A stretch of 64,000 nt of DNA, taken from assembly GCA_947172415.1 (NCBI GenBank), contig OX359196.1, forward strand, positions 312,501 to 376,500, read 5' to 3'. This DNA is from Chondrosia reniformis. Taxonomy: Eukaryota > Porifera > Demospongiae > Chondrillida > Chondrillidae. Below, piece by piece: positions 1-64,000 of the stretch. The translations under genes and the position numbers were made by a program. Position 1 is the first letter of the stretch, and every line of letters begins with the position of its first letter. Below the pieces are notes generated by a model. That model was not told the origin of the DNA and did no database searches. It saw only the letters and a list, made by a program, of their open reading frames with translations.

Positions 1-1165
1 GGAACCCCAAACTTAAATTGTGTTTCTTACAGTTTGGTTGTAGTCTATAGCTCTCAGCTAATGGTCAAAGCACAAATTTGATGTTGCTCAATTGAATAGC
101 TCCTTAGCCATGTATTAACCATTCAATAGGTCAGTTCTCTCAACTAGTCCATGCAGTGTCTCTATATGCCTTGGAGCCAGTTATATCTGTTCCTGTTAAG
201 TGTATATAGTTAGCTATAGCAGTTTGGGTTTCATAGTAACTTTCCTACCACATATGAATTTGAATTACATTAAACTTGCATTGGATGTTTTAGTTATGAT
301 TTATGTTGACAATAATGAATGTGCTAGACATTTAGCTAAGATATGTAGTATTATCAAGCAGGTATAATCACACATTTACACGATGTCTATTTCTCATTTC
401 TACTAAAATTAAGTTATGAGCTACTCTAGAATGAAATGAAGAGCTGCTGACCTGTATTACATCAATAGTTCATTATGTATTCCAAGAGGTTCCAATTGCT
501 AGAGTTTTAGTACATTTAGTATGTCAGTTTGTATTTTTTGTGATATTGCCATTTCAGATATTTGGGATTGCCTGTTAATTAGAGAAGTTTGTTAGAATAT
601 TCTAGTCAAGATGAAAGATGAATGGCAATAACAAAGAACAATAGCAGGGTCAAGCCCAAAGCAACTGAATTACAATCCTATGACAGGGAATGATATCTGT
701 TACAATAGCAACTGTTCAATAACAATGTTACACAATAACAGCCAAGCATTACCATAGCAACACTTCAATTACAACCTTCAACATTAACAGCCAAGCATTA
801 CCATAGCAACACTTCAATTATTAGCCAAGCCAATTGGCCAACTAACTGTGAGAACATGTGCCCATATTTACCAGCTGATTTTAACAAAAAGGTTTAATTT
901 AATTTACAATGTAATTATAATGTATAATGTGACTAGAACATTTATGCCTAGAAAATGGTTACTAAGTAACAGAACTTTATCATTAACTTTACGTTAAAGA
1001 GAATCATTCAAAACTTCTGCCATCATATGGATGGTTACCATGGTTACCATAACATTATTAAATGCTCATTATTCAAAGGAAGGTATATACCTAATTACGT
1101 AATAAAACCAAACTTGTGGTTATAAAACTGTTATGTACAAAGTTTTTAGACTTTAAAAATAAAAA
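1..1165. other. AT-rich sequence with no gene seen
   Basis: I see no coding exon here. The only structure noted is a direct duplication of about 35 bp (737-771 and 786-820, sharing the core GCCAAGCATTACCATAGCAA). The segment lies downstream of the SDAD1 stop codon and may hold its 3' untranslated region at the right end. Confidence 0.5.
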
Positions 1166-4100
1166 TTATTTCTTCATCTTTCTTCGTTTTAAAAGTGAAT
1201 TCCGAAGTGCAATCTATACATTTTGCAAAAGGGTAGTGTTTAAATATAATCAACGTGCCTTCTCCTGCATGTGGATGCATAAATATGTACCTGTTTCTCC
1301 TTAAAAGATCTTGCCTTCTTCTTCCTTAATCCCTTCTTGTGAATAACCATTGTGAAAGCTTTCTTTTTAGACTTTTCCTAGAGAGCACGAGTAATACAAC
1401 ACAACATGAAAGACTGAAAACAGCAATTAGAACTATAAAGGTCAGAGTTCAATACAAGTGCTTTGTACCTTATTTGTTGTGCTGGCAAAAGGATTTTGTC
1501 TCCTCTTCTGGTAGGCATACTTCTCCCGTCCCTTCCTTCCTGCCTGTAACAAGGTGGACATAATAGAGGAGCAGAAATTGAGAGTATTTCATCTTTAAAC
1601 TCATTGAGCAACTTTGGACATGGTTGGCTTAATCTTTGCTAACCAATTCAAGGCAGTGAGGGTGCATGGGGTCAGGTTTGGATGAAGGAGTGTTAAGGTA
1701 GTACCTTGTAGTGTGACTCACTTCTGCTTGTGCAATCTTCTCCTCTCTTGTTGACCTCTTCTTTTTATGAACAAATGCAATGTCTGCTAAACTGACAAAT
1801 TCTTTCCTAATTAGTTATTAGTAGAACATGCTAAACAAGTTATCAATGAAGAACTACTCTTTTTATACCTCTCTGCATCACTGTTCTCAAGTTCTTCAAT
1901 CTCTTTGGCCTTTCTTTTTCGTGACTTTCTTGTTTCCAACTTTTGAGCAACTTGTTTGACCTGAATCTTCTCAAAGTCTTCTGGAGTTAGTAGCTATAAG
2001 CAGTGAAAAGACATTCACATGATCATCACATGGCAGTCACATGGCAGTCACATGACTTTCACATGGAAGACACAATGTATAAAGTCACTGCTAACTCTGG
2101 TTTGGCTGATTTGCATGGCCGCATTCTTTCTTCTCTGAATATCTTCATCTATAATCTCCTTTACAAGAGACCATTTGTATGATGCAATGAAATCCATCAC
2201 ATTAGTAATAATGTTAGCAACAGTGTTACCTTTGGAGATTTATTTTGTGTGAGTTTCTTGTTGTCACCATCTTTATCAATACTGCTGTCATCTTCACCAT
2301 CACCGCCATCATCTTTGCCATCACCGCCATCATCTTCACCATCACTGCCGTCATCCTCACCATCACCGCCATCATCCTCACCATCACTGCCATCATCCTC
2401 ATCATCACCGCCGTTATCCTCACCATCACCGCCACCATCTTCACCATCACCGCCATCATCTTCACTCTCACCATCAATGTCACAATCGCTTTCACCGTCA
2501 CCACTACTGCGCTCAGGTTTACCACTTTTCTCACTTCTGTTCATATTGAGGAGCTACAAAGTTAGTCAAACATTTCACTAACGCACTCATTAAGAGGTGC
2601 CACACCCAACTGACCTCTGTTCCAGGGATGAATACGGCCGGCCTCACCTCCCCATACTCCAGTGGCCTGTCAGGCATCGCTTCTGTTGGCTTGCCCTGAG
2701 ATGTACGTAGGTATTGTTCTGTAATTATACAGTTACAGTTGACATCAAACAATATAAAATGTACTTTATCTTTCTTGTGGAGAAGATCAGGATTGACATT
2801 CCTAAAGAGTTGAATGAGTGACCTTGCTGCCATGACAACAGCTGTAGAGGAAAATGGAGATAAAAAGGGAGAGGGAGTGATGGAGAGTGAGGGAGAGGGA
2901 GAGGGAGAGGGAGAGGGAGAGGGAGTGATGGAAGGAAAGAGTGAGAACCAATAAAGGTACCAGAGAACGACAACTGACTTAGTATATGTACATAATAGAA
3001 AGGACAGTTAAATGTATGAATTGGAATAGAGAGATCTGATACGAGTACTTCAGATCTCACATCGTTCTTTGTGTGTCTTGTATGAAGTGAGGTCTTGTAA
3101 CAGGTCGTCGTACATCACTAAAGGACATCTTGCACACACCTCACGTACAGCATTCAAACTACATATTTCACCAGAAAGATGAGAGGCTGCTATTGCGCAA
3201 TATTAAAATGGCTATCAAGTCTTACCCTACTGCCATCACTTCTGAAGCATTCCTTTCAGTTATAAAGTTGTCAGTGATGGCTCGGACTGTGGGGAGGAGG
3301 ACCTCGGGAGGCACTAGGGAGTGACAGGCTTGAGCCAGGTACACCAGTACCTTAGTGACATCTAACACAATAAATGTACATGTTAGTGTACTATATACAC
3401 AATATAATAATGTACTATACACAATATAATAATGTACTGTATATACATAATATAATGTACTGTATATATACAATATAATAATGTACTGTATATACACAAT
3501 ATACAGACTGTATGTATACGTATAATGTATATGTAAATATACGTAATATATCACCTTTCTGGTGAGGTTGAATGTAGCGCTGCAGAAATGGGTAAAAGTT
3601 GAAGAGGAGCAACTAAAAAGAGAAAATTTGAAAATAGTCCATAATACCTACATATATCACAATAATAATAGGGTTTTACTCATTACCTGATGGACTCCAA
3701 TGAGTTTGGATATGAGGTTCATTAAAAGAAGTTTAACTTCAAACTTTTCTTTAGATTTTTCCAACCTTTTAAAAAGTTTTTCGGCAAATTCTACAAAATA
3801 CAAACCAATTTGCTTCAGGTAGACTGCATGTCGCAACCTCTCTTATAAATAATGCAGTTTGTGGATGCTGTGTGTATAGAGCAGATACCTTGAGGGTCAT
3901 TCACAAGGTGAAGTCCTGAGAATACAGGTTGGTGACCTTTCTTCTTTTTCTTTTGTTTCTAATACATAAATCTCCATATTAATGTCTATAACAGCATACA
4001 TATGTATATTGTACTGCAATACATAAATACTTGCATTGGAATACATATAATATTACATCAGTAATATGGTCATACGTACTTTCATGTGTGCTAAAGCTTT

Positions 4101-5890
4101 CTCAGTCTTCTTTTCCTTCTTCCGTGTCTTCTTGCTGACACGTTTTGCAAGTAGTAGTCTTTTAACAACTTCTGGGTTGGGCTAAATGTTAAGTGAGTGG
4201 AGACTTTATACAAGTGGGGGCGTGGTAGGGGTATGGCAGGGGCGTGGCAGGAGTATGGCAGGGGCGTGGCAGGGGTATGGCAGGGGTATGGCAGGAGTAT
4301 GGCAGGGGCGTGGCAGGGGTATGGTAGGGGTGTGGCAGGGGCATGGCAGGGGTGTGGCATATGTACCTCATCTTCAGAGTCACTACTGTCTTCTTGATTG
4401 TCTGCATCTTCATCTTTTCCGAGAAAGAACTTTATTGCTGCCACCATCACTTTGGTTGTCGAGGAGAAACAGGCAGTGACTACAATATTGACAGTCTTGG
4501 CATCGCTCCACACATTCTTCTTGTACAACTCGACCATCACATCCTAACCAATAAGACACAAATAGCAGCAAACATTTATATACATTGTAGGCTGCATACT
4601 ACACATATAAATACAGCTGTATGACCAGTAAAGTACTAGTAGAGAAAGGAAAGCTGACAATGTTATGCAATACTATACAAATGTTATGCAATACCATGCA
4701 TCTATCCTAAAGAGGTTAAAGTTGACAGTGCTTACATAATTCATGTCACACTCACTAATGACATTTTAGCTGCAATTGGATTGCTGTCTCTAACCATCGC
4801 AAACATGTAGTTCTGAAGCGTCTAAAGAGAACACACATGAGACAATGTAGTTCAAAGTAGACTTCACGGCCACCATTCAACAAAGGGAGATACCCTTGCC
4901 TGCTAAGCATAACAGTTCACACACACAGTTACCTTGTTGACAGAGTTGTTTCTGTGTTTCTGGTTCAGTCTTTTCAAATCATTGACAATAAAACTGTACA
5001 AAGTCTACAAAAGGTCACTTTAAACGAGAACAGTAACGAATGTACGCACTTTATACTCACCTTCCTTAAAAGCTTGTTTTGCACACGAAACAAATAGAAA
5101 AACAGTTCCAAAACACTACAAAATTAGCAGTGAACACTTACATATACCAACTCAAGTATATCATAGTATATTCCCCTGAAGCTTGTACATATGTCAGGAT
5201 TACTATATTATAATGTAAATATGTACGTATACATATACTATTGTACTATTACATTAGAACATATGTACACACATGTCGATGCGAACACAAAGATTACACA
5301 CCTCACAGGATCAACCTTTCCCTTTGATCTCATCAACATCAAAGACCTACAAAACGACTACAAACAGCATATTATTTTTTTTTTATTATATAAGACCTAT
5401 TGCCAGCAATACAGTATAAATTACCTACCATCAGTACATCAGGATCCATCACATGACAGTACTTTCTAAGGAGCTCCTGTAACTGCTGAGGGAACTTGTC
5501 CATCTCCTCGGGGTAGCACTGGGTTACCTGAGGTGGTGGGGGAGGGGAAGGACATTGTGGGTAAGGCCAGAACAGAGGACTCATCACTATGGTAACAGGG
5601 TAGAGAGAGTTACCTGACTGAGAAACATGACGAGATCCTGAATTGTCTTTGAATCTTGCGATGGGTCCATCTCAAATAGTTTGAGGTTGGCCTGAAAGTG
5701 TTGGTATTGCTGCATAAACTAGATAAGGGAACCACAGCATCTCAAGTGACTCGCCAAACTAGTCTTAAGTGGAAGAGAAACATCTGAAGCGATATCTTAC
5801 CTCATCCTTGTAGGAAGGCGGGTCCCGCTTGATGAGGTTCTGCAGCTGAGGAAGGTTGTGAGGGAGCTGGTTGTGGTGTCGGCCACTCAT
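1166..5890 (-). CDS. SDAD1: SDA1-like protein (SDAD1), 60S ribosome biogenesis factor, multi-exon
   Basis: Nucleolar/nuclear protein needed for 60S subunit maturation and export. The exons read in order as the SDA1 family. The start is [20 protein letters not shown] (ATG at 5890), then [15 protein letters not shown] and FFLGKDED near 4.4 kb, [15 protein letters not shown] near 3.55 kb, [19 protein letters not shown] near 3.3 kb and [18 protein letters not shown] near 2.8 kb. A long acidic Asp/Glu/Gly segment follows at 2.27-2.53 kb. C-terminal exons worked out from splice phase are 1992-1869 ([11 protein letters not shown]), 1791-1722, 1543-1469 ([14 protein letters not shown]), 1377-1291 and 1213-1166, ending LLKRRKMKK. 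The family C-terminus is likewise basic. The acidic region is a GAXGAX-type in-frame repeat and looks longer than in vertebrate SDAD1. It is transcribed divergently from the NADAR gene that starts at 6027. Family identity is firm; some internal exon edges were not resolved. Confidence 0.93.
2275..2520 (-). repeat. In-frame acidic minisatellite inside SDAD1
   Basis: Repeats built on the plus-strand motif ATCACCGCCATCATC encode runs of Gly-Asp-Gly-Glu-Asp-Asp on the minus strand. They occupy the place of the acidic linker known in SDA1 proteins. Period is a multiple of three, so length changes keep the reading frame. Confidence 0.8.
2878..2936. repeat. (GAGGGA)n simple repeat in SDAD1 intron
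   Basis: Purine-only run of GAGGGA units on the plus strand, located in an intron just upstream of the exon encoding RSLIQLFRN. Confidence 0.8.
3385..3550. repeat. AT-rich tandem repeat (TATACACAATATAATAATGTAC) in SDAD1 intron
   Basis: Several imperfect 20-25 bp units of TATACACAATATAATAATGTAC-type sequence separate two SDAD1 exons ([10 protein letters not shown] and FNFYPFLQ). No coding sense is seen in it. Confidence 0.7.
4205..4360. repeat. G-rich minisatellite (GGGGTATGGCAGGGGCGTGGCA) in SDAD1 intron
   Basis: About a dozen 11-12 bp half-units alternate GGGGTATGGCA and GGGGCGTGGCA. It lies next to the exon encoding the acidic stretch after FFLGKDED. Both strands stay open by chance, because no stop codon occurs in the unit. 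Confidence 0.8.
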
Positions 5891-6026
5891 CTCGTTACAC
5901 GTGGGTGGATTGCGCAATCGTTTGTGAGGGGATTTACCACAGAAAATACGGCGAAAATGAGTAAGTTCCAAGAATAGAAAAATTTTATCTGAAGTTTATT
6001 AAACGTATTAACATATGTCTGTATTG
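5891..6026. promoter_or_regulatory. Divergent promoter between SDAD1 and NADAR-1, with E-box and C/EBP-like palindromes
   Basis: Only 136 bp separate the SDAD1 start codon (5890, minus) from the MGCS start of the NADAR gene (6027, plus). The segment contains a perfect E-box CACGTG (5898-5903) and a perfect palindrome ATTGCGCAAT (5909-5918), which is the canonical C/EBP site. Both sit close to the SDAD1 start and may be in its 5' leader. Use by a sponge factor is inference. Confidence 0.5.
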
Positions 6027-9000
6027 ATGGGTTGTAGCTGTAGCAAGAGTCGGGTACAAGATTCATCAGATGCTAGAGGCAAGTCTTCATAAAGTCAATG
6101 GGGATTAAGTTATTTAAGGCGGAACAGCCTAAGCCTAATATGGAAAGTGGTACGGCGCTAAGCCGTCTATCAGCTTATGAAAGTGACGATTCCGATAGCA
6201 GTACAACAGATACTACAGAAACTCATTCAGTCCAATCGTCAACTGCAGAGGGAAATAGTAGTATTAAACCCGATGTACAAAGTAATAATACATCGTCAGA
6301 CGAAACAGGAGACCCTGGTCTTACAGTGGGCAACTATAGCTTAGATGTGCACAAAGGTAGATCTGGATGCATATATACTGTATGACAACAACTGAACCCT
6401 TAATTAATACTGTGAAATTTCAGTTGATATTTCTAAGAGTGAAATTATTTATTTATGAATTATTTACGACCTAAAGTAAAGCAAGACACAACTGAAATGT
6501 TGTGCTACTTCTATATATGTAGATCAATATTGTAACACTTACTTATATGGTTGAGTTGGATTTGATTCTTTTTATGGTCATGGTAGTTGGGTGGAGGAGA
6601 CACCTGTTTAGTACGATATCTCAATGGAACTGGTGTACTTGCAATTTAAAATTCAATTTTGCCTCTCTTTTCTTAGTTTTGTCATTGTTATGTAAAATGT
6701 ACTTGTGTGTTGGTATTTACATCATGTCATGGTTGAATGTACAGTTGGATTTTAGCAACATAGTACAGGTTAAGTGTCTTCAATATATCCTTCTCTTCAA
6801 CTACAGATACTCCTGCCCTGAAGGACAATGAAGCTAACCTCAATGATTCAGTTCCATTGACGTCTACATATGATCCTCAAAATAATGGAGATAGTAATTC
6901 AACAGAGACCTTGGAAGAAGTCATGGAAGGTAGTGTTTGATCATTCTTTCTGCATGCAAAGAGATTAAACTTATATATTTTCTACATCAGCTGATGGAGA
7001 GGAGGAGGGAGAGCGTGAGGTAGGGACATGCAAGTTTGAAGGCTGTAATAGTAAGTGCAAGAAGACGAGGAATGATAAATTCATGGACTTTTGTACAAAA
7101 AAGCACCGTAAAAAGTCTAATAGATCATCCAAGAAATTAGGTATATTTGACTAATTAAGGTCTTTCAAAACAAATACTAGAATCCTTGTTCTCTTACAAT
7201 TTGAAGCTCAACCAGCACACACTAAGATGCAGGAATTGAAATACAACCAACCACCAAAGAAAGGAGAAGGGAAGGAGGGAAGGAAACAGAACACAGAGGA
7301 AGCTAAGAAAGATACGGCTGTCAAGTCAGCCTCCTTGGAAAGGAATCATCTCAAAAGACCCATTCAGCCATCATCAGCTCCAGACCATCCAGGTATATGG
7401 CATTATATAATAATTGTCCTATATACTGAATACTGTATATGTACCTGACCTGAATAATCTAATACGCCATTTTCCTACATTCTATGCTTACTCTGTAATA
7501 ATTTAAAAGCCTATAGGGAACTATACAATAGACCCGGAGAGAGCTTTGGATGAGGATACAGGAGTCTTCTCTCTCTTCTTTTGCTCCACTTGGCCAAACA
7601 GCTGTTTCTGGGAATTCTACCCTTCATCAGTGGCCATGGGAATCTTTATATCATGCACATCTTATATATGTACGTAGGTCAAGAGGGTAAATCAAGTATT
7701 CAGTGCAGTGACTGCCATCGGCCTCTGTCAAGTGACAAGGAGGAAAAGAAATTTTGTGATGAATGTCTCAAGTCACAGTTGCAATTATGTAATGATGACA
7801 CACCCACCAACACGCCCACCAACACACCCACCAAGGGGCCACTGCCTAAAACTCAGATAGATGGTAAGTCATCTATTGGTAGTGGTGTATTTTTGACTTG
7901 TTTCTAAATCCAACTAATTAATTTAGTGAGAAGAACTTGCAAGACACCGAAATGTGGTAAATTGCTTGTTGATCATAATGGGCAGCCTCTTGAAACTGAC
8001 ATCTGTGAATGGTGTCAGGGGAAAGAGAAGAAGGAACAAAACAAGTCTACAAGAACCAAAAGAGGTTTCTGAGTGAATGAATATTTTGTAATACACACCT
8101 TTATACTCCTTAGTCTCTCCTGTTAAAGGTCAAACAAAGTCAAAAACTCAATCTGTCCCAACGTGCAAGCTACCTGGATGTAAAAAGCCCTGCTACGTGG
8201 AAGGGTCACGTGTTCATGACTTTTGTGGTAGATCACATGCAATGCAACACACTGACAGAGGAAGGAGGTACAACTTACGATCTACTAATCAGCAAGCAAA
8301 CACTTCTTCACAACAACAGGAAACATCTTGGACTAACATGTTTTGGGGTAAATGCATCATTTAGAGAAATCTATTTAAATATGATTAAGGTATCTTCCCA
8401 ACTGTAGGCTTAACTCCTTGGCCATCAACTAAAACTCCTACCAATTTAAAAGACAAGAAAGGACCAATCAATTTCTACCACAGACATGAGCCATATTTTG
8501 AATTCACAAACTTCTTTGAAGCTCCCATTATCATAAATGACAAGAGGTGGGCAACTGCAGAGAACTACTTCCAAGGACAAAAGTTTATTGGATCTCCTTT
8601 TGAAGAGGCAGTGAGACAGTGTTCCACTGCAAGAGAAGCCCTGAACTTGTCTCGTCTACCTGAAGTGAAGCAGTGGCAGAGGAAGGACTGGTTTGAGGCT
8701 AATGTTGACGTGATGAGAGTAGGTCTGTATGCCAAGTTCACTCAGCACAGAGATCTTCAGGAGCTACTGCTGGGGACTGGAAAGAGGGAGATTATAGAGC
8801 ACACAGATAAGGACAGGTTCTGGGGAGATGGAGGAGATGGAAGTGGAGAGAACATGCTCGGAAAGTTGCTGGTAGAGCTAAGAGAGAAACTACGAGAAGA
8901 ATTAGAAGACATGGAGAAAAATGTTATAGATGATGTTGGTACATCTGTTGATAGTGAACCAACTCAAAAGAATAAAAGAAGTCGAAGTTATCCGTCTGAA

Positions 9001-9054
9001 GGAGGACAGAACAGTAAGAGGAAAAGACATAAGTCCCCAATAACTCTAATGTGA
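6027..9054 (+). CDS. NADAR-1: multi-zinc-module protein with C-terminal NADAR (YbiA-like) domain
   Basis: Nine exons fit perfectly: 6027-6053, 6128-6356, 6807-6929, 6991-7140, 7207-7392, 7678-7863, 7927-8064, 8114-8347, 8408-9054. They give 639 residues. Every intron after the first is phase 1. The start reads MGCSCSKS, a myristoylation/palmitoylation-type N-terminus; a downstream ATG at 6098 (MGIKLFK) is the alternative. After an acidic Ser/Thr linker come Cys modules: CKFEGCNSKC...DFCTKKH, CSDCHRPL...CDEC, CKTPKCGK...CEWC and CKLPGCKKPC...DFCGRSH. The last exon is the NADAR domain: INFYHRHEPYFEFTNF, RWATAENYFQGQKF, VGLYAKFTQH, IEHTDKDRFWGDGG and ENMLGKLLVELRE all match the family signature. 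Known NADAR enzymes cleave N-glycosidic bonds (riboflavin intermediates; ADP-ribosyl-guanine). The substrate here is unknown. The tail after residue 570 is basic and may act in nuclear targeting. Confidence 0.88.
7455..7655 (+). repeat. Interspersed repeat element, copy 1 (in NADAR-1 intron)
   Basis: About 200-bp element recognised by its shared blocks CCATTTTCCTACAT, GCCTATAGGGAACTA, GAGCTTTGGATGAGGATACA and GCTGTTTCTGGGAATTC, then ACCCTTCATCAGTG. The same element occurs at least six more times in this window in both orientations, always in introns or intergenic sequence. Confidence 0.8.
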
Positions 9055-9252
9055 CAATCATTGCATCACTCAAGAAGTCAAATGTAAAATGCATATAATT
9101 ACATTTTTGTAAGCAATTAGAAGGGACAAATATAGGGAAATTCCCTTCGGTATTCTAGGAACTATCGCGTTATACATGGAAGCAACGGATTTAAAAAGAA
9201 CGAAAATTGTCTAAAGGCACGTGCTTTAAACTGAAGTTGACTGTACGTAGAA

Positions 9253-12200
9253 ATGGGTTGCAGCTCTACTAAAACTAAAGACGAAGATGTTCCAAAGGAG
9301 AATATCAAAGAGAGGAAAAGACCATGGCGCAAATCTCGACGAAAATCATCGCCTGTGGTACCCAAACCCTGTACAGGTGAACACTTATATAAGTCGAATG
9401 TTGTAATTTTAATTTCACAATATCTCATGATCAGTACTTTCATAGTCACTCTCTACATTTCTGCTTCTAACACAGGAGATGTGGCGCTTGGGCCTTCGGA
9501 GAGTGGCTGTGCCAAAAACGTAGAGTACGAAAGGTCGCCTTATTTAGACCAAAGACCAAAAACAGCGAAAAATATCAAGGAGCCACCTAGGGACGGTATT
9601 ATTACCGAACCACACGAGGAACACATTGATATGAAACCGCATGAGGAGGAGATGGATACCAAACCGCATGAGGAAGAGATTGATACCAAACTGCATGAGG
9701 AAGAGATTGATACCAAACCGCATGAGGAAGAGATTGATACCAAACTGCATGAGGAAGAGATTGATACCAAACCGCATGAGGAAGAGATTGATACCAAACC
9801 GCATGAGGAGGAGATTGATACCAAATCGCATGAGGAGGAGATTGATACCAAACCACATGAGGAGGAGATTGATACCAAACCACATGAGGAGGAGATTGAT
9901 ACCAAACCACATGAGGAAGAGATTGATACCAAACCGCATGAGGAAGAGATTGATACCAAACCGCATGAGAAGGAGATTGATACCAAACTGCAGGAGGAGG
10001 AGATTGATACCAAACCACATGAGGAGGAGATTGATACCAAACCACATGAGGAGGAGATTGATACCAAACCACATGAGGAAGAGATTGATACCAAACCACA
10101 TGAGGAAGAGATTGATACCAAACCGCATGAGGAGGAGATTGATACCAAACCGCATGAGGAAGAGATTGATGCCAAATCACTTGAAGAGGAAATTGATACC
10201 AAACCGCAGGAGGAAGAGATTGATACCAAATCGCATGAGGAAGAGATTGATACCAAATCGCATGAGGAAGAGATTGATACCAAACCGCATGAGAAGGAGA
10301 TTGATACCAAATCGCATGAGGAAGAGATTGCCGAGATCGATACCAAACTGCAGGAGGAGGAGATTGATACCAAACCACATGAGGAAGAGATCGATACCAA
10401 ACCGCAAGAGGAGGAGATTGATACCAAACCGCATGAGGAAGAGATTGATACCAAACCGCAGGAGGAAGAGATTGATACCAAACCGCATGAGGAAGAAGAA
10501 TGGCAGAGACGGACATTGGCTGATGGTATGTAGGACACCTTTGTAATTGCTCTTAAATATAATCACTTTATGCAGTAGGTGATGAAGGTGCTCCTCTGTG
10601 TAAACTTGATGGGTGTATTAAGAAATGTGAACTGGCAGAAGATGGTTCATATCGTGATTGTTGCTGTACTGGTCATTTGAAGACGTACAAACTTTTGACT
10701 AAATCATTGAGTTTGAATAAAACTGAAGATAGTTCCAATGCAACACTAACACTTGAGAATGGAACTAAAGAAGATGGATTAACTGGCCAACTGGACACTG
10801 AAGTAGACAAACCAGAAGGCACTGAAGTAGACATGCCAGAAGGCACTGAAGTAGACATGCCAGAAGACACTGAAGGAGATAAGCTGGAAGGCACTGAAGG
10901 AGATAAGCCAGAAGGCACTGAAGGAGATAAGCTGGAAGGCACTGAAGGAGATAAGCCAGAAGACACTGAAGGAGATAAGCTGGAAGGCACTGAAGGAGAT
11001 AAGCCAGAAGGCACTGAAGGAGATAAGCTGGAAGGCACTGAAGGAGATAAGCTGGAAGGCACTGAAGGAGATAAGCTGGAAGGCACTGAAGGAGATAAGC
11101 TGGAAGGCACTGAAGGAGATAAGCCGGAAGTGACACTTAAGAGAGAGGTATCTGATAAACCAGAAGACTCAGCATTGACTACACCATCAAAACCAGAAGA
11201 AGATGTGGCTTACAGTGATAGCATGTCAGCATTGTCAGAGGAATATGAAGACGGTATTCCATATATAGTCCATACTACATATGTATGTATATAACATATG
11301 TATATATATATGATGTTTCTTTTTATATAGCTTCGTCAGAGTTAACTGTGCAATGCATGGAATGTGGCAAGGACCTCAAACTAGCTAACAGCAATGCACA
11401 AACTATCTGTAGTACCTGTATGGAAAAGAATTTCACCAAAGAAGATGAGAAGGAGCAAGACGAGAAGGAGCAAGACGAGAAGGAGCAAGATGGGAAGGAG
11501 CAAGACGAGAAGGAGCAAGACGAGAAGGAGCAAGACGAGAAGGAGCAAGACGAGAAGGAGCAAGACGAGAAGGAGAAAGACGAGAAGGAGCAAGACGAGA
11601 AGGAGCAAGACGAGAAGGAGCAAGACGAGAAGGAGCAAGATGAGAAGGAACAAGACGAGAAGGAGCAAGATGAGAAGGAGCAAGATCAGAAGGAGCAAGA
11701 TGAGAAGGAGCAAGACAAGAAGGAGCAAGAAAAAAGGGAGCAAGATAAAGACTTGTCTGAATCAAAGGAGGAGCCATTTAAAAGAAACAATGAACAGTTG
11801 GAGGCTACCAGTGATGAGACAGAAACATCATTTCAAGGTATACTGGTATGACTATATTAATGTAGCTTTCTACTTCAACTTCCATTTTAGGAGCTCAAAG
11901 TCAAGATACATCTACTGTTGTCCCCAACACAGCAATGTGTATCCAGTGTCACACTGCAAAGGTAGATGTGATTGAGTTTATGTTGTGTCAGCAGTGCAGT
12001 GATGCTCAGATAGCAACTACTCTCTCAGAATCAATACCATACCAGACAGCACACTCACACAGTAAGGACTGCAACCATGCAAATATATATAGGGAGATTA
12101 CAATATCATCCTATATACATTAAATAATATGTATTAACCTGCCATTTGATGCTCATGCATATATACTTAATTGAATTGTCCCTTACATACTTTACACCTT

Positions 12201-13360
12201 GATTATCAGCTTGTCTGGTGAAGTGAATCACCACTAATTAAGAATGTACACTGATTATTTGTTGTAGTTAGTTTAAGAGGGAGAACATGGGAGAGGCATT
12301 GCTGTGGCAGTTGTAGCTCAGTGGCAGAGCAACTGGTGGTCATAACCAGCTGTCCTGGGTTCAATTGCTGGGAATTGCTTCTTTCGTGTTTTTCCCTCTT
12401 TATGATGTTTCATTGATTATTACTTGTGGTTTGATTATCACATCGATTATTCATACACACAGATACAATTAAGACCTGCAAGTTACCAGGTTGTACCAGA
12501 CCCTGCTGGAGGGAGGCAAGCGGACATGTTCATGATTACTGCAGAAGAGGTCATGCAGAGGAACACAAGAGAATGAAGGAGCAGAACAGACAAGAAAATG
12601 AGTCATCTTGGAGCTTTGGTAATATATAGAAGCATTAAATTGAAGGACTGTAATATAAGAGCTACATTTTTAATTGGGATACATATTCATAAATGGCTTT
12701 CTCCTGGTGAGCTACAAAAATACAATTTTCAAACTGTACTTTCTCCATCATCTTGTTGATGAAGAGCTATAGCTTGAAGTGTCCCCTAAAAGCTCACCAA
12801 GAAGATATCCATGATATGGTATCAGATAAATAATTATTTTTATTAATTTTATATACCAAAAAGGGAACCTATTCAATTGGTTTTCTAATTCAAGTGACAA
12901 GAAAGGACCAATCAATTTCTACCACAGACATGAGCCATATTTTGAATTCACAAACTTCTATGAAGCTCCCATTACCATAAATGACAAGAGGTGGGCAACT
13001 GCAGAGAACTACTTTCAAGGACAAAAGTTTATTGGATCTCCTTTTGAAGAGGCAGTGAGACAGTGTTCCACTGCAAGAGAAGCCCTGAACTTGTCTCGTA
13101 AACCTGAAGTGAAGCAGTGGCAGAGGAAGGACTGGTTTGAGGCTAATGTTGACGTGATGAGAGTAGGTCTGTATGCCAAGTTCACTCAGCACAGAGATCT
13201 TCAAGAGCTACTGCTGGGGACTGGAAAGAGGGAAATTATAGAGCACACGGATAAAGACAGGTTCTGGGGAGATGGAGGAGATGGAAGTGGAGAGAACATG
13301 CTCGGAAGGTTGCTGGTGGAGCTCAGAAAGAAGCTGAAGAAAGAAATTAGCAACAGTTGA
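9253..13360 (+). CDS. NADAR-2: probable lipid-anchored zinc-module/NADAR protein with long charged repeats
   Basis: Seven exons, all joined at phase 1: 9253-9376, 9476-10525, 10579-11253, 11331-11837, 11891-12061, 12463-12618, 12864-13360, giving 1059 residues. The start MGCSSTK fits the N-myristoylation rule (Gly2, small residue at 6, Lys7) with a palmitoylatable Cys3. Exon 2 holds about 30 copies of the nonapeptide HEEEIDTKP. Exon 3 starts with a Cys module (CKLDGCIKKC...CCCTGH), then about 14 copies of TEGDKLEG. Exon 4 has CMECGKDL...CSTC and about 20 copies of DEKEQ. Exon 5 has CIQCHTAK...CQQC, and exon 6 CKLPGCTRPC...DYCRRGH. Exon 7 is the NADAR domain, ending KKEISNS. It lies 198 bp after NADAR-1 and has the same plan, so the two are tandem duplicates. 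Function beyond the enzyme family is not known. Confidence 0.87.
9621..10497 (+). repeat. 27-bp coding minisatellite (HEEEIDTKP)n in NADAR-2
   Basis: About 30 in-frame units of ATTGATACCAAACCGCATGA plus GGAAGAG. Substitutions are mostly H/Q, P/L/S and E/K. One unit (near 10330) carries a 9-bp insertion. The protein strand is the acidic reading; the other frames are open only because the unit lacks stop codons. Confidence 0.9.
10798..11130 (+). repeat. 24-bp coding minisatellite (TEGDKLEG/TEGDKPEG) in NADAR-2
   Basis: About 14 units of GGCACTGAAGGAGATAAGCT plus GGAA. The first three units carry V-D-M or V-D-K in place of G-D-K. It is the second of three unrelated charged repeats in consecutive exons. 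Confidence 0.9.
11446..11750 (+). repeat. 15-bp coding minisatellite (DEKEQ)n in NADAR-2
   Basis: About 20 units of GACGAGAAGGAGCAA, degenerating at the 3' end (DKKEQ, EKREQ). A short related array (DVKEQ/DEKEQ) reappears in the truncated NADAR-3 at 16264-16385. Confidence 0.9.
12307..12379 (+). other. tRNA-like sequence, probably a tRNA-derived relic
   Basis: GCAGTTG opens an acceptor-like stem and TAGCTCAGTGG (12314-12324) matches the RNA polymerase III A box exactly. A D-arm GCTC/GAGC and an anticodon-arm CTGGT/ACCAG can form, and GGTTCAATT resembles a B box. The T-stem does not pair, and the anticodon loop lacks the usual U33 in the best fold. It is therefore more likely a tRNA pseudogene or SINE head than a working tRNA. 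It lies in the intron between NADAR-2 exons 5 and 6. Confidence 0.4.
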
Positions 13361-13522
13361 TATCCAAACTAATAATGAATCCAAATTTGAACTTAATACT
13401 TGTGATGAGACAATCATTTAAAAATTTTACATATTAAAATTATAGTCTTGCAATTGGCAGCATTATGTGATGTTATATGGCTTTGCATGTGATGTAGAAT
13501 ACGCCACGCGCCTCTCTTGCTA

Positions 13523-13687
13523 ATGGCTAATAAAGGTGGTTACAATTACACTTTTGTTGAAGAGCCAAGTGAAGATTTTAAGTGCCCCATTTGTCTACTG
13601 GTTCTTCGCAATCCTCACTTGACAGGATGCTGCGGACAGAACCTTTGTGAGAGCTGTATCGAGTCCAATCCTCAAGACTTTCAATAG
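13523..13687 (+). pseudogene. TRAF-A: truncated RING exon of the TRAF-like family
   Basis: It begins MANKGGYNYTFVEEPSEDFK and continues through the first half of the RING (CPICLLVLRNPHLTGCCGQN) to ESCIES. It then jumps to NPQDFQ and a stop at 13685. Compared with the intact copies, the part between the second Cys pair of the RING and the QDFQ segment, plus everything downstream, is lost. It starts 163 bp after the NADAR-2 stop, the same spacing as in the other units. Confidence 0.85.
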
Positions 13688-13699
13688 ATACGTGATCAA

Positions 13700-13955
13700 T
13701 ATTTTTGTATACATTGAAACATAATATTGAATGCACTGTATTCAATATTCCTGTTCCTCAATATAAGAGCCTTCACTTCACTTCTACCACTGCTTCTGCT
13801 TTTCACAAAAGTGTTGATATCCCGACTAGCAGAAAGACAAGTAACTGGCTCCATTTTACCATTCAACTCCAAATGTGTGATATAGTCAAGAGGTTGTACA
13901 CTTTCATCAGATGTGATGGATCTGCATACACTAAGATCTACAACAAGATAATATT
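13700..13955 (-). pseudogene. Inverted fragment of the unrecognised family (first domain exon)
   Basis: Read on the minus strand, this segment matches the exon at 23171-23399, including its acceptor (TAG then ATCTTAGTGTATGCA), the SDESVQPL-like stretch, VDIxTFVKS-like residues and the IECTVFN antisense pattern. It sits directly after the truncated TRAF-A, so one rearrangement probably joined the two. Confidence 0.75.
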
Positions 13956-14029
13956 CTTTAGCATATAGGCATGCAAACTGTAAGCATGTGAGAATGTCAG
14001 AAAGTTACAAGTCATCTCTTAAAATCTGC

Positions 14030-15000
14030 ATTTGATAGAACACAATTTCAAAAACTCATTAGACATGCTCTATAGATGTCTGTGAATGCTGACAAAAAGT
14101 GTTAGCTTCATATTTCTCCATTTGATAGAGTTACAGCCCTCAATGTACATTAAATTCTGGTATAGAAACTTAACATATGGTGAGAGATAGAGCAAATTTT
14201 AAGTTCCATCAAAATTTCAAAATCTTATTGGACATGCTCTATAGATGTCTGTGAATGCTGATACAAAGTATTAGCTTCATATCTATCCATTTCATAGACC
14301 TACAGCACTAAATGTACATTAAAATTCTGCTATACGAAATTATTGTACGTATGGTGAGAGATAGGGCAAATTTTAAGTTTCATCAAAATTTCACAATCTC
14401 ATTGGACATGCTCTATAGATGTTTGTGAATGCTGACACAAAGTGTTAGCTTCATAACTCTCCATTTATTAGAGTTACAGCCCTCAATGTACATTTAATTC
14501 CGGTATACAAAGTTAATGTATGGTGAGTTATAAGGCAAATTTTAAGTTTCATCAAAATTTCAAAAACCTATTGGCCATGTTCTATAGATGTCTGTGAATG
14601 CTGACACAAAGGTTTAGCTTCATATCTCTCCATTTGATAGAGTGACAGCCCTCAATGTACATTAAATTCTAGTATACAAAGTTAATGTATGGTGAGAGAT
14701 TGGGCAAATTTTAAGTTTCATCAAAATTTCACAATCTCATTGGACATGCCCTATAGATGTTTGTGAATGCTGACACAAAGTGTTAGCTTTATATCTCTCC
14801 ATTTATTAGAGTTACAGCCCTCAATGTACATTTAATTCCGGTATACAAAGTTAATGTATGGTGAGAGATAAGGCAAATTTTAAATTTCATCAAAATTTCT
14901 AAAACTCATTGATCATGCTTAATAGATATCTGTGAATGCTGACTAAGTCACAGCTTCATATATATCCATTTGATAGAGTTACAGAACTACAGTTAATGTA
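14030..15000. repeat. About 170-bp tandem repeat array, 5-6 copies
   Basis: The block GACATGCTCTATAGATGTCT recurs near 14062, 14231, 14405, 14573 and 14744, with a decayed copy near 14905, giving a period of about 168-174 bp. Other shared blocks are GTTACAGCCCTCAATGTACA and GGTGAGAGATAGGGCAAATT. Single copies recur at 16155-16262 and 25195-25490. No ORF or TIRs are seen. A short remnant of the GST 3' region (GAATGTCAGAAAGTTACAAG, near 13991) precedes the array, as it does at 25170. Confidence 0.85.
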
Positions 15001-16150
15001 TTGAATTGTTAGAGAAATTGCGTAATACTATATATGGCCGACCGTTAGAAGGTTTACAATTGAGACAACATTCCATTCTATATCTGAAAATTCAGAACAG
15101 TTTCCAATTTTTATACATAGGGATATGCACTGTGTAGTACTTGATTGTTATCGAAGTACTATCTATCCATATATAATATATGGATGTCGTTAAAGTGAAA
15201 TTTTGCCAATCGACGGCCAACGAAACTCCAAAGAAAAAAAGTTGGACCATACCGAACGCTACCATCCACGACACTCAGAGGCCGGGATCGGTGGTAACGC
15301 TCTGCCGAGTTGAGCTTTGGGTGTCACTTGCGTGAGAAGAACCAGTTCTTCTCGATATGGCCGACTCATATGAATCCTTAAAGATATCAGATGCCAATCC
15401 CACATTACGTGGAACCCCCCCGAAATCCGGATTATTGGTGAGCACGTCTCTATGGCACCAACCGATTAGGAGACAGCTTCAGAGTCTAAGCGCTACCAAC
15501 CTCTATGGGAACCGCAACCACCATAGAGATGTGTCCAGGTAGGCCTACTATATAAGGTTTTTCGCTTCTATTTATATGAAGTTTTGTCCAAAGAAAACGG
15601 TTGTGGTTGGGACCTTTTTTAATATATTTCTCCTTATTTCCAGATCAGTGAATTGTTTCGAGCAAGTTTAAAGACATAGGCAGTATTAGTGGTTCACCTG
15701 AAAACTGGGAAAAGCGAAAAAAATCCTGTAAGTGTCTTGATGGGCCGAGGAGAACCACTTTTCTGATCCCAATTATTTTCGAGAAATCGTCAATTTATTG
15801 CACGTTAATTCCAGACCAGTGGATCGTTCCAAGCAATTTTACACACATACGTACGCAGTATTTCCAATACATCTCAAAACTGTGGAAAATGGATAAAAGC
15901 CTGTATGTGTCTTGGTGGAGGGAGGAGAGCGACTTTTAATGATACAGAAAACTAGAGATAGTGCGAGGTCCGATACTACGATATTAATGTCTATGATCGA
16001 TATTTCAACTGGGTGCTGGCCGTACTCGTCTATATAATTCCTAACTCAAAGAAAGAATGATGTATTGATAAAATATAGCTAAATAATGTTTTTAAAACAA
16101 ATGTAGCTCCAAAAAATGCTTTTCTTTATATATTGTTGGATATACTCTGT
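15001..16150. other. Single-copy segment with two diverged direct repeats and a possible first exon
   Basis: This segment interrupts the about 170-bp repeats and looks richer in GC. Two diverged direct repeats are visible: 15640-15770 and 15812-15930 share CAGTGGATCGTTCC-like, ACGCAGTATT-like and CCTGTAxGTGTCTTG blocks. I find no match to the neighbouring gene families. Confidence 0.5.
15357..15541 (+). CDS. Possible 5' exon of unknown identity (MADSYESLKISD)
   Basis: An open frame begins with ATG in a fair context (CGATATGGCC) and runs to a donor-like CCAG/GTAGGC. A phase-2 join to the acceptor TTTTAG at about 16251 would read into SFISRDEKEQD, the first codons of the truncated NADAR-3. This could therefore be a recruited new first exon for NADAR-3. 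All other introns of that family are phase 1, which argues against it. Not recognised as any known protein. Confidence 0.25.
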
Positions 16151-16251
16151 ATGTATGGTAAGAGATAGGGCAAATTTTAAGTTTCATCAAAATTTCAAAA
16201 ACTCTTTGGATATGCTCTATAAGATGTCTGTGAATGCTGACACAAAGTTTT

Positions 16252-17160
16252 AGCTTCATATCTCGAGATGAGAAGGAGCAAGATGTGAAGGAACAAGATG
16301 TGAAGGAACAAGATGTGAAGGAGCAAGATGTGAAGGAACAAGATGTGAAGGAACAAGATGAGAAGGAACAAGATGAGAAGGAGCAGAACGGACAAGAAAA
16401 TGAGTCATCTTGGAGCTTTGGTAATATATAGAAGCATTAAATTGAAGGACTGTAATTGGGCTACATACTCATAAATGGCTTTTTCCTGGTGAGCTATACA
16501 ACAGCATACAAAAGTATAAAGTTCTACCTGTAAAGTCTCCATCAGCAAAATTGTTGATGAAGAGCTATAGCTTAATGTGTTCCTTATGCTCACCAAGAAG
16601 AAATCCATGTGGTATCAGTATACTAATTACATTAATACATTACTGATTTTATATACCAAAAAGGGAACCTATTCAATTGGTTTTCTAATTCAAGTGACAA
16701 GAAAGGACCAATCAATTTCTACCACAGACATGAGCCATATTTTGAATTCACAAACTTCTATGAAGCTCCCATTACCATAAATGACAGGAAGTGGGCAACT
16801 GCAGAGAACTACTTCCAAGGACAAAAGTTTATTGGATCTCCTTTTGAAGAGGCAGTGAGACAGTGTTCCACTGCAAGAGAAGCCCTGAACTTGTCTCGTA
16901 AACCTGAAGTGAAGCAGTGGCAGAGGAAGGACTGGTTTGAGGCTAATGTTGACGTGATGAGAGTAGGTCTGTATGCCAAGTTCACTCAGCACAAATATCT
17001 TCAAGAGCTACTGCTGGGGACTGGAAAGAGGGAGATTATAGAGCACACAGATAAATGCAGGTTCTGGGGAGATGGAGGAGATGGAAGTGGAGAGAACATG
17101 CTCGGAAAGTTGCTGGTAGAGCTTAGAAAGAAACTGAAAAAGGAAATTAGCAACAGTTGA
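16252..17160 (+). CDS. NADAR-3: 5'-truncated copy with DEKEQ-repeat exon fused to NADAR exon
   Basis: Exon 16252-16425 reads SFISRDEKEQ followed by DVKEQ repeats and then QNGQENESSWSF; a phase-1 donor follows. The Cys module that stands before ENESSW in NADAR-2 is missing, so the DEKEQ array was joined straight to the end of that exon. Exon 16664-17160 is a full NADAR domain (WATAENYFQGQKF, IIEHTDKCRFWGDGG, ending KKEISNS). D-to-C in HTDKC and R-to-K in KYLQELLL are copy-specific changes. The upstream exons are replaced by the about 170-bp repeat, so whether it has a promoter is unclear. Confidence 0.65.
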
Positions 17161-17327
17161 TATCCAAACTAATAATTAATCCAAATTTGAACTTAGTACT
17201 TGTAATGAAACAATCATTTAAAAATTTTACATATTAAAATTATAGTCTTGCAATTGGCATGCAGCATGATGTGATGTTATATGGCTTAGTATGTGATGTA
17301 GAATACGCCACGTGCCTCCTCTTGCCA

Positions 17328-18612
17328 ATGGCTAATAAAGGTGGTTACAATTACACTTTTGTTGAAGAGCCAAGTGAAGATTTCAAGTGCCCCATTTGTC
17401 TACTGGTTCTTCGCAATCCTCACTTGACAGGATGCTGCGGACAGAACCTTTGTGAGAACTGTATCGAGTCTTCAAGAGAGCGTAGCTCGCAGTGTCCTCT
17501 GTGTAGGGGGGTAGACTTTCAATCGATGCGCGACTTGAAGGAGGAGAGAAAGATCCTCAGTCTAGAGGTGTACTGCACTAATCGGAGAGGCGGATGTACC
17601 TGGAAGGGAACGGTTAAGGAGATCGACGACCATCTTCGTCCAAGTGAAGTAGAGGGCGAGTGTAGGTACGAGTTTCTTTTCTGTCCAAACGAATGTGGAT
17701 CCTATCTGAGGCGTTCTCAGATAAAGAAACACATGAGCGAGGAATGTTCTCGGAGACCTTTCACTTGCAAGTACTGCACTTACAGTGCGACCTATGGGGA
17801 AGTTACTTTACATTATGTGGAGTGTGTGAAGTATCCAGTTAGGTGTCCCAATGGATGTCGCGAGGAGTGTGATATACCTCGCGGAGAAGTGTCCAGACAC
17901 TTGACTGAATGTCCTCTGCAAGTCGTCCCTTGTCCCTTCAAGGAGCAGGGCTGTGAGGAGGAGTGTGCGAGGAACAAGCTCTCACAACACTTGGAGGACA
18001 AGGTACAGGAGCACCTCTCTCTAGTTAGTAGTCAACTTGGAGTGGTTGTGAAGAAGATGGAGTCACTGGAACAGGAAAATGCAGAACTTAAGGAAAGGGT
18101 CACTCGCAGTGAATGCCAACTGAGGGAAAGTATTTCAGAAGTTTTGAAGAAGATGGAATCACTAAAACCTGAAGTACCGGAATTGTGTTGTGAAAGTGAT
18201 GTACCTCAGATGACTTTGAAAAGTTAGTTTAAAACAATCCATGTTCATGTGATCTAGTGTATATTCAATAATTAAATGTGGCTTTAGCGTCCCCTCTAAT
18301 CCATACATGCATTAGCTTTCTGTATTGAAGTCCATATGTATACAACTATATTATTGTTGCAACAAACAGTTACATGACACCTATTTAGTAAGTCACATAC
18401 TGCATGGATGTATAGGTGGTGATACTGAAAAGAAAAAGAAAAAAGTCAAGGATCCCAAGCCAATAAAAAGTAAACTATTTGGAGATATTCGCCTAACAAT
18501 ACAAGATGGAGCACCTCACACTGCAATGATGAGGTTGACTGATCCATCTTCCTCATACACCCCAAAACCACCTCATGCCACTGATGAATCAGGTTCAAAA
18601 AATGCAAAGTGA
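17328..18612 (+). CDS. TRAF-B: RING plus TRAF-type zinc finger protein, MATH-less
   Basis: Start MANKGGYNYTF (ATG 17328). Residues 21-59 are a RING: C21, C24, C36, C42, C45, C56, C59, with Gln39 where C3HC4 RINGs have His. TRAF-type zinc fingers follow to about residue 225 (VYCTNRRGGCTWKG, FCPNECGSYL, CKYCTYSATYG, CPNGCREECD, CPFKEQGC). Then comes a short coiled coil (MESLEQENAELKERVTRSE). There is no MATH domain. The frame can end at TAG 18225. A donor A/GTTAGT at 18222 joined at phase 1 to 18416-18612 instead gives a Lys-rich tail (DTEKKKKKVKDP...SSSYTPKPP) and 363 residues. Such proteins act as E3 ligases or signalling adaptors. The coding start is 168 bp after the NADAR-3 stop. Confidence 0.88.
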
Positions 18613-19112
18613 CATTGTATAACTGTTATACACTCCGCCCCTAGGCTTTTTGGCATTTACTGAGTTATCGGCAGGATATTGTATTGTATAACTATGCATG
18701 CTATCACATTGTATATAATAAGAGGCCAAAGTGTCTCTTATATACAACAGTTATGGAATATAATTTACCTTGGTTGCCCCAGCAACGGAGTGTATACATA
18801 TATTATACCAGTGACTTATATGTATATAGTTATTATATATATAAAGACAAAGAATAATTGAGACACATAAGCTATCTACTAACTCTATATACCTTTAAAG
18901 TTGCATGGCAATATATAAGTACCAAGTGCCTCCCATCAATGTCAGTAATCATAAATAGTCTATGGTCTACTTAGGTTGGCTTTCCTTTGTTCTTCAGGTA
19001 AAAATTTCAAAGTGTAATCAATTGTGCTTGTATAACACTTCACAAGTAGAATATTTTTGTAAAATATGCAGTATGTATATCGTATACAAATGTATCTTCT
19101 ATTATGACTCAG
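18613..19112. other. Non-coding spacer shared between array units
   Basis: AT-rich spacer, repeated almost unchanged at 22594-23050 and partly at 27307-27400 (shared blocks CACTCCGCCCCTAGGCTTTT and GTTGCCCCAGCAACGGAGTG). It follows the TRAF tail exon in each unit. No ORF is supported. Confidence 0.7.
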
Positions 19113-20198
19113 CTGTATCAGCCACATACCCCCAACAACACCAACAACACCAGCAATACCAGCAACACCAGCAACACCAACAACACCAGCAACACCATCA
19201 ACACCAGCAACAGTACAGTGTATATCATTATACACATCCGAAACGATGTAACTGTGGAAAGCCAGTCCACGTGGATGAGGAGTTTGGTCCATTTGATTAC
19301 TGTTCTCCTCAGTGCAGAGACAATAGAGAATTATCAATTGCTAAGAAGGATATGGAGAAATGGATGAAGAAATATAATTTGCCAAAGTTTAAGGATCAAG
19401 AAAAGAAAAGAGAGATGAAAAGTTCTGAACGGCAGGTGAATGCAGCCAAATCTAGTGCAATGGCTCCAGGCTCTGCTGTAAAAATAACTTCCAATCCTAG
19501 TGGTCAGAGCTCTCCTACCTCTCATATGGCTGGACCCAAAACCTCTTCTGGTAAATCTGCATTGGGTGTATGGATATAGTGTATTTACATAGCCTCAAGA
19601 TTGGAGATATATCCATTGATCAGCTTTTAAAATTATCCTTTTTCATATTATTTGTCATCCATATCTACTTGTAACTTTTATACTGTAAACTTGTATAGAA
19701 AAGTTATCACTTTACAGCTATGAGATATTAAACAAATTAACAGACTAAATTTTATGCATATCTGATAATATGATGTTATTCCCATTAGATTATAAGTGAT
19801 GGATGAAATATGTTCTGCATAGCATACTACGTAAATGAATGATTTCCCAGAAATGATTATGTGAATATGTTATGTTCTTGTTTAAGTGGCAATAAAATGG
19901 AGTCTACTATAATATGTAGGAACAATGACTACAGCTTCTCAGACTGGCCAAGCTAGCCAAGTACCTGTGACTAGTACTGATACCAGAAGCACCAGTCCAC
20001 CTCTTTATTCTACTGTGCTGACTAGTAAGCCGAACAAGAGTCATCAAATCCAAAGAAATGAAACTGGAAATCAGCAATCACATCATGAAGTACCTCACAC
20101 TGCAGTGATGAAGTCTGATAACCCATCTTCCTCCTACACCCCAAAACCACCTTATGCCACTGACACTGAAAATGTACATAGTGGATCAGGTTCAAAAG
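19113..20198 (+). CDS. Two exons of the Q/H-rich, CNCGKP-module family (5' incomplete)
   Basis: Exon 19113-19550 (438 nt) encodes a Gln/His run, then CNCGKPVHVDEEFGPFDYCSPQC and a Lys/Glu-rich helix (WMKKYNLPKF). Exon 19920-20198 (279 nt) encodes a Ser/Thr-rich linker (TASQTGQASQVPVTSTDTRS) ending SSSYTPKPPYATD, the same motif as the TRAF tail exon. Both are phase-1 symmetric. The equivalent first coding exon of the minus-strand member (33307-33145) is not found here, and what follows is a NADAR exon instead of the domain seen in that gene. It may be spliced to NADAR-4 or be a decaying duplicate. Confidence 0.6.
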
Positions 20199-20280
20199 GT
20201 GCCATATGCATGATATGCATAATCTTTATACTGACACTATCAATAAATAATTTATATCAACTCTTATTGTTTGTTCCTAG

Positions 20281-20500
20281 CCCAAATTACCATACCACAT
20301 GCAGTAGGATACCAGCAAACATTAAAGAGTTCTTCAACATCAAAAGGGAAAGCATTTACACAAGAAGAAGGTACAAAGAACTCTCAAATACCCGACTACA
20401 ACAACTGGGAACACTGGAGCTCATATCAGTAGCAGCAGACACACTCCTACGTCATCTACCAACTCTACCAGTAAAATTAGCTGTATATATGTATCTACAA
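20281..20500 (+). other. Conserved exon-like block of uncertain frame
   Basis: It starts after TTTGTTCCTAG and is nearly identical to 27990-28215. More than one frame is open; the phase-1 continuation of the preceding exon reads ITIPHAVGYQQTLKSSSTSK and stops at TAG near 20438. The two copies differ by a 12-bp length change, consistent with past coding use. I cannot decide the frame. Confidence 0.4.
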
Positions 20501-20663
20501 ATATACACTTTGTAATTATTTATGTTGTACACTTCAGATAGAAAATTTCAAAGTATAGTCAATTGCGCTTGTACGTATAACATTTCACAAAAGTATCATT
20601 GTTTATTTAACTGTAATGGAGATTGAAGGGACACATCCAGCTGAATATGGAGTTCTAATTCAA

Positions 20664-21130
20664 GTGACAAGAAAGGACCAATCAATTTCTACCACAGACA
20701 TGAGCCATATTTTGAATTCACAAACTTCTATGAAGCTCCCATTACCATAAATGACAAGAGGTGGGCAACTGCAGAGAACTACTTTCAAGGACAAAAGTTT
20801 ATTGGATCTCCTTTTGAAGAGGCAGTGAGACAGTGTTCCACTGCAAGAGAAGCCCTGAACTTGTCTCGTCTACCTGAAGTGAAGCAGTGGCAGAGGAAGG
20901 ACTGGTTTGAGGCTAATGTTGATGTGATGAGAGTAGGTCTGTATGCCAAGTTCACTCAACACAGAGATCTTCAGGAGCTACTGCTGGGGACTGGAAAGAG
21001 GAAGATTATAGAGCACACAGATAAGGACAGTTTCTGGGGAGATGGAGGAGATGGAAGTGGAGAGAACATGCTCGGAAAGCTGCTGGTAGAGCTAAGAGAG
21101 AAACTGAAGAAAGAAATTAGCAACAGTTGA
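20664..21130 (+). CDS. NADAR-4 terminal exon
   Basis: Full NADAR domain exon (DKKGPINFYHRHEPYFEFTN to KKEISNS, stop 21128-21130). The motifs RWATAENYFQ, VGLYAKFTQH and DSFWGDGGDGSGENMLGKLL are kept, with R-to-S in the usual DRFWGDGG. The GGAACC-containing acceptor used by NADAR-2 and -3 is absent; upstream sequence is GAGATTGAAGGGACACATCC, shared with NADAR-6. The upstream partner exon could not be identified. Confidence 0.7.
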
Positions 21131-21277
21131 TATCCAAACTAATAATGTATCCAATTTGAACTTAGTACTTGTGATGAGACAATCATTTAAAAATTTTACA
21201 TATTAAAATTATAGTCTTGCAATTGGCAGCATGATGTGATGTTATATGGCTTAGCATGCCACGCGCCTCTCTTTCTA

Positions 21278-22593
21278 ATGGCTAATAAAGGTGGTTACAA
21301 TTACACTTTTGTTGAAGAGCCAAGTGAAGATTTCAAGTGCCCCATTTGTCTACTGGTTCTTCGCAATCCTCACTTGACAGGATGCTGCGGACAGAACCTT
21401 TGTGAGAGCTGTATCCAGTCTACAAGAGAGCGTAGCTCGCAGTGTCCTCTATGTAGAAGGGAAGATTTTCAATCGATGTGCGACTTGAAGGAGGAGAGAA
21501 AGATCCTCAGCCTAAATGTGTACTGCACTAATCGGAGGGACGGATGTATCTGGAAGGGAACGGTTAAGGAGATCGACGACCATCTTCGTCCAAGTGAAGC
21601 AGAGGGCGAGTGTAGGTACGAGTTTCTTTTCTGTCCAAACGAATGTGGATCCAATCTGAGGCGTTCTAAGATGAAGAAACACATGAGCGAGGAATGTCTT
21701 CGGAGACCTTGCACTTGCAAGTACTGCACTTACAGTGCGACCTATGGGGAAGTTACTAGAGTGCATTATTTAAAGTGTATAAAGTATCCAGTTAGGTGTC
21801 CCAATGGATGTCGCGAGGAATGTGATATACCTCGCGGAGAAGTATCCAGACACTTGACTGAATGTCCACTGCAAGTCATCCCTTGTCCCTTCAAGGAGCA
21901 GGGCTGTGGGAAGGAGTGTACGAGGAACAAGCTCTCACAACACTTGGAGGACAAGGTACAGGAGCACCTCTCTCTAGTTAGTAGTCAATTTGGAGCAGTT
22001 AGTAGTCAATTTGGAGTGGTTGTGAAGAAGATGGAGTCACTGGAACAGGAAAATGCAGAACTTAAGGAAAGGGTCACTCGCAGTGAATGCCAACTGAGGG
22101 AAAGTATTTCAGAAGTTTTGAAGAAGATGGAATCACTAAAACCTGAAGTACTGAAATTGTGTTGTGAAAGTGATGTACCTCAGATGACTTTGAAAAGTTA
22201 GTTTAAAACAATCCATGTTCATGTATATTCAACAATTAAAAGTGGCTTTAGCTTTAGCTTAAGTGTGTCCCCTCTAATCCACGCATTAACTGTCTACACC
22301 CTTGTATTGAAGTCCATATGTATACAACTATATTATTGTTACAACAAACAGTTACATGACACCTATTTAGTAAGTCACATACTGTACTGCATGGATGTAT
22401 AGGTGCTGATACTGAAAAGAAAAAGAAAAAAGTCAAGGATCCCAAGCCAATAAAAAGTAAACTATTTGGAGATATTCACCTAACAATACAAGATGGAGCA
22501 CCTCACACTGCAATGATGAGGTTGACTGATCCATCTTCCTCATACATCCCAAAACCACCTCATGCCACTGATGAATCAAAAAATGCAAAGTGA
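21278..22593 (+). CDS. TRAF-C: RING plus TRAF-type zinc finger protein, MATH-less
   Basis: Same plan as TRAF-B. ATG 21278 reads MANKGGYNYTF; the RING again has Gln in ligand position 4 (CCGQNLCESC). TRAF zinc fingers and a coiled-coil heptad region follow, with one extra SSQFGAV unit before the coiled coil. Exons 21278-22196 and 22403-22593 total 370 codons in frame through the phase-1 donor at the first stop. If unspliced, it ends at TAG 22199-22201. It starts 147 bp after the NADAR-4 stop. Confidence 0.88.
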
Positions 22594-23170
22594 CATTGTA
22601 TTACATTGTTATACACTCCGCCCCTAGGCTTTTTGGCATTTACTGAGTTATCGGCAGGATATTGTATTGTATAACTATGCAAGCTATCGCTTTGTATAAA
22701 AGTTAAATATAATAAGAGGCCAAAGTGCCTCTTATATACAACAGTTATGGAATATAATTTACCTTGGTTGCCCCAGCAACGGAGTGTATACATATATTAT
22801 ACCAGTGACTTATATGTATATAGTTATTATATATATATATAATATATATAAAGACAAAGAATAATTGAGACACATAAGCTATCTACTAACTCTATATACC
22901 TTTAAAGTTGCATGGCAATATATAAGTACCAAGTGCCTCCCATCAATGTCAGTAATCATAAATTGTCTATGGTCTACTTAGGTTGGCTTTCCTTTGTTCT
23001 TCAGGTAAAAAATTTCAAAGTGTAATCAATTGTGCTTGTATAACACTTCACAAAAGTTTCAGTGATTATTTAACTGTAATGGAGATTGAAGGGACATATC
23101 CAGTTGAATATGGAGTTAGTTACTGTATATGACAAATGATGCTGAAGTAAGAATTATTATCTTGTTTTAG
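22594..23170. other. Non-coding spacer, second copy
   Basis: Duplicate of the spacer after TRAF-B, including (TA)n near 22830 and the block GGTTGGCTTTCCTTTGTTCT. It leads into the domain exons at 23171. No coding sequence seen. Confidence 0.7.
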
Positions 23171-23910
23171 ATCTTAGTGTATGCAGTTGATGCTAGATCC
23201 ATCACATCTGATGAAAGTGTACAACCTCTTGACTATATCACACATTTGGAGTTGAATGGTAAAATGGAGCCAGTTACTTGTCTTTCTGTTAGTCCAGATA
23301 TCAACACTTTTGTGAAAAGCAGAAACAATGGTAAAAGTGTAGTGAGGGTTCTTGTATTGAGGAACAGGATTGAATACAGTGCATTCAATTTGCTTCAAGG
23401 TACATACTGTATACGTATATGCCCTCATTATATGAATGATATACATGTACACTTGTGGTGTATATGGAGATACTTTCTCCTTTTCTTTATGTTAGTTAAT
23501 CACACCCTCCTTCATGGCCTTGGTGAAAAAGAAGAGATTGTCTTAACTGGCATTGAGGCAAGCAAGAATGGCCTAATGAGCATTAAGGAATTTTTAGGTA
23601 TAGCAATGAAAGAAGGAACAGGAATTCGAAGTGTCTATGGAAAGGTGAGGTTGTGCAGCATGTGATAATTTCTATCTTTGAGAGTCTTTTTCTGCAGATT
23701 TCAGTTGTGTATGGATCAAACGGAAGACAAATGGGACTGTCAGGTGGTACTGCCATTCTTGCAGTAGCTTTGGTTACATCATTGGGTCACTTATTTGGTC
23801 CACAGACTTGGAATAAGAGTGGATTTGAAGACATCCAGAGACTTTGCCAAGAAAGAGGATTCCCAGATAAATATGCATTACTCCTTTTTATCCGTCCAAA
23901 CAAGCCCTAA
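23171..23910 (+). CDS. Unrecognised-family domain, plus-strand copy, three exons
   Basis: Exons 23171-23399, 23496-23644 and 23698-23910 add up to exactly 197 codons. They begin ILVYAVDARSITSDESVQPL and end ALLLFIRPNKP. Exon phases (0/1, 1/0, 0) equal those of the minus-strand gene at 31603-30910, and the proteins align along their whole length (PLDYITH/PLDYVTH; GIEASKNGL/GITAQKKHL; GFPDKYALLLF/NFPEHFILLLA). No open start codon or N-terminal exon was found directly upstream. It may be the 3' end of a gene starting with the exons at 19113, with NADAR-4 and TRAF-C inserted between. I do not recognise the fold. Confidence 0.6.
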
Positions 23911-24414
23911 AACTTAAGTCGCATATGTGATAATTGAATGTGACTGCATGTATACTTTTATAAAGTTATGTTTTTACTGCTACATCCCAGTAATAATTTA
24001 AATATTACATTATCTTTTTTGGTTATTTACTTAAAGTTAAAGACTTATAGGAATTAGATGATATAGGGGTTATTTCTAGATATAACTGAAACCCCCTGAA
24101 AAAGACTGACTCGAGCTCGTTTTGGAATTTTATAATATGACAGACAGCCCACTAGGTGTGAAAGTGTAACTGATATGCTATGTGGTCATATAGCTTATAA
24201 TCTTATAACCTATATATTGCTCTATATATACATAAGTGTGATAATCCCATATGTGTCAAGTTTACTGCAGCTGTTAGCAGGAACACATTTTATGTGCCTG
24301 CATATACAGTGTATACAGATTGTATAATAGTAAATACACATACGTATATTATCTATTGCAAGACTCCTAATAGTAGTACACATTCTTCTGGAAAGTGTCG
24401 ACTGCAAGAATATA
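23911..24414. other. AT-rich sequence, nothing recognised
   Basis: Downstream of the domain copy ending at 23910. No exon, repeat unit or RNA gene is seen. Confidence 0.5.
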
Positions 24415-24475
24415 ACGATTTCATCTGATTTCCATTCAAATATCTGATAGATATCCTAAGTAATGACTACAAGAC
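24415..24475 (-). pseudogene. Short fragment of the unrecognised-family last exon
   Basis: On the minus strand it reads YQIFEWKSDEI after a stop-containing ITxD segment, matching SYQIFEWKSVE of the intact gene. It borders the inverted GST fragment. Confidence 0.6.
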
Positions 24476-24484
24476 TAATTTGTA

Positions 24485-25195
24485 ATGACTATATTTAAAT
24501 TTTTGTTATGGTACGTACATGAATCATCTAAAACACCATCTTTTAACATGCTACATCTACTTAAGAGTAAAAAGGCCTATAGGGAACTAAAGCTAGTGAG
24601 AGCTTTGGATGAGGATATGAGTCTTCTGCACTGGACCAGACATTGTCAGCTGCTACTGGGAATTCCACCTTTTGTCAGTGACCCTAGCTGGGGAGTATTA
24701 ATATAAATTTGTCTTTTTCTTGTCTTTTGTAATTCCTTGCATTTTACATGTATATAAATATCTCTTTGACTGTTTATGATAATTTTGTATATACTACAAA
24801 GATATAATGAAATGAGTGTATGCTGTCACATATCTATAGAACCATGGTATTTCAAATATATAGAGGTTATAATAGCTCAATGTGCTCAACTGTTGTATAT
24901 ATTTAATAATTGGTATCAAAAATACTTATCCCTAACCTATTATATAAATACCTGTACTTGTATATGTGTAGTTCAAACACCTATAAAGTATATAAGTAGA
25001 GAAGTTTAAGAGGCAACTACTTCCATTTAGCAGAACTCTGGGAACTCCTTGATCTTGGAGATGGCCTGAAGGGAGAGGAAGGAAGAGCAGATGCACTGAG
25101 TGACTCTGTGTCTTTAAGCTCTTCAGAAGACACTCACCTCAAATCGCTCAATGTAAGCCTGTGAGAAGGTCAGAAAGTTACAAGTTATCTCTTAA
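24485..25195 (-). pseudogene. Inverted, deleted copy of the GST 3' region
   Basis: Reverse complement matches 34930-35590: GAGGTGAGTGTCTTCTGAAG, the intron with CTGCTCTTCCTTCC, KIKEFPEF-like coding remains, TAGTTGCCTCTTAAAC and the downstream flank, including an interspersed repeat (24520-24700). The last coding exon has lost the part encoding AYMES and the FMKRPCNNP segment, so it cannot encode the GST end. Confidence 0.8.
24520..24705 (+). repeat. Interspersed repeat element, copy 2
   Basis: Shares AACACCATCTTTTAACATGC-, GGCCTATAGGGAACTA- and GGGAATTCCACCTTTTGTCAG blocks with the other copies. It was carried here within the inverted GST duplication. Confidence 0.75.
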
Positions 25196-25490
25196 AATCT
25201 CCATTTGTTAGAGTTACAACCCTCAATATACATTAAATTCTGGTATACAAAGTTAATGTATGGTGAGAGATAGGGCAAATATTTAAAGTTCCATTAAATT
25301 CTGGTATACAAAGTTAATGTATGGTGAGAGATAGGGCAAATATTTAAAGTTCCATTAAATTCTGGTATACAAAGTTAATGTATGGTGAGAGATAGGGCAA
25401 ATTTTAAGTTCCATCAAAATTTCACAAACCATTGGACATGCTCTATAGATGTCTGTGAATGCTGACACAAAGATTTAGCACTGCACTGCT
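25195..25490. repeat. Partial about 170-bp repeat with internal 60-bp triplication
   Basis: The block TTCTGGTATACAAAGTTAAT plus GTATGGTGAGAGATAGGGCA occurs three times, followed by GGACATGCTCTATAGATGTC. It is the same family as the 14.0-15.0 kb array. Confidence 0.8.
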
Positions 25491-25539
25491 GATACAACAT
25501 AAACTTATTCACATCTACCTTTGCAGTGTGACACTGGAT

Positions 25540-25874
25540 ACACATATTTTGAATTCACAAACTTCTATGAAGCTCCCATTACCATAAATGACAAGAGGTG
25601 GGCAACTGCAGAGAACTACTTTCAAGGACAAAAGTTTATTGGATCTCCTTTTGAAGAGGCAGTAAGACAGTGTTCCACTGCAAGAGAAGCCCTGAACTTG
25701 CCTCGTCTACCTGAAGTGAAGCAATGGCAGAGGAAGGACTGGTTTGAGGCTAATGTTGATGTGATGAGAGTAGGTCTGTATGCCAAGTTCACTCAGCACA
25801 AATATCTTCTATCTGATATCCCTACTTTTAACTTCATTTTAGAATGTTTTTATTTAACTTGTATTGTATTATAG
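25540..25874 (+). pseudogene. NADAR-5: NADAR exon truncated by a foldback-element end
   Basis: It matches the other NADAR exons from YFEFTNFYEAPITIND to LYAKFTQHKYL, then diverges at about 25809. The sequence that follows (25820-25860) is the terminal segment of the foldback element at 27412-27784. The WGDGG...GENMLG half of the domain, which is conserved in the family, is missing, so the product should be inactive. TRAF-D still follows 66 bp downstream. Confidence 0.82.
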
Positions 25875-25939
25875 TCAGCATGAAGTGATGCTATACGACT
25901 TTAGCATGTGATGTAGAATACGCCACGCCTCTCTTGCTA

Positions 25940-27306
25940 ATGGCTAATAAAGGTGGTTACAATTACACTTTTGTTGAAGAGCCAAGTGAAGATTTCAAGT
26001 GCCCCATTTGTCTACTGGTTCTTCGCAATCCTCACTTGACAGGATGCTGCGGACGGAACTTTTGTGAGAGCTGTAAGCGTAGCTCACAGTGTCCTCTGTG
26101 TAGTGGGGAAGACTTTCAATCGATGCGCGACTTGAGGGAGGAGAGAAAGATCCTCAGTCTAGAGGTGTACTGTACTAATTGGAGGGACGGATGTACCTGG
26201 AAGGGAACGATTAAGGAGATCGATGACCATCTTCGTCCAAGTGAAGTAGAGGGCGAGTGTAGGTATGAGTTTCTTTTGTGTCCGTACAAATGTGGATCCA
26301 ATCTGAGGCGTTATGAGATGAAGAAACACATGAGCGAGGAATGTTTTCGGAGACCTTTCACTTGCAAGTACTGCACTTACAGTGCGACCTATGGGGAAGT
26401 TACTTTACATTATGTGGAGTGTGTGAAGTATCCTGTTGGATGTCCTAATAGATGTCACGAGGAATGTGATATACCTCGCGGAGAAGTGTCAAGGCACTTG
26501 ACTGAATGTCCTCTGCAAGTTGTCCCTTGTCCCTTCAAGGAGCAGGGCTGTGGGGAGGAGTGTATGAGGAACAAGCTCTCACAACACTTGGAGGACAAGG
26601 TACACGAGCACCTCTCTCTAGTTAGTAGTCAATTTGGAGCAGTTAGTAGTCAACTTGGAGCAGTTAGTAGTCAATTTGGAGTGGTTGTGAAGAAGATGCA
26701 ATCCTTGGAACAGGAAAATGCAGAACTTAAGGAAAGGGTCACTCGCAGTGAATGCCAACTGAGGGAAAGTATTTCAGAAGTTTTGAAGAAGATGGAGTCC
26801 TTGGAACAGGAAAATGCAGAACTTAAGGAAAGGGTCACTCGCAGTGAATGCCAACTGAGGGAAAGTATTTCAGAAGTTTTGAAGAAGAAAACTGAAGTAC
26901 CGAAATTGTGTTGTGAAAGTGATGTACCTCAGATGACTTTGAAAAGTTAGTTTATGTTCATGTGATCTAGTGTATATTCAACAATTAAAAGTGGCTTTAG
27001 CTATAGCTTAAGTGTGTCCTCTCTAATCCATACACACATTAGCTGCACCCTTGTTTGAAGTCCATATGTATGAAAGTATATTATTGTTACAACAAACAGT
27101 TACATGACACCTATTTAGTAAGTCACATACTGCATGGATGTATAGGTGCTGATACTAAAAAGAAAAAGAAAAAAGTCAAGTATCGTAAGCAAATAAAAGG
27201 TCAACTATTTGGAGATATTATACAAGATGGAGCACCCACCCCAAAACCACCTTATGCCACTGATGTACATGTACTTGGGGGATCAAGTTCAAAAGGTGCA
27301 AAGTGA
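25940..27306 (+). CDS. TRAF-D: RING plus TRAF-type zinc finger protein with doubled coiled coil
   Basis: ATG 25940 (MANKGGYNYTF). The RING loop is shorter (SCKRSSQCPLC, lacking IESSRE), and ligand position 4 is Arg (CCGRNFCESC). TRAF zinc fingers match the family. The coiled-coil module QENAELKERVTRSECQLRES is present twice in tandem, and the SSQ(F/L)GAV unit three times. Exons 25940-26945 and 27146-27306 join at phase 1 into 389 codons; the first stop is TAG at 26948. No MATH domain. Confidence 0.87.
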
Positions 27307-27411
27307 CATTGTATAACTGTTATACACTCCACCTCTAGGCTTTTCGGTGTTTACTGAGTTATCGGCAGAATATTGCATTGTATAACTATGCATGCTATCG
27401 CATTGTATACA

Positions 27412-27784
27412 AGTTAAATAAAAACATTCAAAAATAAAGTTAAAAGTAGGGATGGCACTATAACAGTGATTGGCACATCTAGAAAAAGTAACGAAACAAG
27501 AAAGTGATCATATGGTAAGGCTAACATTGCAGAAGTGGCATACTGAAACTTAACTATACACATCACTTCTATGTTTGGGCGCATCATGGATATACTAGAA
27601 GTAGGGATCGATACGCCCACACATAGAAGTGATGTGTATAGTTAAGTTTCAGTATGCCACTTCTGCAATGTTAGCCTTACCATATGATCACTTTCTTGTT
27701 TCGTTACTTTTTCTAGATGTGCCAATCACTGTTATAGTGCCATCCCTACTTTTAACTTCATTTTTGAATGTTTTTATTTAACTT
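27412..27784. mobile_element. Foldback/MITE-like element with about 170-bp near-perfect inverted arms
   Basis: Left arm 27412-27581 and right arm 27614-27784 are reverse complements along their length (ends AGTTAAATAAAAACATTC and GAATGTTTTTATTTAACT), separated by a 32-bp loop. There is no ORF, so it must be mobilised in trans. A 40-bp piece of the same end sits at 25820-25860. Target duplication was not identified. Confidence 0.88.
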
Positions 27785-27974
27785 TATAATTAAGAAACAC
27801 ATAAGCTGTCTATATACTAACTCTATATATCTGTAAAGTTGCATGGGAATATGTATCAAGTTCCTCCCATCAATGCCAGTAATCATAAATAATCAATGGT
27901 CTACTTAGTTTGGCTTCCATCATTCATTAATATTTATACTAAAATTATCAATAAATAATTTATATCAACTCTTA

Positions 27975-28235
27975 TTGTTTGTTCCTAGCCCCAATTACCA
28001 TACAACACTCAACCACACATGCAATAGGACACCAGCAAACATTAAAGAGTTCTTCAACATCAAAAGGGAAAACATTTACACAAGAAGAAGGTACAAAGAA
28101 CTCTCAAATACCCGACTACAACAACTGGGAACACTGGAGCTCATATCAGTAGCAGCAGACACACTCCTACGTCATCTACCAACTCTACCAGTAAAATTAG
28201 CTGTATATATGTATCTACAAATATATACTTTGTAA
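27975..28235 (+). pseudogene. Second copy of the uncertain exon-like block
   Basis: Near-identical to 20275-20515 with a 12-bp insertion (AACACTCAACCACAC region). The neighbouring CNCGKP and Ser/Thr exons are missing here, so it is probably a leftover of a larger duplicated unit. Confidence 0.5.
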
Positions 28236-28404
28236 TTATTTATGTTGTACACTTTCCGATCCATCATTCTTCAGATAGAAAATTCAAAGTGTAGTCAATT
28301 GCGCTTGTACGTATAACACTTCACAAAAGTATCATTGTTTATTTAACTGCAATGGAGATTAATTGAAGGGACACATCCAGCTGAATATGGAGTTCTAATT
28401 CAAG

Positions 28405-28870
28405 TGATCACAAAGGACCAATCAATTTCTACCACAGACATGAGCCATATTTTGAATTCACAAACTTCTTTGAAGCTCCCATTACCATAAATGACAAGAG
28501 GTGGGCAACTGCAGAGAACTACTTTCAAGGACAAAAGTTTATTGGATCTCCTTTTGAAGAGGCAGTGAGACAGTGTTCCACTGCAAGAGAAGCCCTGAAC
28601 TTGTCTCGTCTACCTGAAGTGAAGCAGTGGCAGAGGAATGACTGGTTTGAGGTTAATGTTGATGTTATGAGAGTAGGTCTGTATGCCAAGTTCACTCAGC
28701 ACAGAGATCTTCAAGAGCTACTGCTGGGGACTGGAAAGAGGGAGATTATAGAGCACACAGATAAAGACAGGTTCTGGGGAGATGGAGGAGATGGAAGTGG
28801 AGAGAACATGCTCGGAAAGCTACTGGTGGAGCTCAGAAAGAAACTGAAGAAAGAAATTAGCAACAATTGA
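28405..28870 (+). CDS. NADAR-6 terminal exon
   Basis: Complete NADAR domain (HKGPINFYHRHEPYFEFTNF to KKEISNN, stop 28868-28870) with WATAENYFQGQKF, VGLYAKFTQH and DRFWGDGGDGSGENMLGKLL. K-to-N in WQRND and A-to-V in FEVN are private changes. As with NADAR-4, no clear phase-1 acceptor or upstream exon was found. TRAF-E begins 234 bp downstream. Confidence 0.65.
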
Positions 28871-29104
28871 TATCCAAACTAATAATGTATCCAATTTGAA
28901 CTTAGTACTTGTGATGAGACCATCATTTAAAATACTATTTTACATACATATGCAACAAGCAAGCAGCATGAACTAGTACAGTATATATTGTATTATAGTC
29001 TTATAATCTTGGCAGCATGATGCGATGTTATACATACGTCTTAGCATGTGATCTAGCTGGCTATAGAATACGCCCCATGCACTGACACGCCTCCTCTTGC
29101 CCCA

Positions 29105-29660
29105 ATGGCTAAAAAAGGTGGTTACAATAACACTTTTGTTGAAGAGCCAAGTGAAGATTTCAAGTGCCCCATTTGTCTACTGGTTCTTCGCAATCCTCAC
29201 TTGACAGGATGCTGCGGACAGAACCTTTGTGAGAGCTGTATCCAGTCTACAAGAGAGCGTAGCTCGCAGTGTCCTCTGTGTAGAAGGGAAGACTATCAAT
29301 CGATGCGCGACTTGAAGGAGAAGAGAAAGATTCTCAGTCTAGAGGTGTACTGTACTAATCGGAGGGGCGGATGTACCTGGAAGGGAACGGTTAAGGAGAT
29401 CGACGACCATCTTCGTCCAAGTGAAGTAGAGGGCGAGTGTAGGTATGAGTTTATTTTGTGTCCGTACAAGTGTGGAAGAAAGCCGAAGCGTTGCGAGATG
29501 AAGAATCACATGAGCGAGGAATGTCTTCGGAGACCTTACACTTGCAAGTACTGCACTTACAGTGCGACCTATCTGGAAGTTACTAGAGCGCATTATTTGA
29601 AGTGTGTGAAGTATCCAGTTAGGTGTCCCAATGGATGTCGCGAGGAGTGTGATATACTGT
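29105..29660 (+). pseudogene. TRAF-E: 3'-truncated RING/TRAF-type zinc finger gene
   Basis: It starts MAKKGGYNNTFVEEPSEDFK, with an intact RING region (Gln in ligand position 4) and two TRAF zinc fingers to PNGCREECDI. At about 29657 the sequence leaves the family (other copies continue PRGEVSRHLTECP) and enters a fragment of the unrecognised family. The open frame runs on to TGA at 29765 in unrelated sequence. The coiled coil and tail exon are gone. Confidence 0.8.
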
Positions 29661-29689
29661 ACATAATATGTCATTCTAGCCTGTGTAGG

Positions 29690-30760
29690 AACGTGATGTT
29701 TGTATATACTGTAGCTCCTAGTGTGTGCAGTGGATATAGAAAGTGGTTTTCTGGTCAAACCTCTTGATTATGTCACACATGTGGAGAGTACTCCTGTGAC
29801 TGAATTGGCTAGGAGATATACGTAATCTAACCTTGTGTGATATTGTGAGACAGAAAACAGGAAAATCTTTTCAGGTTGATATCTGTCGTAGCAAGAAGTT
29901 TCTTCCACAATTTGAAGCATTTAGAGAAGGTAACTTAAATAGTTGTTTTAATTTACTTTTGTCTACCAAAACTGCATGCCAAGGATTCAAGATAAAGAAA
30001 AAGACAAAGACTCCCAGGATCACTGATGAAGGGTGGAATTCCCAGAAACGGCTGTCTGACCCAGTGGAGAAGAAGATGAAAGAAGGGAAAAGAAGGAAGA
30101 AAAGACTACTGTATCTTCATCTAAAGCTCTCTTTAGGTTTAGTTCCCCTATAGGCTCTTTTTACAGAATAGGCATATAGCATGTAGGAAAATGGTATCTT
30201 AGATTTTTCATGTGAATCACTTTTGTTGTGTTTCAGAAATGCTATATATATATATATAGGTTACGAATTTCAGAAAGCTACACTTGTAACTATTGGTGTC
30301 GCTGCACAAAAAGAAGCTCTTCAGAGTCAAAATATTGAATCTTTTTTGGGCATCAAACTTTGGTCTAATCAGGCAAATGTCAATTAAATTAATTATACTT
30401 GTCTTTATATAATTTGAATACATTTTGTATATTTATATTTTATAGATTAGGTCTGTCAGTTGGCATGGAATAGGCCGCGCACTTGGACTGAGACCATTCG
30501 ATACCATTCATGCAGCTGTAATCATTACTAAGGACAACCATCAGATATTTAAATCAGATGAAATTGGTCTGTATGCCAAGTTCACTCAACACAGAGATCT
30601 TCAAGAGCTACTGCTGGGGACTGGAAAGAGGGAGATTATAGAGCACACGGAGAAAGACAGGTTCTGGGGAGATGGAGGAGATGGAAGTGGAGAGAACATG
30701 CTCGGAAAGCTGTTGGTGGAGCTCAGAAAGAAACTGAAGAAAGAAATTAGCAACAGCTGA
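29690..30760 (+). pseudogene. Chimera of the unrecognised family fused in frame to the NADAR C-terminal half
   Basis: From 29730 a frame reads CAVDIESG...KPLDYVTHVESTPVTELARRYT, is broken by TAA and a frameshift near 29822, and resumes LCDIVRQKTGKSFQVDICRS. An exon from about 30258 reads FQKATLVTIGVAAQKEAL...SFLGIKLWSNQ. Exon 30446-30760 (315 nt, fully open) reads GRALGLRPFDTIHAAVIIT then QIFKSDEI joined in frame to GLYAKFTQHRDLQELLLG and the rest of NADAR to KKEISNS. The front is damaged, the last exon is clean. An interspersed repeat lies at 29985-30220. Confidence 0.65.
29985..30220 (-). repeat. Interspersed repeat element, copy 3
   Basis: Reverse orientation: CACTGATGAAGGGTGGAATT, CCCAGAAACGGCTGTCTG, TTTAGTTCCCCTATAGGC and GTAGGAAAATGGTATCTTAG. 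Confidence 0.8.
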
Positions 30761-30909
30761 TATCTAAACTAATATTAGTTAAATTCATGAATCCAAATTT
30801 GAACTTAGTACTTGTGATAAGACAATCATTACATATTATTATAGTATTGCAATTGGCAGCATGATGTGATGTTATATGGCTTAGCAGGTGATGTAGAATA
30901 CATGTACAG

Positions 30910-33307
30910 TTACTGCAACACAGCCAATAGGAGTATGAAATGTTCTGGAAAGTTTTTAGCTTGCAAAGCTTTATAAATTTCAAGGACATCCCTTTCAACT
31001 GATTTCCATTCAAATATCTGATACGAATCACTAGTGATGATTACAACTGCACAGATGACATCATATGCCTTTAATCCGAGTACACGACCTCTTCCATCAG
31101 ATTTGTAAACAGATTCAATCTACAGCATATAAATATCTATGTAATTATTCTATAGTTATTATGACACTTCTGGTATAGTACCTTATTCATCCATTTGGAA
31201 TATGAGTGCATTTTGATATCCAAGAATGATGTGATTCTATGGAGATGTTTCTTTTGTGCAGTGATACCCATAAATACGAGTTTTGAGTGAAATGTCAATG
31301 GATCCTGGTGAACTAGTAGCTCTGGGAAATATAACGTAATGTAATTATATATTCATGGTTTTATAGGTGCCCTCAAAAACAAGTCAATTTACCCTTTTTA
31401 ATTCTGTCAAAATGTTGAATGTGCTTCTTGTTACGACAGATATCAACCTCAGCACGTTTTCCATTATTTTGTCTCACATAATCAAACAGGGTTGTTTTAT
31501 ATCTGCTAACCAAATCAGTCACAGGTGTGCTATCAATATGAGTTACATAGTCAAGAGGTCTTATCTGAGCATCACTTTCTAGATCCACTGCACATATAAG
31601 CAACTGAAAAAATGGTTACAATGTATATATTTGAACCACATGCATTATCGGAAAAGCATTCTATTATACATTATAATAGTCAGTTGTTAAGAATAACCTT
31701 TAAAATATAAGGCCACTGGAACTCTTCTACTGAGCTATATGATAACCATATAGCATGCATTGCTAATTAATGCCCACTTTCACTCTCTCTTTAGATATAC
31801 TGTAGGTACATGTATTTACAGTGTAAGTACAGAGTATAGCTTTGCAACAGAATATTTGTACATGACACAAAGTGTGCATACTCCTTTCTTTTGAGTTCCT
31901 GGAATCTCTTGTAAGGTAGCCCCCTCATAAAATTTTATACCACTAGTTGAAGAAAAGTCAATCTTTAAGGTAAATGCAAGTGCTACAAATAAATGATATC
32001 AAAATTTATAAACATACATGCGAAGTCAATGACATACGTACGTATATACACCTACATTCATAATCAGATCCCATATCAGGGTTGTTTACAGTCTTTTGCC
32101 CTGAGCTGGAAGGTGTTTCCCCAGCAGTTGCTGGACTTGCAGTTATAGTAATAGTCGGAGCAACTGTCTTACTAGTCAGCCCAGCAGAATAAAGAGGTGG
32201 ACTGGTGCTTCTGGTATCAGTACTAGTCACAGGTACTTGGCTAGCTTGATTAGTCTGAGAAGCTGTAGTCCCAGAAATAATTATAGGAATAGGTTATGGT
32301 CTTGTTTAAGTGGCAATAAAATGGAGTCTACTATGATATGTAGGAAAAATGTATTCATTTAGTAAGCTATGCAGTATATATGTATTTCATCCATCACTTA
32401 ATCTAGTGGGAATAATGAAAAATTTCGTTATTCTATGATATTATGCATAAGAGTTAGTCTGTTAATATCTCATAGCTGCAAAGTGATAACGTTTCTATAC
32501 AAGTTTACAGTATAAAAGTTACAAGTATATAGATATAGGTGATCAACAATAAAAGCTGATCAATGAATATATCTCCAATCTTGAGGCTATGTAAATACAC
32601 TATATCTATACAATGTAGACTTACCAGAAGAGGTTTTGGATCCAGCCATATGAGAGGTAGGAGAGCTCTGACCATGAGGATTGGAAGTTATTTTTACAGC
32701 AGAGCCTGGAGCCATTGCACTAGATTTGGCTGAATTCACCTGCTGTTCAGAACTTTTCATCCTTTTCATCTGCCTTTTCTTTTCCTGATCGGCTACCTTA
32801 AACTTTAGCAAATTATATTTCTTCATCCACTTCTCCAACTCCTTCTTAGCAATTGATAATTCTTCTTTGTCTCTGCACTGAGGAGAACAGTAATCAAATG
32901 GACCAAACTCCTCATCCACGTAGGCTGGCTTTCCACAGTTACATAGTTTCGGTTGTATATAATGATATCCACTGTACTGTTGATGGTGTTGCTGGTGTTG
33001 ATGGTGTTGATGGTGTTGCTGGTGTTGCTGGTGTTGCTGGTGTTGCTGGTGTTGTTGGGGGTATGTGGCTGATACAGCTGAGTCATAATAGAAGATACAT
33101 TTGTATACGATATACATATTATATATTCTACAAAAGTATTCTACTTGAATGTGCTCCTGGTTGTGAATGTTCTTCTTGTTCGTGCTTTGTTGGTGGATGA
33201 TGGCACTGCTTACAATGATTGCTGTAACCATCAAATGTATACTCGTTACAGTTACAGGAAGGCTCCATACATCTTCCTCGGAATGTTCCTCTTTTGTCTC
33301 TTCCCAT
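30910..33307 (-). CDS. Intact 494-residue member of an unrecognised Cys-module family
   Basis: Seven exons fit by phase: 33307-33145, 33077-32625, 32262-32056, 31982-31882, 31603-31393, 31321-31182, 31119-30910 (1485 nt, no internal stop). The N-terminus MGRDKRGTFRG is followed by CNCNEY...CKQCHH, a Gln/His-rich run, then CNCGKPAYVDEEFGPFDYCS and a Lys/Glu helix. A Ser/Thr linker and a C-terminal domain of about 220 residues follow (KIDFSSTSGIKFYEGATL; IRPLDYVTHIDSTP; VDICRNKKHIQHFD; GITAQKKHLHRITSFLDIK; LGLKAYDVICAVVIIT; NFPEHFILLLAVLQ). I do not recognise this domain. Only 118 bp separate the start from the GST start on the other strand. Copies or fragments of the domain lie at 23171, 29730-30560, 24415 and 13700. 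Confidence 0.72.
32285..32400. other. Small local inversion next to exon 3 of the minus-strand gene
   Basis: The block CTTGTTTAAGTGGCAATAAA plus ATGGAGTCTACTATGATATG reads in plus orientation here as it does at 19875-19920, while the exons on both sides are inverted relative to that copy. The acceptor used upstream of ASQTNQASQ therefore differs (ACTACAG/CTTCTCAG). Confidence 0.55.
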
Positions 33308-33425
33308 TACGTCTCCTTCGATCTGAGTTTACTGGAATACATGAGTGCTTCTCAGAATTGGGGGATACACCTGGGATTTTACCAAGGAAGACGTCATTGT
33401 TAAGGGCACTCGTCACCTGATCAAA

Positions 33426-35151
33426 ATGGCGGCACTTGTGCTCGGATACTGGAAGATAAGAGGGGTACATTCATTTGTAACGCCCTTCTCGCACCAGATG
33501 ATATACGTAGATAATATATTTTACTGGTTGTTCAGCTCGCTCAACCAATCAGACTACAGCTGAAATACCTCGGTCTGGAGTTTAACGATGTCCTATACGA
33601 GTGCGGGGGGCGTAAGTTACAGCACTCATTAATGCACACAATCTCAACTGCTTATGGATGCCAGTGTATTATTGTGTCATTTCTGCGTAGCACCCGATTA
33701 TGACCGAAGCTGCTGGCTCTCTGTGAAGGAGACGATGGGTTTTTCCTTCCCCAATGTACGTCAACCAGACCAGCTATATGCCCTGCATGTCTACCATGTC
33801 ATGTTGTGTTATCATTTTGTATCATTTTCAGCTTCCATACCTGATTGACGGAGACATCAAGATAACACAGAGCACGGCTGTGAGTTGAATGTATTTGCTA
33901 GAGTTGGTCACTTCAGCTCAACCTTGCCTCGTTCCTTCAGATAATGAAGTATCTCGCCAAGAAAACAGGAAAGCTCTGTAAGTCAGCCATTTTTAATTAC
34001 TCTAAGAAGCTCTTTATACCTGTGTCTATATGAATGTCCAGCACTGTCTAATCCTACATACACTAACCTGACTGCATTGAGCATCTGTATACTCTGCATC
34101 ATTGCATTCTGTTTATCACTACACAACACATTTCTTGCTTTCATTTCTATCTGCTTACTTGGCAGTGCCACTGAATGACAGGGAGACCTGGGAGATGGAC
34201 ATGCTGGAGCAGCAGGTCGGTTGCTTAGTTACTTGATATTGTCACTGTCAGCTGATGTGTCTTGTTCATAATGTTTAGGTGTATGACTTGCGCAATGGAT
34301 TCGTAGGTCTCTGCTACAATCAGAAGTTTGTAAGTATGGAAATACCTTGTGTGTGTTTAAATATTGATTAATTAACAAACAAGCATCTCCTCCCCTCCTC
34401 CCCCTCTTCCCCTCCCCTCTCCATCCCTCCCCTCCCTCTCCACCCCTCCCCTCCCCCTCTCCACCCACCCACACGTACAGTGAGCCTTGTTATCCATTCA
34501 CATGTCTAGACTAGTTCTAAATAATGAGATATCCTTATCATGTGATAGTCACATGACACTTGTGCGTATTAGGATGAATTGAAGGATGGCTACATTGAAA
34601 AAGCTAAAGTGTCTTTGAAGAGGTTCTCTGACTTTCTAAATGATGGCAGGGCGTGGTTGGCTAATACAGTAAATCTATTTAACTAACTCATACCATGCAC
34701 GCATGTATTTCCTAGTAATATGAATGTATATAAATATCATATTGTGTATATAAATGTATATGCTGTATCTGAGCATGCCATTCCTTATAATTACAAGTGT
34801 CTCCCTCCTTCCTGTATGCAGCTTACACATGTTGACTTCATGTTCTACGAGATGTTGGACCAACACAGACTGCTAGAGCCAACCATCCTCAACGACTTTC
34901 CGAACCTCCAGGTAATACTGCATGACTAGTAATAATTTTAAGAGATAACTTGTAACTCTCTGACCTTCTCACAGGCTTACATTGAGCGATTTGAGGTGAG
35001 TGTCTTCTGAAGAGCTTAAAGACACAGAGTTACTCAGTGCATCTGCTCTTCCTTCCTCTCCCTTCAGGCCATCCCCAAGATCAAGGCTTACATGGAGTCC
35101 CCAGAGTTCATGAAGAGGCCTTGCAATAACCCAACTGCTAAATGGAAGTAG
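33426..35151 (+). CDS. Mu-class glutathione S-transferase
   Basis: Cytosolic detoxifying enzyme that conjugates glutathione to electrophiles. The start is MAALVLGYWKIRG (ATG 33426), with the glutathione-activating Tyr in LGYW. It continues LAQPIRLQLKYLGLEFNDVL, then PDYDRSCWLSVK and FPN. The next exons read LPYLIDGDIKITQST and AIMKYLAKKTGKL, with the TQS glutathione-binding turn. The all-alpha domain follows: DMLEQQVYDLRNGFVGLCYN, LKRFSDFLNDGRAWLANT, THVDFMFYEMLDQHRLLEP, FPNLQAYIERFE, and AIPKIKAYMESPEFMKRP to NNPTAKWK. About eight exons and the usual family length. It is divergent from the 494-residue minus-strand gene. Its 3' end is duplicated in inverted form at 24.5-25.2 kb. Confidence 0.93.
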
Positions 35152-35688
35152 TTGCCTCTTAAACTTCTCTACTTATATACTTTATAGGTGTTTAAACTAC
35201 ATATATACAAGTACAGATATTTATATAATAGGTTAGGGATAAGTATTTTTGATACCAATTATTAAATACAGCAGTCGAGCACATTGAGCTATTATAACCT
35301 CTATTTAAAATACCATGGTTCTATTATAAACATGTAAAATGCAAGGAATTACAAAAGACAAAAAAAGACAAATTTAATACTCCCCAGCTACGATCACTGA
35401 CAAAAGGTGGAATTCCCAGAAGCAGCTGACAATGTCTGGTCAAGTGCAGAAGACTCATATCCTCATCCAAAGCTCTCACTAGGTTTAGTTCCCTATAGGC
35501 CTTTTTACTCTAAAGTAGATGTAGCATGTTAGAAGATGGTGTTTTAGATGATTCATGTAGGTACAGTACCATAACAAAAATTGAAATATAATCATTACAA
35601 ATTAAAACACTACCAAAACGTAATATGGTTTTCATGGATACTCAGAATGAAGGGCTCAGGTGAATACAGATAATACAAAAACAAACAA
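35152..35688. other. Intergenic, contains interspersed repeat copy 4 (minus, 35380-35570)
   Basis: Between convergent GST (plus) and laminin (minus) ends. The repeat shows GACAAAAGGTGGAATTCCCA, CTAGGTTTAGTTCCCTATAG and AGAAGATGGTGTTTTAGATG. No gene seen. Confidence 0.75.
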
Positions 35689-38600
35689 TTATTTTCCAGG
35701 TCCACCAGTCAGAAGACAAGCAGTATTGCGATTGTTATTTTGATTGATTTCTAATGCCAACTGTTCAATGACTATTTTAATGCTCTGAATGTCATCTCTA
35801 ATCTTCTGTTGCATTTCTCGTATACTCTTTTGTTGTTGTATTATTCCTACATTTGGCAGTGAAAATAAGGCAGTTCATATACATGTACATAACTGTTTTA
35901 ATCTATCCAGAATTATGCATGTTATGTACACTGTATGGACATATGAATATACATATGTATTTCAGTGGAAGTTGATAGTTTTACACTCTGTTGCTATGGG
36001 CCCTGGAATAGATATTGTATGTATACAATTAATTCATAACCAATAACTGTTCTATACTCCATTGCCATGGTGATCAGGAAGTCCTGGAATAGGTATTGTA
36101 TACATACTTCTACTCTTTTCTATGTAAGGTCACCTTTGATATGTGATAGCTGAACGAGACCCTTTTCTTTTAAAGCTTCCACTTGGACTTTCATTCCTTC
36201 TGTAACTCTTAACTGCTCTGTTGTTTCGTCCAACTTCTCTTCTGAATCAGTTCTCAGCTCCCCAAACTCTCTCTGCATCTTATCAGATTTCTAAACATAG
36301 AGGAAATAAACAAACTAACATAATAGAATATGCATTTCTTCTTAACTTATCTTTTGGTATTTTTTGAGTGTCTAGAAACATTTGATAACAAGAAAGAAAT
36401 CAACAACTGTGTCTCTAGACGCTCAAAACATATCGAAAGATGAACCCTTCAAAAGATAACAAACTACCATTAAGTATAAAAATAAAAAATAACAATTAAA
36501 AAATAGATTGACAGACACACACACTCATTAAATCATACACAATATACAATGAATATACAGTGAGCTTGTACTAATATATGAAAGATCTAAATCACCATTT
36601 CCTGCAGTCTCTCAAGTATAAGGGACTAAGGAAACATAAAGAATATAACAGACTAAAACACAAGCTTTATGAGACTTTGGACAAGCCTACTCATGTGTAA
36701 CAGAATATCCTGCAGGTAATGTGAAATCTTTGCTCAAAGTCTTGGTAGAGTGAGTGACCAGTTCAGTGTTTTATAGAATGAATCGGAAGCAGTGGAAATG
36801 ATTAAACAAAGCTGACACAAGGATATACTATACAAGTCAATCACGTACTGTCTTTGCTTCTTTTGCTAGCTCTTCAGTTTGACTTGTTCTTTTGTGAACT
36901 GCTTGCAAGTGAATAGTGTTTTCTTTGCATAGTGCTTCTGCTTCCTCTAAATCTGGTTCCAGAAGATCTAAAATCATTTCAGTCTCCCTCAAATCCTGTT
37001 CAATGTTATCAAGAAGGATGGAAGTCTACGAGGGGATTGAGGATCACAACTCACAGGTCACAATGGAAAGGAGAGTAAACAGTGAACACTAAATATACTT
37101 GGTTGCTATTCTGATTGGCTTCGGCAGTCCTTTCTTCAGACATAGATACGTTACTTTCTGTCTCTGATGCCATCTCATTAAATGCTTTAATGTCATTCCT
37201 TACTACATTTGCTCTATTTGTTACCTTAAAGGCTATTGAACTAAGGAGAAGAGATTTTGTTACTAATAATAGAACACAGTAATGACATCACCCTAATATG
37301 GGGATCTTTCGTACTTGGCATTATTAGCTGTTGAAAATATGCCATTTGCTTCTATTCCAAGATCATCATTACTGGCATTCTGCCACTCTGGAAAGGAATT
37401 TAATGTCATATTCAGTTCTTCAAGCAACTGCAAAACCTATGGTGCAAGATAAGTGGTGTCATAATAATCATGTGACTGCCATGTGACTACACATAAGTCT
37501 TACCTGCTCTGGTGTTTTGGACAATACGTATGACAGGGTCTCAAGTTCTAACTTTGCTATCTCTTCCGGAAGATTATTCTACAATCAAATGATACGAGTG
37601 TGTAAATAAGAGCCCCTAAGAGTGACACAGCGACACCAGGGGAAATTCCCTTAAGTACTTGCTTACCATGAGGTACAATTCCACTTCGTCCATTTTAATG
37701 TGAACATCAATTGTGAGAAGAAATGTCCGTTCAATGTTCATTATAATTATCCTAATTCTGTCAAGTGTTATATTTCCAGTGACTCCGAGTGCTATAATAT
37801 CATTTTTAAGCATATCTAGAATCATTTTTGCATTGCTTATATTTAATTTCAGCTCTTCTCCCAATTCTCTGGCTTTTCTGGCAGATTCTGAGGCCAGTGT
37901 GGCGTTAGCATACAGACCACTGCATACTGTATAATTTGAGGAACAGAAACCACAACCCTGGCTCTCCACCCTAGATCCACCACACACCAGACATTCATCG
38001 CCATAGTTACCACATAGTTCTTTAGTAACATCCCCTAAATGCGCGGTAATGTCATTGAACAGAATTTGTAAGTCTGTTATTCTTTGCTGGAGAGATTTTC
38101 GTCTTTCCTCAAATGTACTTCTACCCCTTTTATCATTATAGTTGTCGATGAAGAGTGTCATGTTGGAAGAGAGGATCGTAGCTTGTGCTTTAATTACCTC
38201 TGCTTCGTTTGACCTGTTTCTTCCTTCCACCACCAGTTGCCAAAGAGGGTCACAGTCTGCCAATGGATAGGACCTGTTTAGGCCAGCTAACTCACCAACA
38301 AGGAAGGTCAAGGATGTGTTAAGGGTAACCACTAGTGTAAACAACTCTTCATTGGATGAATTGGACTCTGTTAAATTTTGGTAATGATCCATTGCTAGGG
38401 ACAGCAGGTGCGTCAGTGTCATATTAAGATCAGTCAATATCTCATCAGTACTAGTATATTCTGTTGCATTAAGACTGCTGTTGGCTATCGTGTCTTCAAT
38501 CTGGGAGATCAGGCTAAAGAGGTCGGCGAGAGGAACAATGGTGATATTCAATACTTCAGTGAACTCAACGGCTATGTGAACATCTTTCATGAAGCTTCCT

Positions 38601-41600
38601 ATTCTGTCATTCCATCGCTCAAAGCACTCGTCACAAGGTTCACACTCGGGAAGGAGGCCGGAGGTGTCCAGGAGGCAGGTGTCACATTTGTTGCCAGTCA
38701 CGCCCTCTTTACATGGGCACTTTCCTGTATCCTTGTCACATATGGTTGATAACGAAGAGATGTTAGGACAGCTACAAGCTTAGAGGTGGACGGAAGGAGG
38801 CATGTGAGGGGGTGGATATAGATAGGTGGATGAGTGGATGGACTAATTAACAATGGAATGATGGATGGATGGGTGGATGGATGGATTGATGGATGGATGG
38901 ATGGATGGATGGATGGATGGATGGATGGATGGATGGATGGGTGGGTGGGTAGTTGGATGGATGGATTAATGGATGGATGGATTGATGGATGGATGAGTAG
39001 ATGGATAAAAGGTTCGTTTTATCAATCTCACTTACGAATACAGAATCCTTCAAATTTGTAGTAACCATCTTCACAGTCACAGCAATCTCTTCCTGTATAA
39101 CCAGTTATGCAATTACAGTAGCCATCCTACAACGGAAGAGGATTACTTGAAGCTGCATCAGATGTTGCTATGACAACTATGGACAGCTGTTACCTGAGCT
39201 GTGCAGTTAGTAGAGGTGGCACCCTGAGTGCAGCAATCACAGGACCTGCACACTCCTAAAGTTGTTAGGCCATAGGTACCAGGAATGCACTCGTCACATG
39301 ACAGACTTGTGACATTCTCACGACAGTCACACTGTCCACTGAATCGGTCACAGAATGTGTTTGAGACAGTGCCAAGAAAACTACAATTGCATTCTACAAA
39401 CAACCAAACAAACATCTTCTAAAGTTTAATAAGCAACTCCTAAAAAACAGGATTAATTGGTCACATGCATTTAGTTTGTTTACCTTTACAGTCTTGTTTC
39501 GTAGCATCGCCATAGTAACCATCCTTGCACAACTCACAATTGTCACCCACATATGGTTCAATACAATTACATACTCCATTAACAGTATTGCAGGCTGGTC
39601 CAATAGAGACAGTGTTGTCATGACAACTACATCTCCCACAACCACCTTCTGGTTGACTAGGGACACCAAAGAAACCAGGAGCACACTTCCCACAGTCCGA
39701 GCCTATAAACCCTTCTGGGCACTCACAATGTACTTCATTGGTCTCAGTCATGTGACATTCATCTGTAAATTGATTGGGTGCATCTGGTCCACCATAACAG
39801 AGGCAAGGTTCACATGTGTTTGAAGTATAGTTTCTATAGTAACCAGATATGCAGTCCTCACAAAAGTCACCCGTAGTAAAACCAGTACAGTTGTAACAAA
39901 TGTTGCTTTCCGGATGGCAAGAGTTGGAGTAGCCAAAGCAGAAGCACTTGACGCAAGCAGCAAACTGCCCTCCAAACTGCGGATCCCTCGTGTAGCCTTC
40001 AGCACATGACTGACAGTAGATCCCCGTCCTACTGACATCACATTCACATTCCTCCACAAAGTTGACTGGAGTTAAGGGCGTGTCAACATAGGGGTGGGAG
40101 GGGCTGTTGACAGCATAGTCAAGGTGAACTTGGTATATTTCAATAAAATGTTCTGAGGAATCACTTAGAAATTCAATATGTAGTTGAAGTGTCATCAGAT
40201 TGGCTAACACTCTACGTACGTCATCATAACTAGCCTCCTTTGGTATAAACCCTGACTTGGTGAAATCACCCTCTCTCAAAGGAATCTAAAGTGATGGAAA
40301 GAGAGAGTTAAGGATGTGAGCAAGACTAAGTCTCCTCAATCCAGTACATATTTACTGACCACATAAGATGATATACTTTCACTGATTGGCTCCAACTCCT
40401 GCTCCAGGGAGATGAAGGTGTACTTGTTCAACTGACTGCCCAGAACCAGTTTAAGGTTGGCCACAGAGACTGAATAATTCCCATCAACCCTCAGAACAGC
40501 TGTAAACACCAGATAATGTCCATAGGCAGTTCTTTTATCTCCCAGAAAGGATTCAGGGAAGTTGATATCCAACACTGAACTGCCAGATGAGTCTGACGGA
40601 AGCCAACTCAATAGTGCATCACTAGTGATTCAAAGAACAATAGCAATCAACTGATTCACAATCAACTGACTCTCACACAACTGACTTATACTGCTGCTAA
40701 ATCTTACCTTTTCCAAGATATGTTCCCAAAAGTACTGCTCCATCCCAGAATTTCATCTTGATCTCTGAAGGTATAGGCCACGGATCCCTGAAACCAACCC
40801 TCATCTGGGAAACATGTGTCTGAGAACCCATTACAGAAACAATCTATACAGAAATCTTCAATCTTTGGTCCCGGGCCAAGTGGGCTGGACTCGCATGTGT
40901 CACACCTCCTTCCAGCCACGCCCTCCCGACACTCGCACTGACCACTCTCTACATCACATGTTGCGGCAGGAGTACTACCACCTCTGTCACAGTCACACGG
41001 CAAGCAGCCGTCTTCATCAAAGCCCCAGTGATCAGATAAACACATGTCACATTTCTCCCCCGTGATGGCAGGTCTGCAGGTACAGACGCCATCCTCGTCA
41101 CACTGGTCTGAGAGGGCCCCGGTGGTGTTACAATCACATGGGATGCATCCTCCAGGACTACCAAAGGAGAAGTGATCTTCTTCACACTCAACACACATCA
41201 CGCCTCTGACCCCTGGAAGACAAACACACTGCCCATCGTCCAAATCACACTGGCCATGTCTTGAGCCATCTTCATTACAGCTGCACTCTATAGCAACCAG
41301 GAATCAGGAAAGATAAGGGCATCACTACCACTGAACTAATGTATTTATGCATAATATCACTGGATACATAGCACCATCTTTGCAGGAACAGGTTAGATAG
41401 TGACTGGCTTGTTTTTCCATGCTTACAGTGGGAGAGGTTGAAGATATGGACTTTTATAAATCAGTAACTTGATTATAACAGTAACTTGATTATAACAACT
41501 AGGAAGCCAAGGATGGCATTGCAAAGAATTCTCACTATATTACCATTCAAGTGGAACCTATTTATATAAATATTGTGGAAGTCCTATATTAAGTGGAGTA

Positions 41601-44600
41601 GCAAGTTAAATTGTCTCCTACCTGTACACCCTTCAGAGGTGAAATTAAAATGGTGAGGAAGGCACTTGTCACATGTTCTCCCTGTGACGCCTGGCTTACA
41701 GGGGCACTGTCCTCCAAGCTTTTCACAGGTCTTGTTAAAAGATCCAGTAATGTCACAATTGCAAGCTAAAAACACAGTATATATACCAGTATATACACAG
41801 TGAGATATTGCATCATTCAGCACAGGTGCATATATACCAGTATATACACAGTGAGATATTGCATCATTCAGCACAGGTGCATATATACCAGTATATACAC
41901 AGTGAGATATTGCATCTTTCAGCACAGGTGCATATATACCAGTATATACACAGTGAGATATTGCATCTTTCAGCATAGGTGCATACATATACCAGTATAT
42001 ACAGTAAGATAGATCAGTGAGATATTGCATCATTCAGCACAGGTGCATATATACCAGTATATACAGTAAGATAGATCAGTGAGATATTGCATCATTCAGC
42101 ACAGGTGCATATATACCAGTATATACAGTAAGATAGATCAGTGAGATATTGCATCATTCAGCACAGGTGCGTACATATACCAGTATATACAGTAAGATAG
42201 ATCAGTGAGATATTGCATCATTCAGCACAGATGAGGAAGTGCTACAAGTGCTTTGTTAGGAGATATTGCAGCATAATCTAATATCTGAGACTATAGCTAT
42301 AGCTGTAAAGTACATTTAATCTAACACTTACGTTTAGCTCCAGTGGTGACAGTTATGATCACTTCAATGCAACGAGGATCTAACTTTACAGTGGGCGGAG
42401 CCAAAGGATCATCACATGAGACTGATATATTAGCTCCTACTGTAATGTTGACGTTGTAAAAGTTGCAGTATGGTATGTTAATCTCATCGGAACAGTCTAT
42501 ATCGATTGTTGGTATGGTAATGTTGATAGAGGGCGGAATCACAGGAACAAAATCAATCTAATCAGGGAAATACTCTTGTAAACACAAGACGTACATAATA
42601 TATTAACATTTTACTCTGGTTCCTCCCACCTTGTCAATGAGGATCACAGTAGGGCCATCCCCATCACCAGTATCAACTTCTATGTCAATATCAACTGTAG
42701 TATTTACAGCAGTACAGAGAGTTGGCAAAGCTACTAAATAGGTCCCTGTGCTTGATGAATATACTGCTTCTGAAAGTGGTACAGTGATGTTGCCATCTTC
42801 ATTTAGTTCACAGTTACTGTCGTTGGGGAAAGTGGTTCCATTTGGAAATACAATATTAACAAAAATTATTATATCACCATCTGAAGAAGTGTTCTACAAA
42901 GAGATGTCATGTGACAACATGTGACATCATCATGAGGTTCCACTTCAAATTTAAATTTCTTACCTCTGGAATGATAAAGACGATCACAGGTGTATGTACC
43001 CCAGGAGGAAGGTCATCAATAGTAATCTCTATTGTTTCATTTTCTTTGACTATCACAACATAGGGATCCTCCGGGAAAGTACCGTTTATTATAATCTGCA
43101 GATGATAAATGAAAATAGCTAACGCTACATGCAGTAAAATAATGCAAGGAAGAAACTTCAAGAAAAGTAAAAGGTATACTGTATTCCTTTTATCTGCTAG
43201 AGAGCTAGTGTTGAGAAGAGCAAACTGGTCAAGTTGTTTCTGAAAGTGTGTTAATACAAATGTCCGCCATTGAGGATACACAATTATATGACTTACATCA
43301 GTTGGGTCTATTGTGGGAACGTTCTCCACTTCCACTGTCACATTTATTTCCACATAAAATTCATCTGGAATTTCATCACATTTTAATCCTTTTATATTCT
43401 CTTTACAGTCACACTGTCCTGTTGTTGGATTACACAATAAACTCTTGGATCCACCCTCATTACAATTACAGGGTTCACACCCTTCTGGATTCTGACCACT
43501 CAAACAGCAACTTCCTATCTGCAGAAAAATGATGCTATATAGTAGCTAATCATGTGAGAATCATGTGAGAATCATGTGACTATCAGTCCTACCTTGCACA
43601 TGTCACAATGCAGCCCTGTCACTCCCTCTTTACAAGGACATTGTCCAGTTACCTGGTCACACTCCGTACCAGTGGATCCCTTGGGGTCACACCCACACTC
43701 TACACATATATAGGGATATACATGTGATAACACAATAACAGGGTACCACTTCATGCATTGATAGGGCCTGTAACTTTTGAATTATTTTCAGCTAGGTTTC
43801 CATGGTCAATGATGAAGGGTGAAATTACCAGAAACAGCTATTGCAGGTAAGCTGGTCCTATATGCGACAGTGCTGCTGGTACTTACCTTCACATCCTTGA
43901 GGGTTGGTAGCGGTCAAGTTGAAGTATCCCGGCAGACAAGTGTCACAATTGGTGTTCTCTGATGAATCATCCACATTGTCTTTGCACAAGCACTGACCGG
44001 CCAACAGACTCTTTAATGGCATGTCATCTTGAATACAAGCTCCCTTGTTGAGTGAACCAGCCGGATCACAAGTGCATCCTATACCATGGTAACAACATCC
44101 TCACACATAGGTACCATGGTAACAACATCCTCACACATAGATACCATGGTAACAACATCCTCACATATAGGTACCATGGTAACAACATCCTCACATATAG
44201 GTACCATGGTAACGACGCCCTCACATACATATAGGTACCATGGTAACGATGCCCTCAGGTATATTCAGCACATAATAATACAAGTTGTGCGATAATGGGA
44301 GAGGTAGTGTTGTCCAACTAGTGAGGATGGGAGTGGAGGTGCTGGAGTGTAAAGTTGCCATATTTGGGCATTACAGCTGTATAGTTGTGTAAATGCCACT
44401 TTATTTCATAACCACAGGAGTAGCAATAAAATGCTATATAGTGGTGGACAAGTTATATAGGGTAATAGGACCTCCCACCACAGTATTCCCTCCATTGTGT
44501 GTCAACACCCTAATGTATATTGTTTACAATATCTCTAGATAATAAGACCAACCAATAGTTCATATCTCAAACCTCCAGCACTGAAGTCCCAAAATACCTT

Positions 44601-47600
44601 AGCCACACATCAATGAATATAATTAAATGAAATAATACCAAAGGCCTACGTATAAGGTCATATTCTAATTATATAGACATATGCAATTACTTACTATCTA
44701 TTCAGTATACATTGTAGTATTGTGTGTATAGTAATTGTATACTTGTATATACCATATGCATTCCCTTACTGATGCATATTTCAGGATCGTTTAACAGTTT
44801 GCTGGTATTTCTGTAATAAAACTCTTCACACAATTCACAGTTATTTCCAGTCGTGTCATGTGTACAATTGTCACAGACCCCTCCTCCAACGCTGTCATCA
44901 TAGTGACAGCTGACAGCATGTCCATAACACTGGCACACTGTAAGTATAAAGAAGTTGGATACAACCACTTATCAAGGTTAGAGCACTGAGAAATGTGTAA
45001 TACATATATTCATCAGTAAATGAATAGATAGTTACAATGTTTACAGATACTCTGCAATAATAACCTAATATGGATGCATCCCCTGCCACACCCCCAGATC
45101 AGATGTATTGCTCACCCCACCCACCACCACACCCACCGCTCAGATGTATTTCCCACCACACCCACCACCACACCCACCTCATTTTCTGTCTCTCCCATGT
45201 TTCTACTACAGTGGTCCTCTGCTAACTGATTATGTCATATACTGCTATACATGCAGCTGTAACAATACTCCAAATGATATGTGTTAGGTCTTACTCCTAC
45301 TAATGTGGGGCAACCCTATACATCACTGGAGGCAGCAATCTGTTTATTTAGCTACAGCTTCAGAAGCATTCCCAACTATGGCTGCATATTATTCAGATGG
45401 AACTGTTTCCATGGTTACAAGGCAAGGTTTAGACTAAATCAAATACAGTACTGCACAGCGAAGCCAATTCAACCTAAGCACTCATCAAACCAGCTAGCCA
45501 TATACGTAGATGAGTAAATACAGATGTCAGCTGAAACAACATACTCATTCACAAGTTTGGTTGGACCCACATACACTGACAGCAAAATGTTATTGCGCAA
45601 TGATTTGGTAACTAAGTACCAAAGCTAAATATGCCTTAATAATGAGTTCAATGCTCACTTTTACACTGGTTTGCTTCTCCCGTAACCAAGTTGGCGGGTT
45701 CCCATGGCCTGTCATTAAAGAGTGGCAGACACTCCTCACAGTTGAGTCCCATGGTGTTATGGTTACATCTGCATATAGCATTAACCTGAGGAAGGAAGAA
45801 CAGTGACATATACCAAGGTGACAAGAACAGTGACATACACCAAGGTGACAAGAACAGTGACAGACACCAAGGTGACAAGAACAGTGACATACACCAAGGT
45901 GACAAGAACAGTGACATACACCAAGGTGACAAGAACAGTGACATACACCAAGGTGACAAGAACAGTGACATACACCAAGGTGACAAGAACAGTGACATAC
46001 ACCAAGGTGACAAGAACAGTGACATACACCAAGGTGACAAGAACAGTGACAGATACCAAGGTGACAAGAACAGTGACATACACCAAGGTGACAAGAACAG
46101 TGACAGACACCAAGGTGACAAGAACAGTGACATACACCAAGGTGACAAGAACAGTGACATACACCAAGGTGACAAGAACAGTGACATACACCAAGGTGAC
46201 AAGAACAGTGACATACACCAAGGTGACAAGAACAGTGACATACACCAAGGTGACAAGAACAGTGACATACACCAAGGTGACAAGAACAGTGACATACACC
46301 AAGGTGACAAGAACAGTGACAGACACCAAGGTGACAAGAACAGTGACATACACCAAGGTGACAAGAACAGTGACATACACCAAGGTGACAAGAACAGTGA
46401 CATACACCAAGGTGACAAGAACAGTGACATACACCAAGGTGACAAGAACAGTGACATACACCAAGGTGACAAGAACAGTGACAGACACCAAGGTGACAAG
46501 AACAGTGACATACACCAAGGTGACAAGAACAGTGACATACACCAAGGTGACAAGAACAGTGACATACACCAAGGTGACAAGAACAGTGACATACACCAAG
46601 GTGACAAGAACAGTGACATACACCAAGGTGACAAGAACAGTGACATACACCAAGGTGACAAGAACAGTGACATACACCAAGGTGACAAGAACAGTGACAG
46701 ACATACATATGATGGTACAAATGTAGGTGTAGCTTGGATACCATTCCTGGGAGTTGAGGGGCTCCTTCGAGTGGATCACAATTGCTCGCATGTCCATAGC
46801 AGAAGCACCAACCTCTCACTACCAAACTATATATCGAATAGTAGTAGTATTTGGGAAAGTCTTCAACAATATCAACACCACCAGGCATGGTGTTCTGGAA
46901 ATCAAATAAGGTCAGCCTCAAATTGGTGATAGAAATTCTGTCAATGTTTTCTTGAGAATAGCGGTCATTCCTTGAGATCATAATATTAGGTGGTAGTACC
47001 CTATATACTAGCTACAAAAATATAAGTATGCATTCAATTTGGTATGAAATGGTATAAATTGTATCCTTATCTAAAGCTCTATAGAAGTAGTAAATCTAGG
47101 AACAGTCCATTCTTAGTATATATTTTTCCTCATACATATTGATCTCAACTATATGTATATACTTAGGAAAATGTCGTCTTAGATTATTCATGCATGTAGC
47201 TGATGAAAAATTTGTATAGTCAAAGAAGTAACAGAAGAATTGAGATATACACCTACTGTATAGCCCTGACCCCACTTCTACAGCTATACTACAGAACTGT
47301 ATCCTTTATCCACTAAATTTAATGATATTGCTTGATTATATAGACATTCACAGTATATACGTAGTAGTATCTTTCCTATAATATTATAGTGTGTGAGAAT
47401 GACATACTTCTCCTAGAGTCTTCTCATTGGATACTTTAACACAGAGTACATCATGGAGGTTAATACTTCTAATCTTTTCCGGAACTCCAAACCGTCTTAA
47501 ACAGTCATCAGCAAAATATTTATAGATTTGATAAGTTTCTCCAAAATTGTTTGACTTTTCCAATATCATAGCTCCAGGCAGGTGAGATTTGAATGTTAAT

Positions 47601-48951
47601 ATAACATGAGTAAAATAAAAGCGAGCCTCTAAATTTAATTCAATGGTTACTACTCTTTCAGCATTTGCAGACTGCCACCATGTCTGATTGGGAGATGCTA
47701 CAGAGTATGGCAGCGCCATCTTACTAGGAGGATGATACTGATTTGGTACATTAGCATCACAAGTACGGCATATATCTCTGGGAAAGCTATCGATGCAGTA
47801 CTCCTCTGAACCATTCAGACCACATGTTGAATTAGCCACAAGCTGGTCTCCCCTTCCTATAGCTAGATCACCAGATTCCGGTGGACAGGCTCCTTGGCTC
47901 CTGCAAACTGTAGCTAATAGAGATACAGAACATGTCGTCACACACCATCCTCTGTATTTGGTATGAGGGTAGCAAAGTGTTGGAGATTTTAGTTGTTTCA
48001 GTCACATGTTGAATGAATACAGCTGCATATTCTAAAACAACCAGTGCCTGAATAGCAATCACAACTATTCCATTATAAACACTCTGATTTGAAAGTTTAC
48101 TGATCAGTTTGGATAGCTTACAGAACACCTCAAGGATTTTGGTACTCTACAGTTGCAGGCAAATGAGACCCAGGCATTCTGTACACAATGTGCCTGCCAG
48201 TGTTTTTAAGTATATACCTAAATGATCTGCTCTACTGGGTAAGTGCCATAGGGAATAATTCAACAACAACCTTTACTTAATAGCTTTACCAGAATATAAA
48301 GCTCTCTTCCATTGAATGCAAACATTAATTGATAACCTATTTTTGGAGTATCACTGCACCCTGCAGTAAGGTTACCAGGGAAATCAATACTATCCAACTA
48401 GACAATGAGGTTGGCTCTCCAGGAGATGCCAATTCTCCTCTTAGGTTTACTTAGACTGCGGGGGTGTGGCCTCCAAGTAGTCAAATATAGTTTATATTGG
48501 TACCTAATTATATTCATAGAGGATAGACAGGGAGGAGAATGAATTGTGGGTGATTGGGAGAATGTAGCAAAACAATGCTGCCTGCTCCATCAAGGAACAA
48601 CACTTCACAGAGAAACTTTGTTAAAGCTGCTGAAATACAATTTTTATTCATAAATAACAATCAAAGTTTTAATAAAAAAAGATTCTTATATATTCATAGC
48701 AGTTTGCTAGATTAGTGAGAGATATATGGTGTCGCTTGTCTTCCAATGCGACGTATATTCGCACAAGATATTTAGTAAAGCACGGGGAAATTTCAAAACT
48801 AAATCTTAGAGTTTTCTGAAGGCAGAGCAGTAGCGAACATATTATAGTTCACCTTACCATTAGCTGTTTGGCAATTGAACCTGCTACACGTGATTGAGAG
48901 GATCAGGAGGAATAGAAAGTACTTGACGGTGCAGTACGCTCCTACGCCCAT
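35689..48951 (-). CDS. Laminin beta/gamma-like chain, many exons
   Basis: Secreted basement-membrane-type protein. Exon 1 (48951-48858) gives a signal peptide ([20 protein letters not shown]). The LN domain is in exons 47907-47408 ([18 protein letters not shown]) and 47011-46742 ([20 protein letters not shown]). LE (laminin EGF) repeats follow, then N-glycosylation-rich beta-like segments (43.4-42.3 kb) that I cannot assign. More LE repeats follow (41.8-40.75 kb), then an L4 domain ([19 protein letters not shown], 40.7-40.1 kb) and further LE repeats to 38.65 kb. The rest is coiled coil with a Cys-rich knob-like insert ([20 protein letters not shown]). The C-terminus [12 protein letters not shown] has a lone Cys near the end, as in beta and gamma chains, and no LG domains. 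L4 suggests gamma; the knob suggests beta. It starts 144 bp from MED20. Confidence 0.88.
38850..39005. repeat. (GGAT)n microsatellite in laminin intron
   Basis: Long run of GGATGGAT units with sparse TTAAT and GGGT interruptions, between two LE exons. Confidence 0.9.
41775..42235. repeat. 51/62-bp tandem repeat in laminin intron
   Basis: Eight or so units of CAGTGAGATATTGCATCATT plus CAGCACAGGTGCATATATAC. Four units are of about 51 bp; later ones are of about 62 bp, enlarged by AGTAAGATAGAT. The array sits between an LE exon and the first unassigned beta-like exon. Confidence 0.88.
43792..43860 (-). repeat. Partial interspersed repeat in laminin intron
   Basis: Only the GATGAAGGGTGAAATTACCAGAAACAGCT end of the element is present. 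Confidence 0.55.
44085..44260. repeat. 30-bp tandem repeat (CCATGGTAACAACATCCTCA) in laminin intron
   Basis: Six units of ACCATGGTAACAACATCCTC plus ACACATAGGT, with late units changed to AACGACGCCCTC. Confidence 0.88.
45803..46712. repeat. 27-bp minisatellite, about 33 copies, in the intron after the laminin LN domain
   Basis: Unit CAAGGTGACAAGAACAGTGA plus CATACAC, highly uniform, with a few CAGACAC variants. It lies between the LN end exon (donor ATG/GTATCC at 46742) and the first LE exon (acceptor at 45785). The unit has no stop codon in several frames, so long false open frames arise on both strands. Confidence 0.92.
47060..47205 (-). repeat. Degenerate interspersed repeat in laminin intron
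   Basis: TCTAAAGCTCTATAGAAGTA and AGGAAAATGTCGTCTTAGATTATTCATG resemble the element end, with an internal replacement. Confidence 0.45.
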
Positions 48952-49095
48952 CACTTGGAGAGAAAGATAACGCTGCACGGAAAAGGTAGCTCCGACGGAA
49001 CACACGACCGACCAACCTCCCTATTGCTACGGCTTTAGTGACGTCACCAAACGTCATTCAAAATGGAGTAGCTCTAGTAAAGTAAAGTGTACGCC
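48952..49095. promoter_or_regulatory. Divergent promoter of the laminin chain and MED20 with a perfect CRE
   Basis: 144 bp between the two start codons. TGACGTCA (49039-49046) is the full palindromic CRE/ATF site, and a half-site ACGTCA follows at 49051-49056. If the laminin start were the upstream ATG at 49005, the CRE would be 33 bp before it. Confidence 0.5.
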
Positions 49096-50586
49096 ATGGG
49101 AGTTAGTTGGTCAGTAGATTATAGATACTATTGCCAGCACTATTGGAGATATTAACATATCAGACGTGTTTGTGCCCTTCGTATAATACATCAGTGCTAT
49201 GTAGTCCAGCATTTTGTGTTGTGCAGGCTAATAGTATCTGTTATATTTGTAGCATATTTCTGTACGAGCCTTCGGAGGGCACAATGGATCCGAGCGTGGC
49301 TCTAACACAACTCCAGAAAAAAGCAGAGAGACTTGGCGGCAAATCTACAGGACCATGGCTGATTGAATGCGAGTCCTACCAATCAGCTCAAGGCGTGGGT
49401 GGGTAGAGATGGCACTGTGGGGGAAGCACCTCCAATTTGAATATTTCTTTCTCTCCGTAGCCAATCCTCCCAAACTGTTGCATCTCATTCACTGTTCTGA
49501 GTACCCTAAAACCTCATATGGTATCATGGAGAAGACTGCTCCCCAACAGACTGGGCTGGCTGTTGGAGCCTGCCTTATTGCAGACAGTAATTTTGACTTG
49601 ATTTTGAACAATCTTAAAGGATTTTATGCTCCTCGCAGAGGGCAGAAGATGGAGGCAAAGGGACATAAATATAGGACAGACAAGTAATTAAAATGGTCAT
49701 TCTTTTATTTATCTACTGGAGTTATATATACTAATGAAAAATCTAAGATACCATTTTCCTACATGCTATATGCCTATTCTGTAAAAGAGCCTATAGGGGA
49801 ACTAAACCTGAAGAGAGCTTTGGATGAAGATACAGGAGTCTTTTCTTCCTTCTTTTCCCTTCTTTCATCTTCTTCTCCACTGGGTCAGACAGCTGTTTCT
49901 GGGAATTCCACCCTTCATCAGTGATCCTGGGAGTCTTTGTCTTTTTCTTTATCTTGATCTTCTGTGAATCCTGTAATGTACATATAAGTATATACTGACA
50001 CTATACTAGAGGTATATATTCTAATGTACCTCTAGGATATACAGTCAGTATATACTTATATGGTATACATATATACTAATATATGATGTACGTACGTACA
50101 TATTCCCAATACCAATATGAAGGTGGCATGGGATCTTTTAAATATTATGCTTTATTCAAATGCACATAAATATATTGCATGTATTGTATTTTAATCGACT
50201 TAGATCCAAATTATGAGCAGTTAACTCCCCTTATGGTTCATATTGTATGTATGAATACATTAACGGAGAGTATTGCTTGTCCTGAATGAGGTAGTTGAGA
50301 GATTTTACTACACATGCCATCCCATTATCATAGATACACTATAAAATTGGCTGCAGTGGTATACGGATCTAGCAGTAGAGGAATCATCGTGGAGGTTGAG
50401 GATGAGAAGACCAGCGTCATCTCTCAGGCGTGGGATGGCTTAGCTTCCTTTGTGCAGGGTTTCCTGTCAGAACCTCAACCACGTTCACCTCCTATGAAGT
50501 CTGCAAACGAACAGACTTTCACTCCTTTAGACAGAGTCATGAAATACTTGCATATATTTGTGCAACTACGCAAAACAACTAAATAA
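49096..50586 (+). CDS. MED20: Mediator complex subunit 20
   Basis: Head-module subunit of Mediator, bridging activators to RNA polymerase II. Exon 1 is only 14 nt (49096-49109, MGVS plus a split Cys). Exon 2 (49253-49398) reads IFLYEPSEGTMDPSVALTQL and PWLIECESYQS. Exon 3, starting after CTCCGTAG (49459) to 49683, has LLHLIHCSEYP and CLIADSNFDLILNNLKGFY. The last exon, to 50586, has KLAAVVYGSSSRGIIVEVE and LASFVQGFLSE, ending VMKYLHIFVQLRKTTK. The order and spacing match MED20. The human protein starts MGVTCVSQMP, which supports the tiny first exon. It converges on CZIB with 41 bp between stop codons. An interspersed repeat lies in the last intron. Confidence 0.92.
49738..49965 (+). repeat. 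Interspersed repeat element, copy 5 (MED20 intron)
   Basis: The most complete copy: ATCTAAGATACCATTTTCCT, GAGCCTATAGGGGAACTAAA, GAGAGCTTTGGATGAAGATA, CTGTTTCTGGGAATTCCACC, GTGATCCTGGGAGTCTTTGT. Confidence 0.85.
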
Positions 50587-50627
50587 CAATTTATAAACTT
50601 GTAAGCTTGATTGTTTTTGAAACCCAA

Positions 50628-52607
50628 TTAGGCCTTGACAAAGTTATGGCTGACTTCAAATATTCCAACAGGTTTCTGTGCTTTTTCATCGTACTCTGTC
50701 CATTCCTGAGTGACAAGGACAGAATATACTCATAATTTTACCATTAGCTGTTCATATAAAATATACTCGTATCAGTACTACTGTATGCACATTACATCAT
50801 CTGTATATAAGTGATTGGAAGAGTGAAGCAGGACCTATATAAATGGCTGCCAGTCTGTCTCTTGGATGGTACATCAGTGACTGATGGATTGGGTCCTATT
50901 ATAAACGCTCTGTCCTGGTCCTTTGAGTTGGAAAGAATCCAAAGTTATTATTTAATCTAAGATGGTTATTGTGATCAATAATACCTCTGGATTAAATCAT
51001 GATCGCAACAAACAACCTTCCTTATCACTTCAAGATGGTTGTTGCAATCAAGTACCAAAAGTATTTCATACACATCTAAACCCTGAAATCCAGTCAACCA
51101 TCTAATTGGGCCATATATAGTGCTGTATGAAACAGGTTCCACTAGTTTAGATAGGACTACCTTATCTGAAAGATTAACATCTTTAAATTCAGTTCCACTC
51201 TCTACACCTTTGCATGTAAATCCAGTCTGAGAAGGGGATAGTATACGCAACAGTTGTCACATGACTATCATGTGACTACCATGTGACTTCCATGTGACAT
51301 ACTCTTGGGGAGAAGTCAAATGGTTCCAGTCCTCTACAGTCAAAGATGACCATTCTTTTAAGGGTCTCACTGTCTTCAGCCTGTGGTAGCAGTATACTGA
51401 GTTATACAAGAAATAAACAAGGATATACTGGCTGTGCTTACATACATTGTACTCTTTAATGCTGTCACTCAATATATCTGTAAAAGTAACAGGATAATAA
51501 CATACATACTAAGACATACATATTACAAACTATACAAAATTATTATACCATATTACATCCAATATACAGCATACTGTAAATCCCTTATTATATTAGCGTG
51601 CTTTTAAATTTAGCTATATTAGCGATTTGACATTTACCGTTAAAATTAGAGTTTGCTAAATATAGTATTACTACTAAATAGAGTACTACTGTAACTTTTG
51701 GTTCCACTTAAATAAAGGGATTTACAGTATAAATGGTACCAATGACATCTGGATCATTAGTACCATATTTTAGAAAGCTTTCATGAGAGTTCAATTACAA
51801 CACAAATGCTCTAGTATAGCTTTACATCAAAAGAGGAAAACCCTCAAATTCATTTCAAGACTACCTTGTATTGGTAACCTTGGTAACACTCACCCACAGA
51901 GTTCTCACGGCCACAGAGGTGGCACTTGGCAACAATACTGGCCTCGCCACGACTTCCTTTTATGGGCATCTTGTCCTAAAAATGGAAATATTCAATAATT
52001 TGTCCTAGTCTCACAGAGCCAGACCAGTTTATAGGGCAAAGGTCTGGCTGTGCAAGACTAGTTCATTCTACCATATAGCATTGGTATAATACAATGAGCT
52101 GATCTGCACATTTACTCACTTCTAATGTCACATACACCCACTTTGGGTTCTCCTCGCCACAGTTGGCACATCTCAACTGCAGTAGGGAAGATATAGCTGT
52201 GAGCAATGTACTGGGAGGTCCAATTTAATGCATGTCTCCCAGAACAGTCTTACAGGTAACAGTCGACCACATAATAATGTCAATTACAACAATATATAGG
52301 ACTGATTGTATTTCAAAAATTATTGGAGTTTGGACAAAAAAGTAAAGAACATTCCTAAGTCCACTTATCTAATAATCTGGTAGCTAGTGAGTTACCTTTA
52401 AATACCAGCGAAAGTCATCTCCGTCGGGTCTCAGGCTCGTGACGTTATCAAGCTGGGCCATAAACTGCAAAGCTATCCTCTATAGTATAGTATACACGTT
52501 AGAGAGAGAAGGTAAATTCTGAAAATCAGTACTCGTTTACTCTTCAAACAAGATATCGCCAATGTAGAACGTATATGCGTCTAATAACATCGCTTTCTTA
52601 CCACCAT
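50628..52607 (-). CDS. CZIB: CXXC-motif zinc-binding protein (UPF0587/C1orf123 family)
   Basis: Small conserved eukaryotic zinc protein. Exon 1 holds only MV (ATG 52607), then [20 protein letters not shown] and DDFRWYLK. The next exons read [19 protein letters not shown] (first CxxC), [18 protein letters not shown] and HLCGRENS (second CxxC). Then come [41 protein letters not shown] and a last exon [20 protein letters not shown] ending NFVKA. Length and motif order match the roughly 160-residue family. It lies 198 bp after the PKA subunit stop in the same direction. Confidence 0.92.
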
Positions 52608-52805
52608 TATCGGTCTAACAATGCACAACAAAGAATCGCATTAAAAAGGTTAAGAGTGTAATGATATCCAAAAGGGGAAACCCCTCTACATAAAGAGTTA
52701 CAATAAAACTACTTGCATAAGAACCACTAATAAACAATATTAAATACACTGGACACATCCATGAGGTGAATATATCACTGGATTAACTATTAAACTGTCC
52801 TCTTC

Positions 52806-55800
52806 CTATGATTCTTCGTCCCCTATGCCTAGAGAACTGCCAAAAAGCTCATGAAGTTGCTGTTTATAGAGCTCAAAGTTTCGCTTCATAATTTCCTTGC
52901 AAGGTCCCAGAAGTCTCTCGAAAGCCTTTACATCCAACTCTAACAAAAGAGACAAATAGACAAGCAGAGATGGGTCAGTGAAAATATAGTCACTCTTCAA
53001 AAATGATTAAAAATCCTCGATATTGTGTGTAAACTTTGTGTGTGCATGTTGACGGATCTCACCAGCACAAAGAACATCTTCAATAGCAGTAATGGTGGCT
53101 GCCCTCGGCTTGTTGGTCAGCAAGGCCAGCTCTACATTACCAGAGGACACAAGTACACGTAAAGACAGAGACAGACATACGTTTAGGACACTTCATGTGT
53201 GGAAGGATAATTTTGATACTATAAGGTTCATTACTGCATAGTTAATGTTAATGCCCCACCCAGCTCTTGCAACATAAAAACCAGCCCCACCCAGCTCTTG
53301 TAACATAAAAACCAGCCCCACCCAGCTCTTGCAACATAAAAACCAGCCCCACCCAGCTCTTGCAACATAAAAACCAGCCCCACCCAGCTCTTGCAACATA
53401 AAAACCAGCCCCACCCAGCTCTTGCAACATAAAAACCAGCCCCACCCAGCTCTTGCAACATAAAACCAACCCCACCCAGCTCTTGCAACATAAAAACCAG
53501 CCCCACCCAGCTCTTGCAACATAAAAACCAGCCCCACCCAGCTCTTGTAACATAAAAACCAGCCCCACCCAGCTCTTGTAACATAAAAACCAGCCCCACC
53601 CAGCTCTTGTAACATAAAAACCAGCCCCACCCAGCTCTTGTAACATAAAAACCAGCCCCACCCAGCTCTTGTAACATAAAAACCAGCCCCACCCAGCTCT
53701 TGTAACATAAAAACCAGCCCCACCCAGCTCTTGTAACATAAAAACCAGCCCCACCCAGCTCTTGCAACATAAAACCAGCCCCACCCAGCTCTTGTACCAT
53801 AAAAACCAGCCCCACCCAGCTCTTGTAACATAAAAACCAGCCCCACCCAGCTCTTGCAACATAAAAACCAGCCCCACCCAGCTCTTGCAACATAAAACCA
53901 GCCCCACCCAGCTCTTGTAACATAAAAACCAGCCCCACCCAGCTCTTGTAACATAAAAACCAGCCCCACCCAGCTCTTGTAACATAAAAACCAGCCCCAC
54001 CCAGCTCTTGTAACATAAAAACCAGCCCCACCCAGCTCTTGCAACATAAAACCAGCCCCACCCAGCTCTTGTAACATAAAAACCAGCCCCACCCAGCTCT
54101 TGTAACATAAAAACCAGCCCCACCCAGCTCTTGCAACATAAAACCAGCCCCACCCAGCTCTTGTAACATAAAAACCAGCCCCACCCAGCTCTTGCAACAT
54201 AAAAACCAGCCCCACCCAGCTCTTGCAACATAAAACCAGCCCCACCCAGCTCTTGTAACATAAAAACCAGCCCCACCCAGCTCTTGCAACATAAAAACCA
54301 GCCCCACCCAGCTCTTGCAACATAAAAACCAGCCCCACCCAGCTCTTGCAACATAAAACCAGCCCCACCCAGCTCTTGCAACATAAAAACCAGCCCCACC
54401 CAGCTCTTGCAACATAAAAACCAGCCCCACCCAGCTCTTGCAACATAAAAACCAGCCCCACCCAGCTCTTGTAACATAAAAACCAGCCCCACCCAGCTCT
54501 TGCAACATAAAACCAGCCCCACCCAGCTCTTGTAACATAAAAACCAGCCCCACCCAGCTCTTGTAACATAAAAACCAGCCCCACCCAGCTCTTGCAACAT
54601 AAAAACCAGCCCCACCCAGCTCTTGTAACATAAAAACCAGCCCCACCCAGCTCTTGCAACATAAAACCAGCCCCACCCAGCTCTTGTACCATAAAAACCA
54701 GCCCCACCCAGCTCTTGCAACATAAAAACCAGCCCCACCCAGCTCTTGCAACATAAAACCAGCCCCACCCAGCTCTTGCAACATAAAAACCAGCCCCACC
54801 CAGCTCTTGCAACATAAAAACCAGCCCCACCCAGCTCTTGTAACATAAATACACGAAACTTTTGCTGACAGCACTTCATGAACTGGGTAGACAATACATT
54901 TGGTGAAGATGTGTTACCAGGGCCATGATGGAGCTGCTCCAGGCCTGGTTACTACTGACCTCCAAAGTACTGTCCCTTTGTCAACGTACTGATCTCAACC
55001 ACCTTAGATGGATCATTCTATAAGGTAGAGGAGAACATGATGAGAGAGAGAAGGGAGGAGGATGTAACTAGGTATATCTCCTTACAAATGTGTTAAAACC
55101 TAAATGTAAACAATTTAAGATTATTAAACTAAGTACATACGTGATGCACGCAAACCATTTGTTAGACTATAAAATCATAATAAGAGAGTTATTTGATTGC
55201 ATATGCACCTGGTTAATGAACCATCACATATAATAGCTTATACAAGTATATCACATTGTGTATATCCTTAGTGACACATGTACGCGTATATAAGATATTA
55301 ATTTATGAACAAAGTCTTCAAGCTATCTCCTCTCAATCTACATACTTTAGGTTCTCTAACTCACCATATCTGTCATGGACACGGATGCTGATCCACATTC
55401 TATGAAGAAGAACGACTCTGCTTTATCTCCCTGGCGGATGACGATGTCACCTTTACTGTAGCTCCTTCTCTCCAATGCATCAGCCACATTAAGCCTCTCG
55501 TAGGGCTAGCACAGGGAATCAAAGACATTATCACACAATCTACTTGTACAGTGACAGTGTATCCAGATGATTATAGTATTAAGTATTAAAGTTCCCCTAA
55601 AACTTTCTGTTTAATTGGGTGTCTGTAAACTTTAACAGAAATACACAAGTCATCATCATTTAACTTATATCTAAAAGTTCCCCTATTTATTTTCCAGAAA
55701 TACACAAATTGTGTTATCATATTTTTAGATGTGAAATATGTCACTTACTTCCAGAGTAGATAGCATTGGAACTGATTCAAGCAGCTCTTGGTACATTTGA

Positions 55801-57954
55801 CGCTATTGAATGATAACCCATTAATATGTGAAGGTATAGTGAACACTAAATAGACCTTTACCTACCTTACGAGAAGCAGAATCACAAATTATAGTTCTAA
55901 ATGTTTTCCTATCCTACAGAGCAATATTGAGGAAGGTGTGGCATGTAGGGAGGGAGGTGTGGCATGTGAGGGAGGTGTGGCATGTAGGGAGGTGTGGCAT
56001 GTGAGGGAGGTGTGGCATGTGAGGGAGGGAGGTGTGGCATATGAGGGAGGGAGGTGTGGCATGTGAGGGAGGTGGGTGTGGCATGTTAGGGAGGGAGGTG
56101 TGGCATGTTGGTCTGTTTGGTGGTGTCCTTCTCTCACCAGAGCCCATAAAACTCCTTCAGTTGTGGCCACTATAGTAGCAGCTCTTGGAGTGTTGTACAT
56201 CAACGCTAGCTCACCAAAGCTTCCCTGGTTGTCATAGTTACCTACTAACTTTGGTTCCTCCCCTTTTGGAGCCACAAAGATATTGTATTTACCACTGCAG
56301 TGTAGAGATAATTGTGTAGTGGCATAAGAGAGCAAAGAGGTGGGCATGGTATGGGATTACCCCTGTGGGCGTGGCTAGGAGAGTGCCATTCGATGTGGGC
56401 GTGGCTAGGAGAGTGCCATTGGATGTGGGCGTATCTAGGAGAGTGCCATTCGATGTGGGCGTGGCTAAGTGAGTGGCAGTGGATGTGGGCGTGGCTAGGA
56501 GAGTGCCAGTGGATGTGGGCGTGGCTAGGTGAGTGCCAGTGGATGTGGGTGGGGCTAACGTCCTCATGGCTACGACTATATGGGCCATGCAGGTGTACCT
56601 TACCTGTCAATGACATAAAAGTTGTCGCCATCATCTCCCTGATCAATGATGTGGTCATCTGGAGTGACCTTTCTTTCAAACATTGCATTTAGTATATCAA
56701 CTTCCTGTTCTGAATCTAGAGCTCTAAAGAGAAATATCGCTTTCATGACAGTCTGTAGTCGTTGTCTCTGTTCTTCTGTCTTTGGATGCACCACCTTCTC
56801 GAAGGGCTCCTGCGGTGCAGTGGGATCGTAAGACTCACCAAATACTGTATGGAAGGGCGGAAGAGGAAGAGAGGGAATGAAAATTACTAGACACCCAATA
56901 ATCTGCATTCCTTCTGTAAAGGTACACTTCCTTATATTAAGCTTTGTTGATACTCAATAAACTATAAGTGTTAAATGATAATTTCAGCATCACTTGTTGT
57001 AGGAAAAATTTTATGTACACATTTTGATGCTAATGAAATACGTACATAACACTAGTACAAGTTGTGAAGTACATTTCCCATCAAAGGCTACATTCACAGC
57101 TATAGCATATAGTTAATCAAAACATTTCACTTTGTGTAAACCATTTTCAGAGACATTAAAATATCAATTCAGCTCAACAGTTCAGATCAGTCAAAGTCAC
57201 CTACATCCACTGAACACACTGACACACAATTAATCTAGCATTACCACCACTGCTATGATATATAAGCACAAATGGACACATCCTTTGTTGCACCGTCAGC
57301 TATTTAACATATGTACAGTGTTAACGACATATGTGCAAAGATGGTTCATACCACTAACCAGACTGTCTCCTTCTTGCCATGTTTTTAAAGTAGTTTGGAG
57401 GTGGTGCTTCGTCTTCTCCTTCGGACTCTGCAGTTGGCAACAAAATGCACAAATATTTACAGCCTATGAATATCTTAAACTTCAAAGGCCAAGGGAGCAC
57501 CTGCCGGCCAAAACAGAAGCCGCAGTCAGTACTACAGTTAAAATGTACGGAATTTCAAAATTACAATATCTATGATCTAACCAGAACAACTATTTCTAAA
57601 AATTACAGAAAGGGGTTTTCAGTTTAGCGAATGAAATGAAAGCATTCAACTTAATATTTGAATCATTTTATTGTCAATTTAGGGATTACGATGATTAAAC
57701 AGCTCCGTATTGGAGTGTATACAGTAGATATTGTTCATATATAAACTACCTAACGAATAAGAGCAATGACATTTACCCATTTCGACGTTCCCCTGAGACA
57801 GTGTTGATGGCATTTCAGCATCCATTTTCTCGGTGTTCAGCTGCGTAAAGTAACTGGCAGCGAAAGCGACCAAATTAGTCGGTTTCGCTCGCATGACTGC
57901 GATTGTGAATTCTTCCAAAAGTGGCCGAAGGCCCTGTGGTACGCTTATACTCAT
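52806..57954 (-). CDS. cAMP-dependent protein kinase type II-like regulatory subunit
   Basis: It binds and inhibits the PKA catalytic subunit until cAMP binds. Exon 1 (57954 down) is the RIIa dimerisation/docking domain ([20 protein letters not shown] and [11 protein letters not shown]). Exon 2 carries an acidic stretch and the pseudosubstrate loop MARRRQS; with the next exon it reads RRRQSVFGESYD, so the phosphorylatable Ser makes it type II-like. CNB-A spans 56.9-55.9 kb ([24 protein letters not shown]), and CNB-B 55.8-53.1 kb ([23 protein letters not shown] split by an intron from [18 protein letters not shown]). The last exon reads [20 protein letters not shown] and ends GIGDEES. Both phosphate-binding Arg residues are present. 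The 31-bp minisatellite sits in the intron that splits the CNB-B phosphate-binding cassette. Confidence 0.93.
53254..54846. repeat. 31-bp minisatellite, about 51 copies, in PKA regulatory subunit intron
   Basis: Unit CAGCCCCACCCAGCTCTTGY plus AACATAAAAAC. A 30-bp variant with one A fewer recurs irregularly. The third reading step makes all minus-strand frames open, giving three false open frames of about 550 codons. Confidence 0.93.
55920..56110. repeat. GGGAGGTGTGGCATGTGA tandem repeat in PKA intron
   Basis: About ten irregular 17-25 bp units of GAGGGAGGTGTGGCATGT between two CNB-A exons. Confidence 0.8.
56370..56560. repeat. 30-bp GGGCGTGGCTAGGAGAGTGC repeat in PKA intron
   Basis: Six to seven units of GATGTGGGCGTGGCTAGGAG plus AGTGCCATTC in the intron before the exon ending FYVIDR. 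Confidence 0.85.
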
Positions 57955-58097
57955 ACTAGTCGGCAGGTTGGGACGGACAAAGGAGGAAACTTCTAAAAAC
58001 CAGGACTCGACGGTTTGCTAAATTGACCGTCTGGACCTATTTGGAATTTGCGGCCAATGGAAAATTTTTCACAAAAAAATAACGGGCAAACTACGGG

Positions 58098-60232
58098 TTA
58101 ACTTAAAAATTCTAAGCTTGTCTTGACTTTTTCCATTTCGTGAAGAAATGAGTAAAACTGCGGCAAAGTAACTTCTACAGTGAAAATATAAATAAATAAA
58201 ACAACTTCAACAGCAGGACTCGCTCCAAACAAATTGTATCAATTTATAAAAGATCAAAATACCATGAAACAAGTGACAATCACACCATCTTCACCCATCC
58301 CATCTAAAACAAACCCATAAAGACTTCCTCTTGTTTATTTCCTTTATTGACAAGAAATTTCAATTGAAGAAAAGATGTCCCAACTCTCTGTAGCTCACTG
58401 CTTGAAGCAGTCACACCAAATCTCCACTCCATGTCCACTAATTGGTTAACTGTCAGGGTTTGACTCATTGCTGAACGCGAGATGGCCATCAGGTTTGACT
58501 TCCACTACACACAACCAGTTATACAGACTACTATTAAACTGAAATGATAGGGGGTATTTGTTGCTATAATAATGATATACTAAGATTATTGAGCAACAGC
58601 GACATGAATTCTTTAGATAGAACGTTTAGAACGTACTATTAAACTATATTAAACTGAATTTGGAGGTGACCTAATTAATACAACATAATGCCTTAGGTGA
58701 TTTTGACTTTGCTGATGTTTAGTTAAGGAAACATAGTCAAGTATAGTTGATACAGTGACATGTACTTAATGTATTGTCTAACTCATAGCTTTTTATGTCT
58801 CACTGATTTAGTGCAAAAACAATTACTTAAATTCTGGAAAAAATAGGGGAACTTTAAGATCTAAAGCCGATCTTAAAGCTAAAGGGTAGGGGTAATACCC
58901 AGAGTTCAATGATGATGATGAATATTTAAACTACTACTCTCATTCGAAGCAGGTACTCCTTGGATTAGCTTAAGACATGTGGTGTGAATGTCTAGCAAGT
59001 GATGGAATAGGAATTGTTGTTGTAGCATGATTTTATATCCATCTACCACAATTGTTGAGAAATATATATTTTTTAATTGTACCATTGAACATCAATTACA
59101 TAACTAAACAAACAGATTTCTGTGTCTCCCTTTAAAGGCTGCTGTCACAGAAAGCCACAAGTACACTGCTCATGTAACTCACTAAACTCGACACCATGGT
59201 TGCCTTGGATACAGACAGACCCAGCTGCTGGAGATCTTCTCTGACATAGTTGGGAGAAAGGGTCCGCTTCAGAGAGCACTTCAGAAAGTAGATTAGTCAG
59301 TTAAGGGGAAACATACTATATAGCCCTAAAGTCTTTCTGGAAGCTCTTTGAATCCTTGGAAAATAGCTAGTGCCAGTTTATTACTAATAGTATTTTAAGG
59401 GTTGTGTTCCCAGTAACAGCTGTCTGGCCCAGTGGAGCAAAAGAACAAAGAAAAATCTCTTGTATCCTCACACGAAGCTCTCACTTGATTTAGTTTCCTT
59501 TTACTCTAGAATATGTAGGAAAATGGTGTCTTACCCTAGTTATGTATTTAATGAGCAGATACTATGTAACCCCAATCAATCAATCAATCATTCAAATCTT
59601 ATTTTAAAGTGGGTAGCCTATTAGCCAGTTATTGCTACTTTACAATGGGTCACCATGTACATATGGAATTAAGTAAAAAATATATTTGTTCCAATTAATA
59701 AAAAAAATGTGACGTCACACTGTATTTCATGTGAGGAAAGACTGAATTGTGCACACAAAGCAGATTTCTGTAGTGCATATAATACTCATTGCATGACCAG
59801 ACATAAATTGTGTGATACTTTTTCTATAGTCTTATTTAAGCCGGGAAATCCCTTTAGCATATATAGCTGCTTTGTAGAGGGCCCAGGTGCCTTATTTGGA
59901 AGTAATGCAAGATTGCAAAAGGATATGATTAAAAACGACTTTATCACATTCTTGAGGGCATTGATTCCAAGTGAATGTTCGCCTGCAAATTCCTCTAACT
60001 GACTCACAAACTGTCCCGACTGTAGACAAAGATGCACAAATGCAAACAAAATGGATTCCAAAACATTCAAGAAACAACTGCATGCAATACCAACTTGTTG
60101 CGGATCTGCAAGAAATTGAAAAACTATGATTGACAAAGATTTGAAACTTTCATCATCAAATTTATTCAAGTTTCCAAAGTCTGCGTACATTTGCTCTTCT
60201 GGATTTTCAGTGGTAAAGTGAAGAGCGGCCAT
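58098..60232 (-). CDS. COMMD7: COMM domain-containing protein 7
   Basis: Subunit of the Commander complex (endosomal recycling, NF-kB modulation). The start is MAALHFTTENPEEQ (60232), continuing FKSLSIIVFQFLADPQQ. The next exon reads FVSQLEEFAGEHSLGINALK and NVIKSFL. Then come CSLKRTLSPNYVREDLQQLG and SKATMVSSL near 59.2 kb. The COMM domain starts at AMSQTLTVNQLVDMEWRFGV and continues SSELQRVGTSFLQLKFLV. The last exon gives EVTLPQFYSFLHEMEKVKTS and ends LEFLS. The penultimate exon has a phase-1 donor ATGG/GTTTGT; reading through it gives a false early end MGLF. It lies 143 bp upstream of the PKA subunit start and 21 bp from the divergent membrane-protein gene. Confidence 0.92.
59345..59560 (-). 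repeat. Interspersed repeat element, copy 6 (COMMD7 intron)
   Basis: GTTCCCAGTAACAGCTGTCT, GGCCCAGTGGAGCAAAAGAA and ATGTAGGAAAATGGTGTCTT mark the element. Confidence 0.75.
59708..59719. promoter_or_regulatory. Perfect CRE palindrome in COMMD7 intron
   Basis: GTGACGTCACAC; the TGACGTCA core is at 59710-59717. Position within an intron makes a regulatory role uncertain. Confidence 0.3.
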
Positions 60233-60253
60233 TTTGCTAAACGAAGACGGTAT

Positions 60254-60847
60254 ATGCTAGTAACGCGAAATGTACATCGAGGAAATGGCCGGCTTCCTGG
60301 AGTAGAACGTCAAGCCTGGAATTCACAGAGAGACAAGAGAATGTATACACCGAAACTGTCAGAAGGAGAGGAAAATAAGAGAAAGGTTGAATGGATCGTC
60401 GCAGAAAGTTTTAGTATCTGTTCAGCCGTCCTGCACGTAGTAGCTACTGTTTTGGCATGGGGTTTTGCCATCTACAGTGGAAACGATAGTTTGGCCATCG
60501 TGGCGAGCGTATTGATAACGCTAGCGATGGCTGGTCTCTTTTCCGCTCTGAGTTTAGGGAGATGTTGCGTTACTCTGCTCGAAAGAAGAGAAGACCCCAA
60601 GAAGAAAAACAAAATCAAGTTGAGAACATTCGTCTTCATATTAGTAACATTCTCGTTCTTCCCGTTAATCCTTTGCTGTGGCATTCTTCAGTGCATTGCC
60701 GCCACGCTACTGACCGTCTCAAGCGGAGCGGAAGGCTTAGGAATAGCGGCCGCCCTGTTCTGTCTGTTGTCCGCGCTAGTGGCGCCTTTTGTGGGGACTT
60801 ACGGATGCAAGGGCCTAGGGAGGATATGTCCGTTATCCTATGAATAA
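60254..60847 (+). CDS. Intronless four-helix membrane protein, not recognised
   Basis: Open from MLVTRNVHRGNGRLPG (ATG 60254, 197 residues); MYTPKLSEGEENKRK at 60341 (168 residues) is an alternative start with a better hydrophilic leader. Four hydrophobic segments are visible: AESFSICSAVLHVVATVLAW, SLAIVASVLITLAMAGLFSA, FVFILVTFSFFPLILCCGIL and IAAALFCLLSALVAPFVGTY. The loop between helices 2 and 3 is basic (RREDPKKKNKIKLR). The tetraspan shape recalls many small animal membrane proteins, but I see no tetraspanin CCG or claudin signature. The stop TAA lies inside an AATAAA signal (60843-60848). It shares a 21-bp divergent start region with COMMD7. Confidence 0.75.
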   Translation: MLVTRNVHRGNGRLPGVERQAWNSQRDKRMYTPKLSEGEENKRKVEWIVAESFSICSAVLHVVATVLAWGFAIYSGNDSLAIVASVLITLAMAGLFSALSLGRCCVTLLERREDPKKKNKIKLRTFVFILVTFSFFPLILCCGILQCIAATLLTVSSGAEGLGIAAALFCLLSALVAPFVGTYGCKGLGRICPLSYE

Positions 60848-61366
60848 AGTTTATTTTACTGTACATCAGTTAGTAGCATACCTTATTTTTCAGTCTGTAA
60901 AATATTGATACTCAATTTTATGTGTACATGTTAGATTATTGATTTGTTGTCAACATTCACAGACGTCTATAAAGCATGTCCAATGAGTTTTAGATGACAT
61001 TAATATTGTAATAGAAGAAGGATTCCTTATAACTGCGTCGAACTTTCTTTGTCAAATGTTTCGACCCTGGGGGTCTTCTTCAATGACTATATTAATATTG
61101 CTCTATCTCTTGATCCCTTTCTTCATTGAGAATAGGACCAAAGTATCAGTGACCTGAAAGTCCGATCGCGACCAAGTGCCAATTTCACCATTTGAAGCAA
61201 TTTCAATGTTCTTAAACTTTGATGTCTATTCCCCTTTACATATACCAGACTTCACTGTAGATGCCATGCATACAACATGTGTATTTGATGTCCATAAATA
61301 CTAAAGTATCAGCTAATGTAAGTACAAAGAAAGAGTTGGTCACACTGTGTGTGTGTGTGGATGCAG
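60848..61366. other. Intergenic, no gene seen
   Basis: Between the four-helix protein and the SF3A3 stop. It contains AACTTTCTTTGTCAAATG then TTTCGACCCTGGGGGTCTTC, which looks repeat-derived, and a short (GT)n at 61346-61358. Confidence 0.5.
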
Positions 61367-64000
61367 TCAGAGCAGTCCCTGTCTCCTTAGGTCATCATAC
61401 ACCTTTCTACTGACAACATTGCCTGTGGAGTCTTCATACTCCTCCTCCTGATCGGGCCTCCAACGTTCGGTCGACTTGTTGGACTTCAATTTGGACCACA
61501 CTACAGAAACAGCATACGAGCAGGAGAGATAGGAGGGGAGAGAAGAGACAAGAAAGGGAGAGGGAGGGAGAGAACAACATATGTAATGATACACTGTCTG
61601 TGATCAATTTTCAAAACACTAAAGATACATAAATTGGATCTAGACACAATTTCTTCTATACAATAGCATGTGTTAAACAACTTGGGGACATACGAATACC
61701 TACAGTACTACTTGTCCTACATCTATGACCAAATATTTACATAAAGTACAGAATATGGAATGAGAATGATCTTCACATTCTTCACTGGTCAGGATACTCA
61801 CATTGTTGGGCGTCTACTATTTTGGTGATGTTAGCAAAGTGAGCAGTGTTGGGGATCCCGAGGCGTCGCATTCCATATGCATGCCTCCATTCCTAATAAG
61901 GTATATGGTCAGGAGAACCGATTGTACAGTGATGCTACACTACAAACTGGTCAACTTACTGAGAAATGTCTCTGAAAGGTTTTTGGACCTTTGTAAGTGT
62001 AATCTCCACAGATTTCACAGTCGTAACTCAAGTTGAGTCCATGCAACTTGTACATCCAGTATGGTATGGGCTGTGAAAGAGGAGCACATTACAATATAGC
62101 ACACTTACGTAGGAGGCACCCTTGACATGCAATTACATGTACACACAGACACACACACACACACATACATACATATATATATATGAAGAATAAGGAGTGT
62201 TTATTACGATCAACAACATGAGTTTAGTAATTCTGGACGTTTCGACCTGGTACATAAATACGTATGTACATACATGATGATTCCATTAATACCTTTCCAT
62301 CCCAGTCAAGTGGTAAGTTCTTTGGATTGTAAATCACTTTTTCCTCCTCATCTTCATCCTCACTAATTATAGGTTCTTCCTCTTCCTCATCTTCCAGTTC
62401 ATCTGCAGTCCGAGCAAGTCTCCTCTCCACATTATCCTTGGTAGCTGCCCTCTGTTCCCCCAGCACCTCGCTCAGCTTGTATACCTGGGCCTCAAGGAAT
62501 CCTATATCTCTATGCCGCTCGCTCTCATCCCTAGGGGCAGATTGGAAAAATTCCATCTACCTTTAGTAACAGCCTCGGGCTATTAAGCTAAAGATTCATT
62601 ATTGAAATACAGGGAGGCATAAAACATATTTCATGAATATCGAATACTCAAGATATAGTCAAACCACAAGTGTTCAATGTAAGATGAAAACAAAATAGGA
62701 ATTGGTAAATTCAAACCTGAGACTATTGATCACCATATACCTATGCACCACAATTGTCACAACCATCCTTCACCTTGCTTAACTAAAGCCTCTATACCAA
62801 ACACCACAGAACCAATAGAATGCCTACAATAATATTCAGGCTGTTCTATTACCAGCGAAGAAGACCATTAAACAGCAGTTGAGGGAGATTAGCCCAAAAA
62901 GAAGGTTGCTCCAGTGACTTACTTTTCTTTAGAAGCCTTTGATTTGGCAAACAGGGAAGGATCCAGTTGGTCCACCGACTTTCCCTTAGTGGCAAACAAT
63001 CTTTTAGCTCTTTCTTCCAAAGTTCTGAAGGCATTTGAAAGATTCATTTCACCTCCAAGAGAGCTATACCTAACACTCATTCAACCTACCCTCCACACTT
63101 CAGGCCGTGAGCAGTGAGAGCAGACTTGAGTCTGTCCAGGCCCAACGACATGAGCTCCTCGGGAGAGGAGAAGGCCGTCAGGTCCAGCTGGGCTCCGGAA
63201 TGCTTTGCCATGGCACTTGTACTAATGTCTTTCTAAAATATATAAATTACATTGAAAAATTCAGAAAAGATCAAGATCAAGAAAAGACAACAATTCCCAG
63301 GGTCACTGATGAAGGGTGGAATTCCCAGAAACAGCTGTCTGGCCCAGTGGAGAAGAAGATGAAAGAAAAGCATCCAGGACCTGTATCTTCATCAAAAGCT
63401 ATCTCTCCTGGTCCTGTAGGCTTTTTTACAGAGTAGGCATAGCATGTAGGAAAATGGTTTATTAGATTTTTCAGACTCATAATATATACGTACTACGTAT
63501 ATACCACAAGATAACACTAAATGATTCAAGTCCTGCTAAGGGAAGGAGAGGTCTAGTAGACTGCTTGTTAAGACACATACCCTCCATCCAGGAAACTGTC
63601 CACTGCTCCAGCGCTCCTCAAATTCTGCCTTGGTATCCAAAATGAATTTGCTCTGGTCAACTAAGGGTTTTACTCTCCCAAAGTAGTCATACAAGTAATC
63701 CAGCAGTTTCATTAGGTACTTCCTGTAGTCACTTCCTTTATTCTCTTTTGGATACTCAAACAATTTGTCAAATGTCTGAAGGTATGTCACGTAATCCACT
63801 GTCTATAAATAGTAACAAAGCTGTGTATGCTGGTATATAGTGAAACATACACAAGTTTCAATAGCATGATTGTGACAATGTGTATAAATAGATTGACTTT
63901 TATAGATCAAGTTACTGCAGATATTTTTGACACTCAAAGTCAAATCTCAAAACAACACCTACGTAGCTGAAGATTTGTTTTGAAATAAGAGCTAAGGGTG
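61367..64000 (-). CDS. SF3A3: Splicing factor 3A subunit 3, 5' end outside window
   Basis: SF3A60, part of the U2 snRNP that recognises the branch site. The first exon seen (63802 down) reads [20 protein letters not shown] to [12 protein letters not shown], corresponding to about residue 140 of the human protein. Then come the SAP-like region near 63.0 kb and the coiled acidic part [20 protein letters not shown], with an acidic Glu/Asp block and [13 protein letters not shown]. The zinc-finger exon follows: [20 protein letters not shown] and FQRHF, then [20 protein letters not shown]. The C-terminus is [20 protein letters not shown] ending RRQGLL (TGA 61369-61367). The N-terminal 140 residues must lie beyond 64000. 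Confidence 0.93.
62140..62185. repeat. (AC)n/(AT)n microsatellite in SF3A3 intron
   Basis: ACACACACACACATACATAC followed by ATATATATAT. Confidence 0.85.
63255..63480 (-). repeat. Interspersed repeat element, copy 7 (SF3A3 intron)
   Basis: AAAAGACAACAATTCCCAGG, CACTGATGAAGGGTGGAATT, GGCCCAGTGGAGAAGAAGAT and AGGAAAATGGTTTATTAGAT. Same orientation as copies 3, 4 and 6. Confidence 0.82.

What the first reader, a model, noticed from the sequence alone, without database searches (positions are those of the whole stretch)
12864..30760. Alternating NADAR / TRAF-RING tandem array
Six NADAR terminal exons or fragments (NADAR-2 to -6 plus a C-terminal half) alternate with five RING/TRAF-zinc-finger genes (A-E). 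TRAF starts are spaced 3.2-4.7 kb apart and each lies 66-235 bp after a NADAR exon. NADAR is known as an N-glycosidase fold (YbiA; ADP-ribosyl-guanine hydrolase in DarT-NADAR systems). Pairing it repeatedly with ubiquitin-ligase-like proteins suggests a co-evolving stress or immune module. The pairing is seen in sequence; the immune role is inference.
Basis: partly seen in the sequence, partly recalled or inferred. Interest (0 to 1): 0.82.

Follow-up and report, generated by a model that had tools for sequence, protein, structure and literature searches.

The report
Sponge NADAR–TRAF tandem gene array
A kidney-sponge chromosome carries a small, partly decayed tandem array in which an ADP-ribose-removing enzyme gene sits next to a ubiquitin-ligase-like TRAF gene; the repeats come from copying one gene pair, but close relatives of the TRAF gene elsewhere in the genome are also tied to ADP-ribose-handling domains, which hints at a real functional link.

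Summary
On chromosome 8 of (inferred) Chondrosia reniformis, NADAR exons and RING/zf-TRAF ORFs alternate at the stated spacings. Only part is intact: TRAF B, C and D are full length, A is a 54-residue stub, E is truncated. NADAR-2, -3, -4 and -6 are complete; NADAR-5 and the last fragment are halves. The repetition is not independent evidence of pairing: one unit of roughly 4 kb was duplicated, and a chromosome-12 TRAF copy still carries a NADAR tail. No listed database protein fuses the two domains, and each family also occurs without the other.

The new lead lies outside the given coordinates. Array TRAFs group with chromosome-11 TRAFs that are fused to macro-like domains or lie within about 2 kb of macrodomains (another ADP-ribose-handling fold). 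Macro clusters lie near TRAFs more often than chance (3 of 18 against 0.1 expected); another species has a RING–zf-TRAF–Macro ORF. NADAR copies are under purifying selection; recent TRAF copies show little.

Best reading: a young array of two separate genes, apparently varying between haplotypes, probably an ADP-ribose eraser beside a TRAF-type adaptor/E3, analogous to PARP9/DTX3L. The immune role is unproven.

The parts
8389..9054 (+). NADAR-1, last exon (complete domain), outside the given coordinates; nearest TRAF is TRAF-A, 4.4 kb downstream; upstream zinc-finger exon CKLPGC..HDFC at 8164
12477..12620 (+). probable zinc-finger exon (CKLPGC..VHDYC..HA) of the NADAR-2 gene; exon borders by eye
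12864..13360 (+). NADAR-2, last exon, complete (exon start by eye)
13523..13687 (+). TRAF-A, 54-residue stub (RING part only, then a stop)
16664..17160 (+). NADAR-3, last exon, complete (exon start by eye); its upstream zinc-finger exon is missing
17328..18227 (+). TRAF-B, full-length single-exon ORF, 299 aa (RING, zf-TRAF, coiled-coil-like tail)
19120..20206 (+). probable exons of the NADAR-4 gene (QHQ repeat, zinc finger CNCGKP..DYCSPQC at 19247, S/T/P-rich exon); borders by eye
20645..21130 (+). NADAR-4, open frame of the last exon, complete domain
21278..22201 (+). TRAF-C, full length, 307 aa
25543..25809 (+). NADAR-5, N-terminal half only
25940..26950 (+). TRAF-D, full length, 336 aa, with a 5-residue gap in the RING relative to its presumed allele P0121
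28385..28870 (+). NADAR-6, open frame of the last exon, complete domain
29105..29767 (+). TRAF-E, truncated; homology to other copies ends at 29656
30563..30760 (+). NADAR C-terminal half (no E/K catalytic pair)
32168..33147 (-). inverted copy (83.5%) of the QHQ/zinc-finger exons of the NADAR-4 type

Best explanation
Shown by sequence: the locus is a young tandem array made by segmental duplication of one head-to-tail pair, a NADAR gene whose last exon encodes the NADAR domain, followed about 150 bp later by a single-exon RING/zf-TRAF ORF without a MATH domain. Several copies are decayed. Strongly suggested: these are two separate genes, and the array differs from a second set of C. reniformis copies, probably the other haplotype.

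Inferred: NADAR is a YbiA-type ADP-ribosyl hydrolase that strips ADP-ribose from guanine in nucleic acid (or a related N-glycosidic target). The TRAF protein is an E3-like or adaptor protein of an ADP-ribose-linked TRAF clade whose chromosome-11 members carry, or sit near, macrodomains. Together they would couple removal or reading of ADP-ribose marks to ubiquitin-type or TRAF signalling, most plausibly in defence against ADP-ribosylating toxins or viruses, much as the RING E3 DTX3L is paired with the macrodomain protein PARP9 in mammals. Adjacency helps co-inheritance and perhaps co-expression. It is not obligatory, since each gene also occurs alone.
For: - Duplication blocks, longest 2,441 bp at 91.8%.
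- The chromosome-12 TRAF retains a NADAR tail and spacer in the same order (896 bp at 88.7% to NADAR-6 tail/TRAF-E).
- Separate genes: ATTAAA in 3 of 4 NADAR-TRAF spacers and after 3 of 3 full-length TRAF stops (10-13% of random window pieces have one, but the copies are homologous and not independent). None of 120 listed proteins (of 129 hits) carries both NADAR and zf-TRAF. Indels between TRAF B, C and D ORFs are all multiples of three; flank indels are not.
- NADAR is kept: ratio of nonsynonymous to synonymous proportions 0.24, pooling N2-N3 and N4-N6, Fisher p=1.4e-4. The E/K motif and the distal-glutamate motif are both present in 5 of 7 copies (residues from PMC11543638; the place of the distal glutamate is my reading). 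Best PDB relative: E. coli YbiA, E=1e-35.
- ADP-ribose link: the array TRAFs and the chromosome-11 TRAFs at 5.92 and 6.02 Mb are on one side of a 98/93 branch. Two of those ORFs run on into macro-like domains (hhalign probability about 90 against 0.5 or less for 6 controls); a third is separated by 82 bp from the open frame of a Macro ORF. Macro clusters within 3 kb of a TRAF: 3 of 18 against 0.115 expected, p=4e-4; null confined to chromosome 11 5.5-6.2 Mb p=0.002. P0204 of another species is a RING-zf-TRAF-Macro ORF.
Against: - NADAR-1, the 5.13-Mb pair and the 6.51-Mb NADAR lack a close TRAF.
- The nearest TRAF by identity outside the array family (chromosome 5) has no Macro or NADAR match nearby.
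- Recent TRAF copies: ratio about 0.73, not different from 1 (p=0.20), so some may be drifting.
- The RING of B, C, D, E and chromosome 12 has Q or R where canonical RINGs have histidine, so E3 activity is doubtful; but 21 of 34 other relatives matching my motif also lack it.
- The random-placement null is liberal, because gene families cluster, and the chromosome-11 region was chosen after seeing the hits.
- The chromosome-11 loci at 5.92 and 6.02 Mb are probably one duplicated event. Counted so, and leaving out chromosome 12, the clade enrichment is p=0.014 instead of 0.0045.
- The macro-like domains are supported by profiles of only three sequences each; Pfam does not call them.
- No expression, biochemical or other-sponge data.
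Confidence: 0.5

Rival explanations
1. Hitchhiking: one accidental NADAR-TRAF adjacency in a genome rich in TRAF genes was multiplied by unequal crossing-over. The two genes have no functional relation, and the TRAF copies drift.
For: One founding adjacency fits all copies. TRAF is a large family with 124 matches and several NADAR-free tandem arrays. The ratio of nonsynonymous to synonymous change among recent TRAF copies is not different from 1. A and E are decayed.
Against: TRAF B, C and D keep open frames with only in-frame indels. Comparisons including the chromosome-12 copy show constraint, p=5e-5. The TRAF clade is independently linked to macrodomains.
Confidence: 0.38
2. Each TRAF ORF is the first exon of the next NADAR gene: one fused RING-TRAF-NADAR protein, tandemly duplicated.
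For: TRAF, zinc-finger exons and NADAR lie in this order on one strand in the B to NADAR-4 interval.
Against: Shared TRAF C-terminus and stop in B, C, D, P0121 and P0124. ATTAAA after the TRAF stop. No fused protein in 120 listed hits. NADAR-1 and the 5.13-Mb genes have zinc-finger reading frames of their own and no TRAF nearby. The one donor-like site noticed by eye does not fit the phase of the next exon (no call).
Confidence: 0.07
3. A DarT-NADAR-like toxin-antitoxin or other horizontally acquired defence island.
For: NADAR is the antitoxin of DarT1 systems (PMC11543638, passages).
Against: No DarT (PF14487) match in the genome at E<=0.001. Multi-exon gene structure inferred. NADARs are reported in Porifera and other animals (PMC11125620, passages).
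Confidence: 0.02

Closest known systems
PARP9 / DTX3L gene pair (mammals)
   Same: An ADP-ribose-binding (macrodomain) gene and a RING-type E3 gene as close neighbours. [quoted passage not shown]
   Different: Head-to-head rather than head-to-tail; PARP9 has macrodomains and an ART fold, not NADAR; DTX3L has no TRAF zinc fingers (domain make-up recalled). Co-regulation is shown there, unknown here.
DarT1-NADAR (DarTG1) toxin-antitoxin
   Same: NADAR domain with the conserved catalytic E and K.
   Different: No DarT match in this genome. By sequence the sponge domain is closer to YbiA, E=1e-35, than to the PDB NADAR entry 8bau, E=3e-7.
TRAF family (TRAF4/TRAF6)
   Same: RING followed by TRAF zinc fingers; best PDB match TRAF6.
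   Different: No MATH domain found; RING fourth ligand Q or R instead of H.
TRAF-macrodomain genes of chromosome 11 and P0204
   Same: Same RING/zf-TRAF module; the chromosome-11 5.92 and 6.02 Mb loci group with the array; tied to ADP-ribose-handling domains.
   Different: Partner is a macrodomain, fused or near, not NADAR. P0204 and the 6.19-Mb copies fall outside the array's clade.

Membership tests
NADAR superfamily, YbiA-like | PF08719 above the curated cut-off | tested here: met
   10 of 10 genome matches over cut-off
NADAR superfamily, YbiA-like | Catalytic E and K seven residues apart plus distal glutamate | tested here: met
   Both motifs in 5 of 7 array copies (N1, N2, N3, N4, N6); N5 and the C-half have one each. 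E/K, alignment; the distal glutamate is placed by my reading
NADAR superfamily, YbiA-like | Hydrolysis of ADP-ribosyl-guanine | not testable with these tools
   needs a biochemical assay
DarT-NADAR toxin-antitoxin | DarT toxin gene next to NADAR | tested here: not met
   0 matches to PF14487 in the genome; the control search rang in 1 of 14 genomes
TRAF family | RING plus TRAF-type zinc fingers | tested here: met
   zf-TRAF over cut-off in B, C and D (E 4.5e-18 to 2.2e-14), below it in E; best RING model just under its cut-off in B, C, E (25.5-26.2 against 27 bits), 19.9 in D; TRAF6 RING aligns throughout
TRAF family | C-terminal MATH (TRAF-C) domain | tested here: not met
   none among the families shown at E<=1 in four ORFs (for D the best 25 of 28); present in 3 of 10 other TRAF ORFs scanned
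RING E3 ligases | Complete C3HC4 zinc-ligand set | tested here: inconclusive
   Fourth ligand Q or R in B, C, D, E and chromosome 12; H in 14 of 40 sequences matching my motif, six of the 40 being array-family
E3 / ADP-ribose gene pair (PARP9-DTX3L kind) | Physical neighbourhood of the two genes | tested here: met
   macrodomain neighbours on chromosome 11
E3 / ADP-ribose gene pair (PARP9-DTX3L kind) | Co-regulation and protein complex | not testable with these tools
   RNA-seq run ERR10177766 exists but cannot be read here

The most novel reading that the evidence does not exclude
Sponges evolved a family of TRAF-type ubiquitin-ligase-like proteins dedicated to ADP-ribose signalling. They joined the RING/TRAF-zinc-finger module more than once to an ADP-ribose reader or eraser: macrodomains fused or near on chromosome 11, and NADAR adjacent on chromosome 8. 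The array would be a fast-evolving, haplotype-variable defence locus against ADP-ribosylating toxins or viruses.
Probability: 0.3. Interest if true: 0.75.

Novelty: new variant of a known kind. Interest (0 to 1): 0.5.

Why it matters
The role of NADARs in eukaryotes, animals included, is stated to be unclear (PMC11125620, passages). A TRAF clade tied to both NADAR and macrodomains gives a testable lead: ADP-ribose removal coupled to TRAF or ubiquitin signalling in one of the earliest animal lineages, comparable with PARP9/DTX3L. It also shows that counting tandem repeats of a pair overstates the evidence for pairing; the useful evidence is the association elsewhere in the genome.

Tried and rejected
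Fused gene model: searched with a joined TRAF+NADAR query; no listed protein (120 of 129) has both domains. DarT partner: no match. PARP neighbours: 0 of 25 PARP clusters within 10 kb of a TRAF. A broken RING as a special feature of the array: rejected, because 21 of 34 other relatives matching my motif also lack the histidine. Congruence of NADAR and TRAF trees: looked at but mostly weakly supported; only the grouping of TRAF-E with the chromosome-12 copy is strong (99). A third set of exons between units (gene X): two joined reads scanned in Pfam, nothing above cut-off. Contig lengths shared between NADAR and TRAF hits, compared by eye: only the two contigs that carry window or window-like proteins; a weak negative because the lists are truncated.

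Literature. NADAR with sponge: 326 papers, 20 listed; of these only PMC11287256 was opened (passages), a sponge-associated virus in which no NADAR was found. NADAR domain: 15 papers, none on TRAF by title or abstract. NADAR with TRAF and ubiquitin: 5 papers, none on this by title or abstract. Macro domain with TRAF-type zinc finger: 12 of 175 listed, none holds the latter term. TRAF in sponges: sponge immune-repertoire papers listed, not read. So absence from print is claimed for these searches only.

Rows dropped before counts. One search used 109 of 124 TRAF rows (15 further fragments of genes already included were left out) and 30 of 43 PARP rows; lengths of chromosomes 1, 3, 4, 6, 9, 10, 13 and 14 were rounded. 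In the tree, 6 of the 20 loci fetched gave no ORF passing my filter, domain hits of 60 bits or less were left out, 12 database proteins were picked by hand and cut to 330 residues, and TRAF A, TRAF E, P0121, P0124 and P0125 were not included. One search did not look at the NADAR-5/TRAF-D spacer.
Full report
Source. The window is part of a 117,379,552-base genome in 15 sequences. The chromosome lengths seen here agree with Table 3 of the Chondrosia reniformis (kidney sponge) genome note, PMC12181767 (passages read), which makes this chromosome 8. The organism is inferred from that agreement. No other sponge genome is held here.

The observation. All stated elements exist at the stated places and spacings. 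The state of the copies matters. TRAF-A is a 54-residue stub. TRAF-E departs from the family at 29656. NADAR-5 and the 30.45-kb fragment are an N-terminal and a C-terminal half. NADAR-1 lies at 8.4-9.05 kb, 4.4 kb before the nearest TRAF. Inside the given coordinates, three TRAF ORFs (B, C, D) are full length and four NADAR exons (2, 3, 4, 6) are complete.

How the array arose. Self-comparison shows collinear blocks, mostly at 85-98% identity. Unit 3 and unit 4 match over 2,441 bp (91.8%) through NADAR, spacer, TRAF and flank. Noncoding divergence between units (3' flank 3-8%, spacers 5-14%) is of the same order as synonymous divergence between full copies (6-16%), so the copies are young. A TRAF copy on chromosome 12 still has the last part of a NADAR exon upstream in the same order and matches NADAR-6 tail plus TRAF-E at 88.7% over 896 bp; its nearest array copy in a DNA tree is TRAF-E (99). 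It therefore probably left the array with a piece of NADAR. The alternation reflects one founding adjacency. Two upstream exon types occur: zinc finger CKLPGC..HDYC..HA (NADAR-1, -2) and CNCGKP..DYCSPQC (before NADAR-4, and in an inverted copy at 32.2-33.1 kb). Relatives of both occur at the divergent NADAR pair at 5.13 Mb.

Two genes, not one. The TRAF C-terminus and stop are shared by B, C, D and by P0121 and P0124. ATTAAA lies in 3 of 4 NADAR-TRAF spacers and after 3 of 3 full-length TRAF stops; 10-13% of random pieces of the window of like length hold one, but homologous copies do not count separately. A joined query found no protein with both domains among 120 listed of 129 hits (only proteins of 0.55 to 1.75 times 460 residues are candidates). 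RNA is needed to prove this.

Selection. Pooled N2-N3 and N4-N6 give 15 changes in 185 synonymous and 14 in 721 nonsynonymous sites, p=1.4e-4. TRAF B-C and D-E give 21 in 288 and 61 in 1143, p=0.20. B-C with D against chromosome 12 gives p=5e-5. NADAR is constrained. Recent TRAF copies show no significant constraint by this test, but all TRAF indels among B, C and D are multiples of three while flank indels are not. TRAF-D lacks five residues in its RING that its presumed allele P0121 has.

Variation. A contig of 8,594,859 bases in the protein database carries NADAR P0001 (a cluster of 11 member sequences) and TRAFs P0121, P0124 and P0125. P0121 is 99% identical to D in the core; P0124 and P0125 are at most 91% identical to any window copy. 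G000 chromosome 8 has another length (8,125,224). Another contig of similar size (8,967,804) carries P0129, 100% identical to the chromosome-5 TRAF of this genome over 272 residues. I infer that these are from the deposited alternate haplotype and that copy content differs; clustering at 90% could hide further alleles, and I could not fetch the DNA.

The wider pattern. TRAF-type genes are numerous here (124 matches; 148 zf-TRAF matches), with clusters on chromosomes 2, 3, 5 and 9 among others. Of ten ORFs scanned outside the array, three have MATH. The array ORFs have none. A tree of 42 sequences puts the array copies with chromosome 12, chromosome 5 and the chromosome-11 TRAFs at 5.92 and 6.02 Mb on one side of a branch with 98/93 support (midpoint root; the two 5.92-Mb rows are partial). 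On chromosome 11 at 6.02 Mb three open frames lie head to tail on one strand: RING/zf-TRAF plus macro-like domains (1134 aa), RING/zf-TRAF (296 aa), then after 82 bp a Macro frame (684 aa). At 5.92 Mb a RING/zf-TRAF plus macro-like frame (498 aa) faces away from a Macro frame (879 aa), about 2 kb from its Macro domain. The macro-like domains match a macrodomain profile with probability about 90 and E about 1e-6; six unrelated controls give probability 0.5 or less. The two kinds of macro-like domain do not match each other. At 6.19 Mb two tandem TRAF copies outside this clade are each followed by a Macro match 0.65-0.95 kb on. Macro clusters lie within 3 kb of a TRAF in 3 of 18 cases against 0.115 expected (p=4e-4; within 10 kb p=0.0016), PARP clusters in 0 of 25. 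A null confined to chromosome 11, 5.5-6.2 Mb, gives p=0.002. By clade, 3 of 5 TRAF clusters against 1 of 33 have such a neighbour, p=0.0045; counting the two related chromosome-11 loci once and leaving out chromosome 12 gives p=0.014. A protein of another, unidentified species (P0204) is RING-zf-TRAF-Macro in one ORF.

Function. NADAR family members remove ADP-ribose from guanine in DNA and RNA, and the role of eukaryotic NADARs is said to be unclear (PMC11543638, PMC11125620, PMC11833690; passages read). The array domains are YbiA-like and five of seven copies keep both catalytic motifs. The TRAF proteins resemble TRAF6 in RING and zinc fingers, but the usual histidine ligand is Q or R; 21 of 34 other relatives matching my motif also lack it, so ligase activity is uncertain and an adaptor role is possible. 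There is no DarT match in the genome. The nearest known logic is PARP9/DTX3L (reference title seen; domain details recalled). The immune role remains inference.

Verdict. A different line of evidence, the macrodomain ties of the same TRAF clade, makes a functional TRAF/ADP-ribose link plausible but unproven.

Noticed in passing
window 9241-11851: Three different in-frame minisatellites in a row (units of 27, 24 and 15 bp) inside long open frames between NADAR-1 and NADAR-2; the first frame holds MGCSSTK, which resembles an N-myristoylation start (recalled).
   Followed up: partly
window 27430-27790 and 25810-25874: Long palindromic (MITE-like) element; sequence like its end follows the point where NADAR-5 is cut off. 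Seen by eye.
   Followed up: no
window 13726-13958 (inverted), 23149-23915, 29664-30550, 30900-31600 (minus): Scattered exon-like fragments of a third gene (gene X) of unknown kind; pieces also lie behind the chromosome-12 TRAF, so it may have been part of the original unit. No Pfam family above cut-off.
   Followed up: partly
window 12300-12380: Sequence that looks like a tRNA-derived element (SINE-like), by eye only.
   Followed up: no
window 37600-48000 (minus): Open frames that look like a multi-exon laminin-like/EGF-rich gene (by eye), with a large minisatellite at about 45.8-46.7 kb; another large satellite at 53.2-54.9 kb.
   Followed up: no
L025 (chr 11, 6.0145-6.0244 Mb) and L026 (chr 11, 5.917-5.9265 Mb): RING/zf-TRAF frames that run on into macro-like domains, next to Macro-domain frames; apparently related loci 0.1 Mb apart.
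   Followed up: yes
L027 (chr 11, 6.1895-6.1994 Mb): Two tandem RING/zf-TRAF plus Macro units with a 547-aa frame that looks like a cytochrome P450 (by eye) on the opposite strand between them.
   Followed up: partly
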